Source: Agelas oroides
Taxonomy: Eukaryota; Porifera; Demospongiae; Agelasida; Agelasidae
Reading direction: 5' to 3'
Assembly (NCBI GenBank): GCA_949130485.1
Contig: OX422183.1
Span: forward strand, 26,365,316 to 26,429,315
DNA length: 64,000 nucleotides
Part shown: one piece after another, positions 1 through 64,000 of the stretch
Numbering within the stretch: the stretch's first letter is position 1
How the letters are laid out: the number at the start of each line of letters is the position of its first letter
Position numbers and translations under genes: made by a program
Notes under the pieces: generated by a model
What the model saw: only the letters and a program-made list of their open reading frames with translations
What the model was told of the DNA's origin: nothing
The model's database searches: none

Positions 1-1142
1 CAATGAAACACTCTTGACTGTAAGCAAAATATAATTGTGACATACACTGAGTTGAAAACATGAATATACTAAAACAAGCAAACAATAGTTATGCTATAAC
101 TTACGTTACAGCATTTTATACAAATACGTATGTGATTGAAGTACTACATTGTATAAAAATGTGTCAATATAATCTATACATACAAAAATGGCATTCAACT
201 ATGCATATAATATACATTTTATGTACCTATCAATCAGTTAGTTGAGTTCAATTGTTAACATCCATCTGTGAAAGAATAGCACATGCAATAATTATTCATA
301 TACCAGTCAGGTCATGCGATAGAGGAACTGCAATCATTCTATTATTCCAATATACAAGTCATGTGGGGCATCTTGGAGGACAAAACAGTAGTGATTATCA
401 TACTAGCGCATTGAACTTCCCGCCCTAGCAATGCTCCTACCAGTAGCATTCATTTCTCACAGAGGTGTGTTAAATGTCTTCACTAATCTTTTGCATAGTC
501 TAAAGTTGAAGTTAAACGCCCGAAACAGGTCTGTAGAAATGTAATTTTTGTATAATTGCTTTCCTTCAATTGCCTTCCAACATGGCAGCATGTGTACTGA
601 AAATATTTCGAAAGTGTGGCAGCTATCATTTCAAATGCAATTCCTCTACCGGGGTATGTGAAGAAATCACACAGTCAGCATCTCAGAAAGGCTCATCTTG
701 TTTGTTGTTATTCATGCATACATGGAAATCCCTGAATGTAATCACCAGGGATAAGGCTAGATGTATTAAACATTGTAACCACTCACTTGGCTATGAGCCT
801 CTTCAAGCAGCTGGGGCCTCTGTAGTCAGTTGGTGTAGTGAGGAGAAGTAAACAGGCCTGGAAGGTATAGTGGAAGATGGTCATGGTACAAACTAGGTTT
901 GCAAATTTAAGAGTACAAAAATGCAAGCACTGCAATTCCCAACCAGAAGAGTCATCCACTCAGCAGGTACATTTCAGAAAATACAAGGCCTTGTGTACAA
1001 CTTATGTTCTCTGCACCTCATTAAGAAATGTACTATGGCTCCCCCCACCCCCAATCCAGTGCAGAACAAATTAAGGAGGAAGACCTAAATGCAAATTCAG
1101 ACAACTGCAGTTGTAATAAGTATATAGTACAAGCTTACTTAC

Positions 1143-1201
1143 CAGCAGTTTAAACCACTTGCAGGGCAGCGTGGAGATTGAACCTTGCGGCCTGGGTACT
1201 T
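1143..1201 (-). CDS. candidate internal exon, unknown gene
   Basis: On the minus strand a TTCAG acceptor is followed by 59 nt without stops in the frame reading KYPGRKVQSPRCPASG, ending at a strong GTAAGT donor. If the upstream candidate exon (donor at 1685) ends in phase 0, as its open frame suggests, this exon continues that frame and leaves in phase 2. I do not recognise the product, and a second frame is also open. The evidence is splice-signal quality and phase compatibility only. Confidence 0.25.
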
Positions 1202-1341
1202 CTGAACAATGAGGCATTAATAGCCTGGAGACAAAGGTCCTGTGTATGGATATACAAGTGATGTGAATTAATCATCTGGGGCTTTTAAATAAAAGCTTTT
1301 GTTCTCCCTATCTCGTACCTTTCCTCTCTGTGCATATACAG

Positions 1342-1529
1342 CCTCCAGAACCTCCCTTCAGAACATGTCTTTGGGAAGGCCGCAGACTCACTCTGTGTAC
1401 CTATCACCACCACGATCTCTCAGACAAGATCAGTATAGAGGAAGACTAACTGGTCTAGCTAGTCTGGTAGTTGGTGGAAGGATGAGAAGGGAACAAGCAG
1501 GGAGGTATAAGGTAGAAAGAAAGAAATGA
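1342..1529 (+). CDS. candidate 3'-terminal exon, unknown gene
   Basis: A pyrimidine-rich tract and ATATACAG acceptor at 1325-1341 precede a 188-nt open stretch ending in TGA at 1527-1529. The inferred tail is basic and Ser/Arg-rich (reads SLGRPQTHSVYLSPPRSL early on and ends YKVERKK). It would be entered in phase 1. No upstream partner exon was identified and the family is unknown. It lies on the strand opposite to the other exon candidates in this flank, so at most one of the two interpretations may be real. Confidence 0.25.
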
Positions 1530-1685
1530 CACATTCAACGATATTTCTTTAGCGACTTTACTACTGCAGTACAACTCTATAGCTAGCTATATGTTTCCTT
1601 ACGCGGAAATAGCTACTTTAGCTATTTTATGTGTAGTAAAAAAAAAGTACATTTATAAATTCATTGACTTTCAGCCACTTCTTAC

Positions 1686-1815
1686 CACGGTGGTGTGAAG
1701 TCTCAGCGATGTAACCGCTCCGCACTCCTTGTCACCGAAAGACATTCGCTCCCGTGGGACATCGAATATGTAAGCCCTCTCCTCCACTAAGCTCAGGTAC
1801 CATTTTGTTGCTGGC
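1686..1815 (-). CDS. candidate 5' exon, unknown gene
   Basis: A minus-strand frame stays open through VEERAYIFDVPRERMSFG and on to HTTV, then meets a GTAAGA donor at 1685-1684. It lies in a CpG-richer patch that could be a promoter-proximal region. The 5' boundary is not clear. The nearest ATG (1803-1801, good context) opens a different frame that stops after 23 codons. Treat this as a candidate first or second exon of a gene running off the left edge of the window. Confidence 0.22.
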
Positions 1816-2115
1816 GGAATTTTCACGAACGGATCATATCAAAGAAGACGAACTTGAAGTGTACGATCGAAGTGAGAAAATGCGAAATGGCGCGTGCCAT
1901 GTTGCGCACGCGTACAAGGACTGAGCCACGCCCCTGTCATTATTAGCCCCACCCTGTTTGCGAGGCTGGCTCCTGTACTTCTAAGTATAAGTTTCTGTAA
2001 CAAAACAGACTCTACATACACGCTACTACCTGTCATGCTGGTTGTTCTCTCCAGACTAAAGCTACAGGAGTTGGAAAAGTTATTGCATGATCATGTCTGT
2101 TCATATATGTAATAT

Positions 2116-5100
2116 GAATCAGGCCTGAAACAGCTAATACTTGACCAAACTATACAAAACGGGTATCAAACAGTTCCATTTGATGTGTACATTCATAATC
2201 TGATGTTTGTTTTCATTTTGGTATGAGTAGTTCAAAAAGAGTCAAGGTACGGTTGTGATTTTACCACTTGTACATATCGGTCACTTGTAACTAACAATTT
2301 CAGGCCCGCGAAATAGCTAATACTTGACCAAACTATACAAAATGGGTATCAAACACTTACATTTGATGTGTGTACATTCATAATCTGATGTTTGTTTTCA
2401 TTTTGGAGTAAGTGCTCTGAAAATTGTCTGGGTGCGGTTGTGGTTTTACCACTTGCATGAACATATCGGTTACTTGTAACTAACAATATCATCCATGAAA
2501 CAGACAATACTTGACCAAACCAGACAAAATGGGTATCAAACAGTTCCATTTGGTGTGCACATTCATAATCTGATGTTTGTTTTCATTTTGGAGTAAGTGT
2601 TCTGAAAATTGTGTGGGTACGATTGTGGTTTTACCAACGTATCGGTTAGTTGTAACTAACAATTTCAGGCCCGAAACTGATACTTGACCAAACTATACCA
2701 AATGGGTATCAAACACTTCCATTTGGTGTGTACATTCATAATCTGATGTTTGTTTTCATTTTGAAGTAAGTGTTCTGAAAATTGTGTGGGTACGGTTGTG
2801 GTTTTACCACTTGTACATATCGGTTACTTGTACCTAATAATATCATCCATGAAACAGACAATACTTGACCAAACCAGACAAAATGGGTATCAAACAGTTC
2901 CATTTGATATGTACATTCATAATCTGATGTTTGTTTTCATTTTGGTATGAGTGGTTCAAAAAGAGTCTAGGTACGGTTGTGATTTTACCACTTGTACATA
3001 TCGGTCACTTGTAACTAACAATTTCAGGGCCGAAACAGCTAATACTTGACCAAACTATACCAAATGGGTATCAAACAGTTCCATTTGGTGTGTACATTCA
3101 TAATCTGATGTTTGTTTTCATTTTGGTATGAGTGGTTCAAAAAGAGCTAGTGTAGGTGCGGTTGTGGTTTTACTACTTGTACATATCGGTTACTTGTAAC
3201 TAACAATTTCAGGTCCGAAACAGCTAATACTTGACCAAACTATACCAAATGGGTATCAAACACTTCCATTTGGTGTGTACATTCATAATCTGATGTTTGT
3301 TTTCATTTTGGAGTAAGTGTTCTGAAAATTGTGTGGGTACAGTTGTGGTTTTACCACTTGTACATATCGGTTACTTGTAACTAATAATATCATCCATGAA
3401 ACAGACAATACTTGACCAAACCAGACAAAATGGGTATCAAACAGTTCCATTTGATATGTACATTCATAATCTGATGTTTGTTTTCATTTTGGTATGAGTG
3501 GTTCAAAAAGAGTCTAGGTACGGTTGTGATTTTACCACTTGTACATATCGGTCACTTGTAACTAACAATTTCAGGCCCGAAACAGCTAATACTTGACCAA
3601 ACTATACAAAATGGGTATCAAACAGTTCCATTTGATGTGTACATTCATAATCTGATGTTTGTTTTCATTTTGGTATGAGTGGTTCAAAAAGAGTGTAGGT
3701 GCGGTTGTGGTTTTACCACTTGTACATATCGGTTACTTGTAACTAACAGTTTCAGGTCCGAAACAGCTAATACTTGACCAAACTATACCAAATGGGTATC
3801 AAACACTTCCATTTGGTGTGTACATTCATAATCTGATGTTTGTTTTCATTTTGGAGTAAGTGTTCTGAAAATTGTGTGGGTACAATTGTGGTTTTACCAC
3901 TTGTACATATCGGTTACTTGTAACTAACAATATCATCCATGAAACAGACAATACTTAATTGACCAAACCAGACAAAATGGGTATCAAACAGTTCCATTTG
4001 ATGTGTACATTCATAATCTGATGTTTGTTTTCATTTTGGTATGAGTGGTTCAAAAAGAGTGTAGGCGCGGTTGTGGTTTTACCACTTGTACATATCGGTT
4101 ACTTGTACGTAACTAACAATATCATCCATGAACAGACAATACTTGACCAAACTATACAAAATGGGTATCAAACAGTTCCATTTCATGTGTACATTCATAA
4201 TCTGATGTTTGTTTTCATTTTGGAGTAAGTGTTCTGAAAATTGTGTGGGTACAATTGTGGTTTTACCACTTGTACATATCGGTTACTTGTAACTAACAAT
4301 ATCATCCATGAAACAGACAATACTTAATTGACCAAACCAGACAAAATGGGTATCAAACAGTTCCATTTGATGTGTACATTCATAATCTGATGTTTGTTTT
4401 CATTTTGGTATGAGTGGTTCAAATAGAGTGTAGGCGCGGTTGTGGTTTTACCACTTGTACATATCGGTTACTTGTAACTAACAATTTCAGGTCCGAAACA
4501 GCTAATACTTGACCAAACTATACCAAATGGGTATCAAACAGTTCCATTTGGTGTGTACATTCATAATCTGATGTTTGTTTTCATTTTGGAGTAAGTGTTC
4601 TGAAAATTGTCTGGGTACGGTTGTGGTTTTACTACTTGTACATATCGGTTACTTGTAACTAACAATATCATCCATGAAACAGACAATACTTGACCAAACC
4701 AGACAAAATGGGTATCATACAGTTCCATTTGGTGTGTACATTCATAATCTGATGTTTGTTTTCATTTTGGTATGAGTGGTTCAAAAAGAGTGTAGGTGCG
4801 GTTGTGGTTTTACCACTTGTACATATCGGTTACTTGTAACTAACAATATCATCCATGAAACAGACAATACTTGACCAAACTATACAAAATGGGTATCAAA
4901 CAGTTCCATTTGATGTGTACATTCATAATCTGATGTTTGTTTTCATTTTGGAGTAAGTGTTCTGAAAATTGTGTGGGTACGATTGTGGTTTTACCAACGT
5001 ATCGGTTAGTTGTAACTAACAATATCATCCATGAAACAGACAATACTGGACCAGACCAGACAAAATCGGTATCAAACAGTTCCATTTGATGTGTACATTC

Positions 5101-5740
5101 ATAATCTGATGTTTGTTTTCATTTTGGTATGAGTAGTTCAAAAAGAGTCTAGGTACGGTTGTGATTTTACCACTTGTACATATCGGTCACTTGTAACTAA
5201 CAATTTCAGGCCCAAAACAGCTAATACTTGACCAAACTATACAAAATGGGTATCAAACAGTTCCATTTGATGTGTACATTCATAATCTGATGTTTGCTTT
5301 CATTTTGGTATGAGTGGTTCAAAAAGAGTCTAGGTACGGTTGTGATTTTACCACTTGTACATATCGGTTAGTTGTAACTAACAATTTCAAGCCCGAAACA
5401 GCTAATACTTGACCAAACTATACAAAATGGGTATCAAACAGTTCCATTTGATGTGTACATTCATAATCTGATGTTTGTTTTCCTTTTGGTATGAGTGGTT
5501 CAAAAAGAGTCTAGGTACGGTTGTGATTTTACCACTTGTACATATCGGTCACTTGTAACTAACAATTTCAGGCCCAAAACAGCTAATACTTGACCAAACT
5601 ATACAAAATGTGTATCAAACAGTTCCATTTGATGTGTATATTCATAATCTGATGTTTGTTTTCATTTTGGTATGAGTGGTTCAAAAAGAGTCTAGGTACG
5701 GTTGTGATTTTACCACTTGTACATATCGGGTACTTGTTGG
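2116..5740. repeat. ~183-bp satellite array, about 20 monomers
   Basis: Monomers of about 173-187 bp repeat head to tail. Landmarks recur in each: AATACTTGACCAAAC, GGGTATCAAACA, CATTCATAATCTGATG and ACATATCGGT. Two variable blocks distinguish monomers. One junction reads TTTCAGGCCCGAAACAG or ATCATCCATGAAACAG. The middle reads GGTATGAGTGGTTC or GGAGTAAGTGTTCTG. Between about 2660 and 4110 the combinations cycle with a three-monomer period of about 545 bp. Short frames inside the array are by-products of the repeat and were not annotated. Confidence 0.92.
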
Positions 5741-5867
5741 TGTGTACAATCACAATCAATCACATATTATACCAATATTTCCATTGCATGACAAGCATCC
5801 GAGTCTGATCATATACACAAACTATCACAAGTGTGCCCCATGCAGTTGTTGTGTTAGTGTGCTGATC

Positions 5868-5985
5868 ATGATGAGAAACTAGCACACGTGGTGTGTCATA
5901 CAGTTTTGGTGATGAGGAACTAGCACATGTAGTGTGTCATACAGTTTTGGTGATGAGGAACTAGCACATGTGGTGTGTCAAACCG
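5868..5985. repeat. 41-bp tandem repeat, ~2.7 copies
   Basis: The unit GATGAGGAACTAGCACATG followed by a TGTGTCATACAGTTTTGGT-like segment occurs almost three times in tandem directly downstream of the satellite. Copies differ by single substitutions. No coding or regulatory role is visible. Confidence 0.8.
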
Positions 5986-6174
5986 AGGGTGCTAATAGGG
6001 AAATTAGTGCTTGCATGTGCTAATATATTATGTAGCACAGCAGAACATGCCATTTTAGCACACTCCAGTGCTGGATTTGACCGTTTAGTGTGTTAAAGAT
6101 ATACAATAGCACACTCTGTGCTTATTTGGCACACCAGTTTCACCCAAATAGCACACCAGTTTTTTTCTGTGTAC

Positions 6175-6835
6175 ACTCTATCCTGGCTCTACATGACCCT
6201 ACAAGACTCTACTACACTCTACCATGGATCTACTTGGTTCTACTTGACTCTACACTCTACCATGCCTCTACTACATTCTACCATGTCTTTACTTTACTCT
6301 ACATCACTCTACTACAACCTACCACTGCTCTTCTTGACTCTACTTGACTCTACTATACCCTAGTAAGGCTCTACTTAGCTCTACTTGACTCTACTACACT
6401 CTACACCATAGCTCTACGTGGCTCTACTTGGCTGTACTACATTCTACCATGCCTCTACTTGACTCTACATGACTCTACTACACTCTACCATGGCTCTACT
6501 TTGTGCTACTTGGTTCTACTTGACTCTACTACACCCTTCCATGGCTCTACTACATTCTACCATGACTCCACTAGTTCACTCTACATTACTCTAGCACATT
6601 CTACCATGACTCTACTTGGCTCCACATGACTCTACCACATTCTACCATGGTTCTCCTTGGTTCTACTACACCCTACCATGGCTCTTCTACATTCTACCAT
6701 GGCTCTCCTTGACGCTACATGATTCTACTACACTCTACCATGGCTCTACTTGGTTCTACTTCTCTCTACTGCACTCTGCCATGGCTCTACTACATTCTGC
6801 CATGACTCCACTTCACTCTACTTGACACTACGTTA
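6175..6835 (+). repeat. CTCTAC minisatellite array, block 1
   Basis: CTCTAC or one-base variants recur every 10 or 11 bp, separated by four- or five-base spacers (TTGA, TACA, CATGG, TTGG, ATGA). Overlapping frames in several phases are open simply because the motif rarely makes stops. They give Leu/Ser/Tyr/His-rich nonsense and are not genes. Confidence 0.92.
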
Positions 6836-6837
6836 CG

Positions 6838-6925
6838 AGTGTGAAGCTTATTCACACTTGAGCTACTACTGTTACGTTATGGGTGTGAAGCTCATTCGCA
6901 TTTTAAATTATGAGTGTGAGTGTGT
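6838..6925. repeat. short palindrome-rich repeat (TGTGAAGC..TTCACAC)
   Basis: Degenerate copies of GTGTGAA-n-TTCACAC appear between the CTCTAC block and the duplicated segment that follows. The same motif forms a larger cluster at 10185-10385, so the two places share a repeat family. Confidence 0.6.
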
Positions 6926-6929
6926 TTAA

Positions 6930-7200
6930 TAGGATAAGGGCTTTATACTTTATACACGTGTATCTATGTGGAGATGGATAAAGACGGGGTCTTTTTGACT
7001 ACAGCTGTCCTTCCTCTCACAATTAAATACACTGTGGTAGCTAAGTGGAGATCCCCTGTGGACGGGGTTGCAGGCCTGGGTGGGTTGACTGTACAAGCAC
7101 ATTGCCTGAGCGGATACTCTCACTGTCCACCACCTCAGCCTCCGGCTCAATTATCTCTTCACCAAGGGGGAATCCTGTGGTTAGCTTTGGAAAATGGGAA
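6930..7200. repeat. direct duplication, copy 1
   Basis: The segment beginning GATAAGGGCTTTATAC and running through the GGAAAATGGGAATGGGG block is repeated at 7345-7620 with a few percent differences. It contains a minus-strand exon-like frame described at 7041-7174. Confidence 0.85.
7041..7174 (-). CDS. exon-like terminal reading frame, duplicated (copy 1)
   Basis: On the minus strand an AACCACAG acceptor-like site is followed by 134 nt encoding a Glu/Ser/Pro-containing stretch (EPEAEVVDSESIRSGNVLV and onward) ending in TAG. The second copy keeps the acceptor AG, the length, the frame and the stop, differing at a few residues (F/Y, I/T, L/P). This could be the last exon of an unknown gene or part of a repeat. 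I do not recognise it. Confidence 0.3.
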
Positions 7201-7344
7201 TGGGGTTGGGGGTTGTAAAGATGTATTCAACTAAGCTGTGGAAGGCTTGCTTGTGACCTAGTTATAACAGTAAGCTCAGATACTAAAACCTCTCTGTGTG
7301 CATGCTGTAGGTTTCTCTACGGGCTGGGTCAGGGGCTGTGTTAC

Positions 7345-7620
7345 GATAAGGGCTTTATACTACTTTATACACATGTATCTATGTGGAGATGGATAAAGAC
7401 GGGGTCTTTTTGACTACAGCTGTCCTTCCTCTCGCAATTAAATACACTGTGGTAGCTAGGTGGAGATCCCCTGCGGACGGGGTTGCGGGCCTGGGTGGGT
7501 TGACTGTACAAGCACATTGCCTGAGCGGATACTCTCACTATCCACCACCTCAGCCTCCGGCTCAATTGTCTCTTCTCCAAGGGGGTATCCTATGATTAAC
7601 TTTGGAAAATGGGAATGGGG
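7345..7620. repeat. direct duplication, copy 2
   Basis: Second copy of the segment at 6930-7200, lying about 415 bp downstream of the first in the same orientation. The flanking single-copy spacer (7200-7345) differs, so the duplication unit is shorter than the spacing. Confidence 0.85.
7456..7589 (-). CDS. exon-like terminal reading frame, duplicated (copy 2)
   Basis: Counterpart of the frame at 7041-7174, also 134 nt, with AATCATAG as the acceptor-like site and TAG as the stop. The frame extends further upstream on the minus strand without a stop (to about 7689), so an unspliced reading is also possible. Function unknown. Confidence 0.3.
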
Positions 7621-7809
7621 CTGGGACAAGGAATTATTATTGGAGAGATATTCCTTCATGCACAGTGAGAAGTCTAGCCTGGTGCTCACTGTTATGCTGT
7701 TTAGATCTAAGGCATGCCTGAGGTATTATGGTTGTTAGAACACGTGTGTCTTCGGGTGGATCCATTGAAGGATGCTGCAGGTTCCCCATTTAGCAAGGCC
7801 GACAGAATT

Positions 7810-8150
7810 TATCTGTACCTGCATGTTCAGAAGTTGTGTGTCGAGTGGGGGAGCACCAACACCGCTGGCACATCGATGTTCACAATTTCACGCATACATA
7901 AAGTGTGAAGTTAAAACATAAAGGGAGATGGGGATGGGGCATTTATGGATGGGGCATTTTATGGCTTAAATGGGTGGGGCATTTATGGCTTAAATGGGTG
8001 CGGCACTTATGACTTAAATGGGTGGGGCATTTATGGCTTAAATGGGTGGGGCATTTATGACTTAAATGGTGGGGCATTTATGGCTCAAATGGATGGGGCG
8101 GTTAGTTACTGTTTTTTGGGAGATATGCTCAAAAAATATACTGGTACCCT
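7810..8150. repeat. GGCTTAAATGGGTGGGGCATTTAT minisatellite block 1 with flanks
   Basis: About seven 24-bp units of GGGTGGGGCATTTATGGCTT lie between a conserved left flank (TCGAGTGGGGGAGCACCAAC, CATACATAAAGTGTGAAGTT) and a conserved right flank (GGGAGATATGCTCAAAAAAT). The same cassette recurs at 8834-9110 and inverted at 11370-11610. Confidence 0.85.
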
Positions 8151-8151
8151 T

Positions 8152-8833
8152 TGGTAGGATGTAGTAGAGGCATGTAGAATCAAGTAGAACCATGGTATAA
8201 TGTGGTAGAGCCATGGTAGAGTGTAGCAGAACCAAGTAGAACCATGGTAGAATGTGTTAGAGTCATGTGGAGCCAAGTAGAGTCATGATAGAGTGTGGTA
8301 GAGCCAAGTAGAGCCATGGTAGAGTATAGTAGAGTCAAGTAGGGCCAGGTAGAGCCATAGTAGGGTGTAGTAGAGTCAAGTAGAGTCAAGAAGAGCAATG
8401 GTAGGATGTAGTAGAGTGATGGAGATTAACGTATAGCTCTACTATGGCTCTACTACATTCTACCAAAGCTCTACTTGACTCTACATGACTCTACTACTAT
8501 ATACCATGCCTCTACATGACTCTACTTGAATCTACTACACTCTACCATTGCTCTAGCTGGCTCCACATGGCTCTACTACATTCTACCATGGTTCTATTTG
8601 ATTCTACTACACTCTACCATGGCTCTACTATATTATACCATGAGTGTAGTAGAGCCAAGTAGAGCCAAGTGGAGCCTGGTAGACCACAGTAGAGTCAACT
8701 AGAGCCAAGTAGAGCCATAGTACAGTGTAGTACAGTCTAGTAGAGTCAAATAGAGCAATGATAGGATGTAGTAGAGGCATGTAGAGTCAATAGAGCCATG
8801 GTAGAGTGTAATAGAACCAAGTAGAACCATGGT
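8152..8833. repeat. CTCTAC minisatellite, switching orientation
   Basis: The array reads as GTAGAG (minus orientation) from 8152 to about 8430, as CTCTAC (plus) to about 8642, then as GTAGAG again to 8833. The plus segment 8440-8640 closely matches 11640-11830, so blocks have been copied between arrays. Confidence 0.88.
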
Positions 8834-9515
8834 AAAAGTTGTGTGTCGAGTGGGGGAGCACCAACACCGCTGGCACATCGATGTTCAAAATTTCACACAT
8901 ACATAAAGTGTGAAGTTAAAACATAAAGGGAGATGGGGACGGGGCATTTATGGCTTAATTAAATGGATGGGGCATTTTATGGCTTAAATGGGTGGGGCAT
9001 TTATGGCTTAAATGGGTGTGTCATTTATGACAAATTGGTGGGGCATTTATGGCTCAAATGGATGGGGCGGTTTAATAGTTACTATTTTTGGGAGATATGC
9101 TCAAAAAATACTGGTCTTCAGGGGAGTACCCTTTCCGGTCCTCGCATGACCACGGGTTTCGGTCCCTTTGAACTCCCGACCCGTGGCCTACTGCAGAAAG
9201 GGCGGGACCACTCCCCGCCTAAGGTTTGCTTTTGAGGAGCCCAGCTTTTGGTCGGCACATAGTGCTATGGGCATTCACAGTGCTATAAATATTCAAATTA
9301 CTAAACAAATTGGGGGTGGGGCTCAATGGGTGGAGTTATCATATTAACTTATAATAACTAGGGGGATGGGCGAACGGTTAACGTACGGGATTCTGGCTCG
9401 CTATCGTGTCTTGGTGGAACGTCTGGGAGGCTTGTTCTTCGCTGGTAGGCGCTCCTGTACCGAAGATTATTCGGGTCTGTACTGCGGCGACTATCTCACG
9501 GTGAGTGTTATTAGT
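8834..9515 (+). repeat. left arm of a large inverted repeat
   Basis: This arm carries the 24-bp minisatellite cassette, then a CpG-rich stretch with GGTCCTCGCATGACCACGGG, GGGCGGGACCACTCCCCGCC and GGGGGATGGGCGAACGG, ending in a short frame before a GTGAGT. It is repeated in reverse orientation at 10540-10939 plus 11318-11620. The arms differ by scattered substitutions, small indels and one 378-bp insertion present only in the right arm. Confidence 0.85.
9366..9499 (+). CDS. exon-like frame in inverted-repeat arm, unknown product
   Basis: Starting at ATGGGCGAACGG a frame reads MGERLTYGILARYRVLVERL and on through LFFAGRRSCTEDY and LYCGDYLT, then reaches a GTGAGT donor-like site. The inverted copy (minus strand, about 10596-10723) preserves most of this frame but carries small indels near its start. 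It may belong to the repeat itself. No family is recognised. Confidence 0.25.
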
Positions 9516-10184
9516 TGTTTGTGTGTGATACTCGACACACAACTTCTGAACATGCAGGTACAGATAAAGTCTGTGGTTCTCGAGATAAAAATGTTCTTGA
9601 TTCATGTACTTCAGAAATTTAGTTTCCTGTAACTAGCGGCCCGTATGAAGGCGGGAAACAATTGTATCTCGAGAACCACACAACGTATAAAGACGAGACT
9701 CGCACCGTTACGTTGGTAAAGACCTGTAGATTCCAATGATACCAGTATTGTTGGCCTATTTCGTAGTTGGGTGTTTCCACGGCGAAAAAATACGTAAATC
9801 GACTGTCCGATCATTGATGGAGCAACCTACTCAATCTTCGGCAGCTCCCCTCAGCGCCCAAGGCAGTTACGGTGACGAAGATCAGGCGTGAAGCAGCAGG
9901 GTCTTGCAGCTTTCCAACAGTGCAGAAATCTTGCCGAGAGTTGCTTCAGGGAGGGAACAGGAAGAAAAATACATTTTTTTGCCGATTATCAAAATTTTCG
10001 GACTGTTACGCTAATCCCCCTAGCGCTAGCGGGGATTGACGCTCGAGCTCCATTCTTCAGTCGCCGGATACGGTGGACTCCGCCTTCCTTTCCGTGGCAT
10101 AACAGAGTATCTGCGTGGCTTAGTCTCCGTGTACGAGCATCCGATTATGGCTGGTGTCCGAATATTGATCGTTTCCTCTACATG
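9516..10184. other. CpG-rich core of the inverted repeat, no gene recognised
   Basis: This single-copy core is unusually CpG-rich for the region (GACGCTCGAGCTCC, CGCCGGATACGG, CTAGCGCTAGCGG). A 37-bp piece near 9533-9570 is the reverse complement of 7813-7850, linking it to the minisatellite cassette. Frames on both strands are short and unconvincing. It may be the remains of a mobile element's internal part. Confidence 0.4.
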
Positions 10185-10385
10185 TAACTGAAGTGTGAAT
10201 GAGCTTCACCCCTTACCTTAGCGTAACAGTAGTAACTCAAGTGTGAATGAGCTTCACACTCGTAACATAACGGTGAGTGAGCCTCACAGTAGTAACTCAA
10301 GTGTGAATGAGCTTCACACTCGTAATTTTTAATGTGAATGAGCTTCACACCCATGGCGTAACTGTGAGTGAGCCTCGCAGATAAC
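10185..10385. repeat. cluster of GTGTGAATGAGCTTCACAC palindromes
   Basis: Five to six copies of the near-perfect inverted repeat GTGTGAATGAGCTTCACAC occur in about 200 bp, separated by CGTAACAGTAGTAACTCAA-like spacers. Each copy can form a hairpin with 7-bp arms. The array resembles the smaller cluster at 6838-6925. Confidence 0.8.
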
Positions 10386-10539
10386 ACAGAGCAGCCCCAA
10401 CCCAGCCCTAGCCCTAGCTCAGCCTTATGGAACCGACTACACCCCTAGGCGTACCGTTACTATAGTAAAGCACACGCCATAACTAGCGTAACAATGCCGT
10501 TACTAGGATAGGTACGCCGTTACTAAGAGAAGCACGCTC

Positions 10540-11620
10540 CCATTTAAAGCCCGCCGACCGAGTATCACACACAAACAAACTAATAATACTCACCGTGAAA
10601 TAGTCGCCGCAGTACAAACCCAAATAATCTTCGGTACAGGATCGCCTACCAGCGAAGAACAAGCCTCCCAGATGTTCCACCAAGACGACATGATAGCGAG
10701 CCAGAACCAGTACGTTAACCGTTCGCCCATCCCCCTAGTTATTATAAGTTAATATGATAACTCCACCCATTGAGCCCCACCCCCAATTTGTTTAGAAATT
10801 TGAATATTTATAGCACTGTGAATGCCCATAGCACTATGTCTATGTGCCAACCAAAAGCTGGGCTCCTCAAAGCAAACCTTAGGCAGGGAGTGGTCCCGCC
10901 CTTTCTGTAGTAGGCCACAGATCGGGAGTTCAAAGGGACCAGTGGCGGTGCCACGGGGGGCGAAGGGGGGCGTACGCCCCCCCAAACCGCCCGTCTGGCC
11001 TGGTCGCTGGGCGGGCGCCATGCTATTATCTACACGGCCACAGCTAGCTAGCTAGGTACGTAGATCAGACATTCTTTGTAACTCAAGATAAGAGAGAAGT
11101 CCACTCATCCAGTCGAAGGAGCAGCAGCCCAGGAGTCCATTGATTCAGTCGCAGGAGCAACAGCCCAGTAGTCCACCGATTCCGTCGAACGACCAACAAC
11201 CCACTCAGTCCCATCGTCAAGCAGACGTTCAGCTTCTACTCTGAGTGGTGGTACCGCAAATCATAAATTTTGTGCATGCTTCTCCCCCCCAACCCTCTAC
11301 TGCTGTGCACGCCTATGAAAGGGACCGAAACCCGTGGTCATGCGAGGACCGGAAAGGGTACTCCCCTGAAGACCAGTATATATTTTTTAGCATATCTCCC
11401 AAAGAACAGTAACTAACCGCCCCATCCATTTGAGCCATAAATGCCCCACCCATTTAAGTCATAAATGCCCCACCCATTTAAGCCATAAAATGCCCCATCC
11501 ATAAATGCCCCATCCCCATCTCCCTTTATGTTTTAACTTCACACTTTATGTATGTGTGAAATTTTGAATATCGATGTGCCAGTGGTGTTGGTGCTCCCCC
11601 ACTCGACACACAACCTCTAC
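10540..11620 (-). repeat. right arm of the large inverted repeat (with insertion)
   Basis: Reverse complement of 8834-9515, interrupted by the 378-bp element at 10940-11317. Shared blocks include the GGTGGAACATCTGGGAGGCT frame, the AACTCCACCCATTGAGCCCC stretch, the CCCGTGGTCATGCGAGGACC block and the 24-bp minisatellite. Confidence 0.85.
10940..11317. mobile_element. hAT-like non-autonomous element, 8-bp target duplication
   Basis: The insert starts CAGTGGCGGTGCCACGGGG and ends GTGCACGCCTATG, flanked on both sides by AAAGGGAC. The inverted arm at 9153-9175 holds the uninterrupted site with AAAGGGAC once, which proves an insertion with an 8-bp duplication. An 8-bp duplication and a CAGTGGCGG terminus fit hAT-type elements. 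It has no coding capacity and carries a GC-rich palindrome (GGGGGGCGTACGCCCCCC). Confidence 0.75.
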
Positions 11621-14600
11621 TTGGCTCTACTACACGGCTCTACTACATTCTACCAAAGCTCTACTTGACTCTACATGACTCTACTACTATATACCATGCC
11701 TCTACATGACTCTACTTGAATCTACTACACTCTACCATTGCTCTAGTTGGCTCCACATGGCTCTACCACATTCTACCATGGTTCTGTTTGATTGTACTAC
11801 ACTCTACCATGGCTCTACTTGGTTCTACCTGTCTCTACTGCACTCTGCCATGGCTCTACTACATTCTGCCATGACTCCACTTCACTCTTCTTGACACTAC
11901 CACACTCTACCATGACTCTACTTGGCTCCACATGACTCTAACACATTCTACCATGGTTCTACTTGGTTCTACTACACACTACCATGGCTCTACCACATTA
12001 TACCATGGCTCTACTTGATTCTACATGCCTCTACTACATTCTACCATTGCTCTATTTGACTCTACTTGACTGTACTACACCGTACTATGGCTCTACATGG
12101 CTCTAGTTGACTCTACTACACTCTACCATGGATCTACTTGGTTCTACTTGACTCTACTGCACTCTACCATGGCTCTACTACATTCTACCATGACTCTACT
12201 TGGCTCCACATACCATGGTTCTACTTGGTTCTACTACACTCTACCAAGGTTCTACCACATTATACCATGGCTCTATTGACTCTACATGCCTCTACTACAT
12301 CCTATCATTGCTCTATTTGACTCGACTAGACTGTACTACACCGTATTATGGCTCTACTTGGCTCTAGTTGACTCTACTGTGGTCTACCATGGCTCCACTT
12401 AGCTCTACTTGGCTCTACTACACTCTACCATGGCTCTACTACGTTCTAACAAAGCTCTACTTGACTCTACATGACTCTACTGCTATATAGCATGGCTCTA
12501 CATGACTCTACTTGAATCTACTACACTCTACCATTGCTCTAGTTGGCTCCACATGGCTCTACCACATTCTACCGTGGTTCTATTTGATTCCACTACACTC
12601 TACCATGGCTCTACTATATTATATACCATGGCTATACGTTAATCTCCATCACTCTGCTACATCATACCATTGCTGTTCTTGACTCTACTTGACTCTACTA
12701 CACCCTACTATGGTTCTGCCTGGCCCTACTTGACTCTACATGGCTCTACTACACTATCATGACTCTACTTGGCTCCACATGACTCTAACACATTCTACCA
12801 TGGTTCTACTTGGTTCTACTACACACTACCATGGCTCTACTACATTCTACCATGGCTCTACTTGATTCTCCGTTATTCTGCTACATCATACCATTGCTCT
12901 TCTTGACTCTACTTGACTCTACTTCAGCCTACCATGGCTCTACTTTGCTCTACTTGACTCTACTGCACTCTACAATGGCTCTACATGACTATACTTGGCT
13001 CTACTACATTCTACCATGGTTCTACTTGGTTCTACTACAGTCTACCATGGCTCTACTACATTCTACCATGGCTATACTTGACTCTACATCACTCTGCTGC
13101 ATCCCACCATTGCTCTTCTTGACTCTACTTGACTCTACTACACCATACCATGGCTCTACTTGGCTCTACTTGGCTGTACAACACTCTATCATTGCTCTTC
13201 TACATCCTACCATGGCTCTATACTTACCTCTACATGTCTCAACTACACTCTACCATGGCTCTACTTGCATCTACCTGACTCTACTACACTCTACCATGGT
13301 TCTATACGTGGCTCTACTTGGCTCTCCTTCGCTCTACCATGGCTCTACCACATTATACCATGGCTCTATTGACTCTACATGCCTCTACTACATCCTACCA
13401 TTGCTGTATTTGACTCTACTTGTCTGTACTATACACCGTACTATGGCTCTACTTGGCTCTAGTTGACTCTACTATAGTCTGCCATGGCTCCACTTGGGTC
13501 TACTTGGCTCTACTACACTCTACCATGGCTCTACTACATTCTACCGAAGCTCTACTTGACTCTACTACACTCTACTACTTTCTACCATGGCTCTACATGA
13601 TTCTACTTGAATCTACTACACTCTACCATTGCTCTAGTTGGCTCCACATGGCTCTACCACATTCTACTTAGTTCTACTTGTCTCTACTACACTCTTCCAT
13701 GGCTCTTCTACATTCTACCATGGCTCTATACTTGACGCTATACATGATTCTACTACAGTCTACCATGGTTCTACTTGGTTCTACTTGTCTCTACTACACT
13801 CTGCCATGTCTCTACTACATTCTGCCATGACTCCACTTCACTCTACTTGACACTACCACACTCTATCATGACTCTACTTGCATGGCTCCACATGACCCTA
13901 ACACATTCTACCATGGTTCTACTTGGTTCTACTATGCACTACCATGGCTCTACAACATTCTACCATGGCTATACTTGACTCTACATCACTCTGCTACATT
14001 CCACCATTGCTCTTCTTGACTCTACTTGACTATACTACACCCTACCATGGCTCTACTTGGCTCTACTTGGCTCTACTACACCCTATCGTTGCTCTTCTAT
14101 ACATTCTACCACTTACCTCTACATGTCTCAACTACACTCTACCATGGTTCTACTTGGATCTACCTGACTCTACTACACTGTACCATGGCTTTGTACTTGG
14201 CTATACTTGGCTCTCCTACACTCTTCCATGGCTCTACCACATTATACCATGGCTCTACTTGACTCTACATGCCTCCACTACATCCTACCATTGCTCTATT
14301 TGACTCTACTTGACTGTGCTACACCATACTATGGCTCTACTTGGCTCTAGTTGACTCTATAGTCTACCATGGCTCCACTTGGCTCTACTTGGCTCCACTA
14401 CACCCTACCATGGCTCTACTACATTCTACCAAAGCTCTACTGGACTCTACATGATTCTACTACTTTCTACCTTGGCTCTTCTACATTCTACCATGGCTGT
14501 ACTTGGTTGTACTTGTATCCACTACACTCGACCATGGCTCTACTTGGTTATACTTGTCTCTACTATACTCTGCCGTGGCTCTACTACATTCGGCAATGAC

Positions 14601-15637
14601 TCCACTTGACTCTACTTGACTCTACCACACTCTATCATGACTCTCCTTGGCTCTAACACATTCTACCATGGTTCTACGTGGTTCTACTGCACTCTACTAT
14701 GGCTCACTGCATTCTACCATGGCTCTACTTGAGTCTCCATCACTCTACTACAACATACCATTGCTCTTCTTGACTATACTTGGCTCTACTTGACTGTACT
14801 ACACTCTATCATGGCTCTACATGACTCTACTTGGCTCTACTACATTCTACCATGGCTCTACTTGACTCTACAAGACTCTACTACACCCTACAATGGATCT
14901 ACTTGGTTCTACTTGACTCTACTGCATTCTATACCATGGGTCTACTACATTCTACCATGACTCCACCTGACGCTACTTGACTCTACTACACTCTACCATG
15001 ACTCTACTTGGCTCCACATGACTCTACCACATTCTACCATGGTTCTGCTTGGTTCTACTACAGTCTACCATGGCTCTACTTGACTCTACATCAATCTACT
15101 ACATCCCACCATTGCTCTTCTTGACTCTACTTGTTTCTACTACAACCTACTATGGCTCTACTTGGCTCCACATGACTCTACTACATTCTACCATGGTTCT
15201 GCTTGGTTCTACTACACTTTACCATGGCTCTACTACATTCTACCATGGCTCTACTTGAATCTACATCAATCTACTACATCCCACCATTGCTCTTCTTGAC
15301 TCTACTTGACCCTACTACACACTACCATGGCTGTACTTGGCTCTACTTGGCTCTACTTGACTCTGCTACACTCTACCATGGCTCTACTTGGATCTACTTG
15401 ACTCTACTGCACTCTATCATGGCTCTACATGACTCTACTTGGCTCTACTACATTCTACCATGGCTCTATATACTCGACTCTACAAGACTCTACTACACTC
15501 TACCATGGATCTACTTGAGTCTACTACACTCTACCATGGCTCTACTAAATTCTACCATGGCTCTACTTGACTCTCCATCACTCTATACTGCATCCCACCG
15601 TTGCTCTTGACTCTACTTGACTCTACCGCACCCTATA
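11612..15637 (+). repeat. CTCTAC minisatellite array, main block
   Basis: Four kilobases built from CTCTAC units spaced 10-11 bp apart, with longer recurring phrases such as CTACACTCTACCATGGCTCT and CCACCATTGCTCTTCTTGAC. The longest open frame (12810-13466, 218 codons) is repeat-derived, and other frames of the same stretch are equally open. I see no gene here. Confidence 0.93.
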
Positions 15638-15639
15638 CC

Positions 15640-15805
15640 ATATAGATTCAAGAAGAGCAATGGTAGAATGTAGTACAGTGATGTACAGTCAAGTAGACCC
15701 ATGTTATAATGCAGTAGATGCATGGTAGAGTGTAAGTAGAGCCAAGTAGAGCCAAGTAGAGCCATTGTAGAGTGTAGTAGAGTCAAGTTGAGCAATGGTA
15801 CACAG
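15640..15805 (-). repeat. CTCTAC minisatellite, inverted tail
   Basis: The same motif continues as GTAGAG after an orientation switch near 15640. Confidence 0.85.
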
Positions 15806-15810
15806 CAAAA

Positions 15811-15935
15811 ACAACGGTATGAAGTTCATACCAAAATAGGTATGGTTCACTTTTTACACTGAGCATACCAAAAACGGTATGAATTTCATACCACTGATAA
15901 TCGTACCAAAAACGGTGTGATCATCATACCAGTAG
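15811..15935. repeat. GGTATGAAGTTCATACC palindromic repeats
   Basis: Four degenerate copies of ACCAAAAACGGTATGAA with an inverted TTCATACC partner occur in tandem. Each pair is a short hairpin. No other function is visible. Confidence 0.75.
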
Positions 15936-16353
15936 ACAGTATATGATTTTCATCCATAAATGTCATGCTGCTTATAGCAGTATAATCCATGCATTGCACA
16001 TTCAGCTTGTTCTTGCTGTTGAATGACATTACTGTGGCAAAACAGATTATAATGCACATAAGGAAATGCACTGACAGCAAAAGCAAGTAAACTTGAGTAT
16101 ATAGCATCTACTTAGTTCAAGTATAAAGTCACTTCTTGCTTCTGTGCTTTCTAAAGTATAGATATCTGCATGTGTGAGGAAACAAGACAGCATAAATACA
16201 TGATCATAGTATACTGTTGGGCAGAAATAAAAGGGCTCTGGGAAAGGAGAGAGTAGGGTACAAATGCATTATGTCTATATAGTGGAGAAACAAAAAAACA
16301 AAGATCAGGGGAAACTAAATTTACGTGTGTTTACAAGTATACATGTGCTGTAC

Positions 16354-16693
16354 CTCTACTTCTTCACTTAGTTATTGCTCTGTGTCTGTGTGAGTGTGTG
16401 TATGCAGAGGAGAGAAGCGAAGAGAAGATAAACGAGGAAGGAACATCTACCTCTAATTCTTTGCTTGGCTCATGTTCTGAGTTTGACTGTGAATGTGGGA
16501 GTAGTAGGGAAATATGAAAAGAAGAGGTTATCATTGTACATATAATACCCCAGGCTGGCCTCCATCTACCCAGTGTGTACATACGAGGGGTAAAAACATC
16601 AAAGAATGAGAGTACAGTTATGGGACAGAAAGGACAAGGGTGCACTATGAGAGAGAAAGAACTGTACCTCTAATTCTTCACTTGGCTTTTGTT
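16354..16693 (-). other. three repeated 26-nt mini-exon-like modules
   Basis: On the minus strand, 16668-16693, 16451-16476 and 16354-16379 each read CAG, then a 26-nt block, then a GTA donor-like triplet. The blocks encode EQKPSEELE, EHEPSKELE and a version with a stop, when entered in phase 1. Surrounding sequence is also partly repeated. They could be alternative acidic cytoplasmic mini-exons or decayed duplicates. No transcript context ties them to gene A. Confidence 0.22.
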
Positions 16694-16807
16694 CTGTGAT
16701 AGACCCTAGATGTAAAAGTGGTGAGGAAGAATGTATCACTGTGACAATACATCAGGCTGGCTTCTATTTAGTTTCATGTACGTGTGTGGGGAGAGAACAA
16801 CATCAAA

Positions 16808-17085
16808 GGGAGTAGAGGCAAGTAGAGCCAAGTACAGCCATGGTAGAATGTAGTAGAGCCGTGGTAGAGTGTAGTAGAACCAAGTAGACCCATTGTAGAG
16901 TGTAGTAGAGTCAAGTGGAGCCAAGTAGAGTTATGGTAGAGTGCACTAGAGTCAAGTAGAGTCAAGTAGAATCATGGTAGAATGTAGTAGAGCGATGGTA
17001 CAGTGTAGTAGAGCCAAGTAGAGCCATGGTAACCTGAGTATAATGGAGGCAAGTAGGGTCAAGTAGAGCCATGGTAGAATGTAGT
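16808..17085 (-). repeat. CTCTAC minisatellite, inverted block
   Basis: GTAGAG-oriented version of the array, ending at an orientation switch near 17086. Confidence 0.88.
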
Positions 17086-17086
17086 A

Positions 17087-18465
17087 GTCTAGTACTACAC
17101 TCTACCATGGCTCTACTACATTCTACCATGGCTGTACATGGCTCTACTTGCCTCTACTACACTATACCGTGGCTCTACTTGGCTCCACTTGACTCTACTA
17201 CACTCTACAAAGGGACTACCTGTTTCTAGTACACTCTACCATGGCTCTAGTGCATTCTACCATGGCTCTACTTGCTCTACATGACTCTATCACATTCTAC
17301 CATGCCTCTAGTTGACTCTACTTGACTCTACTGCACTCTACCATGGCTCTACTTGACTCTACTACGCTCTACAATGGCTCTAATTGGCTCTACTTGACCC
17401 TACTGCACTCTACAATGGCTCTACATGGCTCTACTACACCCTTCCATGGCTCTACTTGGCTCTACTCAGCTTTACTACACTCTACGATCGCTCAACTTAG
17501 CTCCACTACACTCTACAATGGGTCTACTTGGTTCTACTATACATTCGACCATGGGTGTACGTGCCTCTACTTGCCTCTACTACACTATACCATGGCTCTA
17601 CTTGGCTCCACTTGACTCTACTACACTCTAAAAAGTGACAACCTGGTTCTAGTACACTCTACCATGGCTCTACTTGCTCTACCACGCTCTGCCATGGGTC
17701 TAATTGGCTCTACTTGACCATACTACACTCTATACAATGACTCTACTTGGCTCTACTACACTCTACCATGGCTCTACTTGGCTCTACTACACTGTACCAT
17801 CGCTCTACTACATTCTACCATGGCTCTACTACATTCTACCATGGCTCTACTTCTGGCCTCTACTTGTCTCTACTACACTATACCATGGGTCTACTTGGCT
17901 CCACTTCACTCTACTATGCTCTACAATGGGACTACCTGTTTCTAGTACACTCTACCATGGCTCTAGTGCATTCTACCATGGCTCTACATGACTCTATCAC
18001 ATTCTACCATGCCTCTAGTTGACTCTACTTGACTCTACTACGCTCTACAATGGCTCTAATTGGCTCTACTTGACCCTACTGCACTCTACAATGGCTCTAC
18101 ATGGTTCTAGTTGGCTCTACTACACTCTACCATGGCTCTACTACACCCTACCATGGCTCTACTTGGCTCTACTCAGCTTACGCTCTACCATGGCTCTAAT
18201 TGTTCTACTTGACCCTACTGCACTCTACAATGGCTCTACTTGGCTCTACTACACTGTACCATCGCTCTACTACATTCTACCATGGCTCTACTTCTGGCCT
18301 CTACTTGTCTCTACTACACTATACCATGGGTCTACTTGGTTCACTTCACTCTACCACGCTCTACTTCTGGCCTCTACTTGTCTCTACTACATTATACCAT
18401 GGGTCTACTTGGCTCACTTCAATCTACTACGCTCTACAATGGCTCTACTACATTCTACCATGGCT
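17087..18465 (+). repeat. CTCTAC minisatellite, last block
   Basis: Plus-oriented array with internally duplicated longer segments, for example the CTCTACTTCTGGCCTCTACT phrase repeated within a few hundred bases. Frames inside it are artefacts of the motif. Confidence 0.9.
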
Positions 18466-20364
18466 GTCTCCCATGGGATCAAACCAGTGCTAGTAGCAGT
18501 GTATCCCTCTGCCTCAGAGTAGACTTTTTGCTGACCTTGTAGGTAGAGCCCATCGTCTGTAGCAGCTCTTGGTTTCTTGGCAGGCGGCTCAAGAATTGGA
18601 GTACTACTCTCGTGCTCATCACATATAGAATTCGTGAAAGGATCTATAGCATCTTATTTACTTGCAAAACTGAAATAGCATACTTTGGGTCATTTACTGT
18701 GAACAACCCTGAACTTAGTGTGAAGTAGTTTTATTTTGTAATGTGCACGTTCCGTAAAGAAACGAAGAAAAGATGATTCAAACTCAGACACATGCGCAAT
18801 GTGAACTTCGACCTTCAATCCTTAATTTGTGGTGTCCCTCAAAACTGATATGGGCAGGGACCTGAAACTAAAGTGCAAGTTGGAATGGCCTTACCCTTCT
18901 TCTGTGCACTAGACTGAAGAAAGCACCAGGGAACGAATGACTACTCCATGCTAGAATTGGCTAAACTGTCAGGATTTAATTATCTTACGTGTGACTTTAT
19001 TAGTCTCAATTGCCTAGCACTTCTTATCAGCAGTACCATTGGCATTTTGTGGGCGGTTGTTGTATGAGTTGCTCTCACAGGACTGTCTGTACTATCCTCC
19101 ATGACCACCCGTAAGATGGTTACTACTAACAGTTTGTTCACATTCCTTCGATGACATTTCAAGTATGAGTCACATGCATGATTGTGCTTATAGTTTCAGA
19201 AATGTAGCTAGAGAAAGTGAGGAGGTTAAGTATTATGTGGTGCTGACATCCTCGATGAGTAGTTTATTTGTGTCATTTGCTATATAGGCTCATAGCTGCT
19301 GTGCACCTGACCATTGATGAACCGATTATGTGAGTGCAGCTGTATAATTATTCATACCAAGGCATTGTACAAAAATAATGAAAGCCCATTGAACTTCTAA
19401 AAAGCTCAGCGTCCTTTTCATGTTGCTGGGAGTTACCTATCATTCTAGCACACTTATCGACTAAAGTCAGTGGAATCTAGCTAAGAACAAGGCAGATGGT
19501 ATAAAAATCTGAAAATCACACAAAAATGAACTGCTATCATAATAGAATGGATAATACAATGAATTTAGATGTCATTTTGTGTTGCCAAGGTCTACATGGT
19601 GAAAGAAGACAATATTTGAATGATAGACATATAATAATATATTATGTAGCAACACAAAAGAAAAAATCAATATGTAATTGCCCTTTGATGTTCTGCCTGA
19701 TAGTGTAACTAAAATGTGGGGCAAGGATAATCTTTGGGAAGTCTCACAAGTTGCATAGTAGGTACTCCTGGACAAAAAGCAACTGTACCAGAACACACTG
19801 CTACAATTCTGCTCAGAAAGCCATTAGTGTGGGCAACTAGTATTTTGTGAAGGGAATTAACTCTTAATAACCAGTACCTTGGGGCGAAGACTGGGACATA
19901 TAGATATGTCTAAATTATGGAATGACAACTTTCATGAGTTCTGAAACATTGGCCAAAATCTAATTAATGAACCATATCTTAATAACCTTAGATTGACTTA
20001 CTGGATTCTGAGAGTTGCAGAATAAGCAATATGAAAGTGCAGTTATCAATATCTAAATTTTAAACACATAAATGCAATAATTGACAGCAGCTTGGTTGTC
20101 AGGAGAAGCAGGAAGGGAAGCCTTTCTGACAGGCTAGTGGACAGACTAATGGGCAGCATGCATGTGCACTGCATGTGGGAAGCCACTAACAGGAAGTAAT
20201 GTGAGGATTTGTAGTCCCAGGTTGCTGGTACCACAAAATACCCCAGAAAGTAAGCTTGAATCCATGGATATCGCGCTATAGTATCAATGTGTAAAAGGTG
20301 TGGATGCTTGGAACAAGCACTTGCTCGACAACCAACACTAATAACCAAAGATGTGCTTACATGA
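18466..20364. other. gap between satellite and gene A, no gene recognised
   Basis: About 1.9 kb of ordinary AT-rich sequence downstream of gene A's stop codon, expected to hold its 3' UTR and polyadenylation region. A minus-strand open stretch near 18990-19090 starts after an ACAG and ends at a GTAAGA. It could be an alternative 3' exon but has no support beyond splice-like ends. Confidence 0.4.
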
Positions 20365-20401
20365 TCAATTTGAATCACTGTCATCAGCTTCCTCTCGGTA
20401 T
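20365..20401 (-). CDS. gene A exon 17: C-terminal exon
   Basis: After a CTACTTGCAG acceptor the phase-2 frame reads [12 protein letters not shown] then TGA. The acidic tail is plausible for a receptor. The sequence runs into a GTAAGC soon after the stop, so a spliced 3' UTR or a different ending is possible. Confidence 0.55.
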
Positions 20402-23400
20402 CTGCAAGTAGGTGCCAGGGGAATGCACACATAATCAATGATGCTACTTCACATTCAACACACTGTGCTATAATAAGTGCACACAAGTGGTTATGATTAT
20501 AACACTAACAAGAGTGGCATTGGCTAGCTAATAGTGTGTGCATGTATAGTGTTGTGGACTCTCTAGCTAGTTAGCATTGCTACACATTACCAGTTACCCA
20601 GTGAATCCACATGCTACATATATACTGGCTGGAAGAAAATCGACACCACCACATGCTACACACTACACTAGCTAGCCAGCAAGCCACAAAGCTACATGCA
20701 AACTGCATGTAGTAAATATTCACACAACCATGTCAAAACGTTAGTTAATAGATAGCAGGTCCCATTAAAGAATACAATGACAATAACATTGTACAATTGC
20801 TTGTGTCAAGTGTAAAATGTAATATGGATACGGTCAAAACTTAGTCTCATGCCGAGCATGTTAAATGTCCAATCACTTACTTCTTCATGTCTTCTGCATT
20901 CTCCTTTTCTGCATATCAAGAGCATAAAGAGCATCTGTTGATATCACTGTCATCATCTTTGAGTAATAGCCTTGGACATGCTACATTTGCTACCTGCTAT
21001 ACAGTTTCACTTTCTCTAAATTAGGGCTGACAGTCACATCACTCCTGATGTTGATCATAGATAATGCTACATGTACTGACAAAGCAAGTGAGCTTGGTGT
21101 AAACAACCAGCTTGATTTACACTACTCGGCACCGCTAGCTTTTGTACAGGCCTTTAAAAAAATTCCGTTCAAGGATCGTCAGGCATTGCAGTCTGTCACT
21201 GAGTGCCCCAATTGGTTTACTTCATAACGAAGTAGTAGCCAGGCTCTGTTTTGTGAATGAGGCTTATACATGTACATGTTTACTAATGGTATCTGTACCA
21301 ACCATGCAAGAAACAAGGTGTGCAGCTTTACACATCATCCATCAAATACTGTTGTGCACATGCTAATAGAAAGTGCATCGTAACAAACCAACTACCAGCA
21401 AACACAGTGTTATGAATGTTTCGTAAGTGTAGCTAGAGAAGACTTTACAGTTCTGAAGAACAGAAGGAATGGTGCTACCAGAACTTCAAGGTATGTTGTC
21501 TGATTATTTCCATTCTACTCACTGTATTCTTCTGCAGAAGCTGACAGTGTATATTGCCTAACCTTTATTATGTACTAGCTTCAAGTTTGTTTTGTGCATT
21601 CAGAATATACAAACCTTTTTTTTCAGCATCATAGGTCCTTCTGCGATCTCTCCACAGAAGTGCAATGCAGCAGCAAAGAATACAGCACAGCAAAATAGCC
21701 AACAGCAGAAAGATAACTATCAAAGCAATGTGCCACCCCCTCAATCCCACTCCAAGTTGAATGGCCCTCTGTTGTGCGAAGGTACTGCTACCTGTATCAC
21801 TTATAGCTCGGACACGGAAACGGTATTCCGAATTTAGGTTGGCATTCTCAATGACATGAAAGTTCTGCTTAACTACAACTGTCTGATTCTCTCTGAGTCT
21901 GTTATCCTCGTAACGCAAAATTTCCAGCACATAGCTACCTACATGTTGACCAGCGAATGTCCAATTAATGTGGAGGTTTGTGCCATCAACCAACTCCACA
22001 TTTGTAATCCTAGGAGGAGCAACAGCTGAGGTGGATATAAAAAGCAGTGCACTTAAACACAAGGTCACACTAAAAGCTATTCTCATTAATTCATCATGCA
22101 CAAGATTAAACAAAGGCTGTTAAGTAATGCAGAATCTTTGCTTGTAATTATACTAAAGAAGGCAAGGTGCTTTGGCATAGGCAGCTGAAATGTACATAAT
22201 GCTAAGCAACATAAATATAACGGGTTATTTTAAATATTTTCATGGGTGGAGAATTTGAAATGTTCTTAGAAGTAATTTCATGGTTGCAATTCAATCCGGG
22301 ATAACACAATATAAACTTTGACCCAAGAGGTTGACTATCACTTCATTATGAAGCAATAGTAATAGCCCCATCCAGCTTTCTATGGCTTCTGTTGCTCTAT
22401 GAATGAGGCTATGATAGTGATGAACTTAGCATTCATAAATGATACGGCATTCATGAAGTATAATTATCAATGTATTGTAAAAGCATATAGCCTGCTAGGC
22501 AATGAGCTTACAACAGAAATCTTTGTGCAGCTCCTTCGTCTCCCTCAAATTCACCATTGCTTCAAAGCAATGTGCTAAACAATGATTTACACATGAGGCT
22601 AATACACAACGAACCTGCGCAGTTCCTTCCATCTCCCTGAAATCCAACACTACACTGGCAGATATAGCTCCCGAGCATGTTTACACACATAGCATTACTG
22701 TGACAACTGTGCAGATCTAGTGCACACTCATCAATGTCTGTGGATACACAAATGTCAAGAGCTCACACAAACAACAGCCACATGGATAGCTACAGATGTT
22801 CTTGACTACAGATAAATAAGAAAAGGGGAAACAGTGAAATGGTTAGTGGTTTTTTAATACAAATGCACTCTGTAGGAAATGCCCATTGCACTTTTGTGTC
22901 AAGCAACCTGCAAAGGTCTGTAGTCTCATAGATAAATCAGTGGTATGTTATGACTCTAGTACTGATGAACAGGACTTGCAAAAGTGGGGCAAATCAGGTA
23001 ACTCTTGTCGTATTAATTCACATAAGGTGACACCCATTTACAATGTAACAATTTAAAATGCTGGGGTATGAGATTGACACAAAGCAAACCTGTGCAGCTC
23101 TTTCCATCTCCATGGAATCCAGCATTGCATTGGCACAAATAGCTCTCAACAGTGTTGACACATGTAGCATTAGTGTGGCAACTATACAGCTCTTGCTCAC
23201 ATTCATCAATATCTGTGGATGCAAGAAGATTAAGAACTTATCAATAATTCAGCCTAGCAACACAGAAATGGCTGGACTGCACAAGACAGTCACATGCCTA
23301 GCAACAGCTTCAGTATGAGAAATAAACTGGAGGTAATGTCATTGACTTCTTTACGAACTACCAAACAACACAGACCAATGTACCTAGTTTTGTTAGTAAA

Positions 23401-26400
23401 GTTTTAGTGAAGATGTTGAGTTCAACATGTTGAGCACTAATGACAGGATGATACATGCTAACCTGTACAGTTCCTTCCATCTCCCTGGAATCCAGCATTG
23501 CACTGGCAGGTATAGCTTCCAATAGTGTTTCTACACACTGCATTACTGTGGCAGTCATCCTGATCTTGTGCACACTCATCAATGTCTGTGGATTCAAAGA
23601 AGAGTCACATCCACTGCAAAACTTTTTCTTACTATTACAGTGACGATGTTTTGTTGAGAGAGTGAGAAATAAATCCACGGCAAAAAATCCGGGATCCAGC
23701 TAGGATTTGAACCCAAGACCACCTTCTGAATATTAGTCAAACACTCTTACCATTAAGCCACTTGGACCCCTGGCAGAGGAGCGGAAGACAAGCTACATAG
23801 GTAGAATTGCCTAGAGACCTCATTCCAACTGATTCCCAATGTTACCAGTAAATAACATCAAGCCTCTGAATACAGTACAGTATGTATACTAGTAAGATGA
23901 TATCATCATCGTGGGGCGAGCCTGAGCGAGCAATACATTGCTGATTTCATGGCACACAAACCATGCATAACAGCAGGGTTTGTCACGTCTGCTGTTCCAT
24001 GAGCGCATGTGGTAAGCAAAACTTCATGTAGCCAAGCACTTAGTTGTCACCAGATATAGATGATCATACATGTTGCCAAATTGCAGTCATTTCTCAGGTC
24101 AAGGAAGCTACTACGGCTACACACAAACTTGGACTAAACTTCACACTGAAGTCATGAGCTGAATCTCTGGAGCTTAATTATGAGTGTTGATTATGCATGG
24201 CCCTTCCTCAACTCTACTGGGCGTAATTTGTACCGTCTGTGAGTAGCCTGCCCTTGTCTGTCACGGTCCGCAGTTGCCATGCGTGCGTTAACTTGAGTCG
24301 TCTTCGCTCTGAGTTTCTTTCATGTCGACGCTGCGTTCTGGCGGTAGTCCTTCACCGAGTTAGGCGAGTATCCGACGTTCATTCAGTCTTCGTGAAACAT
24401 TTAAATGCGCTCATTTAAAATTTACGGTATATGGCCGCAAGCAAGCACGTACGTACGTAAACACTTCCGCAATGCAGTCCCGCTAGTGTGGGGCTTGCTC
24501 AGGCTCGCCCCAACTAATGGCTGTTTGTTACACAACCAACCGGTGCAGCTCCTTCCATCTCCCTGGAATCCAGCATTGCACTGGCAGGTATAACTTCCGA
24601 TAGTGTTTCTACACGCCGCATTACTGTGGCAGTCATCCTGATCTTGTGCACACTCATCAATATCTGTGTATGCAAAGAAGAGTCACTTTCACTGTATATT
24701 TCTAAACTTTTTCTTACTATTTCCAACAATAAAGCATAGTATTAACGGCAGCTTGTTACACAACCTACCGGTGCAGATCCTTCCATCTCCCTGGAATCCA
24801 GCATTGCACTGGCAGGTATAACTTCCAATAGTGTTTCTACACACTGCATTACTGTGGCAATCATCCTGATCTTGTGCACACTCATCAATGTCTGTGGATT
24901 CAAAGAAGAGTCAGTCTCACTGTGTATTTCTAAACTTTTTCTTGCAATTTCCATTTTACCAAACAAGAAAGTACAGTGATGATGTTTTGTTGAGAGAGTG
25001 AGAAATAAATCCATGTGGATCCAGGTGGGATTCAAACCCAAGACCTTCTGAATACTAGTCAGATGCTCTTACCATTAAGCCACTTGAACCCCTGGCAGAG
25101 GAGTGGAAGACAAGCTACATAGGCAGCATTGCCTAGAGGCCTCAGCTGAATTCCAACTGATTCCCAATCTCTCAGTGATTCTCACTCTTTCATCATTCAT
25201 GAGTGCCTACTGTTGTTTACAGTAAATAACATCAAGCCTCTGAATTTCACCACCAGCCTTGATCATGGCTACTAGGACTGCTAGGAGGACTATGTGTCAC
25301 AACTTGGCCTTTGAAGGTTGCAAAGTTCAGCCAGGGTTCCATTTCAGTCCAGCTCTGAGAGAGTGAGAAACAGTTGGAATTCGGCTGAGGCCTCTAGGCA
25401 ATGCTGCTTATGTGGCTTGTCTTCCGCTCCTTTGCCAGGGGTCCAAGTGGCTTAATGGTAAGAGCATCTGACTAGTATTCAGAAGGTCTTGGGTTCGAAT
25501 CCCACCTGGATCCTGAATTATTTTCCGTGGATTATTTCTTACTCTCAAAACATCATAATTCATGAGCGGCTACTGTCGTTACCAGTAAATAACATCAAGC
25601 CTCTGAGTAAAGTACAGTATGTATACTAATGGCAGCTTGTTACACAACCTACCGGTGCAGCTCCTTCCATCTCCCTGGAATCCAGCATCACACTGGCAGG
25701 TATAACTTCCAATAGTGTTTCTACACGCCGCATTACTGTGGCAATCATCCTGATCTTGTGCACACTCATCAATGTCTGTGGATTCAAAGAAGAGTCACTT
25801 TCACTGTATATTTCTAAACTTTTTCTTGCAATTTCCATTTTACCAAACAAGAAAGTACAGTGATGATGTTTTGTTGAGAGAGTGAGAAATAAATCCATGT
25901 GGATCCAGGTGGGATTCGAACCCAAGACCTTCTGAATACTAGTCAGATGCTCTTTCCATTAAGCCACTTGAATCCCTGGCAGAGGAGTGGAAGACAAGCT
26001 ACATAGGCAGCATTGCCTAGAGGCCTCAGCTGAATTCCAACTGATTCCCAATCTCTCAGTGATTCTCACTCTTTCATCATTCATGAGCGCCTACTGTTGT
26101 TTACAGTAAATAACATCAAGCCTCTGAATTTAACCACCAGCCTTGATCATGGCTACTAGGACTGCTAGGAGGACTATGTGTCACAACTTGGCCTTTGAAG
26201 GTTGCAAAGTTTAGCCAGGGTTCCAGTTCAGTCCAACTCTGAGAGAGTGAGAAACAGTTGGAATTCGGCTGAGGCCTCTAGGCAATGCTGCTTATGTGGC
26301 TTGTCTTCCGCTCCTTTGCCAGGGGTCCAAGTGGCTTAATGGTAAGAGCATCTGACTAGTATTCAGAAGGTCTTGGGTTCGAATCCCACCTGGATCCTGA

Positions 26401-29400
26401 ATTATTTTCCGTGGATTATTTCTTACTCTCAAAACATCATAATTCATGAGCGGCTACTGTCGTTACCAGTAAATAACATCAAGCCTCTGAGTAAAGTACA
26501 GTATGTATACTAATGGCAGCTTGTTACACAACCTACCGGTGCAGCTCCTTCCATCTCCCTGGAATCCAGCATCACACTGGCAGGTATAACTTCCAATAGT
26601 GTTTCTACACGCCGCATTACTGTGGCAATCATCCTGATCTTGTGCACACTCATCAATGTCTGTGGATTCAAAGAAGAGTCACTTTCACTGTATATTTCTA
26701 AACTTTTTCTTGCAATTTCCATTTTACCAAACAAGAAAGTACAGTGATGATGTTTTGTTGAGAGAGTGAGAAATAAATCCATGTGGATCCAGGTGGGATT
26801 CGAACCCAAGACCTTCTGAATACTAGTCAGATGCTCTTTCCATTAAGCCACTTGAATCCCTGGCAGAGGAGTGGAAGACAAGCTACATAGGCAGCATTGC
26901 CTAGAGGCCTCAGCTGAATTCCAACTGATTCCCAATCTCTCAGTGATTCTCACTCTTTCATCATTCATGAGTGCCTACTGTTGTTTACAGTAAATAACAT
27001 CAAGCCTCTGAATTTAACCACCAGCCTTGATCATGGCTACTAGGACTGCTAGGAGGACTATGTGTCACAACTTGGCCTTTGAAGGTTGCAAAGTTTAGCC
27101 AGGGTTCCAGTTCAGTCCAACTCTGAGAGAGTGAGAATCAGTTGGAATTCGGCTGAGGCCTCTAGGCAATGCTGCTTATGTAGCTTGTCTTCCGCTCCTT
27201 TGCCAGGGGTCCAAGTGGCTTAATGGTAAGAGCATCTGACTAGTATTCAGAAGGTCTTGGGTTCGAATCCCACCTGGATCCTGAATTACTTTCCGTGGAT
27301 TATTTCTTACTCTCAAAACATCATAATTCATGAGCGGCTACTGTCATTACCAGTAAATAACATCAAGCCTCTGAGTAAAGTACAGTATGTACTAATGGCC
27401 GTTTGTTACACAACCAACCGGTGCAGTTCCTTCCATCTCCCTGGAATCCAGCATTGCACTGGCAGGTATAACTTCCAATAGTGTTTCTACACACCGCATT
27501 ACTATGGCAATTATCCTGATCTTGTGCACACTCATCAATGTCTGTGGATTCAAAGAAGAGTCAGTCTCACTGTGTATTTCTAAACTTTTTCCAAACAATA
27601 AAGCATAGTATGTACTAATGGCAGTTTGGTGCACAACAAACTGGGCTGCTCCTTCTGGAATCCAGCATTGCACTTGTCTTTCGGACTCGTGAAAATGCAT
27701 TGGATTCCTCGCACTCATGCAATATTCTCCTGTATTGCACGAAAACTAGTGTACTATGATACATGCATAGGACTGTAGCAATCAGTACAGCCTGTATGAT
27801 TTTCACTGATACTGAAGACTTATTGGTCAGGTTTTGTACATACAGCCTTTCTTTTAATGCATGACAAGCACACACACACACTTGACTTGATAGTCTTATT
27901 TTCAGACATTCCTTACCTCCAATCCCTGGAGGAGGTAGGCTTCCTCAGCATAGTATATAGTAAAGTTAAATCAATGTTTAAGCAGATAATGCTGTTTACT
28001 CTGGCTAAAGAGCTACTATAGCACTGTTTCCATAATTATTACACAAACACCACCCACCTCCAGGAGGGAAGAATATGAATGTAATTTTAAATGGATCATG
28101 CACTTCAGTGTGGCTGAAGGGCCACTGCAGTGCTGCTTCAGTGCTTCATAATGTATAAACACCCTAAAATTAAATTGGGGTAAAAAAAAAATGCAAAAGG
28201 GGATTTGTTTTTCAGAGCACTTACCAATGACAGTGATATCAAAGATAGAAAACTGCCGCACAGGAGTTGCATCCGGAAGTTCGGCCTGATATATCCCTGC
28301 ATCACTGAATTCCACATTATTGATTTGCAAAGTGCTGCTTGATGGGACAAGTGTATACTTTGCTGTACTCCCTGTTATGGCTGTCCCATTGTGCCACCAC
28401 TGAATGGCACCAGTGTAGTTATTAACTGTAAGGTTCACATTGAACCCATAGGGAAAAGTTGTTGAGGTGCTCTGATCGGAATATGCAGGGACGGGTGAAG
28501 GTGGAGCTAAAAGGAATAAGGAGTGGAAAAATTATAGAGATACCATGTCACTGGTTGAGCAATGTGCTGAAAACAAGTGTTCAGAGTACAATATGCATGG
28601 ATATTCATGAACAAATAATCTGGGCAATCTAGCCTCATTCCCAGGCTCTCTCCTCCAGCAGGGAGAGCCTGGGAACGAGGCTATGGGCAATCTTCAATTA
28701 CACAAAACTCTTCACCATAATGTTTTGACCCCGAAGAGCCTTCTTCAGGCAATACAACTCCTTTCAGTATGATGAAGTTTTGTACATTCGAAGATTGACC
28801 AGATTATTCATTCGCAATTATCTATGCCTAATATATCCATACAATCTTCAGCCTGAGAGACAGATTGTTTGAGGTCGAGGCTACTAGAAACTCACAATGT
28901 TCAGGGTACAATCATAATATGGACATCATTTGTACCAAAATGTATGCCCTGCTTAGTGAGCTGTCCTTACTTCACGAGGTGTAAAGTTGGAACTCGTTTG
29001 TTGCAAGAGTCCTGATTAGCAAGATGTCTTTAATTCATGTGAGAGAGGTTACACTTACGTGGGGCAGTCACTGTAGTGTTTGTTCTGATGAGGTTTCCTC
29101 CCTGTACATCTGTGGCACACACAAAAATTCTTCCAGCGTGGTTGGAGCTGGGCTGGTTCAGAATAAGGTTGGTAAACCCATATATTTCCACACTGGTTGG
29201 TCGATCCAGTATATCTCCAAAGGACTGGAAGTAAAATGGGCTAAGTTGTCCACTTAATCCCCACCTAAAGAGACAAACCAGAGTGTAAATCATGAAACTG
29301 GTAAGTATGGTGAATCTGCAGATAGCATAGATACATACAGGTCTTCTTGGTAGCTAACAACATTTTGTGATAGTCAGGTAAATTACTAGACTGTGATATT

Positions 29401-32400
29401 TCAAGCTTCCCAATTCTGTACCAAGCAAGTGCATACATCCAACTCCACTTACTGTATTCCAGTAGAAACATTGCGTATAGTTTTCACACATCCAAGAACA
29501 AGCCTTTGACCTTCGATGAAGTGTACTTGATTAGGAGGACGGAGGGAAAACACAGCAGTATCAGGTGGAGGTGCTTCATCTGTAGAGGGACAGCAAAGAA
29601 ATGCCTGACCATGAGTGTACACTACATACCAATAGTGATTGTTTAGTTATGCACATTGCCATCAGAGAACTAGGCTGATGATCATGATAGCCTGTACCAA
29701 TGAAGGAGAGTGCTTGTGTAGAGAGGGAAGTTGACAAAAGTATTCAGCTAGTGAGACTCCCTCATCATTCAGAAGATTGCGATAGCCTCGTTCCAAGGCT
29801 CTTCTTTGATTCCATTCTGCAAGTGACTGAAAGCTGGGCGGGGACGAGGCTAAGGTTGTATTTGGTTACGTCTGGCACTCAATGCAACTATAAAGAACAG
29901 TTTGATAAGAAATTCTTATCATAGGCCAGAAACCTTGAAGCAAAAACACCAGGAAAGTACCCGATGACTGATGGAATGTGTCAAATGAACCACAGTCTAT
30001 ACCTAGCTGGTACAAGCTATGCATTACAAACCATTGTGCCACATTATTGCAACCAGGGGCTTGGGCTTCTACCTTTCTGTGTGGGCCTGAGAATGACACT
30101 TGTCTGTCAACTCGTGCTGGATTTGCTGGGTTGCACTGTGATAGGTGCATGATGGGCTGCGCATGCTTACAAAATTCTTAATAACTAGACTGGTGATGCA
30201 ACACTCGTTTCATTGGATCACAAAACAACCAACCTGTTCATTTATTACAGACCAGCACAACTAAGAAATCTAGCATGGGTAAGAGATTCTATATGGACAA
30301 TAGCTAAGGACACCAGACTTTGCATAAGGGCTGTATAGCAGGACATTCATATCACACCAGTGAGGAACGGTTCTTCAGGTATTCACACCACTGTTTGTAA
30401 TTGGTTTGTTACATGGTGGTTATCTATCAGTGTCAGTTTGTGTGTCTGAAAATGCCCTACTATCTGCGGAATAAAATAAGTCAGAGAATGAGACTTGTTT
30501 CAGCTGCTGAAGCAAATTCAGGTTGGCAAGTTCAATGACATCTTTATTACTTAATATGAGACTTTAGTCAGTAAGGTCCAAGCCAAATCTTTCATAAACA
30601 GCAGCCGTTGTAGTTCCTTGCACTTCTGCAATCTTCCCGAGCAAAATCTGACCAGCATCTTTGACTTCATTGTATTCATGCAGTTTATCAATGTGGACTT
30701 GAAGTTCATCTTCGTGGTAGTCTTCAGAAAGGTCGTTAATCTCTCTTTGCACTGTTTCAAGTTTGTTCTTTAGCTTTAAAACATCCCTAGCCATGTCTTC
30801 AGGATTAGTATCCGGACTTGTTTTACGGAGCTGGCCCTCTCGTTCACGTGTGGGAGTAGGCACTTTCGCTGGAGACTTAAAGGCTAGTTTAGCTCGTTGC
30901 TTTACGCCAGTCACTGGAGTGTTGAAGCGCCTTTTGGAAGCCTTCAACGGTGCGCAGAACACCGTGCAACCCTCACACAACTGTTTCGACTCGATGACTC
31001 TGCTACTAACCAGTTCTTGCACGATTTCTTCCACTGCAGAAGGAATTGCTGTACCAGATAGATCAGCAACTACTTCCCCCAACGTTCTTGGCTCCCCGAG
31101 TTTCAGGAAATATCCCCGGACCTTTTCAATGTCCTGGGTTGTCATTTTCCCTCAAACCCGGTAATGGACGGTCTCGTTCCCAAAGAATGACGTCACAGGT
31201 TGACTCAGAGTTGTACAGTCGCGCGCTAGGGGTCTACGTAGCTACTAGGGTCCGGCCACGCGAGACTACGCTAAGCCAGACTCGCGCATGGCTATGCGAG
31301 ACTAACTCAGGGTTGAAAGCTACGATTAGCACTTACTACGTGCATGATGTAAATCATGCGAGCTACCGCAGTGGCCCATTATGACTGACTAAAACAGTCC
31401 TTGTATCAGAGCTAGTTTTGGGTGGCCAGACCGTACCCTGAAGGAGGCAACTACTTCCGGTGCACTTCCGGTCAGTGCTCTAAGGAAACTGAGTACTCCA
31501 TCAATTGATGTTTGTATGAACAAAGTATTGGTCCCTGCCACATAATTGTGCTGTTGCTGGGCGTTACCATTGTTTCATAAATTGTTATGTTCAGCTAACT
31601 GCTTGTAATTAGCTACCTGTATCGTGTTTTCAGGCCTCCTCCCTTAGCTTCTTGTTCTCCATTCATGGGCGTAGCTGGTATTGAGGCACAGAAGGCAGCT
31701 GCCTCCTCGCTTTTACTACGCATGATGATGCACACGCACATTCCACACAAATAACTTGGCTTGCTGGTTATTGGCAAGTTACAGTCAGTCGATGGCTATG
31801 AACACCACCAGCAGCTGTAAAAGGTCTTTGCCTACAAAGCAGAGTTGACGCCTGAGTTACAATGTAAAAAACAGTGTGGGGCTCGCTCAGGCTCGCCCCA
31901 ATTAGCTACCTGTATCGTGTTTTCAGGTCTCCTCCCTTAGTTTATTGTTCTCCATTCATGGGCGTAGCTGGTATTGAGGCACAGAAGGCAGCTGCCTCCT
32001 CGCTTTTACTGCGCATGATGATGCACACGCACAGTCCATACAAACTGATAACTTGGCTTGCTGGTTATTGGCAAGTTACAGTCAGTTGATGGCTATGAAC
32101 ACTACCAGCAGCTGTAAAAGGTCTTTGCCTACAAAGCAGAGTTGACGCCTGAGTTATAATGTAAAAAACAGTGCGGAAAAAATGCTGAGTACCGTGATTT
32201 CTAGTGAAATTTCGCTGCATGCTTTGTGCAAGGATATTATTGCCTCCTCATTCTTGAAATCCTGGCTATGCCCCTGTCATTAGTTGTCTTGAGGAAATGA
32301 TGTCAAAATTGGTCCCTGCCACATGCTGACAATTGTCATCTTCATGCTGTTGCAAGTGTTCTTGTAAGTTGTTATGTTGAGTTGTTCTTGTAACCATCTT

Positions 32401-35400
32401 GTCCAATCCATCTTGCAGGTCTCCTGCTTATTATTATTAATTTATATTATTTGTTGTATACTCATACACCAGTGTGTTAGCCTTGTTCCCAGGCCTCACA
32501 TAGCTCGCTGTTGCTTACAGTACGGTAAAACAAGTGATGGAAAGCTGTGCTGGGAATGAAACTACCATGCAGTGTGAAGGGGGGATTTTAGCGTTAGTTA
32601 GAAATTATTGCTTCTGCTAATAATGGTATCCCAAATATCAATATCTTCTGCAGAGATTACTGTAATCTATGTAGTCATGTTAGTACTAGTGTTCAAGATT
32701 GCTGTCAACATTAACGATGAATTTTCTACCTATGTCCTATGTACCAAGTTTTTGGCCACTTTGCTGCAGTAGACGTTGGTAGTAGTCAAGAATCCTGTCA
32801 AGAAAGTGCAATTCCTGACAGATGTGTGAGATAGCCACTTTTGTCCCATTTGTCCCATTGAGAGAAAAGCCACCTGGCTAGGGGTGTTGCAGTAGTAAAT
32901 ATGGAAACCTTGGAGTACAACTAGGATTTCCATGGAAATGATGTTAATATGGATTTGCCATGATGTTAATATAGCAAGTTAGCATAAAGATTACTTATCA
33001 CTGGTTACAAAGATGAAGGTTTCTGTAGAATTTGCAATCACTGCAACACCCTGGAGTGCTATTCTAAAGCACGGGAATGAGCACCCCAATTTTAACAGTG
33101 AAATTTCCCAATGCATGCACTATTTCCTCAGGGTTATACTATTTCACTGCACCTACCATGAAAACACATCTAGAAATGTTATTGCATAGTGGTAGAAAGA
33201 AATGCCACAAGCAGTTCACTGATGCTTTGACGGTGACTCTTCATATTCAATCAAATTTTATAACATAAAAGCCCCAATAGAACTACAAAATTACAATTTA
33301 AAAGTAACCCAATGTTTGCCCCAAGCCTTTGGTTGTGCTATACACAATGTATAAGACAAAATGACATTTTTTAAAATCACAAGAAGAAAATGGGAGTGAT
33401 CCACTTCTTTATCATATCCTTGTTCACTTAATTTACGTCAGTGAAAGCACTTACTTGAAATGATAACACGGGCCCAGTTGCTTTCCACTATCTGGTCAGG
33501 GCTCCCAGGGTCACTGGCCACACACCGCACTTCAGTTCCATTGTCTGATTCAACTGGGAAGTGGAACTCCAGGTGTGCCGAGTAGTCATACTGGAATGGT
33601 ACAAACCTCCCTGCATCCACAATGGGTTGAAGAGAGGTTGTATTGCTACTTGTGCGAACATCCCACCTGATGATTGGTCTGGTTCCATTCCTGAGTTGGT
33701 TGAACTCACACTGGAACACGGCTGCTTCACGTGTGTTATCAGACAACAAGTATACCACGTAATCCTCAGGCTGTGACTCAAACTGCCTTTGAGCTGCATG
33801 GAACAATTAGATAAAGATATAGGGCTTAACTGACTTGCAAAAGCAGGGAAGCTATGAACTGAAGAGTGTTTCAAATTAATTGGCGTATTGAGGTGATATG
33901 GGGAACATTCTTATATGTTGCTTAGGTATAATGGTGAATCTTGTGCAATGAATACATAAAATAGCATGCTGTAGCAACAATAATTATTGCAAGCGTGCAG
34001 TTGCTCAACATAATTAGTCTCCTGTAAGCAGGCACTGTACTTCTGTAGTAAAATGTTCCCTTCTACATCTGTTCCCCACACACATGTAACAGTAACCAAC
34101 TAAGTGGCCAACCGCATCAGGTTGAGTGTGCGTACATATAGTTACATCACTTGGACTGCTTGGCTGCATGTTATAATTGGATAGTCTACGTTTGAGCAAC
34201 AAACCATTACACTGCACTTATACATTCATTCCAAGGTATTCATTCCCAAGTATCCTTGGTGCTTTCGTATGTATTCTCTCTCATGTGTATTTACCACAAA
34301 GTATGGCAAGCATGCAAAGTGTAGATTGAGAGTCACTTGTGATCACAAAACCAGTGCGACCACAAATATTATAGGCTTGTTTCATGTATGTAGAGTTTCT
34401 ACAGATGAGGCAATCAATTTCCAACCTGAGTACCAGGATAAAAGTATTGTTCATTTGTTTACAGCTGTAGGATGTGATATGCTAATACAGATTTGAGACC
34501 AGAGTAAAACAGATATTGAGTATTGTCAAGAGGATCTCAAATACCAGAGGTAGAGCAACAATTAAAGCATGGTTACAAGAGATGCTTTCTTTTAACAATA
34601 GAACCTGTACAACATTCCGGCTTCCAGAACCTAGTTGCTATGGCTACTTCTGCACTTTGACATACCAGACCTTCCTCCTTTACCTCACCAACTTTCATGG
34701 CAGTTAGGTCTCAGAAAAATATTCAAAACTTAAGCATCCCACCTGATCTCCTTATATTGCATACTTACGCATACATGCACGAAGTACTCAAATACTGCTA
34801 ATTCTATTATGTTGTCAAGGATATTGTGAACCAAGTTACCTAACTATTCTTAGCATTCTTGTGGCATTATCATCAATAAAAATTCCAGTAGCGTAACTTG
34901 ATAGAGTTCACTCACATCAGTGGCGGATCTAGAAATTTAGAAAGGGGGGTTCAGTCACCGGTGCGCGAAGCGCGGGGGAAATTTTTTGGTTGCCACGCCC
35001 ACTTTCGGTCACGTGAACGCATTCATACAAAATATAGCTGGAAGGCCGAACTGAGGGGTCCGTCACAAAAGAAATCTCGTACACTGTCCGACAGTGTTGT
35101 TTTAGTTAACTATAACTTTAACTAAATGCATTTTAGTATGGCTTTTTTAAAATTTAGTTACCAAAACTACAACTAGCTAAAATTTTTTGCTATTAAAGCT
35201 GGGAACTATAACTAAAATATCCAAGAACATACAAGAAGAAACCTATCGGCAGAAATCCAAACTGAAATCCAGAAATCCAAACTGAAATCCAGAAATCCAC
35301 TGTGAAATCCACTCTGAAATCCGAAATCCACGTGAAATCCAGTGGATTTCGAAATCTCGTATGCCGAGGCGCGCCGTGGCGGACCCCTCGGGCCAAACTG

Positions 35401-38400
35401 AATATCTCGAAGCAACTCTAGGCCTAGTCAAACGTCTGGAGATCAGTAAGGAACTGATACGTGAGTGTGTAACTGTGCCTGGTTGTTGTTGCTGCATGCC
35501 ACTGCTGCATAATCATTTGATGGACTCGTGCAGTTATGTACGCAAAATACATTACTAGCTGCCAAAGGGAGGTGCATTTGCACCCCCCTTACCCCCCCTA
35601 AATCCGCCACTGCACATTCAATGATGTAGGTAATAAATTGGTTTGTCAAGGAGACTAGTGAATACATTACAATAAATCATTCCACAAACCACCAGGGAAT
35701 TCTTTCCATTCCTGGAAAGTAGCAGCAGTGTAACTTGATACAGTGTACACATAATATTATTAGTGCATGTTGTACACAAGGTAACTATGAGTAAGTAATC
35801 AGATAATTTGTAGTGCTATCACGTAAGTGAAACTCAAATCCTTGGAGTGATTCTAGCTGGCATACAGACAGCTGGCATCTAGGATGGACAGCATCCCCAC
35901 TATTTAAAAAAAACACCATTGTTGCAAGCAAGTATGCAAATATAATTATACATACCACAATCCCACACCAGTTTCAGGGAGATGTGGCTTGTTGATTGTT
36001 CATGCATTGGTGTCAGTCTGTGCCTAGTTCCCATCACATATATCCCATTTGCAAGTAATATTGAAATGTTTTGCAAGGAAGTGTACAAAATTTCTGTATT
36101 CATATTACCAATTGTATGATTTAATTTCACAAGTTGTACATACCAATGAGCATACCAATAATACAAGAATTTACAGCTTAATTGCAGTTATCTTTTGAAA
36201 ATTAGCAAACTCACAACAGTGAAGAGGCGTGCTCACAGATGCAGCCTAAGGTACTAGCTGTATAGTGACAGGCATAAATAGCTTGGAGTGATTACTCAAG
36301 CTGTGAGACTTACTAAAGTGTGAGATCCTTGCATAGTGAGAGACCTGAGAGAATGCTCCATCGGTACTCCTGGCTACACATCGGTAGTTTCCTGCCAGCT
36401 GAAGCTGAAATGAAGAGATGACCAGCATTCCCCCATTGGCAGTGACACCCTCACTGGGCAGGGGGCCATTGTTGAACAGCCAGTGTGTCACCGCTCCATT
36501 GCTAACAGCACATTGCAGGGTAACAGACTCATTGAGCCTCACTTCTTGGCTTTCTGGATGCTCAATAAAGTCAATGACTGCTGAAGAAAATAATATATTT
36601 GTGAGGTTTGCAGCTCAACAAGTATAAAGTAGCACAAATTATCTCTGCGTATATAACTTTCATGATTACTGTGCACAAATGCAACATAAGACAGGTTTGC
36701 TGATTGTCAATTCTTAATTAATCTCTAGGCCTGTAATAATCATAGATCAGGGTAGGTCTTACTCTGTAGCTAACAGCAGCACTGAGAGTTTACAACAGTA
36801 AACATGTGCCATTCCTATGGGGTTCCATCTGAGTAGCATGATGTAAATAGGCAGTCAGTGTAATATGAGATGAAAACACCCTCTGTTATGGAGACCTTAG
36901 TTTGAGAATTTATTGGATTGGTTCCTTCTTGGTATTCCCAAAAGGTTGGTTCCTTCTTGGTATTCTGAAAAGATTGGTTCCTTCTGGTATTCCCATAGGA
37001 TTGGTTCCTTCTTGGTATTCTGAAAAGATTGGTTCCTTCTGGTATTCCCATAGGATTGGTTCCTTCTTGGTATTCGGTTCCGGTATTCCCATAGGGTTGG
37101 TTCCTTCTTGGTATTCTCAAATGGTTGGTTCCTTCTGGTATTCCCATAGGGTTGGTTCTTTCTTGGTATTCTGACGAGGGCATCATCATTTTACTACTGT
37201 GTTTACACATACCTATGTACCTACAAAGGCTTCACGTTAAGTACCTGTTAACGTTATTCACAGATAATTGCCTACAGTAGTCCTACTAACTGTGGCTATT
37301 GCCATAGCAGACATGAAAATTTGCCACTTGTATATGCATACATGTATATATTACGTGTAAATGTGAAAGGCCTAAGAGTAGGGCAGAGCAATACAAATCA
37401 GTAATACTTGGTAATACATAGAGACTGTGCATATACTTCAGTAACATTAGCTTTCACTGATACATGGCATGTGGTATGAACTACGGCCCTTCACACGAAG
37501 GTATTGGCATTCACATTGTTCTACACAGAGAGGTGGGTCTGAGACTTGAAGTGTGGAACCTTACAACTTGTAGCACAAGTAGGTTTTTACTTAGTCAATA
37601 CCATACAATAACCTAACAAACCTTATTGTTATTGAATTCCTGTAATTCCTATGAGGGTGTTCAACATGCCAGGTACTATTATAAGATAACTGACTTCATA
37701 CCAACATAGTGGGATCATTTCCATTACTTTTTTGGTATTATAGTGAAATGATCATTCAAAACGCTAATGGACACCTCACTACTCAATGGTTGAAAGGATG
37801 TCCATGCTAGTGATTAATGAGTAAAATATCATATAATTTTAGCAAGTACTGTACTTGGTCTAAGTTTTAGAACAACAAACTACATCCACGTGTGCTTATA
37901 TCGAGACCATTAGGACACGTATGCATTAGCCAAGACAGTACATTAGAGTCTTGGTAGCTATACAATTTTTCTCAACCCATCAGACAAAGAGGTTCAGAGA
38001 CAGGATAGCTTAATACCACTGACCAAAATACTGTAGCAAAGCATACGTGTTAATTGACTAGTTTTGTATGGTGATAATTGACTAGTTTGCATGGCTTCAT
38101 TGGACTGTTACCTTTTTGTTGCTGGCTTAGTGTGTGAGTACTGGCGTCTACATAGTAGTTCAGCTGTAATATCCCGTGCAAGCTAATGGCAAAGATTTTG
38201 CTAGCATGTTTTGGGGCAAAAGAAAACAATAAAATTTGGAAAATTAAATTCGGTGAGCAATTAAACCATACAAAGTCCATAGCCTGAGGTACACAATTAT
38301 ACAGGAGTAGTAGATCTCTTTTTTGGATATTTCAATCCTAGATATACCACCAATAAGGTGGAGATAAGTACTACTGTAGTATAGTACACAATGTAGAAGG

Positions 38401-38664
38401 GACACTACAACACTGGATCTACTGGAAAGAACAGCACTCCTAGCGCTTTTTAAATACTACTAAACACAGTGCTTGCTATTGACCCATAGCAAAATTAACT
38501 GCTTTAGTTTGTTCCTGTACCACGCAGGGGATAGCCGCTACGCTACACACTTAATTATTGTGGGCGGTAACCCAAAACATAAAGGCGATCGCCTCACCTG
38601 CAAAAGTTCTGACACATAATAAGAGAAGGGCAGTCAAAATGACGTGAACGGAGAGCGCCTGCAT
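20365..38664 (-). CDS. gene A: Ig4-EGF8-FN3 single-pass receptor
   Basis: Seventeen coding exons join in consistent phase: 38664-38598, 36577-36314, 33793-33455, 29579-29453, 29264-29059, 28506-28225, 27541-27419, 26659-26537, 25775-25653, 24891-24769, 24663-24541, 23585-23463, 23212-23090, 22737-22615, 22025-21615, 20908-20881, 20401-20365. The product is 914 aa: signal peptide 1-22, four Ig-like domains (about 23-428), eight calcium-binding EGF modules (429-756), one FN3 domain, a transmembrane helix (about 850-880) and a short charged tail ending EEADDSDSN. This is a cell-surface adhesion or recognition receptor by architecture; its ligand is unknown. All junctions are GT-AG. An inverted paralogue lies at 44517-63364. 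The two tail exons rest on splice signals, phase, and, for the 28-nt exon, a match in gene B. Confidence 0.82.
20881..20908 (-). CDS. gene A exon 16: 28-nt cytoplasmic mini-exon
   Basis: ATATGCAG acceptor, 28 nt, GTAAGT donor; phase 1 to 2. It encodes EKENAEDMK, matching gene B's 28-nt exon (EKAYAEEFT) in length, phase and first residues. That match is why I accept so short an exon. Confidence 0.65.
21615..22025 (-). CDS. gene A exon 15: FN3 + transmembrane
   Basis: 411 nt, phase 1-1. The FN3 domain has the expected PPRITNV start, core Trp in INWTF and Tyr in [10 protein letters not shown] helix beginning [17 protein letters not shown] follows, with a CCxLCCC-type cysteine cluster at the cytoplasmic edge (possible palmitoylation), then the basic stop-transfer RDRRR. 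It matches 62793-63203. Confidence 0.9.
22523..22562 (-). pseudogene. decayed EGF exon relic, 3' half
   Basis: Minus-strand AATTTGAGGGAGACGAAGG followed by AGCTGCACAAAG matches the end of an EGF exon, with the donor G replaced. It lies between cbEGF 8 and the FN3 exon. Confidence 0.45.
22615..22737 (-). CDS. gene A exon 14: cbEGF 8
   Basis: 123 nt, reads [18 protein letters not shown] and ends RNCAG. This is the most membrane-proximal EGF, followed by the FN3 exon. Confidence 0.85.
23090..23212 (-). CDS. gene A exon 13: cbEGF 7
   Basis: 123 nt, reads [18 protein letters not shown]. The usual Gly-Ser-Tyr turn is Glu-Ser-Tyr here. It is closer in style to gene B's EGF 1-4 (CEQD) than to the tandem CAQD series. 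Confidence 0.86.
23463..23585 (-). CDS. gene A exon 12: cbEGF 6
   Basis: 123 nt, phase 1-1, six cysteines and DIDEC present. Its upstream intron holds a partial tRNA-derived repeat (23655-23880). Confidence 0.86.
23655..23880 (-). repeat. tRNA-derived repeat, single arm
   Basis: Related to the paired tRNA-like repeats but only one arm is present. It starts GATGTTTTGTTGAGAGAGTG and ends AATAACATCAAGCCTCTGAA. The tRNA-like part is degenerate (T loop TTTGAAC, extra bases in the variable region). Confidence 0.65.
23912..24513. mobile_element. terminal-inverted-repeat element (TGGGGCGAGCCTGAGC family)
   Basis: The left end TGGGGCGAGCCTGAGCGAGC is mirrored by a right end GCTTGCTCAGGCTCGCCCCA. The interior is CpG-rich and has no convincing gene. 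Related right ends occur at 31874-31903, 51829-51853 and 55550-55576, and the 55.3-55.58 kb copy shares interior sequence (CGTGAAACATTTAAATGCGC-like). Confidence 0.65.
24541..24663 (-). CDS. gene A exon 11: cbEGF 5
   Basis: 123 nt, only about 105 bp from the previous exon. The signature DIDEC is intact. It sits immediately next to the right end of the element at 23912-24513, whose insertion did not touch the donor. Confidence 0.86.
24769..24891 (-). CDS. gene A exon 10: cbEGF 4
   Basis: 123 nt, again 884 bp from its neighbour. It differs by several substitutions (for example, it ends GRICT where the neighbouring copy has GRSCT). Confidence 0.87.
25018..25512. repeat. inverted pair of tRNA-Thr(AGT)-like repeats, unit 1
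   Basis: Minus-strand tRNA-like copy 25018-25089 and plus-strand copy 25441-25512 lie in long inverted arms. The plus copy has a D arm GCTTAATGGTAAGAGC, a perfect 5-bp anticodon stem TCTGA/TCAGA with loop CTAGTAT (anticodon AGT) and a T arm GGGTTCGAATCCC. The acceptor stem pairs poorly (GTCCAAG against CTGGATC), so this is a tRNA-derived repeat and probably not a working tRNA. The arms continue outward past ATAAATCC and inward past GGCCTCTAGGCAATGCTG. Confidence 0.75.
25653..25775 (-). CDS. gene A exon 9: cbEGF 3
   Basis: Twin of the exon at 26537-26659, spaced exactly 884 bp away, with the intron copied as well. Confidence 0.87.
25902..26396. repeat. inverted pair of tRNA-Thr(AGT)-like repeats, unit 2
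   Basis: Second copy of the pair: minus copy 25902-25973, plus copy 26325-26396. The minus copy carries TCGAA in its T loop where unit 1 has TTGAA. Confidence 0.75.
26537..26659 (-). CDS. gene A exon 8: cbEGF 2
   Basis: 123 nt, phase 1-1, signature [15 protein letters not shown]. It appears identical at protein level, including flanking intron translation, to the exon at 25653-25775. Confidence 0.87.
26786..27280. repeat. inverted pair of tRNA-Thr(AGT)-like repeats, unit 3
   Basis: Third copy: minus 26786-26857, plus 27209-27280. It is nearly the same as unit 2, consistent with recent tandem duplication of exon and intron together. Confidence 0.75.
27419..27541 (-). CDS. gene A exon 7: cbEGF 1
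   Basis: 123 nt, phase 1-1, encoding 41 residues with six cysteines. The calcium-binding signature DIDEC is present, with Asn and aromatic residues in the right places ([10 protein letters not shown]). It is the last, most diverged copy of the tandem ~884-bp series. Confidence 0.87.
27640..27715 (-). pseudogene. decayed EGF exon relic
   Basis: Minus-strand CAATGCTGGATTCCAG and the following GGAGCAGCCCAG resemble the 3' half of the EGF exons, preceded by a GAGTGCGAGGAATCCAATGC remnant. No intact cysteine pattern remains. It lies just upstream of cbEGF 1. Confidence 0.5.
28225..28506 (-). CDS. gene A exon 6: Ig4-like without disulphide
   Basis: 282 nt, phase 1-1. An Ig-like pattern is visible ([25 protein letters not shown]) with a Pro-rich lead, but both disulphide positions lack cysteine and the exon contains none. 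The same is true in gene B, so this is an inherited property and not a sequencing error. Confidence 0.83.
28640..28687. repeat. palindrome of the GCCTCGTTCCCAGGC family
   Basis: AGCCTCATTCCCAGGCTCTC, a short loop, then GAGAGCCTGGGAACGAGGCT forms a near-perfect hairpin. The same termini appear at 29785-29855, 32477, 38740-38875, 40222, 40413 and 58359-60147, marking a miniature inverted-repeat family. Confidence 0.7.
29059..29264 (-). CDS. gene A exon 5: Ig3, second half
   Basis: 206 nt, phase 2 to 1. It supplies the core Trp (WGLSGQ) and the second cysteine (RIFVCATD), with sequons in the loops. It ends TVTAP before a GTAAGT donor. Confidence 0.85.
29453..29579 (-). CDS. gene A exon 4: Ig3, first half
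   Basis: 127 nt, entered in phase 1 and left in phase 2. It starts with a Pro-rich linker ([11 protein letters not shown]) and carries the first Ig cysteine (LVLGC). The phase-2 intron splits the Ig fold just before the core Trp, as in gene B. Confidence 0.82.
30543..30548 (-). terminator. polyadenylation signal of the nested Swi5 gene
   Basis: AATAAA on the minus strand closely follows the stop codon, indicating a very short 3' UTR and independent transcript termination inside the host intron. Confidence 0.6.
30564..31145 (-). CDS. SWI5: Swi5-domain recombination-repair protein, nested gene
   Basis: A single 193-codon exon inside gene A's intron between Ig2 and Ig3. The C-terminal part has a predicted coiled coil (about 115-145) followed by [19 protein letters not shown] and [16 protein letters not shown], the conserved Swi5 core. 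Swi5 partners Sfr1 and stimulates Rad51 strand exchange in the nucleus. The N-terminal 65 residues ([16 protein letters not shown] to the CEGCTVFC region) look like a helix-turn-helix module, not something I associate with Swi5; that is inference. AATAAA (minus, 30548-30543) lies about 15 nt after the stop and a CRE palindrome TGACGTCA (31188-31195) about 40 bp before the ATG. Gene B lacks this gene. Confidence 0.82.
   Translation of the reverse strand: MTTQDIEKVRGYFLKLGEPRTLGEVVADLSGTAIPSAVEEIVQELVSSRVIESKQLCEGCTVFCAPLKASKRRFNTPVTGVKQRAKLAFKSPAKVPTPTREREGQLRKTSPDTNPEDMARDVLKLKNKLETVQREINDLSEDYHEDELQVHIDKLHEYNEVKDAGQILLGKIAEVQGTTTAAVYERFGLDLTD
31188..31195. promoter_or_regulatory. CRE-like palindrome upstream of Swi5 gene
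   Basis: TGACGTCA, the full CREB/ATF site, lies about 43 bp upstream of the Swi5 start codon in a CpG-richer stretch. A role as a proximal promoter element is inferred from position only. Confidence 0.45.
31607..32170. repeat. ~290-bp tandem duplication with a TIR remnant between copies
   Basis: The segment from TTAGCTACCTGTATCGTG to GCCTGAGTTACAATGTAAAA occurs at about 31610-31873 and again at 31905-32167. Between them lies only GTGTGGGGCTCGCTCAGGCTCGCCCCA, the terminus seen on the 23912-24513 element. Confidence 0.8.
32171..33454. other. gene A intron 3 remainder, nothing recognised
   Basis: Ordinary AT-rich intron sequence between the tandem duplication and the Ig2 exon. One GTTCCCAGGC-type terminus at about 32485 is the only repeat I can name. 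Confidence 0.5.
33455..33793 (-). CDS. gene A exon 3: Ig2
   Basis: A 339-nt phase 1-1 exon with Cys in VFQCEFNQL, Trp in IIRWDVRT and Cys in [11 protein letters not shown] and NTT sequons suggest glycosylation. It matches 53035-53373 with a handful of substitutions, and the flanking intron sequence beyond the donor is also conserved. Confidence 0.88.
34918..35612. mobile_element. CAGTGGCGGAT-terminated element with internal GAAATCCA repeats
   Basis: Starts CAGTGGCGGATCTAG and ends CTAAATCCGCCACTG, an inverted terminal repeat of hAT-like type, about 695 bp. A 20-bp tandem motif (AACTGAAATCCAGAAATCC) repeats around 35255-35345. No transposase is encoded. Target duplication is not clear. It lies in the intron between Ig1 and Ig2 of gene A and has no counterpart in gene B. 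Confidence 0.68.
36314..36577 (-). CDS. gene A exon 2: Ig1
   Basis: A 264-nt phase 1-1 exon. It has a canonical Ig core: Cys in VTLQCAVSN, Trp in THWLFNN, and a second Cys in GNYRCVARS. The acceptor is a tandem TTCAGCAG, so one residue (Ala) may be optional. It is nearly identical to 46548-46811. Confidence 0.88.
36918..37178. repeat. VNTR in gene A intron 1, ~10 units
   Basis: A ~27-bp unit (GGTTCCTTCTTGGTATTC plus a variable TCCCATAGGATT or TGAAAAGAT) is repeated about ten times. Gene B's matching intron has about three units (46135-46220). Confidence 0.85.
38598..38664 (-). CDS. gene A exon 1: signal peptide
   Basis: The ATG at 38664-38662 opens [20 protein letters not shown], a typical hydrophobic signal sequence, then a GTGAGG donor in phase 1. 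That phase matches the Ig1 exon. The ATG lies in a CpG-richer patch (about 38580-38760) that is the likely promoter-proximal region. Gene B's exon 1 also starts MQ and ends in phase 1 but is otherwise diverged. Confidence 0.75.
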
Positions 38665-38739
38665 CTTCGGAGTGGAGAGAAACAGTGTACACACAGTCGA
38701 TTGTCACCACAGCTATGAAGTATGCGCATACCCTCGTTC

Positions 38740-38876
38740 CCAGGCTATAACTATCGGTCTCGGAATGAAACCATACACACGGGGAATGTGGTTTCGTTAG
38801 CCTCGTTCCCAGGCCATTCCCGCCTCCAGTTTAAAAACTGGAGGCGGGAACCGCCTGCATGGGAACGAGGCTATGG
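38740..38876. repeat. GCCTCGTTCCCAGGC hairpin just upstream of gene A
   Basis: TTAGCCTCGTTCCCAGGCC, then CCTCCAGTTTAAAAACTGGAGG, then CATGGGAACGAGGCTATGG form nested inverted repeats within 210 bp of gene A's start codon. Confidence 0.65.
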
Positions 38877-39568
38877 TTTCGTGCTTTCTGTTTCGGGTAA
38901 GTCTCGCCAGCCCCACTTCAGACTAGTAACAAACCTGTCATTGAAACTGAATATCATTTTACTTTCGTAAAGTCGCCGACTCTCACAGTGGCACATAGCT
39001 AAGTCGGAGAGAGTCTGGTCTTAAAATCCAGTTAATTAAGCAGTAGGCGTGAACAGCATGTTATGACCATAAAGACGTTTCCAGTGCGTTATTAACGTTC
39101 TTGTGGTTAATTGTTGGTTCACAAATTAGTTGGACCAATTAGCACCATTACTGTACGTCTGTTGACCTGTCAAAGGAGGACCATTCATTGACCTACCTGA
39201 GTCACCTCTCTGAACACTGTGCTGTGAACCACACTGATTATTTGGTAGTTTCCTAGACAGCACACATCTCTCAGTAAAAATGGTCAAGTGCAATAACACG
39301 TCTATGTGTATTTTTTTTTTCATCCTTGACTGAAAGCGTTACTGATCGTTCTACCCTGGTGGGCTTGCTACCATACAGCTAGCTAGTAGCTAAACTTATC
39401 ATACCTAGAAATGTGACCAATGCATGACAGTCACAGTAGTATCATAGCTGTCATTCTTGGAAATGATATCAATGCCATGCAGTTATTGTCATAGAAGCTA
39501 TTAATTACATGGAAATGATATCAATGCCAGTTTAGTGTAAGAGTATATAGCTAAACATATCTGGAAAC

Positions 39569-39610
39569 AAGAGTGCATGATGACGTCATTTTTTATTGTC
39601 ATGCACTCTT
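39569..39610. repeat. hairpin with embedded CRE site
   Basis: AAGAGTGCATGATGACGTCA is followed by an AT loop and TGTCATGCACTCTT. TGACGTCA lies at the arm end. A longer relative is at 41165-41264. Confidence 0.65.
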
Positions 39611-39729
39611 GCTGGAAATGATATCAATGCTAGCTAGCATGGTTTTATATATGGGACAAACCGTGCCACGGGTCAAGTGTCTAGTAAGGGTATATATATA
39701 TACATTAATAAGTCATAAACATGCTGGGA

Positions 39730-39911
39730 CCAATATAGGGGTGTTCAGATAACAGACAGGTTTGGATAAGTGAAACAATACTATTTGTATACAAAGCAGA
39801 ACACTTTCCATTTAATGCACAGCAAAATATCTATGAATATCATTATTTGGGAGGTTAGGATAAGTCAAGATTTGGATAACTGAAGTTTGGATATGTGACT
39901 TCCTACTGTAC
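39730..39911. mobile_element. degenerate pogo/Tigger-like element, right end
   Basis: GGATAACTGAAGTTTGGATA and GTGACTTCCTACTGTA match the right end of the element at 63390-63980. The left terminus is not recognisable. Confidence 0.45.
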
Positions 39912-41164
39912 TTGGAAATGAGACCATATGCCAGCCCATTGCAAGGCATCACACCTCCAGACCACAAGCCCATAACATTAGAAGTCCTTAGTTGGTTTCT
40001 GTTTGCTGGTCAGCCCCATACATATCATTCCTGTATAGTATCTATATTGGGTGTGATTATGATGTGTATAGAGTGTATGGGCTCCTGGTCATGCATGCAT
40101 GTATTCCTGTTTACCTGGTGTGGGTCAAGCTGCAAGATAAGAATGGGGTGCTGTAGCTAAGCAACTGTAGCCTGTAGCTGTCCTTAGAAGCAGCTATTCT
40201 TGGCCACAGAGCTTGTTTCTTAGCCTTGTTCCCAGGCCTTCCCACCGTCCAGTTAATGGGCAGTCATAGCATTTGTCATTTACCAGCAGAACATCAAACA
40301 TTTTGCTTCATGACATCAACTGCACATGATGGCGGCTTCCTAGGTCTCATCTTAAAAACATTGTGTTGAAGCATGTTGAAACCCATTGTAAAAGGGGAAT
40401 CATATCTTAATTAGCCTTGTTCCCAGGCCTTCGCCATCACCAGAATTTTTCTGTGTTTGCATACTTAGACTGGCACAATCAAATAGCTTGTGGAGGTGAT
40501 GACTGCCTGTGAACAATGGCTCAAAAGTTACCTTCATCTCATCTCTTCCTTCTTCAATGGATTGTGGGAAGTTGAACCTCTTGCTAACTTCACTCCTCTT
40601 GGTATAATTTATAGCTTCAACCTATGCACTTCCTGGATCTGACGTCACTGTCTTGATGGTTTGGTGATCAGCAGCAATAGGTATGCAATGACTACCATGA
40701 CCCTTCCACTGTTAACTTCATTAATTGGTATCATAAAAGAAATTGTCGTCCTTTCATGCATTGCAAATCTGTCATTCTTGAACTTACTGACTTAACAGAT
40801 TGACACAACCAAACGCTCTACCCCTGACCATTCTACCCCCCGCACAGTATAATGATCGCACATAGTAAGTAGCCATTTTCATTACAAAAGGCAGTTGATC
40901 AGCCGTGGGTATAGGTAGAGTGGTAGAGTGGCTTCTACTAAGGTTGCCAACCTGGATAATATATGCATAAGGTTTCTGCACCATAACACTCTAATTTTGC
41001 TGGACTGGGGCAATTGGCAGCTATTGCATAGCGGAGTTACTGATGGCATTTCAGCTTACGGAAGTATATATATTTAAATGGTGCAAGGAGTATCAATCTG
41101 TCTGGCCTAACAGTACATAAAATGCACTGAGTCAGTGCATGCATGCTCTTTCACAAGGCTAGAG

Positions 41165-41264
41165 GTGTAGTTGTATACTTAGTAAGTATAAACTAAGTCA
41201 AGAGCGCATGATGACGTCATTTTCATCATGCGCTCTTGACTAAGTATACAACTAGCTACACCCC
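41165..41264. repeat. ~100-bp palindromic element with CRE site
   Basis: The arms GTGTAGTTGTATACTTAG and CTAAGTATACAACTAGCTAC flank an inner perfect hairpin, TCAAGAGCGCATGATGA paired with TCATCATGCGCTCTTGA. ATGACGTCAT sits in the loop region. Confidence 0.75.
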
Positions 41265-41919
41265 ATTCAGTATACCTTTCACCTACATGTAAGTGTGTCT
41301 GGATTCATGCATGAATAAGTATCCAGATTTGTTTACATAGCTGTAAGCACTCATGTAGATCAGGGTACAGTCTTTTGAACCAGCCCTCACTTGTGCATGG
41401 CCATGACTTTCATGACTGTAAGTGGACAAAAGGGCAATGAGTTATTTATGATACATTGGGTAAGCTTGTATGGCAATGCGTAAGTAGCAGCAATAGTACA
41501 GCTGGTCCAGGACCACTTTTTTCACAGCTGGTTATAAATATTTGCTTATATGGCATTGATAACTACTTAGTGGTTGACACCAACTATCAAAGCTACCAAC
41601 AAGCCCATCTTTCACTATTGAGATGAAATTGTACAGGTCATTTGGGGGAACTGGAAAAGCCAGGGAAGTGACGGGAAACATGAGGAAACAGGAACAGGAG
41701 ATTGTTGCAAGAGCATGCAGAGACAGATGACTCGGGGCTTGTAGAGAGGTTGCTTACAAGCATAGCCAGGGATAACTCAGGACTCATGGTGATCGTGTCC
41801 ACAAACTAAGGAGCACAAAAGTTGACTGACTTGCCTTCAAGTTTCACCTATATACCTAGGACTAGTCTCGTGCCCCGCCCGCGCGCGCCTCCTGGTGGGG
41901 TCGGGATTCACTTTGTTCA

Positions 41920-42234
41920 TAGTCTCGTGCCCAGACCCCGCCCTCTCACGAGGAAAAAAGGGTCTGGTGACCTTCGGCCGATTCCTCGGCTTCATTAAGT
42001 TGATTGCTTTTCGACGGGGAATTTGCCAACAGCCAATCACGTTGCAGAAAACACAATCTGTGGTTGCAACACCGGAAATTCTTGACTACTTCAACACGAT
42101 GACACAGCACTTTTTTGGCGCGTAAATTAGTTATCAGTTCGCAACAGTAAGCTATGAATTTTTAATGAAGCCCAAGGAATCAGCTGGATGTCACCAGACC
42201 CTCTCCTCGCTGGTGGGGTCTGGGCACGAGACTA
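41920..42234. mobile_element. Mutator-like miniature element, 9-bp target duplication
   Basis: Starts TAGTCTCGTGCCCAGACCC and ends GGGTCTGGGCACGAGACTA, flanked by CTTTGTTCA at 41911-41919 and 42235-42243. A 9-bp duplication with long inverted termini fits the Mutator superfamily. It is 315 bp with no coding capacity. Confidence 0.75.
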
Positions 42235-43194
42235 CTTTGTTCACCGACTCTGAGGACAGAAGGCACATGATTACCACGTGGCAGAATACGCTGATGCGCG
42301 CATTCGCGCGCCGAACTAAACTTATGCTGGCACGGGCAGTATACAGGCTACGCATGCCAATATGATGTAGGGTTTAGCTTTGCAGAATGAAGTCTTCATG
42401 CAAGCTAAAACAAATGGAAATCACAGCCAATGTAGAAGAAAAGTACTGAACTCTCTGATAAAGTAAAATATACACAAGATTCACTGAAATGAAACCATGC
42501 AAAATTTTATTATCTAGCTGAAGATGAGAACAGTGACACAAGCAAAGTGCTACTGTGTCTGCAAATTTGGTAGAGATCTGTGACAGTCTCGGAAACTTGG
42601 ATCTTTGTGTTTTCAATAGTAAACATCACATTACTGGATTAGTGAGAATGAAATTCCTAGCATTCAGCAATGACAATACGCACTGCCACACTGGCCCATG
42701 GTGACCATTTTGTGGAATGAACACTATTCCCTTGGACTATTTATGTTGTTCTTTATCACGCCTATTCACCTATTTACCACTATCATTAGCATATACGTTG
42801 CATCTACGTTTCCCAGTGGTTTGATCATGCCATATTTGGTAACAGACCGTTTTTGTATAAATACGAGTTCTGTTGTACTTATTGGGTTCTGTCAGTCTGA
42901 TGAGTATTTACCCAGAATCCAGTTGTCAATAATACTACACATGTGGCATTGACAATGTGCTGTACGATATTCCAAGAGCAACAACCATGAATACAAGCTA
43001 CAACTAGTGCTCTATGGACGAAGTCAATGTGGGCACACGGATTTTTCAGCAAAAGTGAAGCCGCCTGGCTAGAAAAAATTGCTTCTCATGAACAACCGAC
43101 CATTAAGGTGGGGGTGAAGTCTTTCAGCGGAGGTTAACGAAATCATAAACTTGGGTTACAGTCAGGACCAGGGTTACTTATATTTAGTCTCATA

Positions 43195-43566
43195 AGCCCA
43201 CTTCCGCAAAAAGGAAGGGTCTGGTGAAATGCGTATGCAAGCTGTGTCCCGCCGCACTGTACAGTGCAGTACAATCACAATGCAGTATTTTGTTACATGA
43301 TGCATTACATGACTGTTTGAGTAGCAATAGCAGTCTTGAAAATGGTGAAAGAGAGCTAGGACATCTTTTCCACTACTGCAGAAACTGTAAAAACACTTCG
43401 GACTATACTTCTCAGGGAGCGTGCTTACTCCACAACAGGTAATTCAAGAGTGCATTATTTCTGGTTACGTCATCCAGCTAATTGCATTCCAGTGGGACAT
43501 GGCTTGTATACGCAGTTCACCAGACCCTTCCCTTCTTTTGCGGAAGTGGGTCGGGCCTGCGAGATA
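43195..43566. mobile_element. Mutator-like miniature element, related copy
   Basis: Termini TAGTCTCATAAGCCCACTTC and GGGTCGGGCCTGCGAGATA, with inner AAGGGTCTGGTGA / TCACCAGACCCTT. The flanks ACTTATATT and CATTATATT agree at 7 of 9 positions and are probably a decayed target duplication. Confidence 0.62.
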
Positions 43567-44516
43567 CATTATATTACTGATTAAAAATCTGGAGTAAGCC
43601 CAATTAGGTATTTGGCTTGTGTCAGCAGACACTTTTTGGTGAAAGGGTGGGTTTAACTAAAGAGTGAGCAGGTACCAATTTTAAACTTGAGTTCTCTTTC
43701 AAAAGCTAGCAATCAGCTTTTCCTCTGAGTGCATTCCACAAACACACAAACCCTCTGAGAAGCCACCTGACCCTTCCCTGTGCATGACACTGAACGCAAT
43801 CTGTGCTGTGGTTGGTTTGGTCTGGCTTACATGATCATCAGCCAAGGTATAAAGTTAATGACACCCACCATGGAGTTATTCCAGCTCCTTGGGGAGAAAA
43901 TGGCAATCCCAACAAACTCAGCATTGTTGATTAACAATTTGGTGGCCATACTTCATTTGAACATCATCCCAAACAACGATAAATGGTAAAATCGCTTCAA
44001 TTCTGCTGATCTGTTGTCATCAAAGTTTGCAAGGCCAAGATGCTTGAGCACTTCAAGCTGGGGTGTCATCAAGAGTATGTATAGCCTGCCAGTGGCACAC
44101 ATGTAACTTATATAAATCATTGTACATACGTGTGTGCCACTGGAAGGCACAGATCCCATATTTATACCTCAACGTATCAGACTATCACTTTGCAGGGGCG
44201 TTTTAGACTAGCTTTACATAAATTTCGCCCTCACCTTGCTTTTCTGTGTTTCGGACACGCCTCTTACGTACACTCGAGTAATGCATTACGTAATCACAGC
44301 GCACGTGCCTGACCTCAGAATCGGTGAACAAAGTGAATCCCGGTGGGGTCTGGGGACGAGACTATCATGGTGCAGCCATATGCCGGAACGGGGCGTGACA
44401 GCGAGTGGCTGGCTACACCCTCTTGATCTTTGCAGCAACAAACCCCACCCGTGGTCAGGTTTCGCGCGCGGCTGGCTTTTCATTGCAGTTCAAATTGACC
44501 AGCTCCAGAAGAGGCT

Positions 44517-44574
44517 ATGCAGACACTTCTCGCGACGGTACTTCTATTGAGTGCGTTTACCGCCTCTACAGCAG
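44517..44574 (+). CDS. gene B exon 1: signal peptide
   Basis: The ATG at 44517 opens MQTLLATVLLLSAFTASTA followed by a GTAGGG donor in phase 1. Only the general character and the first residues resemble gene A's exon 1. Confidence 0.72.
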
Positions 44575-47500
44575 GTAGGGTGTGTTTAGATCTATACGGT
44601 TGCAGACGAGACACGTGTATGAGTATTTTGAACCTCTAGCTTTGCTGTGTCAGGTGATGATATCGTGCATGGCAATTTATAAACGTTCTACTAGACATAC
44701 AAAGATGAATTGTGCTACTGTACATATTGTGTCCAAAACTGGTTTAAATTATCCACAAGTGTCAAACGCGCCTATCAATGGTATGCCCCACGCTGCATGC
44801 TTGGGGTGGATGTTGGAGCACTCCACTATCTATGGTTGGAGAAAAGACAAGGGGTAGTCACTTATATGTCGCCTGTAGAAGCGTTTGCGACCGTGATCAA
44901 GTTTTTTGATCAGCAAAAAGTCTTGATCGCTTGATCGTTCCCTTCTGAGGCTCTTGATTGCTTGGTTTCCAAGGGTCAAAGGTCAAATTATTGCAGCCAC
45001 ACGTTCTTGATTGTTGAGTTTTAGCAGTTCGGAGGTCACCTTGATCCCTTGATCGGCCCCCCAAAAGGACTTTGATCACTTGATTCAATTTTGATCCCGG
45101 TTGCAAACGCTTCTACACGGGACATATAAATGATTACCCCTTGAAAGAGGCAGATTTGCTGTCAGAATCTTCCCCAAGCCGTTAGTGCTTAGTCGGGATT
45201 GTCCCAGTGGCATACACACTCTCTTTCATTGTGTTAAATGTCTCTAGAAAATTCTTTGTGATTCCACAGATACCCATATCTCCCTGTCACACACTTGCAT
45301 GACAGGGAGATGCAGGGGTATTTGCAAGAGATATGTAGGGGGATGATACGCAGGTTTGTACCCTAGGTATGGGGGTTTGTTCCATTAGGATATGTCAATT
45401 CTCCCCCTGCCTTCCGTCTAGCACCAGCTAGGTATTGTAGGCTGAGTAGGGCATACCAGCGATAGGCTTATAAGGTAGTCTGGACTGCAGACCCTTCCTG
45501 TGTCAGAAGGGTCTGCGGTCCAGACTTTGTCTAAGGATAGTCTAAATTATTGTTAACAAATGAGTATTCGCTCGTGAATAGTCATCAATCCTTGAGTGAA
45601 TGCATCAAACTTCACTATACTTTGCAACGTTTCGGTCCCGAGGGACCTTCTTCGGGCAATTATACAATTCTTGAGCACACAATAAGACTGCTCAAGAATG
45701 TATAATTGCCCGAAGAAGGTCCCTCGGGACCGAAACGTTGCAAAGTATATTGAAGTTTGATGACTATTTGCGAGCGAATACTCATTTGTTAACATAACCG
45801 CTCAATCCTTGGCCCGAGAGACCGGTTGTTTGGGATTCAGACTACCATAACCTTTATAACACAATTTGACTAGCCTGTAATGCAGACTCACAAAGACATA
45901 TAGGAATAAACTTCTGTACTATATGAGCTCACAGTCAATCATATGGTGGCACTTCTACAGTGATCATTGACTTTACTGAGCACCCAGAAAGCCAAGAAGT
46001 GAGGCTCAATGAGTCTGTCACCCTGCAATGTGCCTATCAGTTTACTGTAGGCAATTATCTGTGAATAATGTAACAGGCACTTAACCCTGTAGGTACATAG
46101 GTAAACACTCGTAGTAAAATGATGATGACCTACGTCAGAATACCAAGAAGGAACCAGCCCTATGGGAATACAAGAAGGAACCAACCTTTTGAGAATACCA
46201 AGAAGGAACCAATCCAATAAATTCTCAAAATTCAGTCTCCATAACAGAGGGTGTTTTCATCTCATATTACACTGACTGCCTATATACATCATGCTACTCA
46301 GATGGAACCCCATAGTAATTGCACATGTTTGCTGTTATAAACTCTCCGTACTAGTTTCTGTTTCCTCTGTAGCTGCATCTATGATTATTACAGGCCTAGA
46401 GATTAATCAAGAATTGACAATCAGTAAACTTGTCTTATGTTGCATTTGTGCACAGTAATCATGAAAGTCATATATGCAGAAATAATTTGTGTTACTTTAT
46501 ACTTTGTGAGCTGCAAAACCTCACAAATATATTATTTTCTTCAGCAGTCATTGACTTTACTGAGCACCCAGAAAGCCAAGAAGTGAGGCTCACTGAGTCT
46601 GTCACCCTGCAATGTTCTGTTAGCGATGGAGAGGTGACACACTGGCTGTTCAACAATGGCCCCCTGCCCAGTGAGGGTGTCACTGCCAATGGGGGAATGC
46701 TGGTCATCTCTTCATTTCAGCTTCAGCTGGCAGGAAACTACCGATGTGTAGCCAGGAGCACCGATGGAACATTCTCTCAGGTCTCTCACTATGCAAGGAT
46801 CTCACACTTTAGTAAGTCTCATGGCTTGAGTAATCACTCCAAGCTATGCATGTCTGTCACTATACATTAGTCTAGTTCTTGAATTCTGTTCAGTAATTGG
46901 CTTGCAAGTTGATTTTATGTTAACTGGATTTTGCAAGATCACTGTACCACCTTTGTTTTTTTGGCATTCTTCCAATGTGAGAATGCTGCGAATAGCTGTA
47001 TGAGGTATGAAGGTAGACAACACTGTATGGCTGTGGGTATGCTAGCTACCATCACACTACTTATATCGTTCTTGTATTGATCACATTTCATGGTTCCATC
47101 TAAATTTTTTTACAAGTCCTTTGGTAGGTTTTGCAGTTGCGATGTTTTTTCTCGACGTTAGGAGTGCTGAGAATTCGGTTATTATACACATGAACACAGC
47201 CGTTTCTAAATCTTTAGTGTCCTAATGCAATTTGTTGGTGGTTAGCATAGCTTCATTTAGTGCATGTACTGTACTGCTTTGAAGTTATGAAGCCACTCAT
47301 GAGAGATTTATTACAGTGCTTAGCGCTTGACACTTCTTGTGTGATGAGATTCTGAAAAATCGCTGTACCTGTCATGAAAACCATTTCTCTGCTTTGGAAT
47401 CATGATTCTGTAATGAAGTTGCTGTTTGTACAACGTAAACCACAAGCTAGTAACAACACAAACTTCCAGCCTGCTGCATGCAAACCAAGCAACATAACCA

Positions 47501-50500
47501 TTTCCTGGACACAAAGTTGTTTTCCTGTTTCTGGTCCTAGGAGTCATGACCAGGCTAGTCTCGTCCCTAGACCCCACCCTCTCATGAGGAGAAACGGTCT
47601 GGTGAACCAAATTGAATTTCTTGGGCTAGCGCACGCTTTTGCGCTGTGTCACCTAGCAACGATCAAAACATTTTGCAGCCAACCCGCTCAAAAAAGGTAC
47701 AGATACTCGAATGGAGATGAACAAATTTTGATTACATCTGATCATATCTGATTACATCTGATCATATCTGATTACATCTTAAGTCAGATAAAATTGACCT
47801 GCAAGGTACAGAATTGGGGTGGGAAGAGGGGGGGGGGATAGGAAACAGAGGAAAAAAAAAACGTGTCTGGCTTATATAGCTATGCTCTATTGAAGCACAT
47901 GCAGATCACTGGGGGTCTGTCCCACCTATCCTCTGCCTCTCCTGAAAAGCTTCTGATTTTTACATTCTCTGAAGTTGTAAAATTGAAACCTTCATGCGTG
48001 TTAAATATTGTCTTATATCCAAATGGGAAAACAACAACAACAAGAAGAAAACATAGAAACTCCTGTCCATACTGGGCATTAGACTATTGGACCTTGGCAC
48101 CCTGAATAACAGGATTCTACTTTTCTCCATTAGCCAAGCTGATTCTACTTACATTCGTACCCCACAGGAAGTAGCGCTAGTATTCATATAACAAGTTATC
48201 CTACATTGAATTGCCATGTCAGCACATGCTGTCATAAATTGAAGGGCTAAGAACCTAATTGGTCGAACCTTATTTCACATTGTGTATCATACCTGGTAAT
48301 GTACATGCATATCAACTAGAAATATCAGGTAGGAATGTCCTGTAACATGCCAGTAATATACTTGGAAGTGTCCAGTCACATACATGAAACTACCTGGTAA
48401 TATAGTTTATCATCTTTACTGGAATGCCATGTAAGCCAAAGAATTATTCTGAGCAAACATAATGTTTAGTATGTTAGCCTACTCAGCCCTTCAATTAGGA
48501 CTCCATTACATACATTTTGTGGTATATAACAACCACATTATGGTGAGGCATAATACTGTATGAAATGTTTGTTGTAGCAAATTGGTGGGGTTAGCCCACT
48601 GTGGTTGTCAACCTTTAACTATAGCTGTGAAATTACCTGCAGATGTACATCTTTACCACTGTAATGGGCATTTTACTGCTTGTGTAGCTCATTTTACTAT
48701 TACGTAGCTCTCAGCATCAATCTCAGTAGTATTAATCAGATACTGAAGTTAAAAGTAGGTTACTCCTCAGCACCTATGGTGGCATGAGTATGTTCGACTG
48801 CTTAATATTCAGCCTTGCCTTTGCCTTTCACCACTAATGTCTGTGGTTTCAGGCTTGTGCAAAACTCACTGACAAACTGGTCACCAAGGCATTGCATTTG
48901 TTCTCTGGTTTTTGTGTTGTACTTACATTAAAGTGGCCTGACAGCCATGTATGCTTGGGAACACAGTTGTGAAAACTATTCCTGTTACTGTTGATTTCAG
49001 CTGTCTTTGAACCACTGAAGTGGTACACAGTATGCCCTTCCATAACCGGATCAGACAGTTTGTGGCTTGAATTATCCCCACTTACATGGAACTGCACTGT
49101 GATGATGGATGAACTAGACTGCTGTTCAAATGTTCACTGTACTAGACTTCTAGACTGACCTTTTTCCCACTAAAAATCATTTGTATACCCTGCAATTTCA
49201 TTCACCTACCAGTACAGTTGCAAGGTATATTATACTAGCCTGTAAAATATGGCCTCTTGCTGCCCAATGGCCTTTTGAGTACAGATGGTTTCCAAATGGG
49301 TGGCGCTAACCAATTCTGGAGAGCAACTATGTAATCGAGAGTTAGCAGTACAGTTGTCCTTTTGCTTTGATAGAAGCTTCTACTTGTTGTCACTAATATT
49401 TTAGAGATTGATGGACTGCTTCTATGGCTGCATTTACACGTAGCTGCACTGCACGCAACCCTGTTGCCATCCAGAATTGAGTGTACTAAACCACACACCA
49501 TATGCCATGAACTGGTCACTTGATTATATTGGCAGATTGATCATGCTCACTTGAGGCAAGTTTGCTTCACGACAGTGATCAAGCTAGAGTGACAGGTATA
49601 AGTACAAGTTGGCAGCTTACCAGGCTACAGTTGTCTTAACCTTTACTAGACTTTAACCTGGCAGGAAACCTGTCTTTGTGTTATGCAACATTGCAGGCAA
49701 GTGGGCTAAGTACAGGGCATAGAAATGATTTTTAGTGGCAAAAAGGTCAGTCCAGTAGTCCAGTCCAGTAGTCCAGTCCAGTAGTCCAGTCCAATAGTCC
49801 AGTCCAATAGTCCAGTCCAGTGAATAGTAAAAACTCACATTCAATGGGAGTTTAATTAAGGTTACGGGTGCACGTTCATGAATAAAATTAGTTGTATGTC
49901 ACAAACTTGCCTGTATAACATTTCCTAACAAAAAGCTACGGGATTTTTACAAACAACCAGTCGCTACAGAGGGCATTTGGCTACAGGGTCAGCATAACAC
50001 TATCTTTGCTACAGTACACAGTCAAGTGACAGTAGGCAGCTGCTCGGTGGAGTATGAGTACAAACTTCTACGTCAGTTTACTACGATGGTAGGGGGAACT
50101 AGGTGCTATTTATGGCTTAAACAGAGCCAGAGCAACTCACTGCAGGGCCACACGAAGCATTTTTGCTCATATCTTGGAATAGATCAGAGTGGTAGTGGCT
50201 GAAAGGCTACTGGATACTCGCAAAACGGGTACCCAGTGACTTTGCAAACAAACTATGGTGAACTGGAACTTCATGTGGCTCTGCAGCGATGTTGTATATA
50301 CCGATGTAGATGAAACATCGGTATATGGCATTCTATGTTCAACAACGCGAGCAAACCGTGATGTAGAAGTTTGTACTCATACTCCACCGAGCAGCCGCCT
50401 ACTGTCACTCAACTGTGTACTGTAGCAACGTTAGTGTTATGCTAAACTATAGCCGAATGCCTGATAGGTTGCTGTACATTTGACATACTAATTTTATTCA

Positions 50501-53500
50501 TGAACATGTACCCAAATCAACAGTAGGGCCAAGTCCAGCCTTTGAAGTGTGATTGTACTTGGAAGTCCTTGCAGTATATAGCATAGTATGGCTTGCGTCA
50601 AGTGGTAATTAGTCTAGAGTGGTACATGAATACCATAATTGCTGTGCAAACCAAGTGGTTTGTGTGGCTAATCAAGCGGTGCACAAGACAAACCAAGCGG
50701 GACAGCGCCGCTTACATGTGTGGCAAGATCACTGCATAATGAATACCTACTTAGCTCTTGCTTACTCACATGTTCAATGACCATTTTATAGGCAGCACCA
50801 TTGTGTGACAGCGTTGAGTACAGTCCCAACACTGACCAAGGCCATTTTATGCCACAACAGCCACTATGTGACACCCACCCACCTCCCCCCTACTCTTTCA
50901 AAATGGATTGTGCCAACTGTGGTCAAAGTTGGACGATAAGTTTTTCATTTATCAGTCGTTAATGTCATGAATGTAAAACTGCTAGCCCTCATTAGGCCCG
51001 GAAATATTATGCTTGCAAAAATCACCTAGTATTTTAAGCTTTTATCAACATTGTGATGTATATGCATTGCATTATATGTTCAGGAAATTCTTCATTACTG
51101 ATACTATAGGGAGAACACTTGCACCTGTTGTGTACTGGGGTTGTTGCCACTTGCACTTCTGACAAATGTATATGATGGGTATAGTCGGTTTACGATTCAA
51201 GTGGTTCAGTGTGTTAGATTGCTAGTCTTACAAGACATACGGAATGCATATATATCTATATTGAGTAACTCCACTGTTCAACTCCACTGTTCAGCTCAGC
51301 TGCATTAAGGACTGGGTTGAGCTGTTTTGCACGTTGCTGCCTAAATTACTCCTGGGGTGGGTGTTATGGAACCATAAACAAGAGGCCAGTTGTATCTATG
51401 TAAACAATGTGGGACATTGGAATGCAATTACATACCAATAGACAGATTTAGACTTGTACTGTTACGCATGAGTTACTTCTGGAAAAAGATCTGTGGTATA
51501 TTTGCTTGCAAGATATCGACTAGGATAGAAAGTTGGGCCAAATGAAATAGAACGTAATGGTGCAGGATCAATCGTGAAATTTTGGTCGCACAAATTCCAC
51601 ATATCACGTTCATTGCACTGATGTACCCCTAGGGAGGGACTTGGTACAGCTAAACTGTTGGTGGGCATGATCGGAAATGATGTAACAGTAAACAATAGGG
51701 GTGGGGCTACGTGTAACAATAGTAGAACAACTACTTCAAGCTTCTTTACTTGCTATAAAGTTGAATATAATAGAGCCTCAGATACCGTGGACCCGGTCCT
51801 TAATGCTGCCCCTGAGAACTCACTGGTGTGGGGAACACTCAGGCTTGCCCCAATTAGCCTTGGTTTCAGGCACTTCTCTCCTAAGGATTGGCCGAGTGTT
51901 TGGATATGTACCTAATAGTTGATACTGCGCTTTGCAGGTAGGTTGTCAAGTTAAATGTCAACAGTTCCAAGAGTGAAGCAAAGTTCTGGTTTACCTGGTC
52001 AATAAATGGCTTCATACCATGAAAAGCCTGACACTCCCCGTTTTATGGTTTCTTCCACTGTCCTGAGAACCTACCTGCAAAGTGCAGTATATATTGGTTA
52101 AACCACAGTTCTAAGGGCAGGGGAGTGAAGACCTTGAAGTCTCTTGTGTTTACAGGGTTGAATTTCCCATACAGCCTGCCAAGAGTAGCTAATTTGTAGC
52201 ATAGTAGTAGTTGCTATGTGCTCTTTTTACTGTGAGTAATCCATGCACTGTATATACTGCAAGAAGATCATTGGGTCTTGTGTTGGTCGTTCCATAGCTT
52301 TTCTGAATGAATTAGACACTGAATTAGACTAACTGCTTGTTAGTTGAATCACAAAATGTGGTTATGATGAAGGTAGTATAACTTTGAGAAAATGACACAC
52401 CAGAACACAGAAGAGTGATACATACGTAGCTTGGGGTGTTAGAAAATCAAGAAACGAAACAATGAAACAAAATGAAGCAGAAGCTGTAAGTTTGCGCATC
52501 TCAGCCCGCGTCTGACCTCTGTAGTAGCTGCATAGGCTACCTCAGGTTCATTTGTATTTTCCAGTATTGTTAGTCCGGTAAGACTATACATTGCTGTTTA
52601 TGTGCTGTTATTGTGTGATACTTGGAGAAGCTGAGAGCTGGTTTGTTTAGACCTGTACTATTTTTGGAAGCTTGATTGATCAATAAAGGCAGGCCTATTT
52701 CTGGAAGCACGAACAATCAATAACCTCCCTGATAAAGGCAAGCCTAGATGTTACCAACTGTGCAGGATGTGTTTTGGCCAAAACCAAGCCTCATCACCTG
52801 CATTGCGGTGAACGGGAGATAGATGGGGACTGCTATCTGATGCAGAAAATGCTCTTGGATGGCTGAACGTTTCCATGTGCAATAAAGTAGTTGTAAACTG
52901 AAGCACCAAACTTGTACTTGCAGAAACACGCACCACTTAGTAGCATGATGTGACTGTATTTAACCCGGCTTGCACACCTTTCTCTTCTTTTGCAAGTCAG
53001 TTAAGCCCTTGCTTTATCTAATTGTTCCATTCAGCTCAAAGGCAGTTTGAGTCACAGCCTGAGGATTACGTGGTATACTTGTTGTCTGATAATACACGTG
53101 AAGCAGCCGTGTTCCAGTGTGAGTTCAACCAACTCAGGAATGGAACCAGGCCAATCATCAGGTGGGATGTTTGCACAGGAGACAACACAACCACTCTCCA
53201 ACCTATTGTGGATGCAGGGAGGTTCATACCATTCCAGTATGACTACTCGGCACACCTGGAGTTCCACTTCCCAGTTGAATCAGACAATGGAACTGAAGTG
53301 CGGTGTGTGGCCAGTGACCCTGGGAGCCCTGACGAGATAGTGGAGAGCAACTGGGCTCGTGTTATCATTTCAAGTAAGTGCTTTCACTGACGTAAATTAA
53401 GTGAACAAGGATATGATAAAGAAGTAGGTTGCAATTGGGTGCACAAAAAATTGGATAGCTTATACCATAGTGAAAGAGCACCTACCTATTACTTTAGCCT

Positions 53501-56500
53501 TTGTAGGGTCATAGCTGTCACATAATGGAAATTTGAGCCAACAGACCTATGTTTCTACTTGTTAAAGGTCACATGTTCTCGTAACTTGCCAAACGCTAGC
53601 ATACTAAGTTAATGAGTGATTTATAACTTTTTCATGCAGTGAAAGATTGAAATGAACCTCATGTCATGACATAAAATTTCATAACATATGTTTAGCCATG
53701 TCATGGCATCCTAATGTGCTAGTTTTGGTGTCTTCATAGTGGCGGGTAGACTGTAGGCATTGTTACCTATATTTGTGATTCAGTCAATTTTATAAACTGC
53801 CTCCCCAAGTGTGTAGACACACATACTATTGGTGGCCACTTGTCTGAGTTGGTAGCACAGTCTTTGCTGGCCCTCCACAGATGAAGCACCTCCACCTGGT
53901 ATTGCCGTGTTTTCCCTCCGCCCACCAAATCAAGTGCACTTCATTGAAGGACAGAGACTTGTGCTCGGATGTGCGAAAACTATACACAATGTTTCCTTTG
54001 GGATACGGTAATTGGATTGAAATGCATGCATTATTGTATTGAGACGTCAAGCTTCACAGCCTAGTAATATTACAGGTTAAGTATAACTAGCATTGATACA
54101 ATTCTGTTGTACTTTTAATGAAAATACATTGCTATGTACAATTCCTATGTTCTACCAAGTCCATGATTACCCGCCTCTGTTTCGTGTTCTTACAGGTGGG
54201 AAATCAGTGGACAATCTAACCCATTTTACATCCAGTCCTTTGGAGATTTACTGGGTCTACCAACGAGTGTGGAAATATATGGGTTTACCAACCTTATTCT
54301 GGACCAGCCCAGCTCCAACCACACTGGAAGAATTTATGTGTGCGGCACAGATGCACAGGGAGGAAACCTCATCACAACAAATACTACAGTGACTGCCCCA
54401 CGTAAATTCCTTTGCATAGCTCTTTACATTATAGTTGAATCTCTTTAACCCTTTAACAACCGATGACGCCATATGGCGTCGTCAGATTTTGGCCGTATGT
54501 TATCAGTTGGCGCAATCCGTTTTGAAGATAGGTTCTGCGCTAGCAGAAAGGGTGGGACAGGGGGAGGTGGGTGGGTGCACCGCTCTGGCTGACAGTGCAT
54601 GGCGGCGGTTGCAGCTGCCTGTAGAAAAGCCTTGGTCAATGCCGGGTGGGCCATTTGTCTGCTTTCTTGCACAAACGGGTGTAGAAAACGCTCCTTTCAC
54701 CTTGTAGGGACTCCATTTCTGGCATTTTAGGCAGCTTTTAGTCCGGAGGAGCGTTCTCTGGTTGGAGGGCCCTGACTATTGAACGCTCGCTAATGAGTGG
54801 GTGTGTCCAAGGTCATGAACCTACAGAGAACATGTCAATAAAGCTTTGAGTCAAGTTTCCAGTGCTAGCTCCAAGCAGAAGTGAAAATACAGACCATGGA
54901 AAGTATCCATAGCCTAATAAACACTTCCAGTAAATAGCCTATGGTTGTTAAAGAGTTAATCGGGATTTCTAAGCAAGGCCCATCTTCCTAAAGTAAAGAC
55001 TCTAGGGAGATGCTGCATCATCCTGGGACAAGCGAGCAGCCAGTTATTTCATAGCATGTATGTTTGCCCAGGTGCAGGTGACCACACATGCTGACAATGC
55101 ACTAAGCTATTTGCCGGAGCAGCTGCTGTGGCTATGCGGGCATAAGCTAAGCTTCACACACCGTGAACTAGCCTGGAATCTCTGCCATACATACTGGTAT
55201 GAGTGGTCTAGCTTGTCGTTGATGCATGGCCCTTATCTGAAGTAAGCTCCGCCACCGTGCATTCTGACTCATAGCCTGCATGCCTTGTCACGCGTGGGCC
55301 GTCATGCAGACCCATGACACAGACTTGCTCCCTTGAAGTGAGTTGCCATGTGTGCTGCAAATGCATGCATTCAACTTTGCTGCCAGTTGCTACAGTGTGG
55401 AGTAGCCCTTCACTCTCGCTCTTTGCAGTACATGTAGACGTTCAATCTTCATGAAATGTTTGAATGTGCTGATTTGATAATTGTCGGTCGGTCCAAACAA
55501 ACAAGCAAGCAAGCATACACACGCATGTGTGCAACACAGTCATCCTAGTGTGGGGCTTGCTCAGGCTCTCCCCAATAAACATGCATGACATGGTTTTAAT
55601 GGTTGTCTATATAAGAGGTTTCATTGCATACGGATGCTGCTTGGTTACACTGTAAATGGTTCAACCATATTTTGTTCACCTCAGTTGCATTCCTTTTGTG
55701 TGCGTGGCATGTAAAGTTCAAGGAGTGCTTACAATTTGAACCATGGTGTAGTTGAGAAGCTTCCACCTTTTGTTAAATTAGTATCTCCTTTCAGAAAGCC
55801 TATAAATCAGCATTTCTGGTGAGGTTTTTTTTTTTTTGATCTTATGCATCTGCCCCTGGAGAGTTCCTTGGTTGTGGTAGAAAAGCCAGGAATGTAACCA
55901 AATAGGTCTTCTGAAAAAAGGAAGACTAGCTAGTGTAACTAAAGAAGAAGCTCCTCAATGAACTTTCAAGAAAAAACCTATTTCGTAGCATTCCTTGAAC
56001 ACACTGATGCAACTGAGACGTGTGGTTGAAGTAACCCAAGTGTTTTTGCAGTGTATATATACCTTGAACTTGGCCTATTGTAACTACAGTGGAAAGGTCT
56101 GTGCTCTACCAGCCACAGTGTATAGATCAATGTTTTATCACTCTTAATCTTGCCAACCCTCTCAGCACCACCTTCACCTGTCCCTGGATACTCTGACCAG
56201 AGCACCTCAGCAACTTTTCCCTATGGGTACACTAAGAACCTTACAGTTAATAACTACACTGGTGCCATTCAGTGGTGGCACAATGGGACAGCCATCACAG
56301 GGAGTACAGCAAAGTATACACTTGTCCCATCAAGCAGCACTTTGCAAATCAATAATGTGGAATTCAGTGATGCAGGGATATATCAGGCCGAACTTCCGGA
56401 TGCAACTCCTGTGCGGCAGTTTTCTATCTTTGATGTCACTGTCATTGGTAAGTGTTCTGAAAAACATACGCAGTACATTAGAACAGCCACAGAATGTTTG

Positions 56501-59500
56501 CGTGATTGTGCATGAGCACAAAACCAACTAGTTCAAGCACATAGTTGCAAGTCACAAGTATGTGATATTGTCCAGTCTCTCACAGTAAGCTTGTGTCACT
56601 TTACTTAAAGGAAAGTTAGGCTAGAGTGCTGTTTATATCATTCATCTGGCCTGAAGACGAGGCTGCAGGTTATTAAAGGAACAGTGATGGCCTGTAATGT
56701 TTGGCTAAACACTTGTACAATGAAGATCTGATAGCATTTCTGTGTTAAGGAGGAGTTGAAATTGTGCATGATAGCCAGGTGGCATGTCAATGCTGTGGCT
56801 AAACAATTTGGAAGGCGAAAAGTGAAATACCTGCTGAGTATGGTTATTTTCAGACCAGTAGCTACTAGCTATGGCTTGAGTGGTTTAGATCTCAGGCTAT
56901 GTCTTCAATTACACATTTGCTGTATCTTTTGCTTGCCACTAGTTCTAGTCGTCATGGTTTTGTCAACCAGTACCTTCAAAGGTGATTCTTCCTCCATGCT
57001 TAAGCAGGTTTAAAAGCATTCGCTGGCCAATAACAGCATTCTTGAGAGGATTGATAGTGAAGCTGTTGTGGGTGTGTAGCTCTTCTTCTCTTCATCTGTT
57101 TGAAGAAGCAGCTGCGAGATCAGTTTGTAGATGTGATGGTCACTCAATCATGTGATACACTCTGATGTTTACACGATAATGGGAGCATCATAAAAACTGT
57201 GTATTTTACATGCAAGCTGTGATTTTCTGTTGTGTAACTTCACTGTTATGGACATATTGCTCCCCTTTTTGTGTAAATAAGCTTACACGTCTGCTATTCA
57301 TTCCTGACAAAACTATGTTCTTAGTATCTAGCAAGAACCAAGAACTTCTTACACGTATGATTTTCATTCCTATTTCCCACTGCTAGCTTCTACTCATAAT
57401 TGTATGTAGCACCTGTGCTTATAGCATACAATGGACCCAAAATAGCTGTGTAAATTGTTCCCAGAGGTATCACTGCAGCTATAGACACATGGAATATTTC
57501 TGTAACCAAAGCTACTAAACATTTGCAAAGTCGGTATATTTAGTGACACCAATGATCATGTGTTTAAACTGGTTTTAGCCTAAATGTAAATGTGTTGTGG
57601 CTTTGTGATGCTTCGTATTCCCATCCTACACAATGTCAACATGTGTTCCTGCTTTTACCTACAGATATAGACGAGTGTGAGCAAGATATAGACAATTGTC
57701 ACACTAATGCTAGATGTATGAACACTATTGGAAGCTATACTTGCCAGTGCAATATTGGATTTCTGGGAGATGGAACAAACTGCACAGGTTAGTTGTGTCG
57801 TGAGTCATGTGTGTTGTGTCTTGAATCTCATAAACAAAGGCCGCTGATCAGTATGAGTTTTTAAACTTCCCCCCACCACAGATATTGATGAGTGTGAGCA
57901 AGATCTGAATTGCCACACTAATGCTACATGTGTAAACACTGTTGGAAGCTATAGCTGCTTGTGCAATATTGGATTCACAGGAGATGGAAGGAGCTGCACA
58001 GGTTTGTCGTATAACAATGAAGCAGTCAAACTAGCTTGCATTACCACTAGTAGAAAGCCGTGTAGTGATAGCAAGGAAACCTGATGTTTCGTCCTGGAAA
58101 TTAGCATTGAACTTTGCTTGAGGTGTATGCCAGTGTTTCCTTGCTACATCTGATCGTCAGGAGTGGAAGGAGTTTGCCTTCACAACTTCCCTCTCTATCA
58201 GGCTGCTTATATAAACGCTATACTTGTATGTCATTGCAATGGTGGAGATGCATGGAAGGAGCTGCACAGGTTTGTATCAATCTCATACCCAATCTCATAC
58301 CTATGCAAGCAGCCTATAGTTGGGCCACTAGTATGTTACTCATCCTGTGGTTGCCATCTAGCCTCATTCCCAGGCCTTTCCTATTTTATGGTCTTTGGTT
58401 TGTATTGAAGTGGAAGAGCGACGAAAAATAGGGTAGGCCTGGGAACACTTATCACGTCAGGTGGATGTGAGGTGGACATTTCAAACAACGCACTAGACTT
58501 CATCATCGAGCGCTTCACCGCCAGGTAGAACCTCAGACGTTCACAAAATTGAGAGTAGCGTATAATTTCTAATAATTCGTTTAAAAAAAAAAGTTCAATT
58601 TTAGCTGTACGATTTGATTAGGGTACGTAAATTACTGAATATTTCGAGAAACAGGGGGTGTACGAATAAATGGAGTATTTGTACAAAGTGAATAGAAGAA
58701 AAACGTGTGCAAGTTTTCAACACTAAAGAAACCGATCAGCAGGTTCTTTTCTAGCTTCGGTTAGCTGCCATTACGTATAACAACTAACTTTGGCTTTGAT
58801 CTACGACTATGTGCATACAATGTCACGTATATCTGCCTACCCTAGGTGAGCAAGTTTACAAGGCTCCACAACTTATGCTTCACATGAAGACGTCAGTCGC
58901 ACTAAGACCTCTTAGCTGACATTGAAGAATGAACTTGTAGTATGCTGTACAGGATTCGCTGAATGTTAGTCTCGCAAGACTCCACACGACTAAACCTGAG
59001 GGAACATGTGGACTGACCTCACCCTGGCTTGTTTTGACATCGTTCCTGGTTGTACGATCATAACCAAGAGCCAAAAGAACGCTTCGCAATCTGGATGTTG
59101 GAAACACTCTCACCGTATTTGCATCAACTCAGAGTGCTTGTGCTCAAATGCGCTTCTGGTGTACAACGAATAATAATTTCATTTTAACGTGTACGAATAA
59201 ATTAGAGTACGTAAATTACTATTTTTCCTGGAAAAGGGGGGCGTACGAATTAATTGGGTGGATGTTGTTTTTATTGTGTTCTTGTGTGTGTGCATGTGCA
59301 TGTTCCTGCTGTGTTCATTATAACTAGGAGTACGCATGCGTATGATGCCTCACGCTGTGGCATGCGCCAGTGTGTCTATGTGCATTGCGCATGCGGGTGA
59401 GGCGCGCGGAGCAAGTGTGCGCTGCTGGTTTAGTGGGAGCCCAAAGAACATTACCTGGCTTGTGGAGACTCTCCAGTACATGCTTTCTACTTTTGAACTC

Positions 59501-62500
59501 TTTCTTGTTCTCTTCTTGCTCTCTTTGCTTCTGCGGTGGACTGACCTCTTTGCTTTTTTCTTTGTCAGAGTCGCTAGCCGTTGGCTGCGTTGAGCACTTG
59601 TTTCTGCACTTGACTCCGCCAAATACGTACGTTGCGAAGGCCCAGGCGCGTGTCTTCCCCGTCCTCCATCGCCAAGTAATGTTGGCCCCCCCCAACTCCT
59701 TCCTCCATCGACGTCCTCGTGTCAGTGACGCCTGATTCTGAGCGTGAGCGCGAATTGACATTCCTAAGCATGACTGCAAATTGACATTCCTAAGCGTGAC
59801 CACCATGTACGTACGTACGTACGCACATCCCGAGAATAGATCCCCGATTGAGAGCCTCACGCTAATGCGCTCGGCAATTATCTCTTTGTACCCTTCCCCC
59901 TTTGGGGTTATTCGATGATGATTGATTGATTGATTGATTGGGTGTACGAATTGTTAGAAATTCTACAGTACTCCACTTGACTGGTGAGAAACTCTCAGGT
60001 TTAGTATGCACTCTTTTGTAGTAGGGCACTGCCTCACCCTACGTCCACCTTGCGTCTGCCTCACGTGATCAGTGTTCCTAGGCCTTTCCCATTTTTCGCT
60101 GTGGTCCACTTCTGTGTTTTAACACACGGGAGGCTTGGGAACGAGGTTCCTTGCCATTAGCATTAGTCTGGTTTGTTTTGCATTATGAATCATCAGTAAA
60201 TTCTGTACCCACAGATATTGATGAGTGTGAGATACATCTACATGATTGCCACACCAATGCTATGTGCATTAACATTGTTGGAAGCTATACCTGCCAGTGC
60301 AGTGTTGGGTTCCAGGGAGATGGAAGGAGCTGCACAGGTTTGTGCTTTATTATCGTATGTTGAATATGAATCATGGATGTTGTGTGTATTGAGAAGGCAA
60401 GTTAGATAAACGTGTCTCATCCACACATGTGCAAACAGTGTAGAAAGAGCGACCTATCTTTTGCAGATACTACCAAGAGTGTGTGACTATCTAATGTTTC
60501 TAACCGGTTGGAACTTACCACCAGTACCAAATATAGTAACCTGTAGTGTGCATGCTTCCTGGGCTGTGCTAAGCAAAGCATGAGTTAGCCGAGTATCCAG
60601 GCTCTTAGAGTCTGCCCGATCAGCGCCTTGGGCCCATTTGGCCAAGTCAAGCTACAGTGAAGTTTGCCAACCCTTGAAGACATTAAATAGGGTGGCACTT
60701 CGTGCTACCCAAGTTTTTTTGAACAGACTGTGGCTTCATTGTGTGCTGTAGTTTTGCCTTGCAGGAATTGCCACACACTGCTGCCAGTTGAAGTACTCTG
60801 ACTGACATACTGGGAGTATTATGTCAAAACAAGAGCATATCTGCATAGATGGAAGCCATTGTTGCTTCAGCACGTGACCAGGTGTTCTATAATTTAATTG
60901 AAAATTCTGCCTTGACTATGGGCCTCTATTGGAGTTGCATGCTCTTCTTCTTACGTGCTCTTGATACTACTTATTTAGAGTAGACAGTACCTTACAACAG
61001 ATTTCAGAGAATTGTGATGTCATTTTCAAACAGTAACTGTGAGAGTAGTTTTATGCCTACTTTGGTTTCACATGCATGGAAGGAAGTGTAATTGGTATTA
61101 AAGGATAACTTCTAGTATACTGGACTGCTGCAAATTGCAGTTGTGTTTCAAGGATAGTAACAGTTTGAGGGCAACTTTTGACATACCAATTGTTCAAAGT
61201 AGCTCTGTTGTACCATAATTTTCAGACTGAAGCCATATCTGTGCTTACCTTACACAGATGTTGATGAGTGTGAGCAAGATCTAGGTGGTTGCCACACTAA
61301 TGCTACATGTGTAAACACTGTTGGGAGCTATAACTGCTTGTGCAGTGATGGATTTGAGGGAAATGGAAAGAGCTGCACAGGTTTGTCATGTATCAATAAG
61401 TAGCATAGCACTGCTACACGCACATATATTTCACGCTACATGTGTTTACATACATCTTGAACTCCACAGCTTCACTGAATTGTTATCACTAAATAGTGAA
61501 GCTGTGAAATGGTACAGCAGATTGCAAAAGTCTTGCAACAACCAAACTGAACAGTGGAAAACCACAATTGATTTACTACGTGTGAATCTGATTATCTTTC
61601 CCGCCTCAGCACTCCTTCCTCTTGGTTCAAACACAGTAAATCAATTGTGGTTTTCCACTGTTCAGCTTGCTTGTTGCAAGACTTTTGCAATCTGCTGTAC
61701 TAGCATGGGAACTTGATAGACTACCTCTGAACTGCCTCTATTTATTCAGTTGAAAAACCTGTGGTATATTCTTGTCAGTTCTGTTCTTTGCAGCTTGCCT
61801 CTATGACCTGTCTCATTTAAATATAGTCTGTAATTTTCGGTTCACTTGTTTATTTAGAGCAATGAGCTCTTATGTTTCAAGGTCTAGATGATGTAAATGC
61901 TGCCAAAATCCATAACTGTGAGGGACTCCATAGAAATGTATAGGTATGTTGTGTATTGATGTTTTGATGAGAGATTGAGAAATAAATCCACGAAAAAAAA
62001 TGATAGGATCCAGGTGGGATTGAAACTGACAACCTGAATACTAGTCAGACACTCCTACCACTATGTTCATTGGATTCCTGGCAGAGGAGCAGAAGACAAG
62101 CTATTTATTTCTCACTCTCTTGGCATATTATCAATATTCATGACACCTACTGTCGCCAACAGTAAATAACGTCAAGCCTCTGAGTTGTGTTGTGCGTCAA
62201 TCTCATATATGCCCATCCTGTTATATATATTAATGGCTTGTGTTCTATAGACATTGATGAGTGTTCACAAGATCAGGATGATTGCCACAGTAATGCAGTG
62301 TGTGTAAACACTGTTGGAAGTTACACCTGCCAGTGTAGTGTTGGATTCCGGGGAGATGGAAGGATCTGCACAGGTTTGTTCTGTGTCAAATCCATAGCCT
62401 AGTTGCTAAATACATACTTAGCTTCCAGGTCCATGGTTTGGTTACAAGTGTGTCAGAACTTGTTAGATAGCATACAAGAATCTTATTAAAAAACATCAAT

Positions 62501-63364
62501 ATCATTGTAATTGAGTTTCAATGCCTCCTAGCACTTGACATTGAACAGAAGCATTGCCTCTGCTGGTCAATTAGTGTACACCTTTCTTTATAGGCCTTCT
62601 GAATAATTTTTGCACCTGTTATCATTTGTAGTCAGTAAGATAGTTGGTATGACAGGTGAACATTTGTTGAGCTGCTGTACACATTCACTTTTTGTGTATG
62701 ATTACAAACACAGACTCTTGGCGCTTTTGTATACAGTTGTGTTGGATAGTTTTTTTTGCTTACCTCAATTTCTTCTCTTTTATCCACCACAGTGTTTGCT
62801 TCTCCTAGGATTACAAATGTGGGGTTAGTTGATGGTACAAACCTCCACGTTAATTGGACATTTGCTGGTCAACATGTAGGCAGTTATGTGCTGGAAATAT
62901 TGCGTTACGAGGATAACACACTCAGAGAGAATCAGACAGTTGTAGTTAAGCAGAACTTTTATGTAATTGAGAATGCCAACCTAAATTCGGAATACCGTTT
63001 CCGTGTCCGAGCTATAAGTGATACAGGTAACAGTACCTTCACACAACAAAGAGCCATTCAACTAGGAGTGGGATTGAGGGGGTGGCACATTGCTCTGATA
63101 GCTATCTTTCTGCTGTTGGCTGTTTTGCTGTGCTGTATTCTTTGCTGCTGCATTGCAATTCTATGGAAAGAACGTAGAAGGACCTATTATGCAGAAAAAC
63201 AAGGTTTGTGTATAACTATGTCTGTGTACAATGTATGTAAGCAGTCAAATCAGCACTTTGTAGGCCTGCAAGTCCTACCAAACTGCAATGTTATTGTTAG
63301 TATTACTCTGTGCTCCTTTGTTCCACATATATACAGAAAAGGCTTATGCTGAAGAGTTTACAGA
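44517..63364 (+). CDS. gene B: Ig4-EGF5-FN3 single-pass receptor (3' end not resolved)
   Basis: Exons: 44517-44574, 46548-46811, 53035-53373, 53881-54007, 54196-54401, 56166-56447, 57665-57787, 57882-58001, 60215-60337, 61258-61380, 62251-62373, 62793-63203, 63337-63364. These give about 775 residues without the final exon: signal peptide 1-19, four Ig-like domains (20-425), five calcium-binding EGFs (426-629), FN3 and transmembrane exon (630-766), then the start of a cytoplasmic tail. It is the inverted paralogue of gene A with the same exon lengths and phases. It differs by fewer EGFs, no nested Swi5 gene, and an Ig1-Ig2 intron of 6.2 kb (2.5 kb in A). The last exon lies beyond the window or is not recognisable; a frame after TCTACAG at 63578 is a weak alternative. 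Confidence 0.8.
44848..45143. mobile_element. miniature inverted-repeat element with TTGATC repeats
   Basis: Left end CAAGGGGTAGTCACTTATAT and right end ATATAAATGATTACCCCTTG, extending inward through TAGAAGCGTTTGC on both sides (about 50-bp arms). The interior is rich in TTGATC/GATCAA. It lies in gene B's intron 1. Confidence 0.7.
45269..45322. repeat. hairpin TACCCATATCTCCCTGTCA
   Basis: TACCCATATCTCCCTGTCA pairs with TGACAGGGAGATGCAGGGGTA across a 10-nt loop. No gene nearby needs it; it is probably a repeat relic. Confidence 0.55.
45478..45528. repeat. hairpin GTCTGGACTGCAGACCCTTC
   Basis: A near-perfect inverted repeat with about 20-bp arms (GTCTGGACTGCAGACCCTTC / GAAGGGTCTGCGGTCCAGAC) and a short loop. 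Confidence 0.65.
45551..45794. mobile_element. foldback element, ~105-bp arms
   Basis: TGTTAACAAATGAGTATTCG at the left is mirrored by CGAATACTCATTTGTTAACA at the right, and the arms continue through GCAACGTTTCGGTCCCGAGG to the centre. It would snap back into an almost full-length hairpin. It lies in gene B's intron 1. Confidence 0.82.
45957..46034 (+). pseudogene. truncated extra copy of the Ig1 exon
   Basis: TCATTGACTTTACTGAGCAC through CACCCTGCAATGTGC matches the first ~76 nt of the Ig1 exon, preceded by a CTACAG. It then breaks into intron-type sequence (CTATCAGTTTACTGTAGGC), reaching a stop after ten codons. It matches gene A's Asn version (LNES), not gene B's own Thr version (LTES). 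Confidence 0.78.
46135..46220. repeat. VNTR in gene B intron 1, ~3 units
   Basis: GAATACCAAGAAGGAACCA units, the reverse-strand counterpart of gene A's VNTR at 36918-37178 but with only about three copies. Confidence 0.8.
46548..46811 (+). CDS. gene B exon 2: Ig1
   Basis: 264 nt, phase 1-1, with Cys in VTLQCSVSD and GNYRCVARS. It has the same tandem TTCAGCAG acceptor as gene A. Substitutions relative to A cluster around the first cysteine (SVSDGEV in B, AVSNGAV in A). Confidence 0.88.
49745..49822. repeat. 16-bp minisatellite CAGTCCAGTAGTCCAGTC
   Basis: About five tandem copies of AGTCCAGTCCAGTAGTCC-type units, with an A/G variant (CAATAG) in the last ones. Confidence 0.85.
49960..50475. 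mobile_element. foldback inverted-repeat element
   Basis: ACAGTACACAGTCAAGTGAC and GGAGTATGAGTACAAACTTC on the left return in reverse as GAAGTTTGTACTCATACTCC and GTCACTCAACTGTGTACTGT on the right, with weaker outer arms. A small inner hairpin (ATACCGATGT / ACATCGGTAT) lies near 50297-50325. Confidence 0.75.
53035..53373 (+). CDS. gene B exon 3: Ig2
   Basis: 339 nt, phase 1-1, Cys in VFQCEFNQL and EVRCVASD. One notable change from gene A is an extra cysteine next to the core Trp (WDVCTGDN in B, WDVRTSSN in A). Confidence 0.88.
53881..54007 (+). CDS. gene B exon 4: Ig3, first half
   Basis: 127 nt, phase 1 to 2, after a CCTCCACAG acceptor. It reads [19 protein letters not shown], then LVLGCAK with the first Ig cysteine. 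The intron before it is only 507 bp; in gene A the same intron is 3.9 kb and contains Swi5. Confidence 0.83.
54196..54401 (+). CDS. gene B exon 5: Ig3, second half
   Basis: 206 nt, phase 2 to 1. It begins by completing an Arg codon, then WEISGQSNP and later RIYVCGTDAQ with the second cysteine. Confidence 0.85.
54449..54955. mobile_element. piggyBac-like miniature element with TTAA duplication
   Basis: TTAA (54445-54448), then CCCTTTAACAACCGATG at the left; GGTTGTTAAAGAG, then TTAA (54956-54959) at the right. TTAA targets and CCC-type termini are the piggyBac hallmark. It is 507 bp, contains a GACGCCATATGGCGTC palindrome and encodes no transposase. It lies in the Ig3-Ig4 intron of gene B only. 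Confidence 0.75.
55000..55577. mobile_element. element of the GGGGCTTGCTCAGGCTC family, right end
   Basis: The right end GTGTGGGGCTTGCTCAGGCT and interior phrases such as CATGAAATGTTTGAATGTGC resemble the element at 23912-24513. The left end is not clearly defined, so the start given is approximate. Confidence 0.45.
56166..56447 (+). CDS. gene B exon 6: Ig4-like without disulphide
   Basis: 282 nt, phase 1-1. It reads PPPSPVPGYSDQSTS, then [10 protein letters not shown] and [10 protein letters not shown]. Like its gene A counterpart it contains no cysteine at all. Confidence 0.83.
56448..57664 (+). other. gene B intron 6, nothing recognised
   Basis: Ordinary intron of 1.2 kb. No repeat or exon-like structure that I can support. 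Confidence 0.5.
57665..57787 (+). CDS. gene B exon 7: cbEGF 1
   Basis: 123 nt, phase 1-1, DIDECEQDIDNCHTNARC signature and six cysteines. Confidence 0.87.
57882..58001 (+). CDS. gene B exon 8: cbEGF 2
   Basis: 120 nt, one codon shorter than the others between the first two cysteines (CEQDLNCHTN). Only 94 bp from the previous exon. Confidence 0.86.
58214..58269 (+). pseudogene. decayed EGF exon relic, 3' half
   Basis: CGCTATACTTGTATGTCATT then GCAATGGTGGAGATGCATGG and AGCTGCACAG ends at a GTTTG donor, like the true EGF exons. It lacks the 5' half and carries an internal deletion of about 10 nt. Confidence 0.6.
59030..59085 (-). pseudogene. EF-hand-like exon fragment inside the composite element
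   Basis: Minus strand reads PTSRLRSVLLALGYDRTTRN then DVKTSQ before a GTGAGG donor. The pattern 'LRxVLxALGYxxTxxDV' resembles the second half of an EF-hand unit of centrin/EFCAB type. Resemblance is by eye and the 5' boundary is unknown. Confidence 0.3.
59478..59600 (-). pseudogene. Lys/Glu-rich exon fragment inside the composite element
   Basis: Minus strand reads ASDSDKEKSKEVSPPQKQRE and on to KSRKHVLESLHKP, then a GTAATG donor. A second frame is also open over this stretch. It could be the exon preceding the EF-hand-like fragment in a captured gene piece. Confidence 0.25.
60215..60337 (+). CDS. gene B exon 9: cbEGF 3
   Basis: 123 nt, phase 1-1, reads DIDECEIHLHDCHTNAMC. It is separated from cbEGF 2 by the composite element. 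Confidence 0.87.
60338..61257 (+). other. gene B intron 9, nothing recognised
   Basis: Ordinary 0.9-kb intron with no repeat that I can name. Confidence 0.5.
61258..61380 (+). CDS. gene B exon 10: cbEGF 4
   Basis: 123 nt, phase 1-1, reads DVDECEQDLGGCHTNATC. Ile-to-Val at the second position keeps the calcium-binding signature. Confidence 0.86.
61381..62250 (+). other. gene B intron 10 with an inverted repeat and a tRNA-derived repeat
   Basis: A hairpin at about 61496-61700 pairs GTACAGCAGATTGCAAAAGT and AACAGTGGAAAACCACAATT with their reverse complements. It is followed by the tRNA-derived repeat at 61960-62185. Confidence 0.55.
61960..62185 (-). repeat. tRNA-derived repeat, degenerate single arm
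   Basis: Starts TTTTGATGAGAGATTGAGAA, holds a decayed tRNA-like block (GGTGGGATTGAAACTGACAA, CTAGTCAGACACTCCTACCA) and ends AACGTCAAGCCTCTGAG. Same family as the paired repeats in gene A's EGF introns. Confidence 0.6.
62251..62373 (+). CDS. gene B exon 11: cbEGF 5
   Basis: 123 nt, phase 1-1, reads [18 protein letters not shown]. This is the only gene B module resembling the CAQDQD series that was amplified in gene A. Confidence 0.87.
62793..63203 (+). CDS. gene B exon 12: FN3 + transmembrane
   Basis: 411 nt, phase 1-1. FN3 from SPRITNVGLV, core Trp in VNWTF, then a helix starting GWHIALIAIFLLLAVLL with the CCxLCCC-type cluster and KERRR. TYYAEKQ follows at the membrane edge. Confidence 0.9.
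63337..63364 (+). CDS. gene B exon 13: 28-nt cytoplasmic mini-exon
   Basis: ATATACAG acceptor, 28 nt, GTGAGT donor, phase 1 to 2, encoding EKAYAEEFT. Same size and phase as gene A's 20881-20908. Confidence 0.65.
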
Positions 63365-63389
63365 GTGAGTCATTTCATAATTTGTTGTA

Positions 63390-63980
63390 CAGTAGGAAGA
63401 CACTTATCCAAACATGTTGGGACTGGAGGGTATTCGGAAAACTGAAGTACAACAGAAGGTGCCATTATAATGCTAGCCCACGTGACAGAAACTGTACGCG
63501 GAGTGAGCTGCTGTGCTAGCACTAAGCTGCTGATGTGCTGCTGTCACCGGCGTGTGATACATCTCCTGACTCTACAGGTCTGAAAGTGTACTTCTGGACA
63601 CTGCCTATATAGCAAGCGCTAGAATGTGCACAATCGTAACCCGTTGCTCAGTCTCCATTCCACTGGGCGCATGCGGTAGGCTAGCGGTACCCAGCGGCTG
63701 ACTTTGACATGCAGTTGCTTTTACCTTTCTTGAGAAGCCTTCCTCGCCCTTAGAAGTTATCCTGTGCTTCAGTTGCCATACAATGGGTAGAGCGAGCACT
63801 GAAACACTCTATATTGATGATTTAAACAGCTATAGCCAAGCTTCCCGTTGACGAAAGTAGCCGGAAATAGTGGGTGTCGCTTTGCTAAGCATGTTCGGAT
63901 AACCAACGTGTTTGGATAACTGAAGTTCGGATAACCAACGTGTTTGGATAACTGAAGTTCGGATAAGTGACCTCCTACTG
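63390..63980. mobile_element. pogo/Tigger-like non-autonomous element with TA duplication
   Basis: Left end CAGTAGGAAGACACTTATCC and right end GGATAAGTGACCTCCTACTG, each flanked by TA. A ~32-bp tandem (GATAACCAACGTGTTTGGAT) lies just inside the right end. TA targets and CAG termini with TTATCC fit the Tc1/mariner-pogo group. It sits in the intron after gene B's mini-exon and has no transposase. Confidence 0.7.
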
Positions 63981-64000
63981 TATTTCTAATTAGCTTGGTG

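Follow-up and report, generated by a model that had tools for sequence, protein, structure and literature searches.

Mosaic divergence between two head-to-head genes for predicted Ig/EGF/FN3 receptors in the sponge Agelas oroides

Cell recognition in sponges involves the aggregation factors, which are secreted proteins with Calx-beta and Wreath domains. To our knowledge, there is still no agreed receptor for allorecognition in these animals. Systems described in other animals offer two points of comparison. The human genes SIGLEC11 and SIGLEC16 lie head-to-head about 9 kb apart, and their ectodomain exons are described as homogenised by gene conversion (PMC5701461). The neighbouring genes fuhc-sec and fuhc-tm of Botryllus and the Alr genes of Hydractinia encode surface or secreted recognition proteins with Ig and/or EGF domains; two EGF domains occur in fuhc-sec, and the three Ig domains belong to a separate gene, fuhc-tm (PMC3691228, PMC12065747). 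Here, we describe a pair of sponge genes whose new point is the mosaic divergence between them.

A mirror-image pair of genes

The window, i.e. the whole stretch of 64,000 nucleotides that we analysed (C1:26365316-26429315), lies within a 32.7-Mb contig of the chromosome-scale assembly of the 259-Mb genome of Agelas oroides. It holds two divergent genes, A and B, arranged head-to-head as mirror images and spanning 17-19 kb each. Their predicted coding parts run from 38664 to 21615 (minus strand) and from 44517 to 63203 (plus strand); these limits replace those of the original prediction, 20365 and 63364, which found no support. Each gene encodes four Ig-like domains, cbEGF modules (eight in A versus five in B) and one FN3 domain, together with a signal peptide and one transmembrane helix, both of them predicted.

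Gene A
38598..38664, minus: first coding exon, predicted signal peptide, 22 aa (hydrophobic ATG exon with phase-1 donor; the better of two candidates between 36.7 and 44 kb)
36581..37279, minus: 3' part of intron 1, alignable to gene B (87.6% over 418 columns for 36581-36992)
36314..36580, minus: Ig1 exon, 267 bp (Pfam Ig_3, E 1.5e-10)
33455..33793, minus: Ig2 exon, 339 bp (under Pfam cut-off)
29453..29579, minus: Ig3a exon, 127 bp, strongly diverged (paired with B)
29059..29264, minus: Ig3b exon, 206 bp (paired with B)
28225..28506, minus: Ig4 exon, 282 bp (Pfam Ig_3, E 7.1e-7)
22615..27541, minus: eight cbEGF exons of 123 bp each, starts 27541, 26659, 25775, 24891, 24663, 23585, 23212, 22737 (EGF_CA, E 5e-13 for one module)
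24740..27591, no strand assigned: tandem EGF-exon unit of 884 bp, 3 whole and 1 partial (~98% identity between whole units)
21615..22025, minus: FN3 and transmembrane exon, 411 bp (fn3, E 4.6e-6; hydropathy peak 3.54)

Gene B and intergenic DNA
42234..44341, no strand assigned: dispersed repeat between the genes, 2.1 kb (98% to C3:9149987-9152103)
44517..44574, plus: first coding exon, predicted signal peptide (MQTLLATVLLLSAFTASTA), 19 aa (sole candidate in 39-46.6 kb)
45953..46040, plus: partial additional Ig1 exon copy, 5' of the Ig1 exon of B (81 bp match the A Ig1 region at 91%; 26 aa at 85%)
46545..46811, plus: Ig1 exon, 267 bp (paired with A)
53035..53373, plus: Ig2 exon, 339 bp (paired with A)
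53881..54007, plus: Ig3a exon, 127 bp (paired with A)
54196..54401, plus: Ig3b exon, 206 bp (paired with A)
56166..56447, plus: Ig4 exon, 282 bp (paired with A)
57665..62373, plus: five cbEGF exons, starts 57665, 57882 (120 bp), 60215, 61258, 62251
62793..63203, plus: FN3 and transmembrane exon, 411 bp (hydropathy peak 3.39)

That the two genes are mirror-image paralogues, as originally predicted, is borne out by comparing the window with itself by BLASTN. The inverted matches come in mirror order with E from 0 to 1e-118, and the EGF exons match too.

36992-36259 with 46138-46866: Ig1 region, 91%
33850-33403 with 52980-53425: Ig2 region, 95%
29599-29055 with 53861-54405: Ig3 region, 79%
28514-28206 with 56158-56466: Ig4 region, 95%
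22040-21605 with 62778-63213: FN3-TM region, 92%

The first coding exons are 5.85 kb apart, and the midpoint of the two predicted signal-peptide exons (~41.59 kb) agrees with the mirror axis proposed at about 41.5 kb. A palindrome near this axis (41196-41241) was rejected as a relic of the inversion because the genome contains 456 occurrences of its 18-base arm at up to 2 mismatches, against 3 for a control. The 2.1-kb dispersed repeat ends ~175 bp before the first coding exon of B and has many more partial copies. Exon sizes, claimed to be identical, are so in all six paired exons (267, 339, 127, 206, 282 and 411 bp), and 12 of the 13 EGF exons have 123 bp, one having 120 bp. The expected phase 1-1 exons are there, since the introns beside Ig and EGF modules are in phase 1, and an additional phase-2 intron of 188 bp interrupts Ig3 in both genes. 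Amplification of the 884-bp EGF unit in gene A is recent (its EGF exons A2 and A3 are 100% identical), i.e. the number of EGF exons has been changing recently in A.

Pfam supports Ig1, Ig4 (30.1 bits for a cut-off of 30), cbEGF and FN3, and hence two of the four Ig-like domains. Ig2 (E 0.0022) falls short of the cut-off and no Pfam match at E<=1 was obtained for Ig3, so that both are assigned to Ig by their cysteine/tryptophan pattern only; the fold predicted for Ig2 from two sequences is uninformative (mean pLDDT 47). Signal peptides and transmembrane helices are predictions, made as hydrophobic segments in a scan of ATG exons and by hydropathy. Both transmembrane segments lack charged residues and are nearly identical between A and B. 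The two proteins would probably sit at the cell surface, and the type of their domains suggests that they may bind ligands. We found no common sequence 3' of the two transmembrane exons (best translated match 44, null top 39) and identified no cytoplasmic tail exon downstream of them in A or B, hence neither ITIM nor ITAM.

The original prediction also called for a search for further paralogues with this domain order. Whole-genome searches with FN3-TM or Ig1-4 returned no third full copy: FN3-TM gave at least 2 matches, and Ig1-4 gave at least A, B and the partial Ig1 exon copy in B. The family thus has at least two copies, and the locus is an isolated pair rather than a large recognition cluster of many paralogues, because no further close copy was found in the genome. 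The 3' part of intron 1 of gene A has three matches elsewhere in the genome, all short and weak. Among 5.8 billion proteins, the search for homologues of Ig1-4 gave one weak partial match (E 0.016), which is weak evidence of absence given that its length filter would miss relatives stored as one-exon predictions. The matches listed for the full-length protein search are EGF-rich proteins. Contactin-2 is among the best sequence matches with a solved structure (E 4.5e-9, query residues 29-77, in Ig1).

Mosaic divergence between the copies

Divergence between A and B is a mosaic: exons are near-identical in patches and most of the intron sequence is unalignable. Four-fold sites differ at 1/41 positions in Ig1, 3/44 in Ig2, 1/27 in Ig3b and 2/45 in Ig4 (7/157 when these are pooled), at 7/50 in FN3-TM and at 10/21 in Ig3a. 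Ig3a was picked out after the data were seen, and the fair test is that of heterogeneity in synonymous differences across the six exons (chi-square 30.8, 5 df, P 1e-5). The signal peptide was excluded from the heterogeneity tests because its 22 versus 19 aa barely align. Four-fold differences are also clumped (dispersion P 0.0006; longest run P 0.027). Within exons, runs of identity exceed random placement in three of the six (P<0.05; Ig4, P 0.001) and show no excess in the other three, but this test takes all sites and uneven amino-acid constraint could contribute.

Next to the exons, identity drops within 60-100 bp to ~0.5, which is the level at 300-400 bp. Two stretches depart from this, namely the Ig3 intron (188 bp in each gene, 73%) and intron 1 in its 3' part. 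Summed over the genes, ~1 kb of intron aligns, and introns in the same place are unequal in A and B (2520 vs 6223 bp, 3875 vs 507 bp). Beyond Ig2, the first 50 bases of intron are the same in A and B. The common part of intron 1 has 35 mismatches in 418 columns, yet a single four-fold site differs in the neighbouring Ig1; the tracts are therefore of mixed age or small.

Pooling the six exons, and leaving out the signal peptide and the EGF exons (these because one-to-one pairing is unclear), we counted 47 synonymous differences in 373 sites and 57 nonsynonymous ones in 1241. We found dN below dS in Ig1, Ig2, Ig3a, Ig4 and FN. Ig3b is the sole departure (dN 0.107, dS 0.076): its differences are 16 nonsynonymous and 3 synonymous, versus 36:30 in Ig1, Ig2, Ig4 and FN together, Ig3a being excluded (Fisher P 0.03, from rounded counts and for an exon chosen after the fact). 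Purifying selection dominates the divergence of A and B, with Ig3b alone hinting otherwise. The idea of a small, fast-changing recognition locus is mostly unsupported; the recent change in EGF exon number speaks in its favour.

Origin of the mosaic

In this comparison of A with B alone, in one genome, the mosaic seems best explained by gene conversion. We put at roughly 0.6 the probability that these are two surface receptor genes from an old inverted duplication, their exons patchily homogenised by interlocus conversion at the DNA level. The duplication would have given two divergently transcribed single-pass receptors, in which a cbEGF stalk carries the four Ig-like domains and is followed by an FN3 domain close to the membrane and by the transmembrane helix. 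Conversion would homogenise patches of exon together with at most ~50 bp of the intron beside them and, in intron 1, several hundred bp, with exons as the surviving islands of homology where it starts and stops; Ig3a and the 188-bp intron would have escaped it and retained the older divergence. Conversion through cDNA was set aside as unnecessary, because the tracts overrun the exon ends into intron, as after Ig2. Conversion might keep both proteins able to bind a common ligand, in adhesion or cell recognition, and the copies might come to be deployed differently as their signal peptides, the lengths of their stalks, the control DNA beside them and perhaps their tails diverge.

A fairly young inverted duplication might do without conversion, if silent divergence were ~5-15%, if insertions and deletions had made the introns unalignable and if Ig3a were a local anomaly, e.g. 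derived from an allele that had diverged or from a third copy since lost. Low silent divergence is indeed common to five of the six exons, dispersed repeats occur in introns and intergenic DNA, and the common part of intron 1 is 87.6% identical. Yet, insertions leave the old intron in place, which is at odds with the ~1 kb that aligns, and same-place introns differ in length as given above; Ig3a and the Ig3 intron of equal length are both strongly diverged. We find this account rather unlikely. That selection alone, on amino acids and codon use, keeps the exons of an old pair alike while introns drift is already disfavoured and very improbable: amino-acid change is mostly constrained, with dN below dS in five exons, but within the same genes four-fold sites are free in Ig3a and nearly fixed in Ig1, Ig2, Ig3b and Ig4, and identity carries on into the intron next to Ig2. 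A single gene represented twice by the assembly, in inverted orientation, would be the least credible of all, because the contig is 32.7 Mb long, with both genes inside it, and differences between the copies occur all along them, including their introns, their signal peptides and the number of EGF modules.

One might also speculate that A and B are paired receptors of allorecognition or immunity, with a common ectodomain matched by conversion and with opposed signalling tails and control regions that diverge. The head-to-head arrangement with converted ectodomain described for SIGLEC11/SIGLEC16 (PMC5701461), the lack of any convincing match beyond the transmembrane exons and the nonsynonymous excess in Ig3b, an exon singled out post hoc, are in line with this. 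But we identified no tail exon that could carry an ITIM or ITAM, the transmembrane segments are uncharged and nearly identical, and a family of only two copies was found. A sponge system of this kind is a long shot.

Comparison with known recognition systems

If relatives bear out conversion, A and B would be a two-gene candidate directly testable for cell adhesion, allorecognition and paired signalling. Sponge aggregation factors, as secreted proteins with Calx-beta and Wreath domains, differ from them, and none of the six receptor pieces tested matched Calx-beta in Pfam. Among IgSF adhesion receptors, sequence matches to Contactin and Roundabout extend over a portion of a single Ig domain or of two adjacent ones. 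Likened by description, the pair shares with fuhc-sec/fuhc-tm of Botryllus and Alr of Hydractinia an invertebrate build of Ig and/or EGF modules, and with fuhc-sec/fuhc-tm the placing of the genes as neighbours; those loci are highly polymorphic, and A and B join Ig and EGF in one gene. As in SIGLEC11/SIGLEC16, linked IgSF genes lie head-to-head and have near-identical ectodomain parts, which in A and B are the Ig and FN3 exons; the first coding exons of A and B are 5.85 kb apart. Siglecs recognise sialic acid through a V-set domain, for which the receptor pieces tested gave no match above the Pfam cut-off, and signal in opposed ways (ITIM versus ITAM adaptor); the sponge genes have instead a cbEGF stalk, of differing module number, with FN3. 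If conversion is confirmed in relatives, these inverted sponge receptor genes would offer a small, naturally occurring example of homogenised ectodomains and, were the paired-receptor reading true, the arrangement known from mammalian SIGLEC11/SIGLEC16 would have evolved independently in an animal lineage that was among the first to branch off.

A mirrored pair of receptor genes

The window lies on contig C1 (26365316-26429315; 32.7 Mb) of an assembly of 259 Mb in 141 contigs. Of its two receptor genes, A is read from the minus strand and B from the plus strand, with their first exons face to face. Self-comparison of the window gives inverted matches and thus bears out the original prediction of a head-to-head inverted duplication around 41.5 kb. 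Paired exons were said to be equal in size, and all six pairs are (267, 339, 127, 206, 282 and 411 bp), each exon being preceded by AG and followed by GT. The 411-bp exon, which encodes FN3 and the transmembrane helix, ends at GTTTGT, a donor that also follows EGF exons of B. The candidate signal-peptide exons are 5.85 kb apart:

38664-38598, minus strand, predicted signal-peptide exon of gene A (candidate)
44517-44574, plus strand, predicted signal-peptide exon of gene B (candidate)

Pfam recognises Ig1 (E 1.5e-10), Ig4 (E 7.1e-7), EGF_CA (E 5e-13) and fn3 (E 4.6e-6). Ig2 is under its cut-off (E 0.0022; uninformative AlphaFold model, mean pLDDT 47) and Ig3 has no Pfam match at E<=1. The two transmembrane segments have Kyte-Doolittle peaks (19 residues) of 3.54 and 3.39 and contain no charged residues. 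The receptor pair is real and partly ordinary; its interest is in the mosaic divergence of the copies.

Mosaic divergence and selection

Divergence between A and B by exon
Ig1: synonymous distance 0.05; four-fold sites differing 1/41
Ig2: synonymous distance 0.13; four-fold sites differing 3/44
Ig3a: synonymous distance 0.61; four-fold sites differing 10/21
Ig3b: synonymous distance 0.08; four-fold sites differing 1/27
Ig4: synonymous distance 0.08; four-fold sites differing 2/45
FN: synonymous distance 0.17; four-fold sites differing 7/50

The six exons are heterogeneous (P 1e-5), and the signal-peptide exons reach a synonymous distance of 1.2 on a short alignment. The intron within Ig3 is 188 bp long in both genes. 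Since its aligned bases are 73% identical and its alignment score, 18, is far above the maximum of 200 shuffles (-7.5), the two introns are homologues that have diverged strongly. Across 418 columns in its 3' part, intron 1 is 87.6% identical between the genes, and this stretch has almost no matches elsewhere in the genome. The identity of the other flanks falls to about 0.5 within 60-100 bp. Comparing A with B in one genome, we read this mosaic as the probable result of an old inverted duplication whose copies have undergone gene conversion in patches. An excess of identical runs is absent in three of the six exons, which counts against conversion. The competing account, a recent duplication followed by extensive turnover of the introns, is less likely but a serious alternative.

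The dN/dS comparison proposed for the pair shows selection that is purifying on the whole, with 47/373 synonymous and 57/1241 nonsynonymous sites differing over the six exons. Ig3b is the sole exon with dN (0.107) above dS (0.076). Its ratio differs from that of Ig1, Ig2, Ig4 and FN pooled at P 0.03, a value from rounded counts for an exon picked after inspection, and one that concerns the contrast with other exons, not dN>dS inside Ig3b. Ig3a, part of the same domain, has a dN/dS of 0.11.

The stalks differ in their number of cbEGF exons, eight in A and five in B. A contains three whole 884-bp units, about 98% identical, with one EGF exon apiece; the A2 and A3 exons are identical. Exons A1-A6 match B5 at 87-92% and other B modules at 75-80%, hence the stalk was remodelled via amplification of one module. 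In its intron portion the unit consists of a dispersed element found in many copies genome-wide. Each unit (window 24740-27591) carries a dispersed inverted-repeat element, and the unit has at least 126 matches in the genome (40 of 793 candidates scored).

Surrounding DNA

Downstream of the transmembrane exon, comparison of A (9 kb) with B (about 10 kb) found no similarity beyond simple repeats; when stringency was lowered, the highest score between stretches of 3.2 kb and 1.9 kb was 44 (null top 39). A TMTC gene (PF08409, E 3.9e-19) reads toward B from downstream. Its last TMTC-like open frame, judged by eye, stops about 1.9 kb past B's last exon, and therefore leaves little space for a long B tail. 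Also 3' of B, a long single frame (L009) encodes an EF-hand-like protein with 725 matches, the best at 93%; this marks the host as a sponge, since among the 120 listed the five that carry organism names are all sponges (Dysidea avara, 61-62% in three rows; Halisarca dujardinii ilborin B, 59%; Amphimedon queenslandica, 60%). A dispersed 2.1-kb repeat, which has a 98% identical counterpart on contig C3, ends about 175 bp 5' of B's first coding exon and may have recently reset the control region of B.

A single-frame Swi5-domain gene (window 30564-31151, minus strand; Pfam Swi5 E 1.6e-20), for which no other genome match was found, sits inside A's Ig2-Ig3a intron on the same strand as A; it cannot fit B's counterpart intron, which is 507 bp. 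Intron 1 of A holds a tandem repeat (window 36912-37171; spacing about 80-100 bp, 84%), matched in B at 46043-46218. The 46-base palindrome at 41196-41241 (core TGACGTCA) is one copy of a small palindromic element dispersed through the genome: with up to 2 mismatches allowed, its 18-base arm has 226+230 occurrences, against 1+2 for a control. By consensus the element is CRE-like. Degenerate tandem arrays of a 41-bp-type unit (CTCTACTACATTCTACCATGG...) at about 6.1-18.5 kb read as long false ORFs (LYYTLPWLYL...), with similar stretches in loci L006 and L007. GC skew is strong at 12-16 kb.

Possible recognition genes and known systems

A possible fast-changing recognition locus had also been proposed, and the genome-wide search for further paralogues lent it no support: the FN3-TM exon gave 2 matches and the Ig4 exon 2, both lower bounds. 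Ig1-4 gave at least 27 at E<=10: exons of A and B account for 10, a partial copy of Ig1 within B (window 45963-46040) for one, and the remaining 16 reach no better than E 0.008, at 25-44% identity. Repeated genes on contig C11, at about 0.49-0.53 Mb and 2.36-2.40 Mb (L021, L024, L025, L026, L030), show an apparent SRCR and Ig combination. Of the two ORFs tested, one in L030 matches SRCR (E 2e-15) and one in L021 matches Ig_2 (E 9.5e-7), the remaining domain content being judged by eye. These genes likely form a cluster of SRCR-Ig receptors, which may be a stronger candidate than the A/B pair for a diversified recognition family.

In the titles and abstract openings listed for sponge papers on allorecognition, receptor domains, gene conversion or paired receptors, from a collection with few subscription journals, we found no such pair described. 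The words immunoglobulin, EGF, Ig-like and receptor never occur in the available main text of an Amphimedon grafting transcriptome (PMC5450542). The sections consulted of a Halichondria immune study mention Ig and FN3 domains in the context of putative cytokine receptors and describe no such receptor pair (PMC8242945). Botryllus fuhc, by its published description, has module types alone in common with A and B (PMC3691228, PMC12065747). Among the cases compared, the nearest by arrangement is SIGLEC11/SIGLEC16, which the sections consulted describe as head-to-head, about 9 kb apart, with ectodomain exons homogenised by conversion and opposite signalling (PMC5701461). On that description A and B resemble this pair in arrangement and in apparent conversion, a likeness that we do not extend to paired-receptor membership.
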